Positions 1 through 64,000 of a DNA stretch of 64,000 bases are shown here, in pieces. Made by a program: the position numbers and the translations under genes. The notes below the pieces were generated by a model, which was given only the letters and a program-made list of their open reading frames with translations, had not been told where the DNA came from and made no database searches. The DNA lies in the NCBI RefSeq assembly GCF_036669915.1, contig NC_089322.1, forward strand, positions 17,080,219 through 17,144,218, given 5' to 3'. Numbering within the stretch: position 1 is the stretch's first letter; every line of letters begins with the position of its first letter. Source of the stretch: Pocillopora verrucosa. Its lineage: Eukaryota; Cnidaria; Anthozoa; Scleractinia; Pocilloporidae.

Positions 1-404
1 ATGGACAATATGCATACAGATGTAAGGGTGTAAAGGGTTATTATGGTACGCAACAATTTTATGTGCTTTGTAGTTACTTTTATCATTTTCTTTTACCTTT
101 AAATTCTCAGAAGTGATCAGTTTCTAGCTTTTTCTTACGACTTTTAACATTAACATTAACGTTTAAAGTTAAGGTTTTGTAACATGATTCAACTAAAACA
201 GTCAAATTTAACATCGATTGAGAGACCTGGCCTTCTTTAAAACCGGGTTTCAGGTCATCTTCACGCTGATACAGAAGTTGCTCACAAAGTCAGAGCAAAT
301 CATGATTTACATATAAATTAAAACTACATAAGTTTTGGTTTGGGTCAAATAAAGAATTTAGTCGATGCCTTTTACTTAAAGTTACGAGTAAGAGCTCACG
401 TTAC

Positions 405-530
405 CTTGCCATTCAAGACGTATAAGCTCGCTGACTCTGCGTCCCATGTGCCAGTATAACCTTTCTCGTTTGTTCCTATGACCACAGCTCTCCGCCCAGC
501 AATACCCATCGTCGTTAGACACAAGTTTAT
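405..530 (-). other. Possible unassigned minus-strand exon
   Basis: A 126-base stretch lies between an acceptor-like site (TTGGTGCAG) and a donor (GGCAAG|GTAACG) on the minus strand. It is open in phase 0 (reading GTNEKGYTGTWDAES) and in phase 1 (reading DGYCWAESCGHRN). It could be a 3' exon of R1 or part of a gene to the left, but the polypyrimidine tract is weak and no family is recognised. Confidence 0.2.
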
Positions 531-911
531 CTGCACCAAGCCGGTTGAGAGAAGATAATTCACGAAGCTTCGTCAACAGTAAGGTCTTTCCTTCATTCGG
601 CAGTTACCGCGTGCAGTTGTGAGAGCGCAATGTGAATATAATGAGACAAGCCTGTTTTGACTTTCAAATGAGTTCACTCCAGCAGCTAACAACCCCGCAG
701 CGGAACACACTTTCAGTAAACAAAATTTGATTAATTATAAACAAAAATATACATGTTAGAGGACTATATATGCAGAAATAGAAGAAAAAAATAAAGAGGT
801 TAAGAGAAATTGTTTATCATTTTGATTTTTGCGTGCTTATCTTCGAGATTTTTCAATTAATCATTAATTTGTTAATTTATTTATGGGTTCATTCCTTAAG
901 GCATTCATCTA

Positions 912-1124
912 TTAACCCTTTACACCCTAACATCAGTATGTATATTCTCCATACTGTTCTCTATACATTTCCTAAGGTGCTGACAAGGAGAATTTGTTTG
1001 ACAATCAAGAACTTTTTCTAATTGGTGATCATTTCCTTTATTCTCCTAACCTTAATGTGTGATTCAGGGGTGATATTGTAAGGAGAAATTAGATGCTGGT
1101 CACTCTTAGGGATCAAAAGGTTAA
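912..1124 (+). mobile_element. TTAA MITE, subtype C
   Basis: 213 bases bounded by TTAA on both sides. Left end TTAACCCTTTACACCCTAAC; right end is a diverged inverse of it. TTAA targets are typical of piggyBac-type transposition; no transposase is encoded. Confidence 0.7.
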
Positions 1125-1469
1125 TTCTTTGGTTAGTTCATTTGTGCTCTTGCTCCTTAATACAGCTTTCTTGCTTTCTTTTTCCTGATTCGTTTGTCCG
1201 CTCACGTTCTGAAACTACAGGTGTTAAGTTGGGAAAGATAATGAGCCGCTGTTCCAGAATTTATGCCCGTGCTACTGACCAGAATTCACTTTCCGAGGAG
1301 AAAGGAGGACTGGATTCGAGAGAACGGTGGAAATCAACCTCGTTTTACGTGAGAAGATATTCCATAGCTAACCATTTATTTACCAGGTATAATGCCATTG
1401 CCAATTTCCTTTACATGGTATGGAAAGCGTACCAACATGTAATGTGATATCATATATATTGAATGAAGT

Positions 1470-4400
1470 TTACCTTACTAATTCCATTGCTTCCTTCCAG
1501 AGAATTCGGACATCCAGAAAACAACAACGGAGGGGAAGGGAGAGTTGGTGCAATTCTGTAGACATCTCTACCACCAATGCTGAATATCTGGGGGCTGCTA
1601 CACGTACACATTTTCAGCTTACATCAGGTGTTGTGTTGTTTATGTTTAAGCCGCCGTGAATAACAATCTGTTCTTCTCTTTCAAACTGGACTTGTAACTA
1701 CATAGAAATGTTAGGAACAATGTTTAAAGACATTTTCTCTAGAGGAGGACAGCGAAAAACAAAGAACTGTTCTTACCTGAAGCTTGATTTTCAGTGACAC
1801 TTGGCGAATTTCCCCTTTCAGCCAACTCGTAAACCGAGAGATTTTCTACAGAGCGATTTTCTTCACTTTCATGAATGGTATGATCCTGAAAAAGCGGCAA
1901 CCGAGCACTGGGTAAGTAGCTACCTCAGACCTACGCACCTCAACATGTTGAGTAAACAGAACAACTTTCAACCGAGCGCTCAGAGAAACTCAGGATTGCA
2001 TTGGTTTTGCTTTGCTTCACTTAAGGATTGAATCAAAAAAGGCGCTTAGTGTTCAACTCATCAGATACGAAACCAAAACCAAACGTGGTCGTTTGCGCTT
2101 TTTTTAATTCAATCTGCGCTTCATGTAGTTTGTTTATAATGGTTCGATAAGAGGAGCTCAGCTAAGATTAGTCTAAATACTCAGTTCAAACTATACAAAA
2201 CTCATTTATAGCCCGACCAACATAGTACAAGTGCAACATATACAGTAAACGTTTTAGCAGGCAAACAATAAAAAGAATGTACAGACACAACTAACTTACC
2301 TCGCTTATGGACTGCTGACCTTCGTCTGTTTAAAGAAAATAGAACAATTTTTTTTAATGATTTATGAGCTTGTTTAACAGAGACTGTTCTTAAAACTTCA
2401 CCATTTTAGTCGGAAACTTGAAAATAAACACTCTACGACCATTTAAAACCTCATGTAGCCTCAATGGTGATAAATCCTTGCCTTGCCGTCTGATAATATG
2501 AAAGACAAAACAAAGCAAAGGTGGAATGGAAAAAGGCGAGTGGCCTGGTTCCGACTGGTTTTTCATTAACTGAGAAGATGGCTTGAGTTTTTAAGGCCAT
2601 TCCTGGAGTTTATGGTTAAAGCTAAACCGATGCATTCCGTAGTTACTTTCAACAAGCAATTGAAAATTATGTTATTAACAAACCTCCCGCATCTACGTCT
2701 CTCTCGGCCGCAACACGGCTGCAAAAAGAAAAAACAAGTACACAAGTCTAAATTGTGTCGGTCCTCAAAGTAAAGCAACACAACACATTCAAATACCACC
2801 CCTCCCCTAACCCAACATTAACCCTTTCTTGATATCAGTTGACCGTTGATGGGTTAGGGGAGGGGTAGGTGACCAATTGCTTAGATGCTAACATTGATCA
2901 TAAATACTTACACTAAATGACCCATCCGACGAGCAAGGAACAGTAACAGGATCGAGACAAGAATGACTAATAACCCCGCAAGGCTTCCTGGGATCACAGC
3001 TGTCACTATGATCGAGTTGCTGGTGCGACCACGAGACCTTGGGGTCGATTCTTTCTGGAAAAAAGTACGTTACAATACCATCACGTAACATCTTCGAGGA
3101 GAATCTTTAATATTAAACTTCATGATAATATAACAGCAGAGTTAAGCTAAGTCTGACGATCTATCAGAGAAAAAAAATATGTGTATTTTTAACCCCGTTT
3201 TTTCTACCTCATGTGGGGATAAAACTGATAAATAAATGAATAAATAAATAAAAATGGAAAGAGGGATATTTAGTCAGTGAGAGAAACTTTTCCTTCCATC
3301 TCGCAAAAGTGGTTTGCAAGTAAGTTCCCATTTCAATACTTATACATTATCCATTAAAATGTTGGTCAGAAAAAAAAAATTGTTTGCCCTAGTATAGGGT
3401 GTTACTTAGGAGTAACACAAACTTTTTTTTCAACCATATAGTAGTTTTCGAAATTATATCTTTAGACTTTTATGACGAACAGGGTAGCTTTTTCTTCGTC
3501 ATTTCTTTGACTGAAAGTCCACCATTCATAGGGAGAATTTTTATGAAATAAATGACTTTTTTTTCTCGAAATATCTCTAACAGTAAGCCTTCATCTGGAA
3601 GGTCATACGTTGAAATTCAGCCACGAAACGATAAGGAAATTGATAACAAAAAAATTAACCATCAACCACATCAATTCCCAGAGCGCTTCCTTACCCTTCG
3701 TACGTTAGGCAGAATTGGTGTGCTGTTCATTTCGATGCTACCTTTGGCGTCAAAAATCGATTTAGACGCAACAATCTTAGTCATCGTCTCCGTTTTAGAA
3801 TTTGAAGTCATTTGTCGGGAATCAAACCTCTCGTCGACAAATAGAGAAGGGGAGAAGATAATTATATGAGCAGTTGGTTTTGGCGTGAGTAAAGTTTTGC
3901 CAAATGAAGTAATCAACGACATTCCCTTGACAGATAGTGGAGCAACTCCTTCGAGAGTGGGTGCGGTGTAGAGGGGCATGGTTTGTCTTGCTTCAATTGA
4001 AAGCCTTTCCTCAGCAGAAGTTGATACTGTAGACGTGGAGCTAACACTTCGAGTTGGTGTAATTAAATAGGATTCCACTGGTAAGAAGTCGTCATGAGTT
4101 TCAGATGGTTTGAATGTAGAAGTATGCGCTGCTTGTGCTGGTGTGAAATGTGTCCCATAAAGTGAACCTATGGATGGGAATGAAAAAAAAAGCCAAGTCC
4201 ATAAAACGATTGTAAAGAGGACACTATAGTTAATTCTATTTATACTGTAAAATATAAATATAGGCTACTTTCAATAAAGAGTGTAAAGGACACAAAGCAA
4301 TCCGGGATATATTATTTTGCCGTAGCACGCCTTTTCATTGGTCTAGTCAGAACCAATCAGATACAAAGCTTAAACTTATCCTGACTTCATAAGATCCGCG

Positions 4401-7243
4401 CTTGAAGTCGTTGACGAGAGTTTAGTTTGAATTTACATCGTCTTCACTTTTCCTTCTTGATTTGCTGCCGTAATTATTTCGAGTTTAGTTTTTCGACATT
4501 CACTCTAAAGTCGTTCTTTTTTAATGAAAAGTAGACTCAACTTACACCTTTCGGATCCTCTGAGCTTGAACAGCAAACAAGGTTTCCCAACGGGCGGAAG
4601 ACACGTCAAACCAAGTTTTATAACGCGGCCGTTGAGGAAAGTAGAGAAATTTGAAGCACCCACCTGAGAAATAAAAACGTGAAATGTTTGTGTAGATTCT
4701 TTTTCTTTACTAAAATATTCACCTAGAGTTAGCTTTTCGGCTTTTTCTTTTTTGCGGTGTGGCCAAAAGCTAAGAAAAAAAATACATTCAACATAACCGC
4801 AAAACTTTATCTTTTGATCATGATGCATCAGCCTCAATCGGCCTCTGCACGAAGACCGTGTTCCTTTAGGTAAATATGGTAAGATAGATGTTTGAAAAAA
4901 TTCCCACTAAAGTAATGTTTCTTATAAAAAGTTGTTTTGTGATTGATGTAACATTTACAGTGCAGACGTTTCGCTATAACAAAATCATCGCAGCTTTTTC
5001 TCGGCATAAACAGCCCAAATAGCTTAGTCAAGAGAACATAAACAGTTTATATATTGCCTGTGAATATATGAAAGTCATATATTTGAACTGCGGTTAAAGA
5101 CGTGAATATGAAAGCGATCTTCGCAATAATGAACACTACTTAAGCAGTAGTGAAAAGAAGGCCTGAAAAAAAAATTCAGGCCTGAATTTTTCTTCAGGCC
5201 TTCTTTTCACTACCGCTTAAGTAGTGTTCATTACTGCGAAGATCGCTTTCATATTCAAGTTTATATACTCTTGCTTCCCTCCAAGTGTCAGATTAGTAAA
5301 ATCGACATTGGTATCGAGGTACTTGCCTTAAAACTGTAACTGTCTGTAAACCTTCCGTGTAAACTAAATTTGTTCAAAACGCTCATGTCGTCGATTGGAC
5401 GCCATATTCCACAGTCCAGGTACTCTGAAGTTGACGCATCAATTGAACAGTTTCCACTCGGTAAAAAAACCGCCTTTTCCTCGCCGTCCTGCAGAATTCT
5501 TAATGGATCGTTTTCGCGCTCCATTGCAAAGAGAAATCCGCAGTCTGTTGAAAGATGGATTGGTTCCACAAAGTAGAGCCACTTATACGCGTTTTCTTAA
5601 ATTATTAACGGTGGAGAGTGGGGCGGGGGAGCTGTATCACTCTAAACGATAATTTGTATGAGAGGGGTGGTCAGGTGGAAGATCGAGGTTGAGGAAAAGA
5701 ACAACCTTTGAACGATGTCCATCTTATTTCCATCAGCATAAGCCTCTCCCGCCTATTATATACCGTCTTACACAATTCAACTCAGTGAATTTCTCTGTCA
5801 GTCATAGAAATTACCATCATTTCACGGCCCTACACTACCTTTCAACTCTTTTATCGAAAACAAGCGGTGCAATCTTCATACAGCTCGGTCCAAATAGGAA
5901 ATAAGATTTTTAAATTTTAACATCGATTTCGACAATGGACATGAGCATGTGCCCTTAATAACAATGAGTAGATCGTTTTAGAGTAAACGATGGAAAGCAT
6001 TTTCGGTGAAAAAGTATTTCAAGTCAGTGAAGGATTTTTAGGTCTTAGATTAAGACTCGGCAGATGTCGTTACGAGATTTTCTTTGAGGAAATTTTTCAA
6101 ACTACAATGAAGACTTTATCAATACAAACTTCAAATGTGTCAATAGAGTACAACAAATCGTTAGAAAGTTGGAATTCTTCGGTAGGTTTGAAGGGAGATA
6201 TATGGTCTCAAACAGAGCAAGGAACTAATGACGCACAACGTAATGAAAATCGTTCCAACAGTTATTGGCTCTTCAGATTCCAGTTGATCGACGACTAATC
6301 ATTCAAAATGTTTTAATTACAGTGCCAAAGAGGGAAACTGATTTTCTTGATCAAAGCTACAAAAACTGGTAGACCATGAACGTAGATAATTCGAAGATCA
6401 AGGACTTTTTACTTATCGGTGATTCAAATGTCTCTAATTTCCACACTTTAGAAAGTTAAATTTCTAAACATTCCGAAATAGCTAGTTCCCTTTTAAACAT
6501 ATCTTAAGAAATGTTTAAAGGTTCTTTCGTGTTCTTTAAGCCAAGTTTATCTCATTTTCTTTTCTTTTCTGAAGAGACAATATCAACATAGTTATTCAAT
6601 ATCTTAAAACTGCATTATTGGGGTCGAGAATAGCTTTTGTGACGTAATTCCTATAAATTCGGTAGTGCTTATTTGCATTATTAAACCTCCTGCTCAGAAT
6701 GTTATCATAATTTATAGGGATTTGATATCATATCATCATTATGTGGCCAGGGTTCTATATTCCAGATATTTTAAGAAAATAAATTGTATTTTTGAGGCTC
6801 CTTAAACTCTCATGGAAGCTTCAGAGATGAAAAGCGAAACTTAGACGGTATAAAATTCCATTCCCTCTTGAATTTCTTGAATTAAAAAAAATTACACAGC
6901 GGTTTTTCCATTTACCTTCTCCCTCGCGAAACTCTTCATTTTCAACACAAGTCCATTCACCATCAAACTGGCTAAAAGTTGAAGCTTCTTTTGTGCATTT
7001 ACACATCTGTAAACACCGACTAGTTCTGTCTTGATCAACAGCATCAAATTCATCGCACTCAAACGAATCGTCATCTTTTCCAACAGTATTCAACCGAATT
7101 TTGTCCGTCATCTTGAAAAATGTCTCATTGCTCATATAATTTCCGTAAGTTCTATCAATCACCACAATTCCTGTTGTCATACATCTTCTGCTCGTTGCTA
7201 TTGCCACAGTACCAAAAAAAATTACTAAATAGGCTGCTAACAT
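1470..7243 (-). CDS. R1: type I membrane receptor, CxC module + two-exon Cys domain + Tyr tail
   Basis: Predicted exons on the minus strand: 6916-7243, 5327-5544, 4546-4663, 3695-4167, 2912-3054, 2684-2718, 2300-2325, 1777-1885 and a tentative last exon 1470-1597 (about 525 residues). Every junction keeps frame. Exon 1 holds a signal peptide (start MLAAYLVIFFG; an in-frame Met lies 24 codons upstream) and a Cys-rich module ending in a CxC pair. Exons 2-3 form the domain shared with R3-R6 (NGRVIKLGLTC, CLLFK). Exon 4 is a Ser/Thr-rich stalk. Exon 5 encodes the membrane helix (SLAGLLVILVSILLLFLARR). The tail has YELA in exon 8 and YSAL in the tentative last exon. Exon 2 appears to use a GC donor (AAG|GCAAGT), the only choice keeping phase. 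The 3' end is uncertain: a good donor overlaps the proposed stop. No function is known; a surface receptor is inferred. Confidence 0.72.
2794..2898. mobile_element. Palindromic MITE, truncated relative
   Basis: Shares the CACCCCTCCCCTAAC / GTTAGGGGAGGGGTAGGT arms and the GATGCTAACATTGATCA right end with the element at 42135; its left end is lost. It lies beside the R1 helix exon. Confidence 0.5.
5104..5256. repeat. Long hairpin (fold-back) repeat
   Basis: Two nearly identical arms of about 60 bases in inverted order (GAATATGAAAGCGATCTTCG...GGCCTGAA) with a short A-rich centre. Related sequence recurs at 15047-15137. R1 intron 2. Confidence 0.75.
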
Positions 7244-8677
7244 CGTTCTCCATAAACAGATAATCAAACTTTCAATCTTCTGCAAACGGTACCCAGCTAG
7301 GAACAAAGAGAACACAGTTTTTCGTGCGGCAAAATTGCACTTTTTTTTCTCAAAACCTTTTCAATGATAATTTAACAATGCTATTTAAATAGAAAGTTCT
7401 TAATACTGGCATGAAATATCAACACGATACAGTTAATAGCTTTTCTTTTCTTTGCGGGATGTCTGTTTTCTGCCTTGGCCCTCATTCAATGAAAATTACA
7501 ATTGTTGGGGTTTTAGTAGTGGAGGAAAAACTTGATACATAAAAAAACCCTCGTATTTCCAACCAATTACTGATCAATTTCAAATCGAATCTTAAAAGCA
7601 TGTCGAAATCGGGGTTGAACGGTCAGGGAGCGCGGGGGGGGGGGGGGGGGGATGAAGGATTAATATTGCAGGGCTGAATGATGGGAAAAAAAATACTTCA
7701 TAAGTGTTCCATGAATCAGCAAAAAAGTTTCTATTTTCTTCTAAATCTTATAATCAGTAATTAACGGTATATTGTTTGTTTGACTTGTTTAAGTACCGCA
7801 AGGATACCTGAAATACATTTTGCCGAAATTTTTCTTCTGATTTTCATGACAGGTTGCATCTTTTGGTTGCTTACATTTAACTGAACTGACAATGTATGAC
7901 TAAATTAAATTTGTGAAAGAATTACAAATAAGGCAACAGAAATGTTCACCAAAACATCACAAACGTTCTTCGCCATTTTGAATTTTGCATTAATTGTGTA
8001 CAGAGTAGAAGTGAGTAGCGATACAATAAATCAGTTCAAAGCTTGTTTAATACAATACTAAGCAGTGGTAGCAACCTATGAGAGAGTATAGAGAAGAAAC
8101 GACAGTTGGAATAATAAAAAGTTCTTCGAGTTCTCGGCTTAGTTACCGGAGTTGTGATAAATATCTAAATTTTCGAGCTCTTTCCTTCATCAAACTCAAT
8201 AAAACTAATTTGGCAAAAAACAAAGAACGGATAAAAAGCCAAAAATCTGTTTAACAGAAAACTTCGATACAAAATTTTCTCAGACAAACTATACTTCACG
8301 TCTCCCTTTCCCTTCTGGCCCACAGCTTTCTGATAGCGAGCCTTGAATGAGAATTTCAGTCAAAATAAGCTGACACAGATATCTAATTAAACGACTACAG
8401 AAGTAAACCAGCGGAGGCAACAAAAATAAGCTTTTCTTAAGGATCGAAAAAGGAAAAGGCACATGTTACAAAGGGCACGTGATACAAAAGCATCCAATAG
8501 GGAGGTGAAATGAAGGATACAAAGGCACGTGACACGAAGGATGGAAAGAACACGTGGCACAAAGGCCACAAAACTCAGGTCAGGGTACTTAATATCACAG
8601 CACTGAAAACACGAAACAGAAATTTATCACGAAAATACATACTTTGTTCATTTCTCAGTGAATGCTCTTTGAAGTGA
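7244..8677. other. Intergenic region R1-R2
   Basis: About 1.4 kb between the R1 start and the R2 stop. It contains an 18-base G run near 7634-7651 and AT-rich DNA. No exon, repeat family or RNA gene was recognised. Confidence 0.5.
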
Positions 8678-11600
8678 TTAATTATCTTTAATGAGAGGTT
8701 GATAAAATGATCGTGTTGACTTCTGTAAGGGTTGATAACCGTTAACTTCAGCGATTCCCGCCACGGGCGTGCAGCCACCTCCTGGAGTGACTACGGGAGC
8801 CTGGTACTCATTATTGGGGCTCTCTATAGAACAGTAAGAAGGCCCTTCTGTTTTAGGTCTTTCGGTCGCTTCGTCTTTTTTGTTTTGATAAGCAGTAGTG
8901 TAACTATAGCAGTATTCGTCGTCATTTTCCAAAGCATTTTTACCAGCGTTGTCTGCAAGTCTCTCAGCATTACGATCTTCCGTCATGGTTTCGTAATTTG
9001 CCTCATTTTCTCGTGCTCCAGGCGGCGGGAAAATCGTCGGGCGCACGCCTCGAAAAACAGGTTCGTCATAATCGGAATCAGATCGTAAAGGATCGGAAGG
9101 CCGTTCGGAAGGAGCCGACAAAGCGGATTTCCCATTTGTATCTGTCGTGTTAAGGTCCTCTAACACATGATACAATGGCGAAGTTGGCGAGCTGGGAATG
9201 GTCGTCGAGTAAAGCATTTCAGGAGTATCTATATGAAAGGGGAAAAAAACAGAGGTGAATTACCAGAAAACTTCTAAATTTGATCGGAAACAGACTTAAC
9301 TAATATGAAGACATTATTGTAGCTTAGTCTTCAGTTGTAGTCTCGTACCTCATTCGAGCGAAGTCTGGGAAAGATTGAAATCTCAGCCGACAGAAGTAAA
9401 GGTTTGAACGAGCGGACAGTATCGAAGAACTATGCTCTAATTTCGGGTAAATTCCTATCCTTTCAACGGGCTAATAACCTTCTTTTGCATAATGCCGATG
9501 CTTCGTTAACTAAATTTCAGGCTAAGGGTTGATTAAAACTGTCCGCAATTTCTTATAGACCGGTTCTTAATGTACATGGAAGAAGCACTTTTTACCTTCA
9601 GCAACATCATGATTTGAAAATCTGATATTTTCAGCTGCATTTGTAGAAAGGTACAACGGATTTCATAACATGAATTTTCGTCTTTCAAACATATATAGCT
9701 TAACAGTGTACAGCTTCAAAAATCATTTAGAAACTTCTCTAAGAGACTCTTGATGTTTTTTACTTTGCCACTCCTTTAACTAGAGAAAGTAGTCTTATGT
9801 TTCAATATTTTTTGTTTCAATGCAGTAAATAAAGTCTTTTGTTTCAATGTTTCAAGCTTCAAAAACCATTTACAAACTTCTATATGAGACTCCTGTTGTT
9901 TTACTTTGCCACTCCCTTAGCTAAGGGAAAGCAGTCTTTTGTTTCAATGACAAAATACAATAAATGTGTTACCTAAACAAGGCATACCTGGCTCTTTAAC
10001 TTGATTCAGACTTCCACGACTGGATCTTTTAGAAAAAATGATAACATGACAGCACTTCTAATTCACTAACTTGTGAATGGCATAACTGATAAAATGCTAA
10101 AAATGACAGACGTAATAGACAAATGGTTGCTCGTTTGATTGGTGGTTCGATCTTTTAAATGGACAGGTGGTTTCATTCGCCAATGGAACTGAATTTGATC
10201 ATGAAACTGGAATGAAAATTTTGTCTTTATTTTACATGTTCACTCTGGGAACTTTTGAGTTGCTTGTTGGTCGAGTGGAAAGTTGAGTACTTTGTTGAAT
10301 GACCGATTGATTAATTGCTTGATTAATTGACATTTCACGACTCAGAATAACTTATTGATAGACTACAGAAACTGTAATGCTGCGTCAGTGCGGGTATTAC
10401 AAGAAAATTTGTTTTTATCCTCTGAGTTGATAATGTAAATTGGCAACCGTAAAGAATTTCTAAAGCTGCCGTTTCCAGCGTTTGCCCGCCGTCATAGCGA
10501 ATTGCTGGGACGAATACTAGAAACTTCAGCTTTATAACCTCTTTGTAGATCAAGGCCAATTTATAATATCAACTCAGTTGATAAAACTAATACATCGTAT
10601 ATTATATTAAAGTTCAGATATAACGCACGCTGTCATTGGTTGAAACAACGTGCTCTATATTATCAAAGTACAGAACATAGAGCAAGAGAGCTAAAGCGTC
10701 CGATCATTTCTTGGACTTCTCTCTAGCTTTTGTTACTTAGGAAGCGACTAGAGCACTCACACTTCTCTCGTGCTCTAGCCCTCTCCTCCGTGCTTTACAA
10801 CAGAACAGAGCACAGTCAAGGCTTCTCCATTTGTTAAATAAACTGACTAAAACATGAGAGATACACGTACGTATGAATAGATGGACGGACGGATGGATAG
10901 ATTGATTAATTTTGTACTGAATTAATGGAAAGCATCTGTGCAAAGAAGAAACAAATGATGACGGAATGAAAAAGGAAAATATCGTCCTCTTGGAACAACA
11001 AAAAATATTTATTACTTACGAACGCCTTCGTCTCCGAAACCAAAGCAATAAAATTCCAAGTACAGCAACAAAAGCCACGCAACCCATCGTAATGACTAAC
11101 ACCAACATAGTTTTTGATCCACTCGTTTCAGTGGCACCTTTGTCCTGAAAGATCAATACAGCAACAAAATAAATGATCGGAATACTTCACTACGAAAATG
11201 AAATTCTTCATGCAACGCTAAAAATACTTAATGCGTATGGGAACGACTCTGTTTTTAAATCTGATACTATCGAATGCAATCTTGATTACCTGTGACGTCT
11301 CGTTTACTATTCGTCTTGTGTCTGGCATGGCACTCGTGTATTCTACAAAAAAAAATATCCAAAATATTGTCATCATGAACTCTGTTTTACTTTGGAGTAA
11401 AATGAATCCTCACAACCCTTTCCTACATTACATAAAAAATAAAGATGGGACTGGACTTGGAATTCCTTCGGATTCAAACTCTTGGTACCGCAAGAACGTA
11501 ATTCGTATTCAGATCTTATTTCCTTATTTACATTCGTTGCCACTGCTAGTCCTCTTCGAAGCCGTTCCTTGTGGTGTAACGCAACTTCCAAATCCCAAAG

Positions 11601-14600
11601 AACGGCGGCGAAGGAAACAACTTCGTTAGATTTTATTCGTTATCTGTAGAAAGGTTGGCCTGCTTTGCAATCGTTCTTTACGTTGTCACACAACACTCCC
11701 CCTGTCTCTGGGCAGAGCGTTACGTGACATTCGAAAGAATAGCTAGGAAGGAGACTATAAAAATCAAGGGTACGTGCCCCCCCTTCCCTCACCTGTTTGC
11801 ACCGTAGTTCTCTCCTCGTTTGGAGTCGAGTTTGTTATTGTTGATGTTGTTTGAGGCGTGGTACTGATATCCTTTGCTGTCGTTGTTATTTCCACAGTAG
11901 TGGTAGCCGAGGTCAAAGCTGATACCGTTGTATACCTTGTTGCGTTATGGACATATGCAGTTGTTGGTACTGTTGTAGGACTTGAGGGGCAGCATTTACA
12001 AACACAAGTTTTCCTACAGTTCTTTACAAGATCAGCAGCAATGGACGACGTCCAACAGTTCCCCACATTACTTTTACAGTACTGGTCATTGTAAATGTTG
12101 ACACACGCTAAGATGTGAAATCAATTCATAAAAAAGTCGTCGGCAACCCCTTTTTTGACATACATCTTTCGTCTCGAAATGAGCATTTTAGCCTAAAATC
12201 GCTCTTAAACCTAATGACGTTCTTTGCTGAAAATTCCTTCCCCCTCCCCCATCAAGTCACGTTGACGCTGCATTTTGTTCGAATATGTACCACCTTTTTT
12301 CATTTTCACGTCGAAATCATTTCGATAAAAATGCTTTGGGAATACTTTCTTAATATGATCCACCAGTCCACTCCTTGAAGGCGAGTACCTTGTGGGTGTA
12401 ATTTTCCTTTCTGACGTAAGCATCCATAAGGCCATCTACAACTATTATCATTACTATTTCTATTATCGTTATTCTTGCCATCTTTGTCATTATTACTGCC
12501 ATTACCATCATCATCATCGTTATTGTTATGGTTATTGTTATCATAACTTGTCACTTTTTTGAGGAGGTCACGTTTACCTTAGGGCCCTTAATTGCATTGT
12601 ACAAAACGGGTACTCATTTATTAGGCCATGGCAAACGCGTTACCACAACAACAACCTTTAGAAAGGCCTGACTCACCCGGTACTTCAGAACACACTTTGC
12701 AGCTCACCGGACAATTATCAAGCATCCACAGAGGATTTTTTGAACACTCCCCGATACCAGCCCAATCGGAACAAGAGTTATGGTTGTCTGTACAAGCACC
12801 TGAAACACCATAAATGTTATCAATTCAAATCGGCCAAAATATATAAGGCTCACTCCTCGATACAAAAACGAAGAAAGGTTTGTCCGATAGAGGGTCTTAC
12901 ATCAGTGCAATTTCTTACTTGCATTTGGGGGTGTGCGCTATTTCTTTTCTTTCTTTCTTTCTTTTTTTACCTGACAAGGTACGTCACGCAACGTTCTATG
13001 AGGAGAATTCGAGAAGAGGGCGTGTTGCGTGACTAGCCGAGTCCAAAGACGAGAGAGGGGCGGTGTCGTTCGTACGCCATTTCGTTCGTCTCCAGAGGAA
13101 AGCGTACTCCGACATCCGTCAGAAGGAAGTCATCTCGGGTAGATTTCCGATTACGAAATCCGAGCTCGCCCGATGTTGTCTTCCGTGATGAAGGCCCTAT
13201 TTACCATATTAGACCCGCAAAACAGAGTAGAAACGAAACACGTGCTTCGTTTTCGCCCATGACTTCGTATTAGCCCTAAGATATTTGCTTTTTTTTTTCG
13301 TTGTTAACCTTTATTACAGACTTCACAAAATTTCTGCGATGCCTCCTTTTCGCGGATGGCCGATTACAACTACAACATAGTAACACCTCCACGAAATCTG
13401 TCAAAACTGAAAAAAAACTGATCTCCGAACTTCCCGTTAATTGTTTATTAAGATAATCATCGAAGTGAAATATATCTATGTAGTAATTTTTATCTATGTA
13501 GAAGTAAGCTAAAAGAATTTTTAAAATGTATTCATGAGAAACTGTTTCTTGTAGATCTTTCCCTAAGTACGCTCTTGCGTTTAGAATTGAAAATCCTCAA
13601 ATAATATTGTAAAAAATATTATCGTAGAATATTTTCAATGATGATCATGGCACAACGCAGATAGAGAAAATGTAATAGGTGAGACAAGTCACGGATTATC
13701 CTTGTCGACAAAAGTAATATCGCCTGCTACATTATATTCAAACTTAATCTCCGTCCAATCGAGGTAATGTACAATTTTTTAATCAATTACCATGTTAGAA
13801 ATAACAATATATCGCTTAAACTCTGAACGTAACTGCGTTAAATTTATTTCATCTGAAATCCAGAAGATTTCCGGTGTTTTAAAATCCTCCTTTCGACAGA
13901 TTTCGTGATGATGTCATTACGTTGTAGTTGTGATCGGCCATCCGTGAAAAGGAGGCGTCAAATGTATTTTGTGGAATCTGTCATATAGAGTAGCAACGGA
14001 AAAAAATGCAAATATCTTAACGCTAATACAAAGTCCTTTCTACTCTATTTTGCGGCTCTTAAATGCGAAATAGGGCCTTCATGACAACATCAGGCGAGCT
14101 CGGATTTCGTAATCGGAAATCTACCCGAGATGACCTCCTTCTAACGGATGTCGAAGTACGCTTTCCGTCTCCAGAGGCTAAGAGCTTGTAACAGTCTACT
14201 GTGACGGAGTTTAAATGAGTGAATACGGAGTATAACAACAACTATACTGCAACGTATCTTTTCTAAACTATCTATCCTTTATAATAAAGTTCGGATATAA
14301 CGCGCGCTGTCATTGGTTGAAAGAGCGTGCTCTATGAGAGTATAGAGCATAGAACGGAGCTAAAGCTGTCACGCCATCTGCCAATCGTACTATGTTCGAC
14401 CTTTTCCGGGACTTCTTTTTAGCTTTTTCCCGATAATTGAAAGTGAAATTTCGGAACTGAAGCGAGCCGGCAAGTAGCAACAGAAGAATCAAACAAAGGT
14501 TTGTAAATATACCAGGCGCCGTAATTTACATTATTAAAATGTGAGCAGATACGAAAATCCTCAAAGAAAGTGGGAAGAAACACTCGACTACGTCTCGTGT

Positions 14601-14798
14601 TTCTCCCTACACTTCTTTCGTGCTCTAGCCACTTCCTGCGTGCTTTATAACAGAACAGAGCACAGTCAAGGCTTCTCTATTTGTTAAATAAAATTAATGA
14701 ATTCAGGTGTACATGCCCGGCTTACCTGATGCGAAAAGATGTGGTGGGCCTACAAAGACGAGAATAGTGAAAACTGATGCTACGTTGTACATGACCAT
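8678..14798 (-). CDS. R2: type I membrane receptor with two ShKT domains and Tyr-motif tail
   Basis: Seven exons on the minus strand: 14726-14798, 12677-12799, 11793-12107, 11290-11342, 11020-11144, 9988-10025, 8678-9228; all phases join (425 residues). Exon 1 is a pure signal peptide (MYNVASVFTILVFVG core; an ATG two codons further up is also possible). Exon 2 is a six-Cys ShKT domain (SDWAGIGEC, NPLWM, CPVSCKVC). Exon 3 starts with a second, more diverged ShKT-like unit (NCRKTCVC) and continues into a Thr-rich stalk with likely O-glycosylation. Exon 5 gives the membrane helix and an RRRRR stop-transfer. The last exon is a long tail with YHVL, YDEP, YETM, YCSI, NGYQPL and SFYQPL near the C-terminus, like the YxPL ends of R4 and R6. 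ShKT domains occur in potassium-channel toxins but also in many non-toxic animal proteins; here the membrane-anchored context argues for a receptor. Confidence 0.83.
10605..10855. mobile_element. TIR repeat family copy, shorter
   Basis: Same left and right blocks as 14270-14695 (CAGATATAACGCACGCTGTC; CAGTCAAGGCTTCTCCATT). R2 intron 5. Confidence 0.5.
13097..14165. mobile_element. Fold-back element with arms of about 300 bases
   Basis: The left arm (about 13097-13420) and the inverse of the right arm (about 13870-14165) align over most of their length, sharing GGTAGATTTCCGATTACGAA and CGGATGGCCGATCACAACTA-like blocks. The centre has no open frame of note. It fills most of R2 intron 1. Confidence 0.65.
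14270..14695. mobile_element. TIR repeat family copy
   Basis: Starts AAAGTTCGGATATAACGCGC, then GCTGTCATTGGTTGAAAG, and ends with CAGTCAAGGCTTCTCTATT TGTTAAATAAA; the same two ends occur at 10605-10855. R2 intron 1. Confidence 0.5.
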
Positions 14799-16271
14799 CC
14801 AGTTTCAAAAGAATTATCTGACTGCTTAACGATCGCCGGAAGCAAAAATGGCGTCGTTCACAAAATCCTAACGCTGCCTCGGTTATATGTAGCACGACAA
14901 CGAGGTAGAACGAACCGTTTCCTTTTGCTGCACGACATTGAGGGGGAACATGTTGGTGTCATGCAAATATACTTGTAAATTCTTGTACCTTGTCTGAATT
15001 TATCAGTTTTCATACCACCCTCAGAGAGTGTTGACAGGAATTTTAAACGTGAACATGAAAGCGATCTTCGCAGTAATGAAGATATTCACGTCTTTATCCG
15101 CAGTTCACATATATGATTTTCATATATTCACAGTCAGGAACATTATAGGAAGGTTCTCCTCGCTTAGGAAATTTGGGTTTTATGTAAATCTCTGTTAATG
15201 GGTAAATAATACTGATACAAATAGCTGCGTGTTGAGTCAACCGTGCAGTTAATGCAAAAGAAATGTTAATGATTTTAGCAGACGCGGACCAGGACAAAAA
15301 TTATTCCCACGCCACTACAAAGCAGAAAGTAAGAAATTTGTTCATCTTACCCCGTCCTTCAATCCCTGAATTTTTTCTAACCGGAAATTGTGTACCGTCA
15401 TTCTACTTTCATTAAGAGAAAACCGTTAACGAATTTAAATGGAGTGGACTCATAATACTTGTTAAACCCAGGACAGAAACATTCAAATTTCTGCTAGGCA
15501 CAGCTAAGCCCTCTACCACCCCTCCCATAAGATATTTCTGCGTTACGTTAACGTGATGTTCTTTTGAAATGTCCATTTCCAAAAATGGCGGACGAAGAAC
15601 TTCAGTTAGCTTCCGTTTGTTGAATCTTTCTTATGGTTTGGCGTCGTAAAGACGACAAACAATCCATATTGAACGCGCTCTTGGCTATGCATTATAGTTA
15701 AATTGAAACCAAGGAGACAATCTGCCCCAAGCTTTGTGACGAAAATAGCAAATGACTCAATATTTACAGAGTGGATCAACTAGCAAATGAGCTTCAAGAG
15801 AACTTATCAACAAGACATGATTACAAAGATATATCAACAGATATAGAAATATCTTCATGCTAGACACGGATAGTCCTTCTTTCGCTTTTATGGTGTTTTC
15901 AAGAACATCAAACTTACGGAATCAGGAAAGTTATTGACGAAACCACCAGAAGTGGTCAGAATCACACGCGCGCGAAAATTGGGCGAGGGTCTGCAGACGA
16001 CATTCGTACCATACTGGCTTCCGGTCGGAATAAAACATTCTTGCAAGGCTTAAGTTCCTGAACGATTGACAATTGCGGGAAGGGCGTTTTCGAATCTTTA
16101 CAGCAGTTACTGACGCGGATGTTAGGGATCACGGAATTTCTAATAACTCAATGTGCTTCTTCAACTCAACTCAAAGAGAACGCCGAGACAAAGACTAAAG
16201 ATTTTGGGAAATACATATTTTCCTGTTTAATAATAGTTGATCCGAAACATATTGGAATATTGCTTTAATAT
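14799..16271. promoter_or_regulatory. Head-to-head intergenic region between R2 and R3
   Basis: R2 (minus) and R3 (plus) start codons face away from each other across about 1.47 kb. The 5' UTRs and promoters of both must lie here or in undetected upstream exons, so shared or bidirectional control is possible. Apart from a dispersed repeat near 15047-15137 and a GC-richer patch around 15965-16030 containing CACGCGCGCG, I see no coding sequence and no clear TATA element. Confidence 0.4.
15047..15137. repeat. Dispersed repeat related to the 5.1-kb hairpin
   Basis: Contains GAACATGAAAGCGATCTTCG and, inverted relative to 5060-5110, TTCACGTCTTTATCCGCAG and TGATTTTCATATATTCACAG. Confidence 0.5.
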
Positions 16272-19200
16272 ATGATGAAGGAACGAGCTGGACGGGAAAA
16301 CTTTTATTCAAAGGGAAAAATTTTTAATCAGTGCAGCACGACCTTTAAACGAATTTTGGTCCTCGTATGTTTGTTTATGTCAACATCTGCCCAGACACGC
16401 GAATGTTCAGTCTTTCGATTGAGCAACGGAGATAGAATAGAGTTCTACAATTACACAGGAACTTGTAATAACGAAGAAAATCCTTGCAAGCAAATGAACA
16501 GCAACTTAATTTCCACGTCGAATATTTGTATCTGCCAGTGCAAGAGATCTCACAGTACTTACAGGGAAGACTTACACACTTGTATAAGGAACCAAGAAAG
16601 TCGCAATGGTAGGTGCATTTATTAAAATTACTGTTCCGTGTTTCTGTCTTGTTTAAAAATTTAATTTAAGATTGAACCACGTCATATAATTTCTCTGACG
16701 GAAGTTTGTTTCCATTTTTGTCTAAAAATTTAATTTGGGGATTTGACTACATGAAATTTTATTTGGCTGGGTACGTTAAGCTGTAGGATGATCTTGTCAT
16801 GAATTGAATACCCCCATTTATAAATTTTAGCAAATAATCTTAAACAAACTCTTTAACTGCATAAAATAGTATTTTATTTTCTCAATATATTTGTAAGATT
16901 AAGAGACAATCTACAGGTATGAGCATCACTGGATACCATGTGAAACTAATCAGTAGAAATTCCCCAATTGTCATTACATTTTGTTCAGGTTGCCTGATGT
17001 TTTTTTTTTTCCCTCCTTAAGTTTTTAACACCCCACTGATTTTTAATTTCATGTCTTTTAACACTCGTGTATTTAAACTGTAATGAAAGAAATGCCATAA
17101 TGTAAGGTCAATCCTGTAGCGGGGAATTCTTAGATGAAGCTTGGTTTCCTCACCCGGTCTTTTCTTCAACTTTCAATTAAATTATCTATTTTAACCCTTC
17201 CACTCCAAAAAGTGACCAAAAAGGAATATCTATTCTGCTTACAAAAACAAAACATCCTCAGGCAAAATAGCGATGAGAAGAAAGATGGAATAACTAAAGA
17301 ATTCTGTCTGATTAACACCAAACTTTCGTAGCTAAGATCATGAGAAATGTATGACAGACAGTGAGGAGACCTGATATTTAGACTTTGGGAATGAAAAACG
17401 GAAGAACAGTTTGAAATTATGTCGTGCAAAACTGTGTGTGACTGGACGACCAACTTACTGTTTTACCAATATATTCATGAATGATCTTTTCATTACTGGA
17501 TCATTTCACAACAATATTGGTACATTTTTGATGAGAATGTAAAGAAGAAAGATATTTTTTAAATTAAAGTCTTTTGATAATTTGTGGTAATCGCTAGATG
17601 GTCTAGACGAAGTTGGTGCTGAATGCTTTATGAGAGGGGGGCGTTGGGGTCACAAAGAGGGGAACATGCTCTCATTTTACACACAAATTTGAAAAAATTC
17701 AAAGTTCTTTTAATCCTTTACACTCAAACATCAGTATGCATATTCTCCATACTGTTCTCTATACATTTTCTTAGGTGCTGAAAAGGAGAGTTTTCAATAG
17801 CTTCTTTTGTTGATGATCATTTCCTGTTAATTTTTCTTGTGACCTTAGTGTATAATTCAGGGGTGCTATTGTATGAAGAAATTAGAAGCCAGTCACTTGT
17901 AGGAGTTAACCCTTTAACTCCCAAGATCTCATTAGTAATTCTCCTTACTGTCTACCATACAATTCGTGTAATATTAGCATGGAGAATTTGGTATTGGAGC
18001 AACTTATAATCCCCTAATTTATATTTTTCTTTATTTGCATCACTTGTCTGCTTGATATTGTATTGGTATTGTAAGGAGAAATTCTGTCTTGGTCACTCTT
18101 GGGAGTTAAAGGGTTAAAGGTTAAAGGGTGAAATCCCATTCAAACATCATACCCTGTCAACAATTCATCCTTGTGGGTTATTACTATAAGCTAGGCTGTT
18201 GCTGTCTGGTTCAAACCATTCTTTGAGTCAAGTCTTTTGTTCCTTTTTCCAGAGTGTACGTTACATTTCAGTGGAGAAAGAGCTGATAATGCTCTAAGAA
18301 TATTCAATAGGTCAAGGTCTTTAAAATTGTATACTCTTCCAAGGGAGGACTGTGATATCAGAGGAACAAGTTATGTCACAGCAAATAGCTCTGCTGCATG
18401 GAAAATGTTCTCAGGAAAGCAGCCCGCTTTCAAAATTCACCATCGAGACCTAAAAAATAAACAACATGCTCACTTCCTTCAGGTATCCTTACATTTTTAA
18501 CGATTAAATAATTCTTAGGTTAAATTTTAATGCAGGACCCAGTGGCACAATGGGTAGTGCACCAGACTCCAGGTTGGGGGGTCTGTGTGTGAGATCTGGT
18601 GAGGTCAACTCCCATATCAAATTTGTAATTCTCCTTACTGTTAACAATACAAATCTTAAAATTTTAGTTCAGAGAATTTATTATTGAATCAACTTATTAT
18701 CCCCAAATTGATATTTTTCTTTATTCTCATCACTTATATGGTTGATATTATATTGATAATGTAAGGAGAAATTCTCCCTTGGTCACTCCTGGGAGTTAAA
18801 GGTTTTATTCACAGTGCCTCTCTTTAACCAGGAGTACAAATGGCTATCAGTAAAGCCAGGTCAAATGCTAGAGGGGAGGGGGGGTAACCTTGCAATGGGG
18901 TTGTGTCTCATCCAGGGGGGAGTCCTAGTTTCTTCATGCTTAGGAAACAGGGATGAGCTCTGGCTGGGTGGGCCACTCAGTTTAAGAACAGATTTCATCT
19001 TTAACTCAACTTTGAAATCATTCCTTGAAATAAAAAACTCTTGACTCTGACCCTTTAGCTTAAGCTTCCAAGATTTTAATGTGGATTCTCTGCACTGTTG
19101 GCATTGATACTTTACTTTAGAGATTTTTTTCTTGATATGGCACCAAACTTTCCACAGACACATTGGTTGACTCAATAAAATACATGCTAATTTAAAGCAA

Positions 19201-22200
19201 TTTGAAGAGAGAGCTTCCAGATAACTAATTTAACAAATTTATGGAATAAAACTGTATCAGGTGATTTAACAAGAGAGGATGGACGGACAAGTTGGTTAAA
19301 TTTATTTTATTTTTTCTTTTCACCATGTACAGTGGAATAGAAGACAGCCAGTGACTCAGCTGTATGGAAAGATTGTTAAAGTCATCCTACAATGTACCAC
19401 AGGACAAGACAGCAACCTTCCGAAAAATTTGTGCATTATGTTCAAATTCACGGGCAGTGTACCTTGTAAGTAGAACTGTTCTTTAAAATTGTTATCCTTG
19501 TGGTAGTGTACCATAACCTTTTACACATTGATAATGTCAGTATGCATATTCTCCACACTGTTCTCTATACATTTCCTGAGATGCTGACAAGGAGAATTTG
19601 TTGTATAATCAAGAGCTTCTTTATTTGGTGATAATTTCCTTTATTCTCTGAATTTGGGGGTGATATTGTGGGGAGAAATTGGATACAAGTCACTGTTAGG
19701 GGTCTAAGGGTGACACAGGCCAGTTTGATGGTACTCTTGGAACATTCTGGTTGGAGTTCAGCATGCTTGGGGGAAGCTGCCTCCTTTAGGTTCAGACCAG
19801 AGAAACATCCAAAATGGTTCTGTTCTATCCGTTTAAAAGCATAACCCAATACCAGATCTCAGTTTCAGTGAGTAGGCCCCACATGTACCTGCTTTCAGAC
19901 CTAAATGGTTCTTACACAGTTTCAAGGAAACTGAGAATAATTAGAAATATTTCAGGGAATGTTTTATTTTTTAGTGTATCATGACCATTTATCTTTGACT
20001 GGTCAGGAGATATGTACTTAGCAAACCAATAAAATAAGAAACATTTAAAATTTTCATTTACAAACTATTTTCTAGCTGCTCATTTATTTATTAATACTCA
20101 TAATAACTTTAAGGTACACTTTTATGATCACATTTATTTAATAGTAATTCTTAATAGTGACTCATTATATATTAAGTACTGGCATTAATTGTCTCTTAAA
20201 TTTGCCATTATCTTTTAAGAATTAAATATTTATTTTTGATATAATGATATTGTTGATTCGAAGGTCAAGAATCAAATCCACCATTACCAACATTGATGGT
20301 ATGTACAAGTTAATTATCAATTGAAAAAAATAAGAATTTTTAGGTAAAGTGGAACACTTTGAGTTTGCAATGCTTGATTTCTTTCCACTTCTTTGAAGTT
20401 AAAGTTTCCAATTGATGATGATAGGAAAACTCCAACAGCCAATTTTCATTCTATACCAAAGAGTTTGCTGTTAACACCCATGGAACAAAAGCTCTGATCA
20501 TGTCTGGCCTGCAGGCCAGGTCTTCATACCTTTTGAAAAACTGATACATTTGATTTTATGTAATTATACAGACAACACCTTCTAATACCAGCCTAACTGG
20601 GAATACTACAAAGAAACATGGAGGCATAACAGATCCTGTCACTACCCCAAACAAGGGCACTCCTTCCCCAACTACAGAGCAGTCAGTCTTTAATAAAGGT
20701 GACAAAGAATTCCATGATGGTGGCCATAGCGGCCTTCCTATTTGGCTCATTGCAGTTGTCGCAGGTGGTGCTGTTATTGCCACCCTGTCCATTACTGCAA
20801 CTTTATGGATTTGTTGGAAAATGAAGCGAAGGTGTGATTCCCCTTTTTTTTTTTTTAATTTTCATCATTGTAGCTAAAATGTTAGTTTTGTTAGTGTGAG
20901 AGGTGATTGCTTAATAAACCCTTCAACTCCCAAGATCTGATTGTTAATTCTCTCCTCTTGCTGTTACACAATTCCTTGTAAATCAGTTAGGAGAGTTTGG
21001 TGTGAGATTAAGAAAAAAACTTCTTCCTGATAAGTTTGAGTATTCTCATTAACCATTTGCTAGAAAATGTATGAATACTGTAGGGAGAGGTTACATGTCA
21101 GTCACCTGTGGGAGTTGAAGGGCTAACATTTGCAAATTGTCTGTTCAGAGATGCTGTAGGTTGGGTTATAATGATATGTTCTTGAGTATGACATCAAACT
21201 GAGGCACCAGGAAATTGTCAGTAAAGCCTGGTCTATGAAATGCCAAGGGGTAATCTTGTGATGGATAATAATATATGGATGGGATAAGCCCCAGTTGGGA
21301 GGGTGGCAATAGGCTCCACTACAGACTTTACCATTTCTTTACCTTGTGCATGACACTTTAGAGATGACCTCAAATTGTGGTGAGGACCAAAAAAATTTGG
21401 CTCACTGGTTCATATGCCAGTGTCCAAGTGAGGGGATTTTATTAACAAATTCATGTACCACAAGATACTTATAATTGTAGTTTAAACACCAAGGAGATAA
21501 ATGCCATAGATACTAACCATTATTTAATTGCCTCATTTAATAACAAATAACTGTTCATCTCATCAGGAGTCGAAGGAAACGAAAAAAGCGCACAGCGAGG
21601 CTTCATGTTGGTAAGAAATATTACTTTCTCTTGAATGTCTATTTTGTTCATCTCCTAGAAACATGCCTTATGTGATCTTTTCTAACTTATTTTTTTTATT
21701 GTATTAGGCAATGCTCTCTTTAAACAAGAGGCCGAGACAATAATTCCCTTTCCCCCATCTGACAGCAAACCAGCTGTTGATGAAGCAGGTTATGCAAAAG
21801 TAGGAAGTCCAATACGCAAGGGATACGCCTTCTTGAAACCTGCACCTGAGAGATATCGCTCAGAGTATCAAAAGCTGACTAAGCCTAATGAAGGTATGTT
21901 ATGTGTAGTACTCTCAACCCTCTGAAGAGATTAGCGCAACTCAATTAAGAGATATAATGAATAGGCCATTTTACAGTTGTGTACTTAATTGCCAAGCCTT
22001 TGACTTGGAATGAGGCTGAAGGTGACCTTGTTGTGATAGAGACCAGTGTCTAGTTAGCATGATAACAAAGTAATTTGCATTTGAAACACAGCAAGGTTTG
22101 TATCATAACAAGGTCACCCTTAGCCTCATTCCTGTTCAAAGGCTTGGTAACCAAGCATACAACTGTAAAATGGACTATTGTATTTATGCACCTTGGTTTT

Positions 22201-22776
22201 TCAGTCCATGATGTAGCTTCTTTTTCTGCTTTGTTCTTAAACTGCAAACCCAAGTGGAATATATTTGGTCTGTATCTTAAATTATGGACTGCAAGCTCAG
22301 TTAGAAAGAGGTATAACTTAAGTTTTATTCATTGTTGACTCTTTTCACCCATCTTCATTTCAGATCATTCTGGTTACTTACTTCCACTGGAAGAAACAGG
22401 ATCTGCAGACTGTCGATCAGATGGAGCTGTTTATAGTGAACCCCAAAGTGTAAAACCACCTCAGAATAAACCAAAAGATAAAACCTATGATTATGCTAAA
22501 CCAGAAGGAATCATTGTTTTAACAGCCAGTCGCACAAGTTTAGACAATCTTGACTCACTTAGACATGCTGGCTCTGAGCATGACGAAGCAGATTATGTGC
22601 AAACAAGAGAAGCCGATGGTCCTTCATCACCAATATATACAACCATCCAAGGACCTAATTCACCCAGATCACCAGGGGCCTCTTCAGAGGAGCCCTTGCA
22701 AGACAGTAAGGGTGATGATTCATTGCAAGAGAATGATTACATTGAAGTTCTCCCAGATTCAGTGATTGGAACATAA
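16272..22776 (+). CDS. R3: type I membrane receptor, CxC module, ITAM-like Tyr tail
   Basis: Eight exons on the plus strand: 16272-16608, 18253-18482, 19333-19465, 20264-20298, 20572-20831, 21567-21610, 21708-21893, 22364-22776; total 545 residues with every junction in frame. Exon 1 carries a signal sequence (hydrophobic ILVLVCLFMSTSA after a long n-region; the second Met at 16275 is equally possible) and a Cys-rich module with CICQC. Exons 2-3 encode the shared Cys domain (LYGKIVKVILQC, LCIMFKFTG). Exons 4-5 hold a short Thr/Pro stalk and the helix (LIAVVAGGAVIATLSITATL). The tail shows YAKV-x7-YAFL-x10-YQKL, then YLLP, YDYA, YTTI and YIEV. The first two motifs have ITAM-like spacing, with V in place of L/I in the first. 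It is the only plus-strand member and has no YNVL array. Role in recognition and phosphotyrosine signalling is inferred. Confidence 0.84.
17710..17909 (+). mobile_element. TTAA MITE, subtype C
   Basis: Same family as 912-1124. It abuts the next element so that both share the TTAA at 17906-17909. Confidence 0.65.
17906..18117 (+). mobile_element. TTAA MITE, subtype A
   Basis: A near-complete copy: starts TTAACCCTTTAACTCCCAAG, ends GGGAGTTAAAGGGTTAA, giving terminal inverted repeats of about 20 bases. Confidence 0.75.
18536..18607 (+). tRNA. tRNA-Trp(CCA)-like SINE head, degenerate
   Basis: A 72-base stretch folds like a tRNA: acceptor ends GACC/GGTC, D-arm with TGGCACAATGG (A box), anticodon stem CAGAC/GTCTG around CTCCAGG (anticodon CCA), and a decayed T-arm with no GTTCGA. 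The downstream SINE body shows it is a SINE head rather than a working tRNA gene. Confidence 0.55.
18606..18806 (+). mobile_element. TTAA MITE, subtype A, degenerate
   Basis: Diverged copy inserted between a SINE head and body; right end GGGAGTTAAAGG is still clear. Confidence 0.5.
18809..19005 (+). mobile_element. SINE body (tRNA-derived), separated from its head by a MITE
   Basis: Reads like the body of a widespread tRNA-derived SINE: CACAGTGCCTCTCT, GGAGTACAAATGG, GGGGTAACCTTGCAATGG, CATCCAGGGGGGAG, TTCATGCTTAGGAAAC, GGGCCACTCAG. A TTAA MITE (18606-18806) lies between this and the tRNA-like head. It sits in R3 intron 2 on the same strand as the gene. Confidence 0.6.
19514..19712 (+). mobile_element. 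TTAA MITE, subtype C
   Basis: Contains ATGCATATTCTCCACACTG and GATATTGTGGGGAGAAATTG, as in the copy at 912; ends are eroded. Lies in R3 intron 3. Confidence 0.55.
20915..21127 (+). mobile_element. TTAA MITE, subtype B
   Basis: Starts with CCCTTCAACTCCCAAGATC and ends GTGGGAGTTGAAGGGCTAA. Subtype B differs from A in the middle. R3 intron 5. Confidence 0.6.
21185..21355 (+). mobile_element. Degenerate SINE body in R3 intron 5
   Basis: Decayed resemblance to the SINE body at 18809: GTCAGTAAAGCC, GAAATGCCAAGGGGTAA, TGTGATGGAT, GATGGGATAAGCCCC and a final ACAGACTTTACC. Follows a TTAA MITE directly. Confidence 0.3.
21960..22179. mobile_element. Fold-back MITE with arms of about 85 bases
   Basis: AATAGGCCATTTTACAGTTG at the left is mirrored by the inverse of CAACTGTAAAATGGACTATT at the right; the arms continue through AAGCCTTTGA and GGTGACCTTGTT. 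R3 intron 7. Confidence 0.7.
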
Positions 22777-23012
22777 ATATAAACTTTTTTTTTTACATCT
22801 GCCAAATGAAAATTCTGTGGAGGCAAACTGACAGGAGGGTCTCCAAGAGAGAGTGCCTTCAAAGGAAACTAGGCTGCATCAGCCCCTTGCAAACCTAACT
22901 GTCCTCACAAATGATTACATTCTCATTTCTGACTATCAAGGACAGTCAAGCAGGTTGATCTTTTGTAAACTTACGACAAATTAACAGAGTGGGGTTAAGT
23001 CAGTCTTGGTGA

Positions 23013-23018
23013 AATAAA
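23013..23018 (+). terminator. Poly(A) signal AATAAA downstream of R3
   Basis: The hexamer lies about 240 bases after the R3 stop codon in otherwise non-coding DNA. A further AATAAA occurs near 23711, so an alternative longer 3' UTR is possible. Confidence 0.45.
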
Positions 23019-23142
23019 ATTTAGCACTTGTTTATCTAAGAGGGTAAGCCGGGAATATGCTTGGGTTGTGGGGAATTATAGACTCAACATTGATGATGCA
23101 GAATGGAAGAAGAGAAGCCAGGTCAACATTGGAAATGTATTA

Positions 23143-23355
23143 TTAACCTTTAAACTCACAAGATCTGATTGTCAATTCTCCTCTCTAGCTGCTACACATT
23201 TCGTTGTAACTTAGCAACATGAATTTGGTGTTGAATCAAGATGACAATTTTCACCTGATAAGTTTGAGTATTCTTATTACCAGTGTACTGGATTATGTAT
23301 GGATGTAATAGGGAGAAGTTACATGTTCATCACTTCTAGGAGTTAAAGGGGTTAA
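23143..23355 (+). mobile_element. TTAA MITE, subtype B
   Basis: 213 bases with TTAA at both ends. Its right end is also present at about 39420-39495 behind R5, showing it was there before the segmental duplication. Confidence 0.65.
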
Positions 23356-23423
23356 TTACAGCTTGGAGTTTCAATTGTGTCATCTTGGGGGTTTATCATA
23401 TGTGGAATACAAAAAGAGATGGC

Positions 23424-23510
23424 TATAATAAGAGATAATTATTTTAAATAATATTGTAAATTGTATAATAAGAGATAATTATTTTAAATAATATTGTAAA
23501 TTGTGTAATA
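23424..23510 (+). repeat. Tandem duplication of a 43-base AT-rich unit
   Basis: ATAATAAGAGATAATTATTT followed by TAAATAATATTGTAAATTGT occurs twice in a row. The matching place behind R5 has only a diverged single form. Confidence 0.8.
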
Positions 23511-24152
23511 TATTGAGTGGTAGGATATTTTTGGTTCAATTTAGTATGTTCAAATTCCAAATTTAATTTAGATTCATAATTCTCTTGAAGATTATCTTTA
23601 CTTTGTTCACTTAAAAAGTTTATCAATATTGTTAGTATTAATAATTTTAACTCATTGTTTAAGCCTTTCTTAATTATTTACAAGCTATAATGGCACTGTA
23701 AGTGTGTATTAAATAAAATTTCCCCAAAAATTGCTGATTAAACACAGCATGTCAGGTTACTGCAAAGAAAATAAGCAAAGAAAATAACTGAGTTGTTTTT
23801 ATTTTAGTTCTTTGCAAATAAGCCTACATAATGTCACCTAATGGGAATGCTGTGCAACCTTTCAAAGCAAACCAATAGCTCTGGCAATGGTCAGAATGCA
23901 TTAGCATGCTCTTGTGGTTGAGTGGGGGGGGGGGGGGGGAGAAGGGAGAGGGGATAAGGATGGTCTCAGTTCCACATTCTGTCTTGCCCATTCCTGTTAT
24001 GTCATCAGTGCTGATCAAATATGTACAAAATAACGTGCATTGTTTTGCATTTCTCTATCATTTATTACATCATATGAAACATAATTCTCACTCCTGATTT
24101 TTCTTTTTGTCACCTATTTCCCTCACTATTCTGTTTCTTCAATGTTGGACTC

Positions 24153-24359
24153 TTGACCCTTTGACTCCCAAGATCTCATTATAAATTCTCCTTACTGTCT
24201 GCCAAACGATTCTCCTTATGTTAGTTTGGAGAACTTGGTATGGGATCATTTAGTAATCCCATTGATATTTTTCTTTTTTCTCATCACTTGCCTGTATGAT
24301 ATTGTATAGATATAGTAAGGAGAGATTGTCTTGGTCACTCACAGGAGTTAAAGAATTAA
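24153..24359 (+). mobile_element. TTAA MITE, subtype A
   Basis: Contains GACTCCCAAGATCTCATTA at the left and GGAGTTAAAGAATTAA at the right. Absent from the matching place behind R5, so it inserted after the duplication or was lost there. Confidence 0.55.
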
Positions 24360-24819
24360 CTTCCCTTTTTTTTTGCAATTTGGTAAAAAAAGAAAAACTC
24401 TAGATCTCAATTCCATTTTTTTCAAGTTAACTTGGGGTATTTATTTTTTTAAACAAATTCTTACAATAACAAAAACTATTCATAAATTCTTCTGAGGTAT
24501 GAATACTGTATTTTACAGGGCAAAATTATTTCGATTTGGGTGATAACCATTGATAAGTACTAAAACAATTAGGAGCAAAATTACTTTTTGCTTCATAACC
24601 TACAGAATTGTAGCCATTCAAAAAGTTTCAGTACAAAAATAGTGTTCTTGAATTCTGCTTGGCAGCAAATGTCTACATCCTCTGTTACAAAAATACACAT
24701 TTTAAAATACTTTATAAAATATTTCACTTGTAACTTGCCCTGTGACACTACATATCATGCAATTGCACTGTCAGAAAGAGATATAAATTTTAATTACAAA
24801 GTAGTGTAGAGAATTGAGT

Positions 24820-24825
24820 TTTATT
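24820..24825 (-). terminator. Poly(A) signal AATAAA downstream of R4
   Basis: On the minus strand the hexamer sits about 160 bases beyond the R4 stop. The same signal in the same context is conserved behind R5, which supports its use. Confidence 0.55.
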
Positions 24826-24983
24826 CCTACACTCCCATTGCCTCTGTTGATTTAGTGGCTAACATAATGACAATTGAGAGTCAATATTGGACTTAATTTC
24901 CATGGAGAGCTCCTAGGCCCATAAGTAGCAACCAACTTCTGTTAACTTTGTTTTCAATTCAAGGTCCACGGCCTTGGTATCAT

Positions 24984-27900
24984 TCATTTCCCCTTTTTGT
25001 GAAGGGGCTCATACACATCTTGCCTATCAGACCCTTTCAGGGGCTCATACAAAGATTCTCTCTGAGACCCAGGGCTGTCCACCAATGCATGTGGTGCACC
25101 AAATTCAAGGGTCTGCTCATAGGCTGGGTTGTCATGACTATCAGCAGACAGGGGTCTGTTGGGAGCAGCATATTCTGCACCACTTGAATCTGCCACATCA
25201 AGAACATTATAAAGGGGCTCACTGGTTGCACCATCAGAGGAGCCATGCTGTCTGGAATGGGCATTTTCAGTATCTGCATTTTCAAGCACATTATATAGTG
25301 GTTCCTGATGTTCTTGTTTGGATTCAGGCACCTCAAGCACATTATACAGTGGATCCTGTTGAACACCAACATCTGGGGCCTCATCTGTCTGTCCTGCACC
25401 AGCCCCATCCAGCACATTGTAAACAGGGTCCTGAATGTTCCCTGGAGTATCTTGTCCAGGATCTGGCCCTTCCAGTACATTATATATTGCCTCTGATGTA
25501 TTTCCTTGTTTGATGTGAGACTCCTCAAGGACACTATACACAGGGTCTGGGGGTACACTGGGTTTTCCAGGGTTTTTTGCATTGCTTTGTTTCTGTTTTG
25601 GTATTGGTTTCTTGGTGGAAGGCTGGTTGTTCTGTAAACTTTGGTAAACTGATGGTGCTGCAGGTGTATTATTGTCCAGACTTTGGTAAACAGATGAATT
25701 GTCATAATTTTCATCTGCAGTACTGTATACAGCTCCGTAATTTTCATGTCCTACTGCAGAAATGGAAAAATATGATAAATAAAAGTTAAGAAAATTATTC
25801 TGAATAGATTCCAGGGTGTTTAACAGTCATTGGAGATCAGGGAATTCTCCTGCTAGATTTTGTATGCCCGAGCTATTTCTTCCTCGTATTAATTTTAAAG
25901 CCTGCCATTTGTGGAATACCTGCCTTACTGATCTGCAAGCATGAGATCAAGATGGCTGGATATTGGCTCAAGTATTTTTTTCTAGCAATTCCATTGATGA
26001 CATTGTCCAAAACTTAATAAGCACCTTGTAAGTCAACTCCACAATTTTTTTTTCTTGCATGGAATCAAAGCAGGCACTCCCAAACAGGTGAGATGGGCTC
26101 AACTTACCCACTTGGATAGCCAATCAGAGCATGGGATTCAATTCAGGGTAGAACCATTAATGTAACTATTATTAATCAATAAAATACTATAATCATTTCA
26201 TGTAATATTGACCCATCCCTCTACACCATCCATTGCCATTCTACAAATTATTACTGACCAACTCACCTTTGTTGTCAACAAGTTCCAAGTATGTTGGTTG
26301 ACTGTCTTGCTTACTGAAAGTTGTGGCTTTCTCTCTTGGTCTTTCCATTTTAATGTCATCTTGAGGTTTCTCATACCCTGGGTTCTTAACTAGTATTAAA
26401 ATTTTAAATAAAGTAATTGTAACTATTACTTCATTAACAAAACTAGCTTTTACTATAATCTTAAATTGTGATAGGAGATTCACTTTGTATTCTATACTGA
26501 ACAGTCATTCAATAAATAAATGTAGCTACAACATGATTGTCTATAGTCAAAATAATTTGGTGCACAGTATTATAATATTATACATCTTGAGCCCTAATTG
26601 GTCTTTAGATTCATAGACACATAATGCAGTTTTTGGCTAATAAATGTGAATAAAAAGACAGCAGTGATCACTTTCTAAATATTTTGATCAATCCACCTGA
26701 GACACAAGGAGGGTCTAATAGTGTACCAGCGTTCCAACAAGTTAATTTTACCCTTAACCCTTTGACCCCTAAGAACGACAAACATCTAATTTCTCCTTAC
26801 AATATCACTCTTGAATCACACAGTATGATCAGGAGAATGAAGGAAATGATCACCAGCTGAAGACTCTTGATTGTTAACCTTTAACTCCCAAGATCTCATT
26901 AGTGATTCTCCTTACTGTCTGCTATATAGTTCTTGTGATGTTAGTTTGGAGAATTTGGTATTAGATTAACTAATTATCCCCCAAATTAATATTTTTCTTT
27001 ATTCTCATCACTTGTCTGCTTGATATTGTATTGATATTGTAAGGAGAAATTCTGTCTTGGTCACCAATAGGAGTTAAAGGGTTGAACAAATTCTCTTTGT
27101 CAACACCCAAGGAAATGTATGGAGAACAGTACGGAGAATATGCATACTGATGTTAAGGTGTAAGGGGTTGATACAAAACCTTACCTCCTACATGTAGTTT
27201 TGCTTTCTTTTCTGTACTTTCCCTGTGAAACGAATCCAGATTACAATTCAAAACTATGATCATTACAAGATCACAAGGCTTTAAGTAAGCTCTCTCTTGT
27301 TGACTGTATTATCCAAATTATAAACATTTACATTCAGACTTAAATTCTCTCTCACACAACAAAATGTTACTTATGACACAAGTCAAAACAAATGATATCT
27401 GCAAGCTCTGTAATTTCTTTTAGAACATTTTTTTGTAGCTGCTGTAAAATATTTATCAATTTCTGTTGAAGTAGCTTACCCGGCTAACCTTCTTCTCTTG
27501 CAAAATACAATGAACAACCCTATGACGATAATCCCAAAAGCAACAGCACCACCAACTCCAGCACCAATTGCTACTCCTTTGTCTTTTCCACCTTTCCTTG
27601 CCTCTTTGTCTCCTGGACCATCCACAGGAGGAAGACTTGACTCAGTGGTTGGTAACTTGGAGCATGAGAAAGTAAAACAAAATTTTAAATAATTATCAAA
27701 TTTGTCCTTTAAAAGACTTCACAATTAAATGTACATTACTTTTTAATCTACAAATGATTACACATATTCTTTAGGGTGAGGAGTCATGTTACTCAATATT
27801 GTTGCACATTTAACTTCTAGGCATCATAATGATTATAATCATGGTTTCATAGTATCATACATAGTATTGTGACAACAGAGCACCCTCTTAACAGTAATAC

Positions 27901-30900
27901 TTAATACAGAACCAAAAACTGTTCCCCAACAGAAGACCTACCTCTGATGGTTCACTATAATTTGGTTCCTCTGTGCTAGCTGAAGATTTTGGGATCCCTG
28001 TGTTTATCACATGATTAGAAATTTCCTCTGAACTGACTGGTAAGGAGCTTTCCAGTTCTGCTGTTGATGTTGATGGCAGAATTGGTCCAGCTGAATGTAA
28101 GACCGGCCTTGTTTGAAGTGAACTTGTTTCCACATGTTTTGATACAAATGTTGAAAATTTGTCTGTGTGTTTTGTTGGACTTCCTGTGGTTGCATCCAAT
28201 GAAGGAGAAGGTGATGGGGAAGTGGTTGGTTGTGGCAATAATGTCAGGGAGAATGTTTGCTGCATTGATTGAGATAATTGTGGTGATGTTGAAAGTGCAA
28301 ACATTGATGATGGATTGGGAGAACTCACTGTAGTTGGAACAGTATTTAAAGATTCTGAGCTTGTTGTTGATGGGGCATAATCTGAATAGGTAAGTAAAAA
28401 AGTTGTTCAATTTTCATCTCACTCTCACGCATGGTTGGTAACTATCAAATATTACAAATAAAGCAATAAGAAAATATGTAAGAAATGTTTTTTTTTCTAA
28501 AATTAATTTAGGAATATTAGTGTGTGCCTGTCTAATTGCTATCATTGATAAAGTGGTTAATAAGCTTATATTTAAAAGAAAATGCCAGTGGTGTTGTGTT
28601 GGTGAGGAGTATTAAAAGAGTTTCCAAAATGAGTCTTAGCCCATTATTCTGAATGAATCGAAGGGCTGACACTTAAAATGTCAGTGCCCATGCTTATGCC
28701 ACAATGGTATGTTGCTAGATACACTGTTCTTAAACCAATGTGCTATAGCATGCTTACATAATACAGTATTACATATGTCTGCCTTGAATGTGTGAACCAA
28801 CCTCAGGAAACATGAGGATCAACACATCTTTTTCAGAAAATGGCTGGGAAACAATTCTGAGATATTTTGAAATCATACTGTACATTGAAATAAAATTAAT
28901 ACCATATCTATTATGTAGGATTCCAAGGATTAAAATGATTGCAAAACAACTAAGTTTTAAGAAACAAGACAGCTAAATTTGACTTACAGGTTACATTCCC
29001 TTGTGCCTTAAGAAGATAGCATATTTTATTTTTACTTTGAGATGACAGTCCAACACAATTCATTTCCAGATAGATAATTCTCCCTGACAACTTCCTTTTC
29101 TTGTCCTTCCACTGAAAGAAGAAAAGGGTTTAAGGTTGAAGTTAATTAATGCTAATTTTTAAAACACCAAGCTTGCATAATCAAAGAGTCTCCTGTTTTA
29201 ATAACATAAATTGACAAAAATAATGCCCATAATTCCAATGCAAGTTAGTATAGTTCCAACTTTTAAGCAAAACACATGAAAAGTTCACAGATCAGAATAC
29301 ATTGTAAGAAAAGTGTGCCATCTAAGTATGGATAAGCCTAGCAAAGTACTTAATTAGTACATTTTGTATATCAATTTGTCCAGTTAAAAGTAAAACAGTT
29401 AGTTTTGTTTTCCCCTAACTTCTTAGTTTTTCCCTCAACTTCATTCTTTATCCAGCAAATATCAACATTCCTTGAAAAACTAAACCAACTGTTTGCTAAA
29501 TAAGTAAAAATTAACTAAAGAATACAAAGGACCTCTACAGTGGAATGAAATTGATGAGGGGTTAGAGAATTCACTTTGAAGTTAATAATCTTTTAACTGA
29601 GAACTGGCTTTGCCTCTATATCATTTGGTGACTTAATATCATTCTATTTATTTTAAATAATAACTCATTTTATTGTATATTTTGTGGTTTAATTTTTTCT
29701 TTACTTTAAGACTTTGAAAATTGTTCTTTCTTTCCCCTTGGTCTCAGATTATGTTCACAGATGCAAGACAAAGGGAAAATTATACTGGTAACTCAAAATT
29801 TGTTAACCAACTGAAGGAAATTTTTAACCTCATCAAATAACTGTATGTGAACTGCTGTTTGTGTTTAAATTCTACTTTTAATGGTGTGTAAATAGCTATA
29901 GAGACAATGACATCAATTACAGTAGAGCTGTTTTTCTAATTAGTGTATTAAGAAAATTAGGTAATAGGTAAATGCAAACATTTCCTTGTAAACTGTTTAC
30001 TACACATTTCATTGTATGTTTCTTTGTCTTTGCTTGAAATCCCTGTATGAGGTCACTCAGCTCACAATCATCAAGGCTGGCAAAGCACTGATTAAGTTCC
30101 TCTTTATTTTCTTTTTTTCCTAGGGCTCAGGGGAGAAATGACAGCTATAAACCCCATATCAAATATTTCTAATGTGTACTTGAAAGTACTTTGCAAGTAT
30201 TGAGAAAGCTTTGAGTTGAAAATTTTTTCAAATTGTATGTGCTTCCTAACACAAGAAGCATCACAACTGTGGGACTTTAAATATATGTACTCTTTTCTAA
30301 ACTGGCAATCAACTAATGAGAGCACCCTTACTATGTCAATTATTTTATAAAATTATGTACAGTGTATGTATGGTAACAGAACAGGTGTAGAGAGTATAAT
30401 TAAGATACAAGTCGTATACATAATGCAGTATGAAATATGAAGTCACTTAAAATAAATACAGTCAATAAAATCCTACACCAGATATTCTTTACCATGTTTA
30501 TTACAAAATGTTCACAAAATTGCAAACCAAACTATGTGCTACAGTCTGAATTTGCCTCATAGAAAACATCGCACATTCAATCAGTTGCTCTGCTTTGGCT
30601 TTCAAATTTTTCATAAAATGTAATTTTCTCTGAGATGCTCATGGGAAAAAGAAAAAAACTTTTGCATTTGCAATTATAATTTTTTTTATTGAGAAGGGAA
30701 CAGCAAACTGTACTAAACAGCAAACTCTACAAGGGACAATGAGCAATTCACTTCCTCAACCATATTCTTCAGCAGCCAAATGGGGCAAGTTTTCATCACT
30801 TTCAAAAGCAATCAACTGACACTCATTTTCAGCTTAATCAAACTCTTTCTCTTAATAAAAGTTCTATCCTTAAAGAATCCTATACTCTGAATATTTCTGT

Positions 30901-33900
30901 ATTTTTCTGTCAAATTTATGTGAATTCAAAGCTCAGAAATCGTTTCAATCTCTGAAGGTGCAAACGCTTGCCACAAATTTCAACTAACTTTGATCAACTT
31001 TTATCACACAAATTTTGGATTGGTTTATGGATTGTCAAATGCACAATTTCATAAGCTAGCAGGAAATACAATGGTCCAGAGCATGTATTGAGAAAATCTA
31101 TATCAGGTATCAAATATCCCTTCCCTTGAGCTATTGGAGAGATATACATTTAGAAAAGCAACAGAGAACTTTTTCCCTTTTTTATATACTCTCATCTAAA
31201 CACTTGAGAGGTTAGGAGAATTCTTGAAAGTTGTGCAAACCCTCAATTGTATCTCAGGTTTGCATAACTTAAACTCTGACACTATTGCTTGAATGCTCTC
31301 CCAAAAATTGATGGAAAAAAATTCAACTAAGGAAAAAGATGACTTCAACTGATCTATTCAGGGATCAAGTACAAGCCAGTACAACAATAATTTAGAAGTT
31401 ATTAATAAGAAACTCCTACAATAACCACATTGTATTGGCTGATTAATATGTTATGACACTGAAAAGAATCACTGATTAATAAAATTAAGTAATGAGAAGT
31501 TACCTGTATGATGAAGTTCTTCTGGCTTTCACTTCCAATTGTTAGCTCAAAGACATCATTGGTTACTCTTTCCCATTGCACTTGAAAACCACTGTAATCA
31601 AAATAGTATCCATGGAGGCTGCAGTTATACTTCTTTGAGCTGACTTTAGTTGTTGTTTTACCTCCATTGTGAAGGTTAACTGACTTAGCCAAACCACCAT
31701 TCATCACATTTTCATATGCCGTCTTTGGACAACCTAAGTGAGAGAAATAAGTCAGGAGGAATTGCACTCTTACATTTAAATCCACCACTTAAACAGTACT
31801 AACAAAAAAATTGTTTCACATTGCCTTCCTTAGCATGAAATTTGATTGGTTAACTTTCAAGCAAACTTCAGAAATCAAAGTGAAAATTTGACCAACAAAG
31901 TCTGAGCTGTGCTCAGAAGGACTGGTTACATAAAATATTAAATATCTTTGAGCAAGTTTTTTTGCATTAATGGGTCACTTTATAAAAAGAAAACCCAATT
32001 CTGAGGAACCTGCATTAAGCGGTCAACCTGTTTCAAGTGGTCACCCACAATTCCTTGTGAATGATGGTTTGTTACAAGTTCAACTGTATACATAGACTGT
32101 TTGCTTGAATGTGCAGTTTTTCGGAAATACACAGTTTTGAAGTATTAGGTCTTTGTGGCATGATATTTGCATGGCCAAATATTTGAACTCATTTCAAAGG
32201 TAATACAAGTATCTGCCGCATGCACCACCATGTTGTGAAAAGTATCTTGTAACACACATTAATTCTTAAAGAAATTTCACAAGTATTTCATTTCATAACT
32301 TGAACATAAGCCAGTTCAATTTTGCGATCTCCTCTTTTCTTTCTGCCAAAGCTAGTTCTCACCAAAAAGATGTATAAATGATAGCCATACTATATTCTGT
32401 GATTTAAATTATTAAGCACATAAAATCTGAAATTCTGCAAAGATAGGATAAGTTGTCTTAACTTTTCAGGGATCTGAGGTTTGAGTTTTCAAGGTCTAAG
32501 GTCTCCTGACACCCTTGTCAATGAGAAACAATTATTTCTTCGGTTTCAAATAGTAATTTTTTTATTTGTCCAACTTGAAGTACAACTCAGAGTCTGACTT
32601 GAACTCAAGCTCAAGTCCAACTTCAAAGGTTTGCACTTCCACCCCCCCTTCCACCCACCATCCCCTCTAGCTCCAATCAAACATGGATGGTCAGTTAAAC
32701 AATTGTGAGCTCCTTAATGCTAACTCATCCTAATAACAGACCAGCACTGCAGGCTAACTTTAAATATCCTTTGCTATTCCCATTCATGAAACTCACCCAG
32801 GATTGGCAAAATATCGTGATCCTTGCAAGAATACATGAGTTAAAATCATCTTTTTGTGCTATATTTTCTAATTTGTTTTAGTTTTTAACAAAACAGCTAT
32901 GCATCCCAAAGTCATTGGCTAGCAGTGGATATTTATCTCATTTCATGGCTTGGCAAATATCCATTACTAGCTATTGAGGTTTCGCACAAACCATAAGTTA
33001 TAAAAGGTTTGATAGTAGATTTTGACAGAGGATGACTGGCAGATTATCTCTAGGTAGTTTGTAAAGTCAAATTGTGGTATAGGTTTTGCGTTAAGAGGGT
33101 GTTTTTGTGGACAAACCACTGTTCAGCATGAAAACAAGGCTCTTTAAAAACAATTTAAGGTTAATTCCCACCTTCACAGGGGTCTTTGGGAAAAAATTCA
33201 TATGCAGGCTAGTTTCTCTAAAATCCTAGTAAACTATACATCATAACAAACTATACATCAGAAGAAAGCTTAATAAATGCAGTTTGTGATAAAAATTCAA
33301 TTTAAGTGAGTTTTCTTTTCTTTCAGGAGCTGGTTAGGCGTGAAACAAATTAATCGGGAATTGGATACCACAGCACAAGCAAAATGGCTGCACAGTCTTA
33401 TTCACACTGCAACAATCAGCAAAAGTATGTCAAGCTTTTTCAACATTCTGATTGGTTGTCTAGATATCAGCATCTAAAGTTGAAGGAGCTAAAAATATGC
33501 AAGGCGGGTTGCATAAATGAATGCCACAGGAAAGATTGTTCAAATATCAAAATTTCCCTACACAATTTCATTTATCATTATTCCTGGAATGTTTTAGCCA
33601 AAATTTGATGAAAATTGGTAAATCTAAATACCCTATAGATTTGCTCAAAGTAGATGTATTTCTCCCAAAATCAAATGCAAGATTTTAGCTCATAAAGGTT
33701 TGTAAACATCTTGCACCACCCCAGGAGATTATCTCACCTCCTAAAATCACAAGCAAATGGGAGAACAGGACCTCCTAGCATCAATGACAATGGATCAAGA
33801 TTTCCCAGAAAGAGGACCCTTGGCAGACACTTTTTTTTATCTCAACTGCTCAGAGGAGCATTGAGAAGGATGATAATGGGCAAAGTTGCCAAAGGCAAAG

Positions 33901-35790
33901 GAAAAACCCACAGCCAAAATGGAAAAACTGCAAAATGTGCTGAGAAGCAAGACAACAAATCGACAGACAACTTTCAAAAGCATGATCTGAAGCAATTATC
34001 AATGTTTTTGTATCAAGGCTAGCACTAGTAAATAAAAGGAAAATGAGTTTTTAACTTTATGGATGACAAATTTTATTACGACATGACTTCTTTGTTCTAA
34101 ATCTGGATGCCAGTGTGGAGCTCCACCTGTACCAGTCACTTTCAAAAAGGATTTTTTCTATTCTTGACAGAATGGTACTTTCTTTCTTCTTAATGCCTGT
34201 TTTTTCTTTCTTTTTTTCAACAAGGACTTTCTTCTGCTCTTGATTTTTCCATAAGCAAAGATTTTCCATCACACAAAGAGCTTCCACGTGTGATTTTGTC
34301 AAGTGCACTTCCAAATAACATGAAAAATGAGCCCATAGATGTGACGTTGCTGCAAAAATTCTTCCAGGGAATTTGCTCAGGTATGAAATTATGACACCTT
34401 CCTGATTTATTAACTTTTATCTGAAATTAAAATTTTCTTAATAACACAAGTGCTTTCGGATATTTTAAAACTTTTTTCTCAGAAACATTGGTAACTAAAA
34501 TGTTTGGAGTCAGTATAGTCAAACAAAAGAAAAAAATGATTTTTTTTTGCTTCTGAAGATGGGAAATAACCTTCAACTTTATTTTAAGAAAGCAATTCTT
34601 GTTTTTTACACTAGGGTTTAGTGCAACTTTATCTTGTTTGACACAAAAATGTTTGTTCTTCCCTTGAGAGGAAAGGCAAATGTTTGTAAATGAAAGTAAA
34701 ACTGTAGTGATTGATACTTTCCAAATGGCATTCTGAAGAATTCAGAGTCACATGACCAAACATGTGACATAATTTCATGGTCTTACAGAGTAAACAAACT
34801 TAATTATTGTTATAAAACTGACTTCACACAAGGAGTTTTGTCTTAAAAAACATAGTTTAAAGGCCATGGAAACCCTATTTTATAAACCAGTCTCCTTTTC
34901 ATGCCAAGAGAATAACCCTTTTAGGATTGATTTAAATTTTATGTTAAGAGTGCAATTCTAGTAATTTACATAGCAATTTACAAAGGAATATAGCACAAAT
35001 GCATCTTTTCTAAAGCAAACATGTTTGTTCTTCCTTAGAGATGATAGGCAAATGTTTGTAAATGAAAGTAAAACAGTAGTAATTAGTACTTTCCCATAAG
35101 TTTTTTTTGCATATTCAGAGTCACATTACCAGTCATGTTACATGATTCATGGTTTTAAAGAGTAAGCAAACTTCCTGTTATTAAACTGACTTCACATATG
35201 AAGTTAAGTATAAAAAAAAAATTAAAAAAAAAAAAAAAAAAAAAAACCCGTTTTAGTCAGCCTCGTTTTCATGCTAAACAGTGGCTTTTAACGCAAAACC
35301 CACAACACAATTAACTTTACAAACTACTTTGCGTTAGTCTGCAGGTCTTCCTCTATCAAAATCTACTATCAAACCTTTCCTTACTTGTGGGTTGTGCGAA
35401 ATCTCAATTTTCCTCTCCACTTCGGTGAATAGTTGCATCACGAATGAAATTGACTTTGTACTAGCCTCCAAACTTTTCTGGCAGTTGCTCTCCTTTGATG
35501 CACTTTTTCACCAACGGAAGAAAGGAATGGAAGTCCCAATTACAGCGGCAACTGCAATAGCTTCCATTCCCAGACGCCTGATATGCATTTAACGCTTTGC
35601 ACCAGGTTGATAACCCCGTACTATTTGCGCAGTCAGTGCCATATTTCACATGTACAACAAACAGATCGGAATAGCTGATTCTCCTCTCCACATCGTAACT
35701 CCTCACGTTTGACTCATCAATAGAAGACACCGTGAGACCGACTCCACCGAAATCCAGCAGAACCAGGAAAAGAAAACACTTTGGTTTCAT
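24984..35790 (-). CDS. R4: type I membrane receptor with YNVL-repeat tail
   Basis: Eight exons on the minus strand: 35466-35790, 31504-31733, 28988-29111, 27942-28381, 27480-27655, 27185-27216, 26267-26389, 24984-25750; 738 residues, all phases consistent. The start MKPKC is chosen because it opens directly onto a signal peptide; the frame is open 21 codons further up. The N-terminal module has WC and CSCRC. Exons 2-3 give the shared domain (LSGRIIYLEMNC, ICYLLK). Exon 4 is a 147-residue Ser/Thr/Pro stalk. Exon 5 has a Gly-rich lead and the membrane helix, then CKRRR. The tail carries NPGYEKP, PTYLEL, two YQSL, YSVL, five YNVL, NPAY and two YEPL motifs. Exon 1 must use a GC donor (GGAG|GCTAGT), because the GT form seen in R5 is changed; if not spliced, the frame stops at once. 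R5 is its tandem paralogue. Confidence 0.83.
26754..27172 (-). mobile_element. TTAA MITE, subtype C, split by a subtype A copy
   Basis: The two halves of a minus-oriented subtype C copy (26754-26873 and 27086-27172) flank a complete subtype A copy. R4 intron 6. Confidence 0.6.
26874..27085 (+). mobile_element. TTAA MITE, subtype A, nested
   Basis: Complete copy starting TTAACCTTTAACTCCCAAG and ending GGAGTTAAAGGGTTGA, inserted in the middle of a subtype C copy. Confidence 0.65.
34545..35247. repeat. Direct duplication in R4 intron 1 ending in poly(A)
   Basis: Two diverged copies of about 340 bases share CAAATGTTTGTAAATGAAAG, ATTCAGAGTCACAT and AAACTGACTTCACA in order. The second ends in an A-rich tract (35209-35247). 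Confidence 0.6.
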
Positions 35791-36087
35791 CACGATGTAA
35801 AGAACCTTTTGTTGCGTGGATTGAAGTCGATCAACGCGCACAAGACGAGTCAATCAATCTGCTATCAACCAGGATCACACTTCAAGCAAACTCACAGCAT
35901 GCTCGTTTCCTAAAATTCCTGACTACATCGACGTTTGCTGACAATATTGTGAATCTCTCCAAAGAAACTGAAAGGTTATATCCTAATTGCTTCCGTTGCC
36001 TACTCTCTCCTCCTCGTCGAAAATGACGTTCAATTTAGTCACATGTCCAGTGTTGACGCCTCAAGCTTGTTTGTTTGTCTCCCATCG

Positions 36088-36162
36088 CAGCCTTTGTTAG
36101 GTCTCGTCACGCAAACATCTCTCTCCTACCGTGACAAGACCAAACAACGGCTGCGAAGGGGA
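36088..36162. mobile_element. Small fold-back element
   Basis: Arms TCGCAGCCTTTGTTAGGTCT and the inverse of AGACCAAACAACGGCTGCGA are near-perfect inverted repeats around a 20-base centre. Confidence 0.5.
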
Positions 36163-37049
36163 CTATTTTCTTACTATCACGCTGCTCATTTGTGAAGAGA
36201 AGTCTATATAAAATTGTCGTAACGAATATTTGTTTGTTAAAATTGAAAAGAAAGCCAAATTACTGAAAAGACCGCAATGGCTCACGGCGCTCGGCAAAAA
36301 TCGCAAGGTTCAGAGCTTTCCTGCCGGACTAACACCGAATACCACGATAATTTAATTTAATCATCATTTTTATGAAAAATTAATTTTTTTCGTAGAAGGG
36401 TTCACTGTGAATGATGGCAGTTTAAAAAATAAATTTGGAAAAAGGTATGATTGATTGAAATATTGTCAGTAAGCACTGTTTCGCGTCTAAGACTGTTAGA
36501 CTGTACATTTATGATAGGTAAACTACCCAATCACAACTGTATATGTCAGTTATAAGCAATTAACCTCCACTATGATTTGTCTGGTGAACGCGTGTAATCC
36601 TCTGAGTTAATGCATTCCTTTTTTATACAAGCGAAATTGTTGGCTTCCTGTTGAGCTGCAAGATGCATACGCAACGAAAGGGATTCTTAACCCCCGCCCT
36701 TCCCTCACGAGTATTTTTACGTTCTTACCCTCCACATAGTTCTCTTCTTGACTTCTTTCAGAGATACCTCAGACCTAAGCATTAATTTTTCATGATATCA
36801 TAAACTCAACCTCATCCATATTGTTTTTTGACTGTATACTCTCGATCAGTCATAGTTTTGATAAATAATAGGATCTCTAGAGGACTTATAACAATTTACT
36901 TTGTTCCTTATAAGTCGCTGCCATCTATAGATCATTTATTAAAATTCTACAAATTCTTTCTCCATTTTCCTCCTTAAAAAATCTTGAAAATTAGTTAGCA
37001 TTGAGTTATATAGAAAAATTATCCTGTGCTATTAACGCTATATACTTTT

Positions 37050-37335
37050 TTTATGATAAAGTTCGGATATAACGCGCGCTTTGTTTCATTGGTCGAAAGA
37101 GCGTGCTCTATGAGAGTTTATATAATAAGCTCAGTTATGCACGCATAACTGAGACAGACGTATAGATGACGTCATCATTAAAACTTTTTTAATTCTCTAT
37201 TATATAAAACAAATAGATTCCAAGTTGCCGTGCGTCTGTTCAATAATCGATCACAGATGACGTCAAAATGTGGTAAGAACGCACGCTCCCTCAACCAATG
37301 ACAGCGCTCGTTATATCCGATTTTTATTATAAAAA
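37050..37335. mobile_element. TIR repeat family copy with both inverted ends
   Basis: Left end AAGTTCGGATATAACGCGCG and right end CAACCAATGACAGCGCTCGT TATATCCGA are inverted repeats. Interior non-coding. Confidence 0.55.
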
Positions 37336-37364
37336 ATATAGCCTTAATATATGTAGTTTTCGTG

Positions 37365-38230
37365 CGATTAGCCCCTCGTCAATCGCTCTGATTAAGGGCT
37401 AACGCTCGAAACGTCAGCTTTTTTACCCTTAAAGGTGGCTAATTTACGTTTTCAACTCAGTTGTTAACACTAAATTACCTGCTATACTCTCCCACCGACG
37501 CAGCACCACTGTTTCTTTAGAAACTTACCCCTTTATTCAAGAATAAATTAGTTGAATGAAAAGCGCTCATTGATTGGGATTAAGAGTGCCGATTTCGAAG
37601 ATGAATTTTTGTTCTAGTGTTTTGCGGCTTTCCGAACTGCCTTGACGTAAGGAAAGGCCGTAAACTGCCATATATTTTTGAGAATGATTACAGAGATCAA
37701 AGTGTCTAACGACTGGTTTGGATGCGTCCTCGTCATTTCTTTCTACGTCGCGAAGGTGCTCACGGAATCGGTCACCTAGTCGTCTTCCTGTTTCACCAAT
37801 GTATAACTTATTGCAATAAGTGCAAGTTATGCAGTAAATGACATTGGCAGAGGTACACGTAAAGTGATCAGTGATCTTAATGGATCTCTTGGGTCCCGAT
37901 ATTTTCTCTACATTATGAATGAAAGGACAAGTTTTGCATCATGAGCGAATGCATTTGAAAGTTCCAGATTAGTCATTGGTTTAAAATGAACTTCTGACCA
38001 AAAAGTTGCCTATGTCTTTGTCACGTTTGAATGAAATTAGTGGGGGTTGCGAAAAGATAATACCAGTCTCTGAATCGTTTTAGAGTAATTTAATGTTATT
38101 AAGAATTATAGATTTAACTGCGTGGTTGTGGGGGTGAAATGTGAGAGTGAATGGAATGCGGTCAGTGTTTTCCTTTTCAGCCGTTTGTAGTGCTGACTGT
38201 CGATAGTTTGTCGATTGTTTGCCAGTAGCC
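37365..38230 (-). mobile_element. Penelope-like retroelement, 3' relic with GIY-YIG endonuclease domain
   Basis: Minus-strand translation, with frame breaks, gives the end of a Penelope-like polyprotein: FTLTFHPHNHAVKS, LISFKRDKDIGNFLVRSSF, CKTCPFI, then a GIY-YIG endonuclease core (YCITCTYCNKLYIGETGRR, FREHLRDVERND), ending NERFSFN before a stop at 37548-37550. A one- or two-base loss near 37577 shifts the last residues out of frame and several stops occur upstream, so it is dead. The 3' UTR (GCGTTAGCCC region near 37380) is still visible. The reverse transcriptase part is missing. Confidence 0.8.
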
Positions 38231-40410
38231 TCGTTTCGGTGTCAACTTAAGCGAGACCCGCTAGGTGGCAGGCATGGACAAAAATGAAAAGAAGATTTAG
38301 TTTTAGGCCGTGTGATTTTTTCGTAACTAAACATACTTGAACGGTTGGTTGGTTTGTTTATAGCCCAAAACATTATCCTTTTGCAATCCCGACAAGCCTG
38401 ATAATGTCCGCGTGCCGAAGTCGTGGTCACTTCAGAGATACTTGATGGCAGAATAGTACGTCAACTACGTCACAATATCTGCGTAGGTGACGTCAAAAAG
38501 TAAATACCAAAACTTAAGATCCTCGTTTTCTACACCGAAAAAGGCACATTTTCCGTAAAAGCCTGTTGATTTATTTATTTACGAAATATTCCTTGAGAAA
38601 TGATTCTCAGAAACAGTGCGTCAGCTAATCGGAAAAGAGGTAAGAAATATCAGATTAAAGGACCTCAAAGATGTCGACTGCATATGCTTACTCTTGAGGA
38701 ATCGAGAAATATAAAATGCAGTTTTAAGAATCTCGAGCCAGTAAGTGGGTTTATACGAACGATGGGTCTCTACCCTTTTCGGCATCAAAACTGTGGGTTT
38801 TACCGCGTTACATATGAGACAACAATTTGAAATCAAACTGAACAGTGACAGCAACGGTGGCAGAAGAGAAGTTTCTTCTATCAATTGCTGACAGGAATAA
38901 ACCGTATCATCTTGACTGTAATAAGCTTAGAAGAACGATGATACAGCTTGAGGATTATTTAGAGTTAAAATCATCATCTTTTATCTTAATGGTTGTCAAG
39001 GGGAAGGAAAATCGTCTATAAGTAAAAATCTTGCGTGATTGCGTCACGCACCCTTAACACAATCGCTTCAGCCAATTTGTCTAATTACATTCCTCAACTT
39101 CGGCAGTGCGCATAGTTTGAATATTCAAATGTTTCGTTGACTCATGAAAACAAAGTTCACGCATGATGACTAAAAACATTACGGAAATGCCAGTGAAACC
39201 AAAAATGGTTCAAACGTGTTTCAAAGAACAGAAACGAAACAGCCATTTGAAACTGAAACAGAAACAGAACAAACCGGAACTGGTGGTTTCTAGTTTGGAG
39301 AGTTTGGTAGAAAGTTCTGAGCACTGTTAATCTTTCTTGTTTACCTGTGGTTTTTGTTACTATTATGTGCTATTACGCAACATGCGTTCAACAAGTCAGA
39401 ATTTCTTGACTTCCGGGCTTCGCAGGATAATTTATGGATGTAAAAGGGAGAAGTTGCATGTTCATCACTTAAAGTTAAAGGGAATAATTACAGCTTGAAG
39501 TGTCAGTTGTGTCATCTCGAGGATATATTATTCGTGGAATACAAAAATAAATAAAAGTACCACTTATAAAATATCACAGTAATAGATAATTAAATTATAT
39601 TTTGAATTGCATAATATACTGAGTGGTAAGATGTTTTTGGTTGGATTTATGCATGTTCGTATTCCAAACTTAATTAAAATTGAAAATTCTCTTGAAGATT
39701 ATCTTTACTTTGCTTGCTTTAAAAGTAAGTTGATCTTGTCGGTATTAAAAAGTTTAACTCATCGCCTTCCTCAGTTGTTTACAAGCTATGGTGGCATTGT
39801 AAGTGTGTAATAAATAAAATAAAAAGTCTTAGTCAAGAAAAGAGGAACCAATTAAATTAAATTAAAATGCATCTGGATATGGTTATGAACAGGTGCGTGG
39901 TACTGCAAATAACAAATTGCAAAGAAAACGAAAGAGTTGTTTTTATTTTAGTTCTTTGCAAATAAGCCTGCATAATGTCACCTAATGGGGAAACCATGCA
40001 ACCTTTCAAAGCAAACCATTAGCTCTGGAAATGATCAGAATACATTGGTATGCCTTAGTGGTGGAGAGGGGGATGCCATCTCCCATTCCTGTGACACCAT
40101 CACTGCTGATCAATTATGAACATAGTAATATACATGAAAAAATTACTCAGTTCTGATTGGTTAAGATAAATGCAGTTTTCAGGTAATTCTAATTAATTGT
40201 AGTCATTCAAAAAGTTTCAGTACAAAAATAGTGTTCTTGAATTCTGCTTGGCAGCAAATGTCTACATCCTTTGTTACAAAAATACACATTTTAAAATACT
40301 TTATAAAATATTTCACTTGTAACTTGCCCTGTGACACTACATATCATGCAACTGCACACTGTCAGAAAGAGATATAAATTTTAATTACAAGTTAGTGTAG
40401 AGAATTGAGT

Positions 40411-40416
40411 TTTATT
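40411..40416 (-). terminator. Poly(A) signal AATAAA downstream of R5
   Basis: On the minus strand the hexamer sits about 160 bases beyond the R5 stop, in sequence nearly identical to the R4 3' flank. Confidence 0.55.
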
Positions 40417-40574
40417 CCTACACTCCCATTGCCTCTGTTGATTTAGTGGCTAACATAATGACAATTGAGAGTCAATATTGACTTTAATTTCAATGGAGGG
40501 CTCCTAGGCCCCTAAATAGCAACCAACTTCTGTTAACTTTGTTTTCAACTCAAAGTCCATGTCCTTGGTACAAC

Positions 40575-43500
40575 TCATTTCCCTTTTTTGTGAAGGAGCT
40601 CATACACATCTTGTCTATCAGACCCTTTCAGGGGTTCATACAAAGATTCTCTCTCTGACCCAGGGCTGTGCACCAATGCATGTGGTGCACCAAATTCAAG
40701 GGTCTGCTCATAGGCTGGGTTGTCATGACCATCAGCAGATAGGTGTCTGTTGGGAGCAGCATATTCTGCACCACTTGAATTTGCTCCACTTGAATCTGCC
40801 CCATCAAGAACATTATACAGGGGCTCACTGACTGCACCATCATAGGAGCCATCCTGTCTGGAAGGGGCATTTTCGGTATCTGCACTTTCAAGCACATTAT
40901 ATAGTGGTTCCTGATGTTCTTGTTTGGATTCAGGCACCTCAAGCACATTATACAGTGGATCCTGTTGAACACCAACATCTGGGGCTTCATATGTCTGTCC
41001 TGCATCAGGCCCATCCAGCACATTGTAAACAGGGTCCTGAATGTTCCCTGAAGTATCATGTCCAGGATCTGGCCCTTCCAGTACATTATATATTGCCTCT
41101 GATGTATTTCCTTGTTTGGTGTGAGACTCCTCAAGGACATTGTACACAGGGTCTGAGGGTACACTGGGTTTTTCAGGTTTTTCTGCATTGCTTATTTTCT
41201 GTTTAGGCATAGGTTTCTTAGTGGAAGGCTGGTTGTTCTGTAAACTCTGGTAAACTGGTGGTGCTGCAGGTGTATTCTTGTCCAGACCTTGATAAACAGA
41301 TGAGTTGTCATAATTTTCATCTGCAGTACTGTAAACTGCTCCGTAACTTTCATGTCCTAATGTAAAAATTGGAAAAAAATATCAATATAAAAAGCTAATA
41401 GAATTGTTCTGAATAGATTCCAGGATGTTTCAAGGGAGATCAGAGAATTCTGTTGTTATAATGGTATATCAGGGTTATTGACAAGTGAGAGGTCAAGATA
41501 GCTTATATCAGCCTGAGTACTTTTATTGCATTTTAATGGACTAGGATGAAGTTGAGGTTTATAAAACCGCAAATAGAGAACCAGGCTTACATCCAGGCAT
41601 CTTGACTGAACAAGCTTGGTCAATAAATGATTAATAAATAAGGATCAATAACAACTTTTTATTTTTTTTGACACAAAGGTAAAAAATCCAACTGAGATGG
41701 GCTAGTTTTTTCATTCAATAAATTTGTTTGTACTGTCTTCTGCCACTTTTTGCAAATCCATCAACAACATTGTCCACAAAATTACCAACTTTGTGAGTCC
41801 ACTCCATGCAAGTTTTTTTTGCACTGGATTAAAGCATGCAATGTCAAGTAGGCAAGATGGGCCCCAACTTGCTTACTTCAGTAGCAAATAAGAACATACA
41901 ATTCACTTCATCTTACCCACAAGCCCTGCTGTTTTCTGCTTTAATCTCCTATCACCTCACATTCCTCTCTCTTGCAACTACATTTCTTAACCCTTTGATT
42001 CCCATAATATACATATCATGCAGGCAAGTGATGAGAATGACAAAAAATATCAATTATGGGATTACTGATGGATCTGATACCAAATTCTCCAAACTAACAT
42101 AATGAGAATCATTTGGCACACAGTAAGAAGAATTGGATCAATATCAGTATCTGGCAACTGCCCACCTACCCCTCCCCTAACTCAACAACAGTCAATTGAT
42201 AACAAGTTAGGGTTAATGTTGGGTAAAGGGAGGGGTAGGTGGGCAGTTGCCCAGATACTGATATTGATCCAAAGAATTACTAATGAGATCTTCAGAGTTT
42301 AAGGGTTAACAAGAACCATGAAACTAGATTCACCATGACCTGCATGTACACTTGATTGCCAAAATGTTGGCACCAACACAGCAGTAACCATTAACAAATA
42401 AAATACTCAACAACTAAATGAGCATAATGACCCCAATTATTTCCAAATAGTGGATGATGGAAGCTTTGATGAGCATGAATTCCGTCAAGAAAAGAAAATC
42501 ACAGGACAGGTTGTTCATGTATGCTACTGCTCCCTGGGTGTCAACATCCTTGCAGGTGAGCATTAACCTTGTTTTCAAAAGAGGATGTAACTAATGTAAC
42601 TATTACTAACCCAATATAATATATAGATTTAGCCAAGCCTAAAAGCAGAGCTCTTATAAGTTTATTTTCCAGCACTACGTTACACTGAATAAAAATTGTA
42701 ATAAAACTATCTACTGGCAAGTCTTTGTATTATATTTCAACCCAACCATTTCCTCAAGATATAAACACTATTACAAAGTAATTACTCAGGGAAATGGAAA
42801 ACTTGTGGTATATACACCATGTTTGAGATGCCATGACCATAGTAAGCTAATAAGTAAATAACTATTACTTGTAATGTTGACCTACCCTTTACATTATCCG
42901 TTACCAGTCCATGCTCATTACTGACCAACTCACCTCTGTTGTCAACAAGTTCCATGTAAGTTGGTTGACTGTCTTTTCCACTAAAAGTTGTGGCTTTCTC
43001 TCCATGTCTTTCCATTTGTATGTCATCTTGAGGTTTCTCGTACACTGGGTTCTTAACTATAATTAAAAATTAAACAAAATAAACACAGAAACTATCATTT
43101 CATTGTCAAAGTGGCTTTTTATATAAAATTCATAAATTGTGAAGGAAAATTTGGTATTCTAGTCTCTAACAATCATGAAAAAAGTGAATGTATCAGTATC
43201 ATGCAACTTGAGTTATAACAGTTCTTAAGATAGACACATCCAATTTTAGGCTAATTAATGTTTAAGATGTACTCAAAACAAAATTAGGAAACACAGATAT
43301 ATTATACTCAACTTGTTTCTCTACAACTTTTCAGGGTGGGTCCAATAGACTTGTATCAGTGTACAAATCTTATACTAACAGTAATTTTACTCTAAATACA
43401 AAACTTTACCTCCTACATGTAGTTCTTCTATCTTTTCTGTACTTTCCCTGTAAAAAAAAAATTCAGCATTACTAATTCTACTATCAATGATCATTTCTAA

Positions 43501-45745
43501 ATCACAAATTTGTCTTTAACCCTTTAACTCCCATGAATGACCAAGACAGAATTTCTCCTTACAATATCAATACAATATCAACCAGTGATGAGAATAATTA
43601 ACTCTTTAACTCCCATGAGTGACCAAGACAGAATTTCTCCTTACAATATCAATACAATATCAACCAGATAAGGGAGAATAATTAGAAGAAAAATATCAAT
43701 TTGGGTATAATTAGTTAATCCAATACTAAATTTTCTGAACTAACATTATAAGAATTTTATGGTTGACAGTAAGGAGAATTACAAATTTGATCTAAGAGTT
43801 AAAGGGTTGAGTAAGCTGTCTCTGGTTCACTATGTATGTCTTCTACAGGACATCATGTTTCATAAGGACTACTCCCATGCAAACTAAAATTTCAGTTTTG
43901 ATAGAAGTCAAAATACATTTTGATCTTTGCATTCTCTGAAATTTGTTTTGCAATATTTAAAAAAAAGTACAAAGTTGAAAATCACTGGAAAGGCCCAATG
44001 AAGAGGAGGGAACTTTAACCTTATGGTTTGGAATTTTATGTTTGTTTAATACATTACAATTATTTTAATATGTATAATTAAATTCTACTCATTCTCCACT
44101 AGATGTCTAACTTTGAATGTCTCATTCCATGTAACACATTAATTGGACATGAGTCTGTAAACATTCTGCAGCATGATTACTAGCATTGCATCCTGACACA
44201 TTTATCTTGTAATGTTATCCAAGTGTGAGCATAAATTTTGATGTTTAAAGTAGACAAAATTTGACTCTGAGTCAATCAAAACCATAATTGTGTTGCATGA
44301 TTATCCTTATTTAAGCCCTTATAGTAAATTTCACTTGCAGAGCTAGCAACTAGACAATGCAACAGGAATATTTAACAACACATTGGGCTCTCACTTTGTG
44401 ATCATCTGAGTCTGATTTTGTTTGCCACTCAACATTAACACAAACAAAATTCAAGTGATTTCTCTCAAACAATATGGACAATTCGGTTCAGTTATAGCTG
44501 CTGTAAGAGTCAACCACTTTTTGATTATGCAGCTTACCGTAGCCTTCTTCTCTTGCAAAATACAATGATCAACCCTATGACAATAATCCCAAAAATAACA
44601 GCACCACCAACTCCTGCACCAATTGCTACTCCTTTGTCTTTTCCCCCTTTCCTTGCCTCTTTGTCTCCTGGAACATCCCTGGTAGGAAGACTTGACTCAG
44701 TGGTTGGTAACTAAGAGTATAGGGAAATAAAATAAGATTAAAAATAATTATAAAAATTTGTCCTTAGAAGAACTTTACAATGGCCTTTTACAATATGGAC
44801 CACAGTACATACCAATTAGATAGCAAGAAAAAGCAAACCAGCGGTGCAATAACTGTACCCTTGGTCTTAAACCGCCTGTGACATGCAATCTTTTTTTTGC
44901 ATTTTCTGGTTGATGTATTTAAAATTAGAAATAACCGATCTTAGCGCCTATTGACTTCTCTTTGACCATCTTTTTGTGTAGTTAAAGTACGATTTGGCGG
45001 CCAAAAAGTGTCCCCATGAAGGAGGCTCCATACCATATTTGCTAAATGTTGGCACGCGTGCCAGCATATTGTTTTTTTACAAAAACATTTCTTGTTTTCG
45101 CTTTTCAAGGTCACTAAAAGCCATCAAAAGGCGATAAGCAAGGTTCGGACTACCGTTTCCTGTAGTAGTTATTAACAAAATGATTTTCGTTAATAAGCTA
45201 AGGCTCTACGAAGGGAGGCACTTGCCAGTGATAATTTGGCTTTGCCTTTTATTTTCTTCAACTTGGTTTGGAGAAGTGTCTCAAAATTTTCACAGCCGAT
45301 CTTTGTCCAGCCGATCTTTGTCCAGCCGATCTTTGTCCAGCCGATCTTTGTCCAGCCGATCTTTCAAAAGCCGAAAAAAAGAAGGGGTTACAAAAGCGGT
45401 TTTCTCGCTATTGGCAATTTTGTGTTTTCTTCCTCTATCTCAAATTTGGTGCTATGAATTTTTTTATCAACAGGCACTAAGAAGGGCACAAATATGTTTA
45501 ACGATCCAGCAAATATAAACTTCGCCAAGATTTATATCTGAGAATGTGTAAACTTTCGAATCTGTCACCTTCTAGCAATCTTTCCCATCGTGTTTTCTTT
45601 TCGGTTGACCTCTTTTTCAGGTGTAGAAGGCCTATAAATATTACGGGTGGAGTTGCTGGAAACCCTTGATTCCATAGCATAGAGCTGTATTGTGTAAAAG
45701 CCGAAAAAAGGACAATCGTGCGATTTTAAAGAACCGACACGTTTG

Positions 45746-45776
<31 letters not shown>

Positions 45777-48700
45777 CATGTATGTATGTATGTATGTTTT
45801 GCATGTTGTCACTTTACTGCTCGTGGCATGTTCGATCCCAGATCTTGCGCGGTCAAAAACCCCACGGCTCCGCGCGCGACCAAAACACTGTGACGTAGAA
45901 AACTGTGAAAACCGCGAAAACTGCAACTAATTGTGGAAAAAGGGAAAATTCGAGAAGAAAGGGCAAACGTATTGTGTTGCCGGAGCGCCAAATGATGTTA
46001 GCTTCGAGAATAATACACATATACCGGGTATTTCTATACACTCCTTTCCAAAGGATTTAACTGTATCACTATGGCCAAACTGGACGCGTTTCACACGTCG
46101 ACATCGAGGAGATTTCACTCTTCATTGTCGTCTTAATATGCTCTGTAACGGCCTTGAAGACGGCTGTTACGAACACATACCACAAGTCAAATCAGGGAAA
46201 GATAACCAATGAATTCAGCTAAAAATAATTCTGATTAAGGGGCCTGTTCCCACGCCGTACACGATTGCTTAACATCCTTTTCGGCTGACATTTCGCGAGC
46301 GAAGAATGGTGAGTTCCTTATTGTTGTTTATTCCACGCGCTTGAGATTTACTCATACTCCTTGTCTTTCCACATAACTACATTTGCGCTTTTCTTATCGT
46401 ATGAAAATCAATGGTAGTTTCCATCTTATTTTAAAAACACAAATACATCGTTTGTTATAAAAGAGCTGACCAATATCCTGTAGCGTGAACAGTACGAAAC
46501 CTCTAGCGGATACAAGCTCGAAGGGGCCGTGTATTCTCTTAGCCTAGACGGTTACAGCGATATTCACTTTGACTTTTGTTTTGATTTGATGTTCACTTTA
46601 TTTTTTATTTCGCCGTGAATTGCCTTTGGATTTCAGTTAAATTTTGAAATGATTTTTACTTTGATAATGCAATTACTTTTGCTTTTAAATTTGCTTGCAA
46701 CTTCATTTTACTTTCAATCGTTCTTTTCCTTTGTTTTGCAGTCACGTTCCACTTTACTTTCAGTTTTGATTTATTTTTTTCTTTTATTTTTTTATTAAAT
46801 CTTTGAAAAATTGTAAAATTTTGAGTGGCAGTCCTCGGCCACCATAGACTTGTAAGTGCCAACTGAGGGTTTTCATGATTTTCTACGTCATCACCCCTAA
46901 TTCGTTACCAGTCTACGGGACACTTAATAGACAAAATAACAGCACCTTAAGGGCCCGAAAAACCGAGTTTTAACTTGAAATTTTCCTTTTTGCGGAATTG
47001 GTTTGTAAATATGATAAGCTGAATATTTACGCAAAAAATTCGTGTCATTAGCACTTAAGTACAGTTTTTTATCCCATATGTACTCGCTAAATGACACAAC
47101 TGTATAATTTTATTTACTTAAAACCGTTTAAGTCCCAAGATCTCATTAGTAATTCTCCGTACTGTCTGCCATGTAGTTCTTGTGATGTTAGTTTGGAGAG
47201 TTTGATATTAGATCAACCAATAATATTTTTCTTTACTCTCATCACTTGTCTGCTTGATACCATTTTAATATTGTGACAAGAAATTCTGTCCTGGTCACTC
47301 ATGGGAGTCAAAGGGTTAATTACTAACTTCTAGGCTCCATTATAATCATGGTTTCATAATTTCAGTGTACCCTCTTCACATTTAATACTAACAGAACTAT
47401 CAACTGTTCCTAACACAGAAAACTCACCTCTGATGTTTCACTATAATTTGGTTCCCCTGTGCTAACCGAAGATTTTGGAATCCCAGTATTTACTACTTGA
47501 TTAGAAATTTCTCCTGAATTGACTGGCAAGGAGCTTTCCAGTTCAGCTGTTGATGTTGACAGCAGAATTGGTCCAGATGAATGTAAGGCCAGCATTGTTT
47601 GAAGTGACCTGGTTTCAATGTGTGTTGATACAAATGATGAAAATTTGCCTGTGTGAGTTGCGGTACTTTGTGTGGTAGCACCCAATGAAGGAGAAGGTGA
47701 TGGTGGCGATGATGATTGTGGCATTGGTGACAATGATGATGATTGTGGCATTGGTGACAATGAGGATGTTTGTGTTGATTGTGGTAATTGAAGAGATGGT
47801 GAAGACAAATATGATGATGATGGAGTGTGAGAACTCGAAGCAGTTGGAACAGTATGTACTGAACTTGTCTTTGATGGGGCATAATCTGAGAAAGGCAGAG
47901 GGAACATTTGACAGTTTGACCATCCCTGTTTACATTGATTTTGGATTCTATTAATTATAGATAATGAAATTTAAATGCCGGTAATATTGATAGTCTTTGT
48001 TAAAAGGGAAGTGGTTGAATAATATTACTCTAAATTGCTCTGTACAGCATGTTTAGTCTTCTACTCATTCCTACATGTGTACTAGTAGATATGAACCCTC
48101 ATTTGTCTGCTTTAATTTATGATTGGCTGTTGTGGCTGTTTGTTTTTACAAAATAATCCATCCTTAAGAAATCATTTCATCCCTACTGGTTCTCTTAATG
48201 TTTACTTTATGAAGTCCAGTATGAATGACCCTTTTAACATTACAGATGTACCAAAAAGGGTCATAATAAACAATCTTTATCTAATTCCATACTGTAATGT
48301 ACCCAAAACGCAACCATAACTCCCAAACAACTTCTTACATAAAGCTGCCTGAGCTCATTTGATGTTCATTTGCTCTGGTGAATGGCTAACACTTGAAATG
48401 TCAGCTTTTAAACTCTTTACAGTGGCCAATTTACATTATCAACTCAGTTGATAATACTATATTACCCTGTTGAGCTTGTTTGACCTGTGTACTGCTGTAA
48501 AGCAGTTAAAATTTCCTGAGCTATAACATAAAAATATTGTAACACTTAATTGAGACAATTATATGTTAATCCTCATATAATCCATTACCTAAAATAATCA
48601 AAACCATGATATCACCCCTAAGTTCTGAATACAAATATTCTTTAAATCATTGGCTTTACTTTTAAAGCAACTCACATGTCACAGTCCCTAATGCCTTGAA

Positions 48701-50569
48701 AAGCATGCAACATGTGAATGGTGACCTGGGATGTGAACTTCTGGTATTATAGCAAGTAACATTAAGACGGATGATCCTGCCAGAGAGTGTGCCATTCTTG
48801 TCTGCTTTCCACTGTTAGGAAATGGTAAAACAGAGCATAAAAGGAATTTGTACGTCATAGTTTAAAATGATTTTATCTGATTTCAAGTTATTTTAATCTG
48901 TATATTTCTTTTCATGGACTATTGACCAAACTGTTTTCTGTTCCCCTGGCTTCTCTTGCAGGTAATCATCTCTTCAGGGAATACTGACTGTTCCATTCTG
49001 ACAGCTAAACCCTAAATGGACAATTCAGGAAAGTGCCTGATCATTGTATAGATATCACAAAAAGGAATAAATATAAGACTGAAAAATCAGTGCTGTACCT
49101 GAAGCTTCAATTGGTGAAAACCAAATATCTGGTCATGTATACTTTTCCATTCACCATGGAAGCCATTGTAATCAAAGAAGTGTCCACTGATTACAGAGCA
49201 TTTATCTCTAGATGAGGAGAGTACAAATTTCTCTGAGTTTGCCACTGAAAGATTTACCTCTTTAGACAACAGATTGTTTGGTGACCAACTATTAAAAAGT
49301 ATATAGTCTGAACATCCTAAAAAGATAAAAAAGCAGGATCAATTATTGTCAATCAGTGACATGCACTCACTTTGCCAACAAATTGGTACACTTATGTATT
49401 AGAGCTGGTTTGAGTCTCTTCACCTTAGTCACAATCATGGCTTCACCCATGACTGTTGGATATTAAGTTACATGTTGGTCTTGGTGGTAATGAATACCCC
49501 TCTAACAATGATAAGCTTGATGAGGAAGGAAGCACACAAGGGGTAAGGATCTTAATAAGTACAATAGAGAATCACCAGCTGTTGGCTGAGTTGATCCAAA
49601 CCTGATTGAATACTAATACTTTGTAGCAACTACAGAATACAGGGTCACTGATGTTCACCTAGTTGGCAGAACATAAAAGGATGTAAAGTGATTAAATGAG
49701 ATGTAGATAAGTGGCCCTGTATTCTGTAGTTTTACCTGAGATTTTACCATCACAGCAACATAAAGGTGTGGTTATATGTGGCTGACTTGATAAACCTTTT
49801 AACTCCCAAGATCTCATTAGGATTATTCTCCTTACTGTCTTCCATATAGTTCTTGTAATGTTAGTTTGGAGAATTTGGTATTAGATCAACTAATGATCCC
49901 CTAGTTAATATTTTTCTTTATTCTTATCACTTGTCTGCTTGATATTGTATTAATATTGTGAGGAGAAATTCTGTCTTGGTCACTCATGGGAGTTAAAAGG
50001 TAAAGATTAATCAGGTTTTGAGCACACATCAAATCTCTATTTTTGGTATCCCCTTAAAGTAAATTATATAACTGCCCCCTTCAAGATTATAGCAAATGTT
50101 TTTTTTAAAGATATCGTGGATTGTTCAGTGTATTTTCATTTAATCTTTATTTCACATTTCTACCGGATTTCAAGTTGACAGTTCAACTTTTGAAAGATAT
50201 CAAATAATGGTTCACGTTCTTACCTCCTAATCTTTGAGCTTGGTTTCCATTGATACAACTTTGATTTGAAGGCAGGAATGTCGGAAACTCGTAAGAGCAA
50301 GAGCAACCGCAAGACTTGCCATTTGTGGTCACCGTCTTATCGAAGCTTGCTTTCAGAGTGTTGCACCAGTCATTGACCTTGTTAGCATCCTCAATGCAGT
50401 AAGATCCATTCTTATAATTCAACATGAACAAATCGTATTTACCACCACCTCTTCTCTCTATGATAAATTCCTTAACATCTGTTTGATTGACGACCTCGAA
50501 ACTTGACAGCTGGAGGATTATTGTCAACAAAAACAGCTTCAGCACAGCTCTTTCTTGTCCTCTTTTCAT
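40575..50569 (-). CDS. R5: type I membrane receptor with YNVL-repeat tail, paralogue of R4
   Basis: Eight exons on the minus strand: 50224-50569, 49099-49316, 48676-48811, 47428-47885, 44538-44710, 43410-43441, 42934-43056, 40575-41356; 755 residues, all in frame. Start MKRGQ precedes a signal peptide (KLFLLTIILQLSS). The N-terminal module has CGCSC; exons 2-3 have LSGRIIRLNVTC and CMLFK. The stalk contains a directly repeated SSLSPMPQ octapeptide. The helix exon matches R4 closely (CKRRR at its end). The tail has NPVYEKP, PTYMEL, YQGL, YQSL, six YNVL, NPAY, YEPL and a terminal YELL. Unlike R4, exon 1 has an ordinary GT donor. The intron between stalk and helix is about 2.7 kb against 0.3 kb in R4, owing to an insertion holding a THAP fragment and tandem repeats. 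R4 and R5 differ much more in the ectodomain than in the tail. Confidence 0.85.
41987..42309 (-). mobile_element. TTAA MITE, subtype A, interrupted by another MITE
   Basis: Ends TTAACCCTTTGATTCCC and GAGTTTAAGGGTTAA are intact; a 136-base palindromic element interrupts it at about 42135. R5 intron 7. Confidence 0.6.
42135..42270. mobile_element. Palindromic MITE with 8-bp target duplication
   Basis: Terminal inverted repeats begin GGATCAATATCAGTATCTGG and run for about 40 bases. Flanks are GAAGAATT and AAAGAATT, an 8-base duplication with one mismatch as expected for hAT-type transposition. No coding capacity. Confidence 0.65.
43516..43810 (-). mobile_element. Two TTAA MITEs, truncated plus complete
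   Basis: A truncated subtype A copy (43516-43597) is followed at 43598 by a near-complete copy in the same orientation, giving an 82-base near-perfect direct repeat. R5 intron 5. Confidence 0.6.
45293..45367 (+). repeat. Tandem repeat, 15-base unit x5
   Basis: CAGCCGATCTTTGTC repeated five times, the last incomplete. The unit is a multiple of three, so any overlapping frame stays open; I do not take it as coding. Confidence 0.9.
45747..45797. repeat. Palindromic ACAT/ATGT microsatellite
   Basis: Eight TACA units run straight into four to five TGTA units, so the whole tract is an inverted repeat. Confidence 0.9.
45931..46140 (+). pseudogene. THAP zinc-finger domain fragment
   Basis: Plus-strand translation reads KKGQTYCVAGAPNDVSF, then PGISIHSFPKDLTV, WTRFTRRHRGDF, matching the start of a THAP (C2-CH) DNA-binding domain. 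The expected second Cys after VS appears as Phe, which would break zinc binding, and the domain runs out after HRGDF. THAP domains occur in P-element/hAT-like transposases and host transcription factors. It sits inside an insertion in an R5 intron, so a transposon relic is most likely. Confidence 0.6.
47119..47319 (+). mobile_element. TTAA MITE, subtype A
   Basis: Left end slightly eroded (CCGTTTAAGTCCCAAG), right end GGGAGTCAAAGGGTTAA. It marks the right part of the R5-specific intron insertion. Confidence 0.6.
48381..48475 (+). mobile_element. Penelope-like 3' UTR fragment
   Basis: Resembles the 3' UTR region of the Penelope relic at about 37390-37480 (GGCTAAC, GAAATGTCAGC, GTGGC(C/T)AATTTAC, AACTCAGTTG) in the same orientation on the plus strand. 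It lies in R5 intron 3. Confidence 0.5.
49791..50002 (+). mobile_element. TTAA MITE, subtype A
   Basis: Clear copy in R5 intron 1 with TTTTAACTCCCAAGATCTC and GGGAGTTAAAAGGTAA ends. Confidence 0.6.
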
Positions 50570-52583
50570 TTTCGTGCAGCAAATTAATTGAATGTTCCGC
50601 GGCGACAAGTGATCAACAACTTGGTGTGAATCACATCATCCAGTATTTCAACTGTTCACAAACAAGTTACTCGTTCGCCGACCCCTTCTTCACGCCAACT
50701 AAGCACTTAATAAACAGAGCATGAAGTTATTTCCGGATTCACGACAGACATACGCATGAGGACAAGCAGGCTTCCCGGAACTGGACGGTGTGTGATTGCT
50801 TGGCCTTCTGGGAAGGCAGCACCCCTGCGAGTGGGACTGTGTCACAATGTAACGTCCTGGTCCCCCTATATGATGATTATCTTTTACAGTACAGCTAGTC
50901 ACACACCCAAGTACAAAGGATATAGTACAAACTAAAGTAAGAAAAAAAATAGAAAACCTTAGTAGTTCATCGATACTAGAATAATATGAAAAATTAAAAA
51001 AAGAGGGAAGAGAAAAAAGTGTTGGTCTCCGGCTATTGCAGTTTTCATAATCTCGTCCTAATTGCAAGTTATCGGCAAAAACCTTCCCTAAAACTATCGC
51101 ATATTTTCTAAGGAACGCTTTGTCGACACTAATTATAAGAATACCAATATGGATCTGCTATTCAGCAGCGGAAGGCTGGGGAGAGAGAAATCATTGTTCG
51201 CACTAAGGGGGTGAGCGACGGTCAAAATGAAGGAGAGGGCCGGTTGAATAATCGATCGTGATGAGCTAACAAGGGTACACCCCCCCCCTCCCCCGACACA
51301 TTTTTTAGCACTTAAACTACGAGGCTCGTTATCTATCTAAGCAAGTTGTAATGAAAATGGAGTTTTTAACAAACTTGAACAACATGGAAATTGTTCCGAA
51401 GTTAATAGGTATTTAAAAAAAATAGTTTTGAAAAATAATATTGAGAGATTCAACCTTAAAACCGTTTAGTTCCAAGGGAACTTTAAGTTTATTAGTTTCC
51501 GAGTCCATTTCCGATAATACCGAGCCGAGGGAAAGAAAGAGCATAGCCAGCGGCAAGAGCATTTAATTAGCCGCGAGAATATTTGAGCTCGAGGCCTTCA
51601 GCAAAGCAAGCCGACCAATCAGGGATCTGTCTCGCTTGTAACGAGGGCTTGCTCGAAGACTACCGAAAGAAAAATGGGCGTAAGGGCCCATAGACCATGA
51701 GAGGTGGAGGTAGGAGGGGCACAGAGCGCAGGGGAAGAGAGGACCATAACAGAAGTTTACATTATAAGCGAAATATTATGTACTTATTGACTTAGTGGGA
51801 GGGGTCACTCCGGTGCGGCCAGATGTTTTCCCGTCTGGCCCGACCCTACTCAATCAATAAGCATTGTATCATATGACCACTGACTAAGTTTTTAAAACTT
51901 AAAAAAGGTTGTTTCAACTAAAATAAGACGAAATAGACTCGCGCGTGCGGGAAAACCACCAAAAAATTTTTTAAACTTTTCCTTTATATTTTTTCAAAAC
52001 ACCAGAACAAGAAACTCACAATTCATCGAAAAACGTGACTTATTTACCACTATCACTCATTTTTGCAACAAAAGCGAACAATGTCACTTTCCTTTCTTAA
52101 TTCTTTTACAACAAAGCCGTACAAATGTACCAGAGTCGGAAAGCTTTTTCCGAACCGGATCACGTCAACCCGTCCGGCTTTACACACGTCAGCTTTCACT
52201 ATGGTTTTCTATGAGATTGCACAAGCGGGACCGGACAGGTTATATGATAAGTACGTGAATTCAAAACTGATTTACGAACCTTTTTCTCCGTTATATTCTC
52301 TTGTCAGCGCATCTATTACTAAACGCAAGGTTTCTATAGCGATGAGAATGCATGAGAAGGTTTAAAATTATGAATGGGTTTCTCCATTTGCCTGTTGGTG
52401 AAAAATTCCAATAGTAAAGAGTCCGAAACTTCTCCTGTACGTAAAGAAACCATGTTAATTGTTAGAATTGCGTATACAGCCAACAACTGATGCGTAACCA
52501 ATTTAAACCTCGTAACTACTTTTACTGATATTCCTTGACTTGCACAGTAGTACTTAAAGCAGGCGGCTGTTAAATTAACTCAC

Positions 52584-53358
52584 CGGTATTGTCACTACAC
52601 CCATTCACTTCAATCAACTCTAGACATCTGTACTCACGTGTGTTATACTCTTCGGGATATATTCGTAAGAATCTTGTTTCAAAAGTTCCTTGGAAGTAGT
52701 CATATTTTATGGTGTCTTTTTCACTATTTCCAGTAAACCTCTGAAGGTGGACATTAAATGAAACACTGAAGAAATATAAAATAAAAAATGAACATGATTT
52801 GATATATCCTCGCAATGAAAAAATACTCTATTAAGTAAATATATGTGAGTTATAGGAAGAGTCAAATTATTTCAAATGAAAATAGTTGAACTCAACTCCC
52901 ATTTATATACAAATTCATTAAATATTTTAAATGGCCCATTAACAATTCAATTCAACTTCCAAAGAAAGGAATTGATCATCTCGTTGAGTATAATGCCCCT
53001 GGAAGAAATAATATTCACATGTAAGATACTTAGTTAAAACTTCAGTTCCTTTTTTTAAACCATTTTAATCTTTGTAATCAAACCATGTTACACCATAACA
53101 ACTGTGTTTCATCTTAAATGTTTTAATATAATTAGTCAATGATCTTTGGTATTCTTGAGCTGTAAGGGCTGAGACAATATTCCTGACCTCAAGTAGGTCA
53201 ATCTCAAAAAACATGTTGATACAATAAGAGCACCAAGCCTTATAATTATTCAGTTTTCCTTCCGATGGACCAAAGCCTGGAAAACTGTCAATGGAACTTA
53301 GCTGGGAATCATTAATTTTCTTGGTACTCTCTAAACCAAGTGCTTCTGAGCAATCCAC
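52584..53358 (-). pseudogene. F5/8 type C (discoidin) module, probably decayed
   Basis: Two minus-strand blocks encode the two halves of a discoidin domain. The first (53065-53358) reads DCSEALGLES, then WCSYC and a TWFDYKD end; the second (52584-52740) reads RFTGNSEKD, FETRFLRIYPEEYN and NGC. The second half has a good acceptor and a phase-1 donor (CCG|GTGAGT), exactly like the matching exon of R6. The first half shows no acceptor at the expected place and runs into TAA just after the YKD, where a donor would be expected. No signal peptide exon that joins in frame was found upstream. It is therefore most likely a relic of an R6-like gene, though the second exon alone could still splice onto R5 exon 2 in frame. 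Confidence 0.65.
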
Positions 53359-56300
53359 AAAAGCCCAAAGGTGACAAATTAATTCAGTATGATTAGGACT
53401 CCGTAACTTGAGAGATATTTAATCACTATGCAATTGGGAGTAACAAATAATGATTGGTAGAGATAATTCTTAGAGGTGGTATTCTTGTAAGGGACCTAAC
53501 TATGTTACCTCCCACAATCATTGGTGTAATTTAGCAAGAGGACGGGAACGTCAGCCGGTTGCAGATACCGAAAAAAATCGAGCCCCGTATTCAATAGCAG
53601 GGTTACTAGAGATCCTTTCAGGAAAATGTGCAACAAACCGAAATAGTTAATAACAAATTCCAGCCTGGAAATATACATTGATATTTTAGAAAAAACTCTG
53701 AAGAGTGAGAGGACAAGAACTGAACGCACTTTGATAATCTCTCCTCACTCATTTACTATTAAATAATGTTTACTTCCTTCCAAACAGAGATTTCTCTATA
53801 CTTGCTGTATCAGTACAACTTCCTGTTTGCGGGAAGCTAAGAAGGTAGGAGTGCAGGCCTTACATGAACAGCTACTTGTTGCAATATTGGTCACCTAAGC
53901 AGAGGTGTTCTGACAGACATCTAAGGGGCATCTGTAGCCAGTTTTGTTAATAATATTGAATACGATGCTATCGTACGTTCCTTCTTCTCCCGGTAATAAC
54001 ATACTCAGTGACGATGCCGTCTGCACCCAAACTGGCTTGTATCGGAGAGGCTGTACAGTTGCAAGACAAGACACCAAAAACAAAGACATGTTTCTTCGCG
54101 CAAATTATGAGCTACATCTTACTTCCGATTACAAGAAATATAACTGAGCGTGTTTTTGACCGCGATATGAGCGCACACTGAAGTTCAGACCTCTTCAGGG
54201 GCCAGTTAGATTAATAAACCTTTCCAACTTCCTTTACAAACACCTTATGACGTCAAAAAGTCCGTGGATACTCCCACGAAGGATCAGAAAAATCATGCTC
54301 GGAAATTTGAGCATAATGCTTTTGAGTGCCACCCCAAAAAACATGGCATCGTGGTGAAAATAAGGATCAAAATTTTTCCTTTTGCTCAACTCAATAATTC
54401 AAATTAATAGCTTTTAAGAGCCTCTGAACCCCTCTCCCTCCCCTCCCCAATTACTATCACCGACAGGTAAAACTTGTCAAGAATAGAAAGCTTACCATTT
54501 TACTGAACCAAATTCCTAAAGTGCAAGCGAGAAAGCAGGTTCACAGTTGACACAACTCAGGCTATAGAATTCCTCTCTTGTTGAACTGTAATATCAAAGT
54601 AACTCTTTAGGCGTTTAGTCATAATGCAGACTGATTATGCTCGATATTCTGACCATAGCATTATGCCAAAGTTATGCCACCATACCAGTAATATTACTTC
54701 CATACCTGACCCTACTCCCGTGGAAAAAAAAATGTTTGTTGTACTTCACTGGTTCGAACGGAATGGTTTGAGAAACTTCACATCAATTAGTAAGAAAATT
54801 GGGAAAAGATAGGGGCTTGAAACAGAAAAGCTCTGGCTCATTGTAAAACACCGAGCAGTATGAAGAATTTGGAGATGACTCCGCAACCAGAAGTGTATGT
54901 TTACCAACATTAGTTGTGTTGTCATCGGAGTGGAAACACGGAATGGCTTGCGATCAGCAAATGATTAAATCTTGCTTATGTCGGGTTTACACGGATGCGG
55001 TTGTGACTTTCATGAAATAATTCCTGAGCTACAACATCTGAGGACAGGATGCTTCGTTTTTACCCTGTCAAATTCAGATACATTGTTCTCTGCATGATTC
55101 GTCCTACCACCGTTACAACTTCCTTTCTGTTCAGTTCCGCGGGAAATCTTATCCATGCAAACAGACTTTAAATGTTTTGAAAGACTTGAACTACTGATTC
55201 CCTGAGGCGAACGATATCGGAAAGAGTGCAGCAAAAGCTGAGGCTGTGGTTCTGGAGGCAGTCAACAGACGTTTGGTGGCTGTAATGATTCCTATGACAC
55301 CCAAGAATACTTGTGGCATGCTCCGCGATTTGAGCAATCCAGTTTTCCAGAGCTCTGGCACTAATAATCTATCAGTGCTAGACCTTTGCCAGGCCTCTCG
55401 CGCACTCATATTTTCCCACAAGAAAAGTGACGCTTGCGCCAAAGCGCTAATAATGACCCAGCGAGCAAGCTAGGGTAAAAAGGAACTCAAAGTCAGTTGG
55501 CTCAATGGAAAACCCTCATCAAAAACTTATTTATTCATTTATTTTAAAAATTGAAAGATCGATCAAAGAATATATTTGTGACTCCTCCACGAGGACGTCT
55601 CTCTATAATAATTTCTTAAAAGTTACCTAAATTATTAAAAGTTTCATCCTATTGAGATAACGAAACTCAGCTGAGACGCAATTGACTGCTTATTTCCACA
55701 TATTATCAAGCCTCTTATTAATATATCTGAGTAGGTGCGCTATGATTGGTGAATGTATATGTGACTGTATAGCCCGCAAAATTCAAAAGTTTTTTTGATT
55801 TGCATCTTCTTGATATAATAAAAAAAATGTTATTAACTTCGTTTCTCGGTCTGTACTGTAAGTTACAGAACCTCGTTTTACCGCTCGGATTTAAGGCCTG
55901 CGCGCGATAAAAAACGCGGTCCACAACTTCCAGTACGAACCTCGGTTATTACGTAGTGCAAGTAGATAACATAGGCTGGCATGTTGGCCGCCAGAAGTAA
56001 AGGCGTAGCAACAAAGGTATGTGATAGTTGATCTTAATAATTCTATACTCTACAGCAAAAGATTTAATTAACCGTTAAAAGTAAACTTGACGAATTTCAA
56101 CCGTTAGTCGTATCTAAAGTTTAAACGTAAAAATATTTCTGATCTACGATGCCATTTTGAGTTAACCGTTAGCCGTAATATGACGAAAACTTTAACTGTT
56201 CGCCGTAAAAGCCATCGCTCTATTGAGACCCTCTAATACAAATACAATTCCAACGAGGCTTGGTCAAAATAATCCCTGTTTCTACACTTGGCATACGTTC

Positions 56301-56610
56301 AAAGTATTTTTTAAAAAACCTTTCAAAGGTTTGAAACAGTTCTAGGTAATTCTAACTAACATTTAACACTGTCTGCCTACTTTGAATGATTTTTCAGTTT
56401 CTTTGTTCTTATTAAAAAAGAAAAAATTAAGTAAACTACGGTAGAACGCCCCTGACTGGAACCTGAAGGAGAAATCGGGAAGTTCGAGTTTCCCGATAGT
56501 TAAAACTAAAAAATTACTTAAAGGGGTATAGCTTTACAACTGCAAGTTGGAGGGCAGTCCAGGATCCCACTCAGGTTCGAGTAAGCAAGGTTCTACAGTA
56601 CTAAAATATA

Positions 56611-56616
56611 TTTATT
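56611..56616 (-). terminator. Poly(A) signal AATAAA downstream of R6
   Basis: The minus-strand hexamer lies about 40 bases past the R6 stop codon, implying a very short 3' UTR. Confidence 0.5.
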
Positions 56617-56654
56617 CACTGTAATTTCTTTGGCTAAGCTATAAAGCTTACAAC

Positions 56655-59600
56655 TTAAGTTACTGTTAAAGGCTGGTACATGTCATCGCCATTAGCGCCT
56701 CTCAGGGCCTCATACACTGACCCGTTGTTGACCTTGCTTTGTTCATAAGGTAAATTTAACTCCAGAGTTTGCTCATAGGATGGGTTGTTACGGCTACCGG
56801 GAGAACAGGGCTCTCTTGGAGCTGCATACTCTGCCTCACTACTATTTGGTCCAGCATCTGAATCTGGCCCCTCAAGTACATTATATAGGCTTTCATTATT
56901 TGCACCATTTTCAAAGGGCCCACGATCAGTATCAGGGCCATTATCTAGGACATTATAGAGTGGTTCCTGTTGGTTCTGTTTGGGGCCAGGCCTCTCAAGC
57001 ACATTATACAAGTATTCATCATTTGCACTATCTTCGAGGGGTCTACCATTAGTATCGAGGCCATTACCTAGGACATTATAAAGAGGTTCCTGTTGGTCTT
57101 GCCTAGGATCGGGCCCCTCAAACACATTATATAAAGGGTTTTCCTCTTGGAGCACCTTACAGCTCCTACCTGCAGGGGACCTTTCAAGTACATTATACAG
57201 GGAGCCATCTACATTTTCTTGCGCAATATCAGGCTTTTCAAGGGAGTTATAGACAGGCTCTGTCATTGCACTTGATTGTCCCGTTGGTTGCCCTGTGCCA
57301 TGATGTCCTTTCTTCAGGGCTTGGTACCCTGATGTCTGCGAAACGTTTTCGTCCAGGCTTTGGTAAACGCGGTTGTCATATCGGTTTACTTCAGGTGCGC
57401 TGTAAATCGTTCCTCCATACATTGGTTCTGGCGAGGATAATGGGGAAGCAAGGGCAAATTCAGTTCAAAACATCACAATGCTTCATATAAATTCTACCAT
57501 CATTAAGTACTCTCTTGCACTTAGAATGACCCAATAACTCCCAAGATCTGATTGTTAATCCTCCCCTCTAGCTGCTACATATTTCCTTGTAAAATTAGTC
57601 ACGAGAATTTGGTGTTAGATCAAGATAATAACCTCTAGTTCAAGAATTTTGAGTATTCTCATTACCCGTTTGCTGGATAATGTATAAATAGTGTAGGGAG
57701 AACTTAAATGTTAATTACCTGTGGGAGTTAAGGGTTAAAACATAGAAGAAGGCTTAGTCATGGGCTTTTACTTTTACTCACCACTGTCTTGGACAATGTC
57801 CTGGTAAGTTGGTTGATTCTCTTGATCACTGAAAGGTTTGACATCTTTTCCCGTTTTTGTTCTTACTGGGATTTCAAACTGTGAATTTCCATACACGTTT
57901 TCCTGCACTGAAATTAGATAAAATGGTTAATGTTAGATTAAATGATCACACGACAATCGGAAGATTTTCATTATTTCAATATTAGTTTCAATGAATTATA
58001 ATTCACGGCTGTTGTGTAGTTCTGTCACGCACTACTCTTTGGGAGAGAGAGTATTGTGTGACGCAGACAAACAACGAGCAACACGCTCTAGAAGAAAGTG
58101 GGATGAGTGGCGTGACCAAACAACAAAAAGAGGGCGTATTGTGTGACGTGACCGGACGACATACAAAATAATTTGAGTGAAAGAGTCTTGTGTAACGTGG
58201 TCAAACAACATACAGAGTGCTCTGGGAGTTGTGTTGTGCGGCGAGACCAAATAAAATGCAAAATGCTTAAGAAGGAAGCGTGTTGTGTGACGTGACCCAA
58301 CAACGTCCAACATGCTCCCGAAGAAAGCGAGATGTGTGACGTTCCTTAACAAATTCATTATATGCCTTTACATGCTGCGCTCTGTGGAACAAGGCGTGAT
58401 ATGTGTCTTGAAATTTGCAGTGCGCATGTTAAGAGACGTGGCCAAACAATGTGCAAAAAGGGTCTGGAAGAAAGAGTGTCGTGTGAAAAAACCAAGAAAA
58501 CATCAGCTGATATTCTCTTGGAGGAGACTAAATAACGGCTGCAAGGGAGAACATACTTTGCTGTGACTGGGGTCTGAATGACACCAACTCATATTCTTTT
58601 CGGAACTGTTGATTGATTAAGTAAAACATGTTAGTGGCTTCATATGGTATTTATTGCAAGACAAATTGCTGCACTATTCAAGTTAGATAACTGCTAAGGA
58701 AAAGATCATTTACCTGTTGACGATGTTCCTTGCTGACTTTTTTTCCTACGTGAGAAATTCCAATACAAAATACATTTAGAATGCAGAGTTGTTCAGTTGT
58801 AACGTACTTAAAATGTTTCTGTTTTAGTAAAGTCTATGAAAAATCAATCTTGTTCAACACAAGGGAAAAAACAGTTGTGAAGTCTGGAGATTCAAAAATA
58901 TAGAGAGAGTATGTAGAATACAAATACTGATGTTATAGCACAATCATTATTAGATTTATTATCATAAATTAATAGCACCATCTGAGAGCCATTTAATCTA
59001 AGAATGGTTGTACACGCACATGCACAAGCATATGTAGTTGATCAAACTTACAATTTTCTCCTCTTGCAAAACACAACAAGAACAATAAGGATAATTGCAA
59101 ACACAACTGCACATGCCACAGCAACACCAATCAAAACTCTGGATCCACTGTTGCTCCCACTCGTTCTTGCATCTTTATCACTAGTGCCTCCCACAGGTTC
59201 TGTCACTAAAGACATCTGCAAGGAATATTAAACAATTATTCATCGAAGCTGAGGAAAATAATTGTTTTAGTACATACCACACAAATACGAAAACCTAGTT
59301 TACTTCTTTCAATATATCGAAAAATGGTCGCAAATGAAACTTTGTCTCTTCCGCTCCTCGAAGGTAAATGATACTTCCTATTCAATTCCGAACTAGCCAA
59401 TCAGTGGGGGCGAGAAACAGTATTCATTTGAGTGGCATATACCATATCCACCAATAGCCACCTCCACTTCGGTGACTAGTTGTTAATCGTTGTTGGTCTA
59501 CTAAATTTATGAATTGCATAACCCTTGGCTTATAATTATTTATGAAATGACTGAGATACGTAGAAAGACCTGATTGATCAAAAACCTCTCGTTTACCTGA

Positions 59601-62600
59601 TTGCAACAGTAAACCCATAAGAAATTGAAACGTTGCAAGTTTATTTAATAAAAGTAATAAACCGCACTTTCTACCGGTTAACCGGCGTAATGTCCCACTT
59701 GGGATGTTGCGGGAACACGAGAAAATTTTGTAAATCACTCGCCTCCGATTCTTGATTAACAAACTTTTCTAGTGTTCTCCCAACATGCTACGATAGAAAC
59801 CGATAGAAAATGCGGTCTACTGCTTAAAATGCAACTCCATACAACCAGTATACCATAAAAATTCTGTATAAAATCTAATCTGTTCATAAGCTCCTAATAT
59901 TACGCAGACAAAAAAGCCGCGCAAATTAACTAAATGAGACAAACCAGTGATAGGTATTTGGTATTTCTTTGTGTTGCAGACAATTTTTCTATAGTTACAG
60001 TAACTGCGCACCCATTTTACAACCTATACCATTTTCAATGAGGATTTTTAAGACTATTTTTGAAGTTCTCACCCCCCTCACAAATGGATATAGTAACTCC
60101 GACAATTAAAAAATCAACTGCTTCGTAAACACAAATAGTAACTCCAACTGTAAGGCACTCCAAACAGAAGCCGCTGAAGAAGACTCTTGAAAGACATAAA
60201 CCCTGGGCTTATTTTTGGTTCAAATATTTATGGCAACTTCTTTTAGCTTTAAGCATTTCTTCGCCCGCTGGAAAATATATAGCCTCAAGCAAGACGTCTG
60301 TAAGGGTTATAACACTGTAATTACTAGTGCCATGCCCCCGGCAAACTTCTCCCTGACTTGTCTTAAATCTTCCCACGGGCTGAAAAACGCGCGTCCAATA
60401 GCGTTTATCATAAGAACCTGCGTGCGGGCGAAGAAACTCTACACTAGTTAGGTTTATATTTCTCTTCGTACTAGAGGAACTGTCCTCTTGTACGAAAACT
60501 ACTACTGTCCGAAAATTTTCTATTTTCATCTACAAAAAATTCATCAACCACCTCAAAAGAACAAACAGTACTGAATATTTAACAGCCTTTTGATAAAGAA
60601 GACTATATCCAGAACAAACCTTGGAAGATTTTGTTGGTTCTGTAAAAACAGTCGCTGTGGTCACTGGAGAAATATACGGTGTTGTCTTTGGCATAGTGCT
60701 TAGATCCACTGAAAAGTAAGAGAAACGTTATGTTATAACAATGGTAAAAAATTATTGACTATCGTTTTTACTTTGCCATATTTGTTACTGTAACATAGCA
60801 CTGCATTCCCCTTCAAGTGTTAGTCAGCCCCCACCAGTAATTAACAAGATATCTAGCTAAAAAATGATTTGCTGCCAACAATTTGGTGTCAGCCATGGTA
60901 ACCAAAAAGGTCTAGGTTAGAGCCCAGCTGGCCAGGATCATCAGGGTGGCATTCTAGGGGGAAGACACTTAACCATCACAAAGCGTCTCTCTTTCCACAG
61001 CTGTACAAAATACTGCAAGGGTAGCACTGCTGCAACAGGAAGATGATCTAGTACTCCAACTTGCCTCTTGCTACCAGCAACTCTTACTAACCAAGTTTGC
61101 AGGAGCTCAGTATTGTACGTTACAGACCAAGTTTTAACTACTTAAATTTATGGTCCAGGCGCAAAAAGAAAATAAGGTTAGTATGATATTTATTATGTCT
61201 TTGGGTTCAAATTGAGGAGGAAGATTTCAATTTAAACAAACTTTTATAGTTAGTGGTCTGTACAGCGAAACATGGCCTGCCAAACTGACCAATCATAGCG
61301 CACATACAAACTGAGAGATAATGAAAAACTGTATTTTAATGTTGAGCTGCGCAAACTATACCAACATACAGGTTACGTGGTTAGATCCTTTACCGCACTC
61401 TTTCCTGGTAATAAATATAATTGTAAATTGGAAATAATACCACTTAGAATTATTACTTACCTCAAACATTCAATAATTCTAAATTTTAAAATACAGCCAG
61501 TCTACTGTTTTCATACTCTTAACACCTCAGATTAAAAATCACCACATTCTTAAAAATTTCAAGAAAAACGCACTCACATGTGATTTTTCCTGAGGTCTTG
61601 AAAACCAGACAAGCAGTTTTATTTGGTTTAGATGCAGGAGCTGAATAACTACAAGTAACCTTTACTTGCACAATTCTTCCCAAGAAGTCCTTTTTGGTGG
61701 TATTTGCCCACTACAGAAATGAAGCAAAATGAACATAATATAAATCCAGTGATCAAGGGTCTGGAGCATGATAATGACAGTTATAGGGATAGGGTTAGGC
61801 CCGAAATTGAAAATACTGGAATCAGTCTAAAAAAAAATTTTTAGCCACAGCTAACCTTACCTTCATTCAATTACCACAAAAAAACTAACCCAGCAATTAA
61901 ATACTATTTATAACAGGCATCTTTCTAATTTTGAAGACTCTCCATACTTTTTCCACAATTAGCCCTCAAATCACCACACTTTGTAGAGAGGACACTCATA
62001 TTGCAAAAGGTGGCATTTTAGGCCTGTTTGGTAAGGGGACTTTATAATGCCCATACTCAGAAGTGATTAACCTGTAACGTCTACCTGTAATACCCACACA
62101 TAAGCCAGAAAACAGGTAATGAGAATCTTTGAACTTCTCAGGTAGAAGTTGTTGTCTTAATCTTACACCAAATTCTTGTAACTAACTTGCAAGGAAATGT
62201 GTTTGCAGCTAGAGTGGAGAATTAACAATAAGATCTTGGGAGTTGAAGGGTTAAAACAGCTCTATCATTGCAATTTTTGACGACACTTTGCTTTCCATGA
62301 AATGAGTTGCAGACTGCTGGGCAGTGAATTCCGGTTAGGGGCTGTGAGTCACAGGCCATAATGGCTGCTGGACTGCTGGCTTGCATGCATTATCATTTTA
62401 AAAACTTCAGGTACAGAACCTTGAAGACTAGATTGCTTTGTGTTTTTTCCACTTTGAACATTTCTGGGTTTATCCCCAGCCACTTGTTTTCCAGTTGATA
62501 GTTGTAGTATGCTGCACTTCCAGGAACAACTTGACAGCTTTGATAGGTATTAGCTGAGACAATATTCACTTGCCCTTCATTTGCTAGGTTGAGGGATTTC

Positions 62601-63450
62601 AGGAAAAAATCCCACTCAAAGAAACGGGAGCAAACTGCAAAAAAAAAAGCCCCATTCAAGCATATCAACCATGTATGCTTAGTAATAAAAAGGTTAAGCC
62701 TTATAGTAGATGATAGAGAGGCTGCCCCACGGAAATTTGGAGGAAAACAACAAAAAGGCTGAACATGGAGGAGTAACCAACAGAAATCAAAAGTTGTTTT
62801 CTCTAGCCAAAACTTAAAGTGCATAGATGCTCAAAGAGGTCATTGACTTACTAACTTAACCTTATAAGGTTTGGTGAAGGTCGTTGTAAATTGAACTATC
62901 CTCCTTTGAAAGTTTTTGCTGTATCTCATTGTATTGTTATCTTTAAGTACGTCACCCCCAAGGCAAAGCCCAAGACTGACTTGGCTGTTCATATCTAAAA
63001 TAATTCTAATTTATATTATTACCAAAACATGATTTGTGTATGAATATGGCTGCCTATTAAGCCTCATGTTAATTTGGAGATCTTTAATAATATTGAATAC
63101 CTTTCTCTGTTAGAATGCTGTTGTTATGATGCATTTGAAAGAGTCAGAAGTTATGTCTTGTTTATAGGATCCATGTTAGACATGTGCAAAGCAGAACAGT
63201 TGGTGAGTAATCAATTTGAAGCTCCTTATGTTATTAATTTGTTCACTGATATTCCATGACTTATACAGTTACTGATGCAAATTTAAATTCACTCACCAGC
63301 ATTATCATTACATCCATACACTTCAACTCTGAGACATTTGAAACCACGCCTGTTATACTTTTTAGGATATATTCTCAGAAATCTTGTTTCAAAAGACCCT
63401 TTAAAGTTGTTGTATTTCACGCTGTCTGTATCTTTATTTCCAGTAAATGT
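56655..63450 (-). CDS. R6 (5' partial): F5/8C-bearing membrane receptor with YNVL-repeat tail
   Basis: Exons on the minus strand: 63297-63450, 62420-62634, 61578-61710, 60620-60708, 59052-59215, 58714-58745, 57782-57907, 56655-57427; 561 residues visible, all phases joining. The first visible exon is the C-terminal half of an F5/8 type C (discoidin) domain (FETRFLRIYPKKYN, VEVYGC), entered in phase 0, so the domain's first half and the signal peptide lie beyond the window. It is followed by the shared domain (LGRIVQVKVTC, CLVFK), a short Thr/Pro stalk of about 30 residues, the helix (VVFAIILIVLVVFCKRR) and the tail: VYGN, PTYQDI, YQSL, YQAL, YNSL, one YNVF and six YNVL, then YEQT, YEAL and a terminal MYQPL. 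Within the tail a unit of about 41 residues is duplicated. F5/8C domains usually bind glycans or lipids; ligand here unknown. The exon 2 donor (AAG|GTTCTG) is weak. Confidence 0.8.
57529..57738 (+). mobile_element. TTAA MITE, subtype B
   Basis: Between the two last exons of R6. Right end GTGGGAGTTAAGGGTTAA; left end eroded. Confidence 0.6.
58005..58545. repeat. Minisatellite-like array inside a fold-back element
   Basis: About ten imperfect units of 36-50 bases, many containing AAACAAC, GAAGAAAG and GTGTGACGTGACC. The outer ends (GGCTGTTGTGTAGTTCTGTC and TAACGGCTGCAAGGG) resemble the ends of the element at 36088. R6 intron between the juxtamembrane exons. Confidence 0.6.
60885..61075 (+). 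mobile_element. SINE copy in R6 intron
   Basis: Contains a B-box-like GGTTAGAGCCC, then GACACTTAACCATCACA and GTCTCTCTTTCCAC with GCTGTACAAAATACTGC, the order seen in the same tRNA-derived SINE. It is antisense to R6. Confidence 0.45.
62049..62254 (-). mobile_element. TTAA MITE, subtype B
   Basis: Inverted copy; right end TCTTGGGAGTTGAAGGGTTAA minus its last base is typical. R6 intron between the two exons of the shared domain. Confidence 0.5.
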
Positions 63451-64000
63451 CTGAAAGCAGACATTAAGTTAGACATACATTTATAAGCATGAAAAGTGTA
63501 GATTGTCTTGATCTCTTCCTGATATCATCATCAATTAAAAGATATTGAAAAAAGGCTTGGATAATATATACACAAAAAAGAGTCAAATTCTCTAAGTGGA
63601 CGTAAAAACATTCTAAATTTTCGTTATCTTTCATTGATACATTTCATGAGAAAAAAAGAGAGTTAAAACAAAAATTTTCATCAAGACTAAATAAATATAT
63701 AACAACTCTTCACTGATAAAGAAGCCAGCTTTGACTATTTTCAGAATATAAAAATTAACAAAACCAATGGGTGGGAGGGGTCAGGGATTGTTCCATGCAT
63801 TAAGTCTGATGGTTAAAATTTTTGGCTTACATTGCATTATTGTGGTAGCGATAGTAAATCTTTTTTCTGTTATTACATCCTTGATTATACTAGTCTGAAA
63901 ATATATTATAAAACATATCCTTGTATATTTTGTCAATTTGTCAAAGACTGTTTAAAATTGGTGAAATATTTGTATCATGACTCCAATTACGCACAATCAG

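Follow-up and report, generated by a model that had tools for sequence, protein, structure and literature searches.

The 64,000-nucleotide stretch of Pocillopora verrucosa DNA analysed here (the window) holds a gene cluster that, as read from its sequence, consists for the most part of stony-coral type I receptors, single-pass and belonging to one family. Five of the six loci (g1 and g3 to g6; Table 1) form this family and have a common intron-phase chain. In two neighbours, g4 and g5, the outer parts differ widely and the inner tail is near-identical, and so these appear as candidate recognition receptors of stony corals. The original prediction of six receptors seems largely right, in that one coral receptor family is seen with tails of phosphotyrosine type, ectodomains that are partly diversified, and homologs whose names ('uncharacterized protein', 'Shavenoid isoform B-like') carry no function.

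The gene models were assembled by hand from open frames, splice-site scores, paralog profiles and scans for mini-exons, giving chains from ATG to stop for g3, g4 and g5; the 5' end of g6 and the 3' end of g1 are missing from the models. Checked junctions are GT-AG apart from the GC donors of g1 and g4. The exon order starts with a hydrophobic start and a Cys-rich domain (D1) in one exon ending in phase 1, then D2 in two exons (1-0 and 0-1), and continues with a stalk (1-0), the helix (0-2) and a mini-exon of 26 to 44 bases (2-1); a juxtamembrane exon (1-1) comes next, and the main tail exon closes the gene. This chain of phases, 1-0-1-0-2-1-1, is identical in g3, g4 and g5 and is followed by g1 and g6 as far as these are chained. 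A membrane helix with a basic stop-transfer is present at six loci, as had been proposed; the helix scan flagged g1, g2, g4, g5 and g6 and missed g3, where the helix is plain in the translation. The same scan also flagged one unlikely frame, at 47618-47929. A full architecture common to six loci had been claimed, but it fails for g2, which has ShK domains instead of the common ectodomain, and possibly for g1. The Ser/Thr stalk is Cys-free with 29-41% Ser+Thr at the five loci measured (g1 and g3 to g6), g2 carrying one in its second ShK exon, and the first exon with hydrophobic start (signal peptides being judged by eye) and Cys-rich domain is found in g1, g3, g4 and g5 but not in g2 or g6. Since no signal peptide or first domain of g6 was found within the 64-kb window, its 5' end is probably beyond 64000.

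Table 1. Positions of the receptor loci, their exons and the g4/g5 identity tract in the window
Feature	Coordinates	Strand	Basis	Exons or parts
g1 (5' part)	2300..7243	-	paralog profiles, splice chain; D1 below Pfam cut-off	7243-6916 (signal peptide and D1-like); 5544-5327 (GC donor at 5327) and 4663-4546 (D2); 4167-3695 (stalk); 3054-2912 (helix); 2325-2300 (candidate mini-exon)
g2	8678..12799	-	ShK Pfam match, phases, tail counts	12799-12677 and 12107-11793 (ShK; second with Ser/Thr stalk); 11342-11290; 11144-11020 (helix); 9228-8678 (Tyr tail)
g3, complete chain	16272..22776	+	Sha_B_N; homologs over 99% of model	16272-16608; 18253-18482; 19333-19465; 20264-20298 (small stalk exon, weak acceptor, -1.9); 20572-20831 (helix); 21567-21610; 21708-21893; 22364-22776
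g4, complete chain	24984..35790	-	equals P0002 of P. verrucosa	35790-35466 (GC donor at 35466); 31733-31504; 29111-28988; 28381-27942; 27655-27480; 27222-27185; 26389-26267 (NPxY); 25750-24984 (YNVL tail)
g5, complete chain	40575..50569	-	P0001 66% over 99%; Stylophora P0005 ectodomain 64%	50569-50224; 49316-49099; 48811-48676; 47885-47428; 44710-44538; 43447-43410; 43056-42934 (NPxY); 41356-40575 (YNVL tail)
g6, 5' end not found	56655..63450	-	relatives P0006, P0007	63450-63297 (F5/8C, second half); 62634-62420 and 61710-61578 (D2); 60708-60620 (stalk); 59215-59052 (helix); 58745-58714; 57907-57782; 57427-56655 (YNVL tail)
g7, seventh, broken relative	52585..54077	-	D1 with in-frame stop; F5/8C pieces with stop	
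Identity tract, tail exon and 3' flank	24606..25848 (g4) vs 41451-40195 (g5)	-	91.6% DNA identity	

Searches of about 5.8 billion proteins used g5, g3 and the g4 ectodomain as queries, scoring in the g5 search being limited to the candidates with most words in common. They returned seven matches for g5 (including one from P. damicornis, one from P. verrucosa and four from Stylophora pistillata), ten for g3 (including Oculina patagonica, Montipora capricornis and Acropora digitifera) and five for the g4 ectodomain, all already among the others. The spliced g4 protein is that of RefSeq P0002 (uncharacterized, isoform X4, P. verrucosa): four segments compared are each 100% identical, and the two proteins differ solely in three residues where helix and mini-exon meet, P0002 taking a different donor there. 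The g3 model of 545 residues is covered over 99% by P0008, P0009 and P0010, which come from contigs of 2.2-2.7 kb. In eight of the 17 matches from the g5 and g3 searches the whole listed protein lies on contigs of this size, one of the eight, P0011, beginning within D1. Contigs so short hold a whole protein where g3 spans 6.5 kb, and therefore they are spliced; we infer that they are transcripts, their source label not being explained. The joining of ectodomain, helix and tail exons presumed by the original prediction is so borne out for g4, bar three residues, and for g3 by its spliced homologs.

A partial artefact, in which just two or three loci are working receptors and others are pseudogenes or exons joined in error, is very unlikely. 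It would draw on g1 and g2, which have neither complete chains nor outside support (neither was a query in the protein searches), on the GC donors of g1 and g4, on the broken g7, and on the exact P. verrucosa g3 and g5 proteins not being among the matches of the g5 and g3 searches. Against it, P0002 reads across the GC-donor junction of g4 in the same way as the model, and g3, g4, g5 and g6 are each matched by homologs. For g1 just 13 residues could be chained after the helix, and a tail sought downstream to about 1470 gave pieces that did not join in phase. In g2 the phases of the stalk, helix and tail exons are those of the family with two ShK exons in front, the acceptor at 12107 being weak (-0.7); a signal exon and middle tail exons sought in the window gave no convincing chain. 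No D2, helix or tail of g7 was found after its D1 and F5/8C pieces, and as a broken copy it suggests birth and death of genes in the cluster. A tblastn search of the window found no second intact ectodomain set near g4.

The ectodomains are built of several modules. The Cys-rich D1 is the known Pfam domain Sha_B_N (PF23328), matched by single exons of g3, g4 and g5 at 35.1, 30.5 and 34.6 bits (cut-off 24.4), and so an unknown module is ruled out; of the four first exons found, that of g1 alone had no Sha_B_N match. In g2 one stretch matches ShK (PF01549) at 35.5 bits (cut-off 20.9), and from the cysteines we read a putative second copy. These ShK domains rule out one ectodomain common to all six loci. 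The relatives of g6, P0006 and P0007, have an F5/8C domain (PF00754, best E 8e-21), of which g6 shows half in the window at 24.5 bits, below the 28.2 cut-off. The earlier reading saw no Ig-like domain. For D2 sequence profiles gave only weak Pfam rows (PNPOx_2, E 0.12, g3 residues 114-158) and only E 0.25 and 0.62 against PDB sequences, but two AlphaFold models draw an Ig-like sandwich. Foldseek with the first model returned no row at E <=0.001, the top row being a chain of the mouse oocyte lattice. By its predicted fold D2 is a candidate Ig-like domain. In two structure models the ectodomains are folded and the tails disordered.

Tyrosine motifs in the tails were set against 2000 shuffles of each tail. 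YxxPhi sites number 12 in g4 (2.6 expected), 12 in g5 (3.0), 11 in g6 (3.2), five in g3 (1.7) and five in the main tail exon of g2 (1.5); none of the 2000 shuffles reached the counts of g4 to g6, and p is 0.015 for g3 and 0.011 for g2. Tails of this type, foreseen for each receptor, are seen in g2 to g6; in g1 the 13 residues chained after the helix hold no Tyr. NPxY, foreseen likewise, occurs twice each in g4, g5 and g6 (p 0.004-0.009) but not in the g3 tail or the g2 tail exon. ITIM sites ([SILV]xYxx[ILV]) were observed against expected as 3/0.62 in g4 (p 0.029), 2/0.69 in g5 (p 0.15), 4/0.70 in g6 (p 0.0035), 1/0.42 in g3 and 1/0.28 in g2. At position −2 the residue required of an ITIM is missing from most PLYNVL/PVYNVL sites, which counts against an explanation by SH2 docking. 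ITAM pairs (YxxL/I x6-12 YxxL/I) are two each in g4, g5 and g6 (p 0.001-0.006) and one each in g3 and g2 (p about 0.04), counts that are raised because the density of YxxPhi alone yields such pairs. Grb2-type, PI3K-type, YxxP and PxxP motifs showed no enrichment over shuffles in any tail tested. Across g3 and ten homologs, reaching Acropora, eight of the 11 tail tyrosines are present in all 11 sequences, and 44 of the 202 other tail columns are conserved at >=10/11 (Fisher p 7e-4, only indicative because the sequences are related). The g3 site DEAGYAKV we take to be hemITAM-like.

YxxPhi and NPxY double as sorting signals, and so the same motifs could be read, unphosphorylated, as clathrin-adaptor signals of endocytic or phagocytic receptors for the uptake of particles or symbionts. 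F5/8C domains may bind glycans or lipids, and those of the g6-type genes would suit such uptake. This reading is improbable nevertheless: 11-12 YxxPhi per tail in g4 to g6 is in our judgement far above the need for sorting, NPxY is missing from the g3 tail and the g2 tail exon, and several of the invariant g3 tyrosines (YLLP, YSEP, YAKP) are not YxxPhi at all. Drosophila Shavenoid acts in hair formation, and sites of the YxxP type have a binding preference of the Crk/Nck kind. Adhesion or cytoskeletal receptors that organise protrusions or contacts in a Shavenoid-like manner, with tail tyrosines recruiting Crk or Nck in a non-immune role, therefore have the Sha_B_N domain in their favour, as well as the YxxP-type GYLLP and YDYAKP among the conserved g3 sites and the conservation of g3 across the scleractinians found. 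We consider this rather unlikely, in that the likeness to Shavenoid is one domain as far as compared, YxxP is unenriched over shuffles, and the ectodomain/tail conflict described below, with the broken copy, is more typical of recognition families.

This conflict is seen between g4 and g5, whose residue identity rises from 37% in the ectodomain to 68% in the stalk, 87% around the helix and 88% in the tail, with dS falling from 1.90 (near saturation) in D1+D2 to 0.33 in the stalk, 0.13 in helix and tail and 0.11 in the tail exon. Positive selection in the ectodomain was considered and gave no sign, dN/dS being 0.34 with dS near saturation. At the DNA level the identity tract reads 93-99% past the stop codon and drops on both sides, with an unaligned gap downstream, and other aligned g4/g5 blocks are at 71-84% (repeats aside). 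Likewise g4 and P0001 of P. damicornis agree at 99% in the tail and 56% in the ectodomain, and Stylophora P0003 and P0004 at 100% in helix and tail and 50% in the ectodomain. P0003 and P0004 list contigs of equal size (243,170). In trees of seven sequences the ectodomain places g5 with Stylophora P0005 and rejects grouping within genus (p 6e-8), support among the g4-like ectodomains being low (44-46), whereas in the helix-to-juxtamembrane part the sequences group by genus, and grouping across genera is rejected (p 3e-4); the test was limited to this part, the main tail exon being absent from P0005. Helix and tail of g4 and g5 thus appear to have been homogenised with old ectodomains kept, and gene conversion of the tail, on the evidence of these seven sequences, is probably the best fit. 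That the pair, read here in one haplotype, works like diversified heads on a common tyrosine tail is well grounded; that it is an allorecognition family is not so grounded and no more than possible. The diversification claimed for the ectodomains holds for this pair but not for g3, where mean identity with homologs is 0.49 in the ectodomain and 0.54 in the tail, the former lowered because two rows lack the start of D1. We take g3 to be a conserved member, its ligand probably being fixed.

Overall a stony-coral receptor family that signals via SH2/PTB docking, with g3 conserved and g4 and g5 diversified, seems on balance probable, if by no wide measure. A modular ectodomain (Sha_B_N, F5/8C in the g6-type, and D2) is joined through stalk and helix to a long tail, predicted to be disordered; ligand binding would cluster the receptor, a Src-type kinase would phosphorylate the tail tyrosines, and SH2 proteins could then dock on the tail at many sites, as could PTB proteins at NPxY. 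With old ectodomain lineages kept on a helix and tail homogenised within the genus, different binding heads would have one output. The conserved tail tyrosines and the ectodomain/tail conflict fit recognition receptors. Phosphorylation, docking and a recognition role are what we infer, the likeliest use being surface recognition of cells or microbes. Counted for SH2 docking is the distribution of Syk-type kinases with ITAM-binding SH2 domains, which in the part of PMC5978004 available track Bcl10/CARD-CC, Bcl10 being present in cnidarians. Counted against the overall reading are g3, with no excess of ectodomain divergence, and the ectodomain of g5 and P0005, which at 64% keeps in step with the helix part (76%). 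A stronger claim is that stony corals have in g4 and g5 a pair of variable recognition receptors, possibly allodeterminants. Ectodomain lineages about 50% alike (g4, P0001, P0003, P0004) would then coexist across genera, the helix and tail under them being homogenised in each genus, and the two Stylophora ectodomains with an identical helix and tail would perhaps be products of alternative splicing. This claim is distinctly doubtful; if true, the pair would be a parallel to Hydractinia Alr, with Sha_B_N as its head and an Ig-like domain that is cryptic.

With known systems the likenesses are partial. Drosophila Shavenoid has Sha_B_N in common with g3 to g5, the comparison covering this domain only, and literature searches found no paper pairing 'shavenoid' with 'cnidaria' and no shavenoid paper with a coral title. 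Coral homologs (P0001-P0006, P0012, P0014 and P0016) match the family in the order of their domains and in stalk, helix and tail, and their names describe neither cluster, mechanism nor tail homogenisation. The main text of PMC10236652, as far as available, does not contain 'allorecognition', 'phosphotyrosine' or 'discoidin'. Stony corals discriminate self from non-self precisely, and the available part of PMC12018476 names no coral receptor for this; a gene family for which exon positions, conserved tyrosines in the tail and a conflict between ectodomain and tail are known makes the question directly testable. Going by the partial texts of PMC11876637 and PMC12065747, Hydractinia has 40 Alr or Alr-like genes on chromosome 3, Alr1 and Alr2 being highly polymorphic, and ITIM/ITAM-type motifs are reported both for Alr candidates and for Botryllus FcoR proteins. 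By these descriptions Hydractinia Alr resembles the coral family as clustered cnidarian genes with tyrosine motifs and a possible Ig-like domain, and differs in that the coral receptors have a Sha_B_N head. Botryllus FcoR, by the description in PMC12065747, is similar in its clustered type I receptors with long tails bearing ITIM, hemITAM or YxxI/L/V, and unlike in its Ig and sushi ectodomains. If the preferred reading is true, stony corals would join Hydractinia and Botryllus as the third lineage of animals where unrelated heads have converged on tails with tyrosine motifs.

Besides the six receptor loci the window holds a broken relative, g7, with a damaged copy of the N-terminal Cys-rich domain D1, and two GC-AG introns occur within the single receptor family, in g4 and g1. 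A GIY-YIG domain fragment is perhaps a retroelement remnant. A dispersed 108-nt repeat is present in ten copies, at 61-91% identity to the reference copy and mostly in introns and intergenic DNA, and there is a near-perfect palindrome.

Additional features of the window
Feature	Position	Strand	Remarks
g7 remnant, D1 + F5/8C	54077-52585	-	interrupted by in-frame stops; upstream of g5
GC-AG intron, g4	donor 35466	-	junction read identically in P0002, the P. verrucosa protein
GC-AG intron, g1	donor 5327	-	
GIY-YIG domain fragment	37567-37938	-	23.3 bits vs 22.6
108-nt repeat copies	1018, 18011, 18701, 21020, 23248, 24255, 26979, 47213, 49898, 57633		
Palindrome	5095-5265		arms 2 x 79 nt, 92% complementary, 13-nt spacing

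Among the Stylophora homologs, P0003 and P0004 have different ectodomains but are identical over 372 residues of the helix-tail part, a pairing that may reflect alternative splicing or a recent duplication. P0005 (LOC111318990) stops right past the juxtamembrane exon and lacks the main tail, being either cut by a contig end or a tail-less form.
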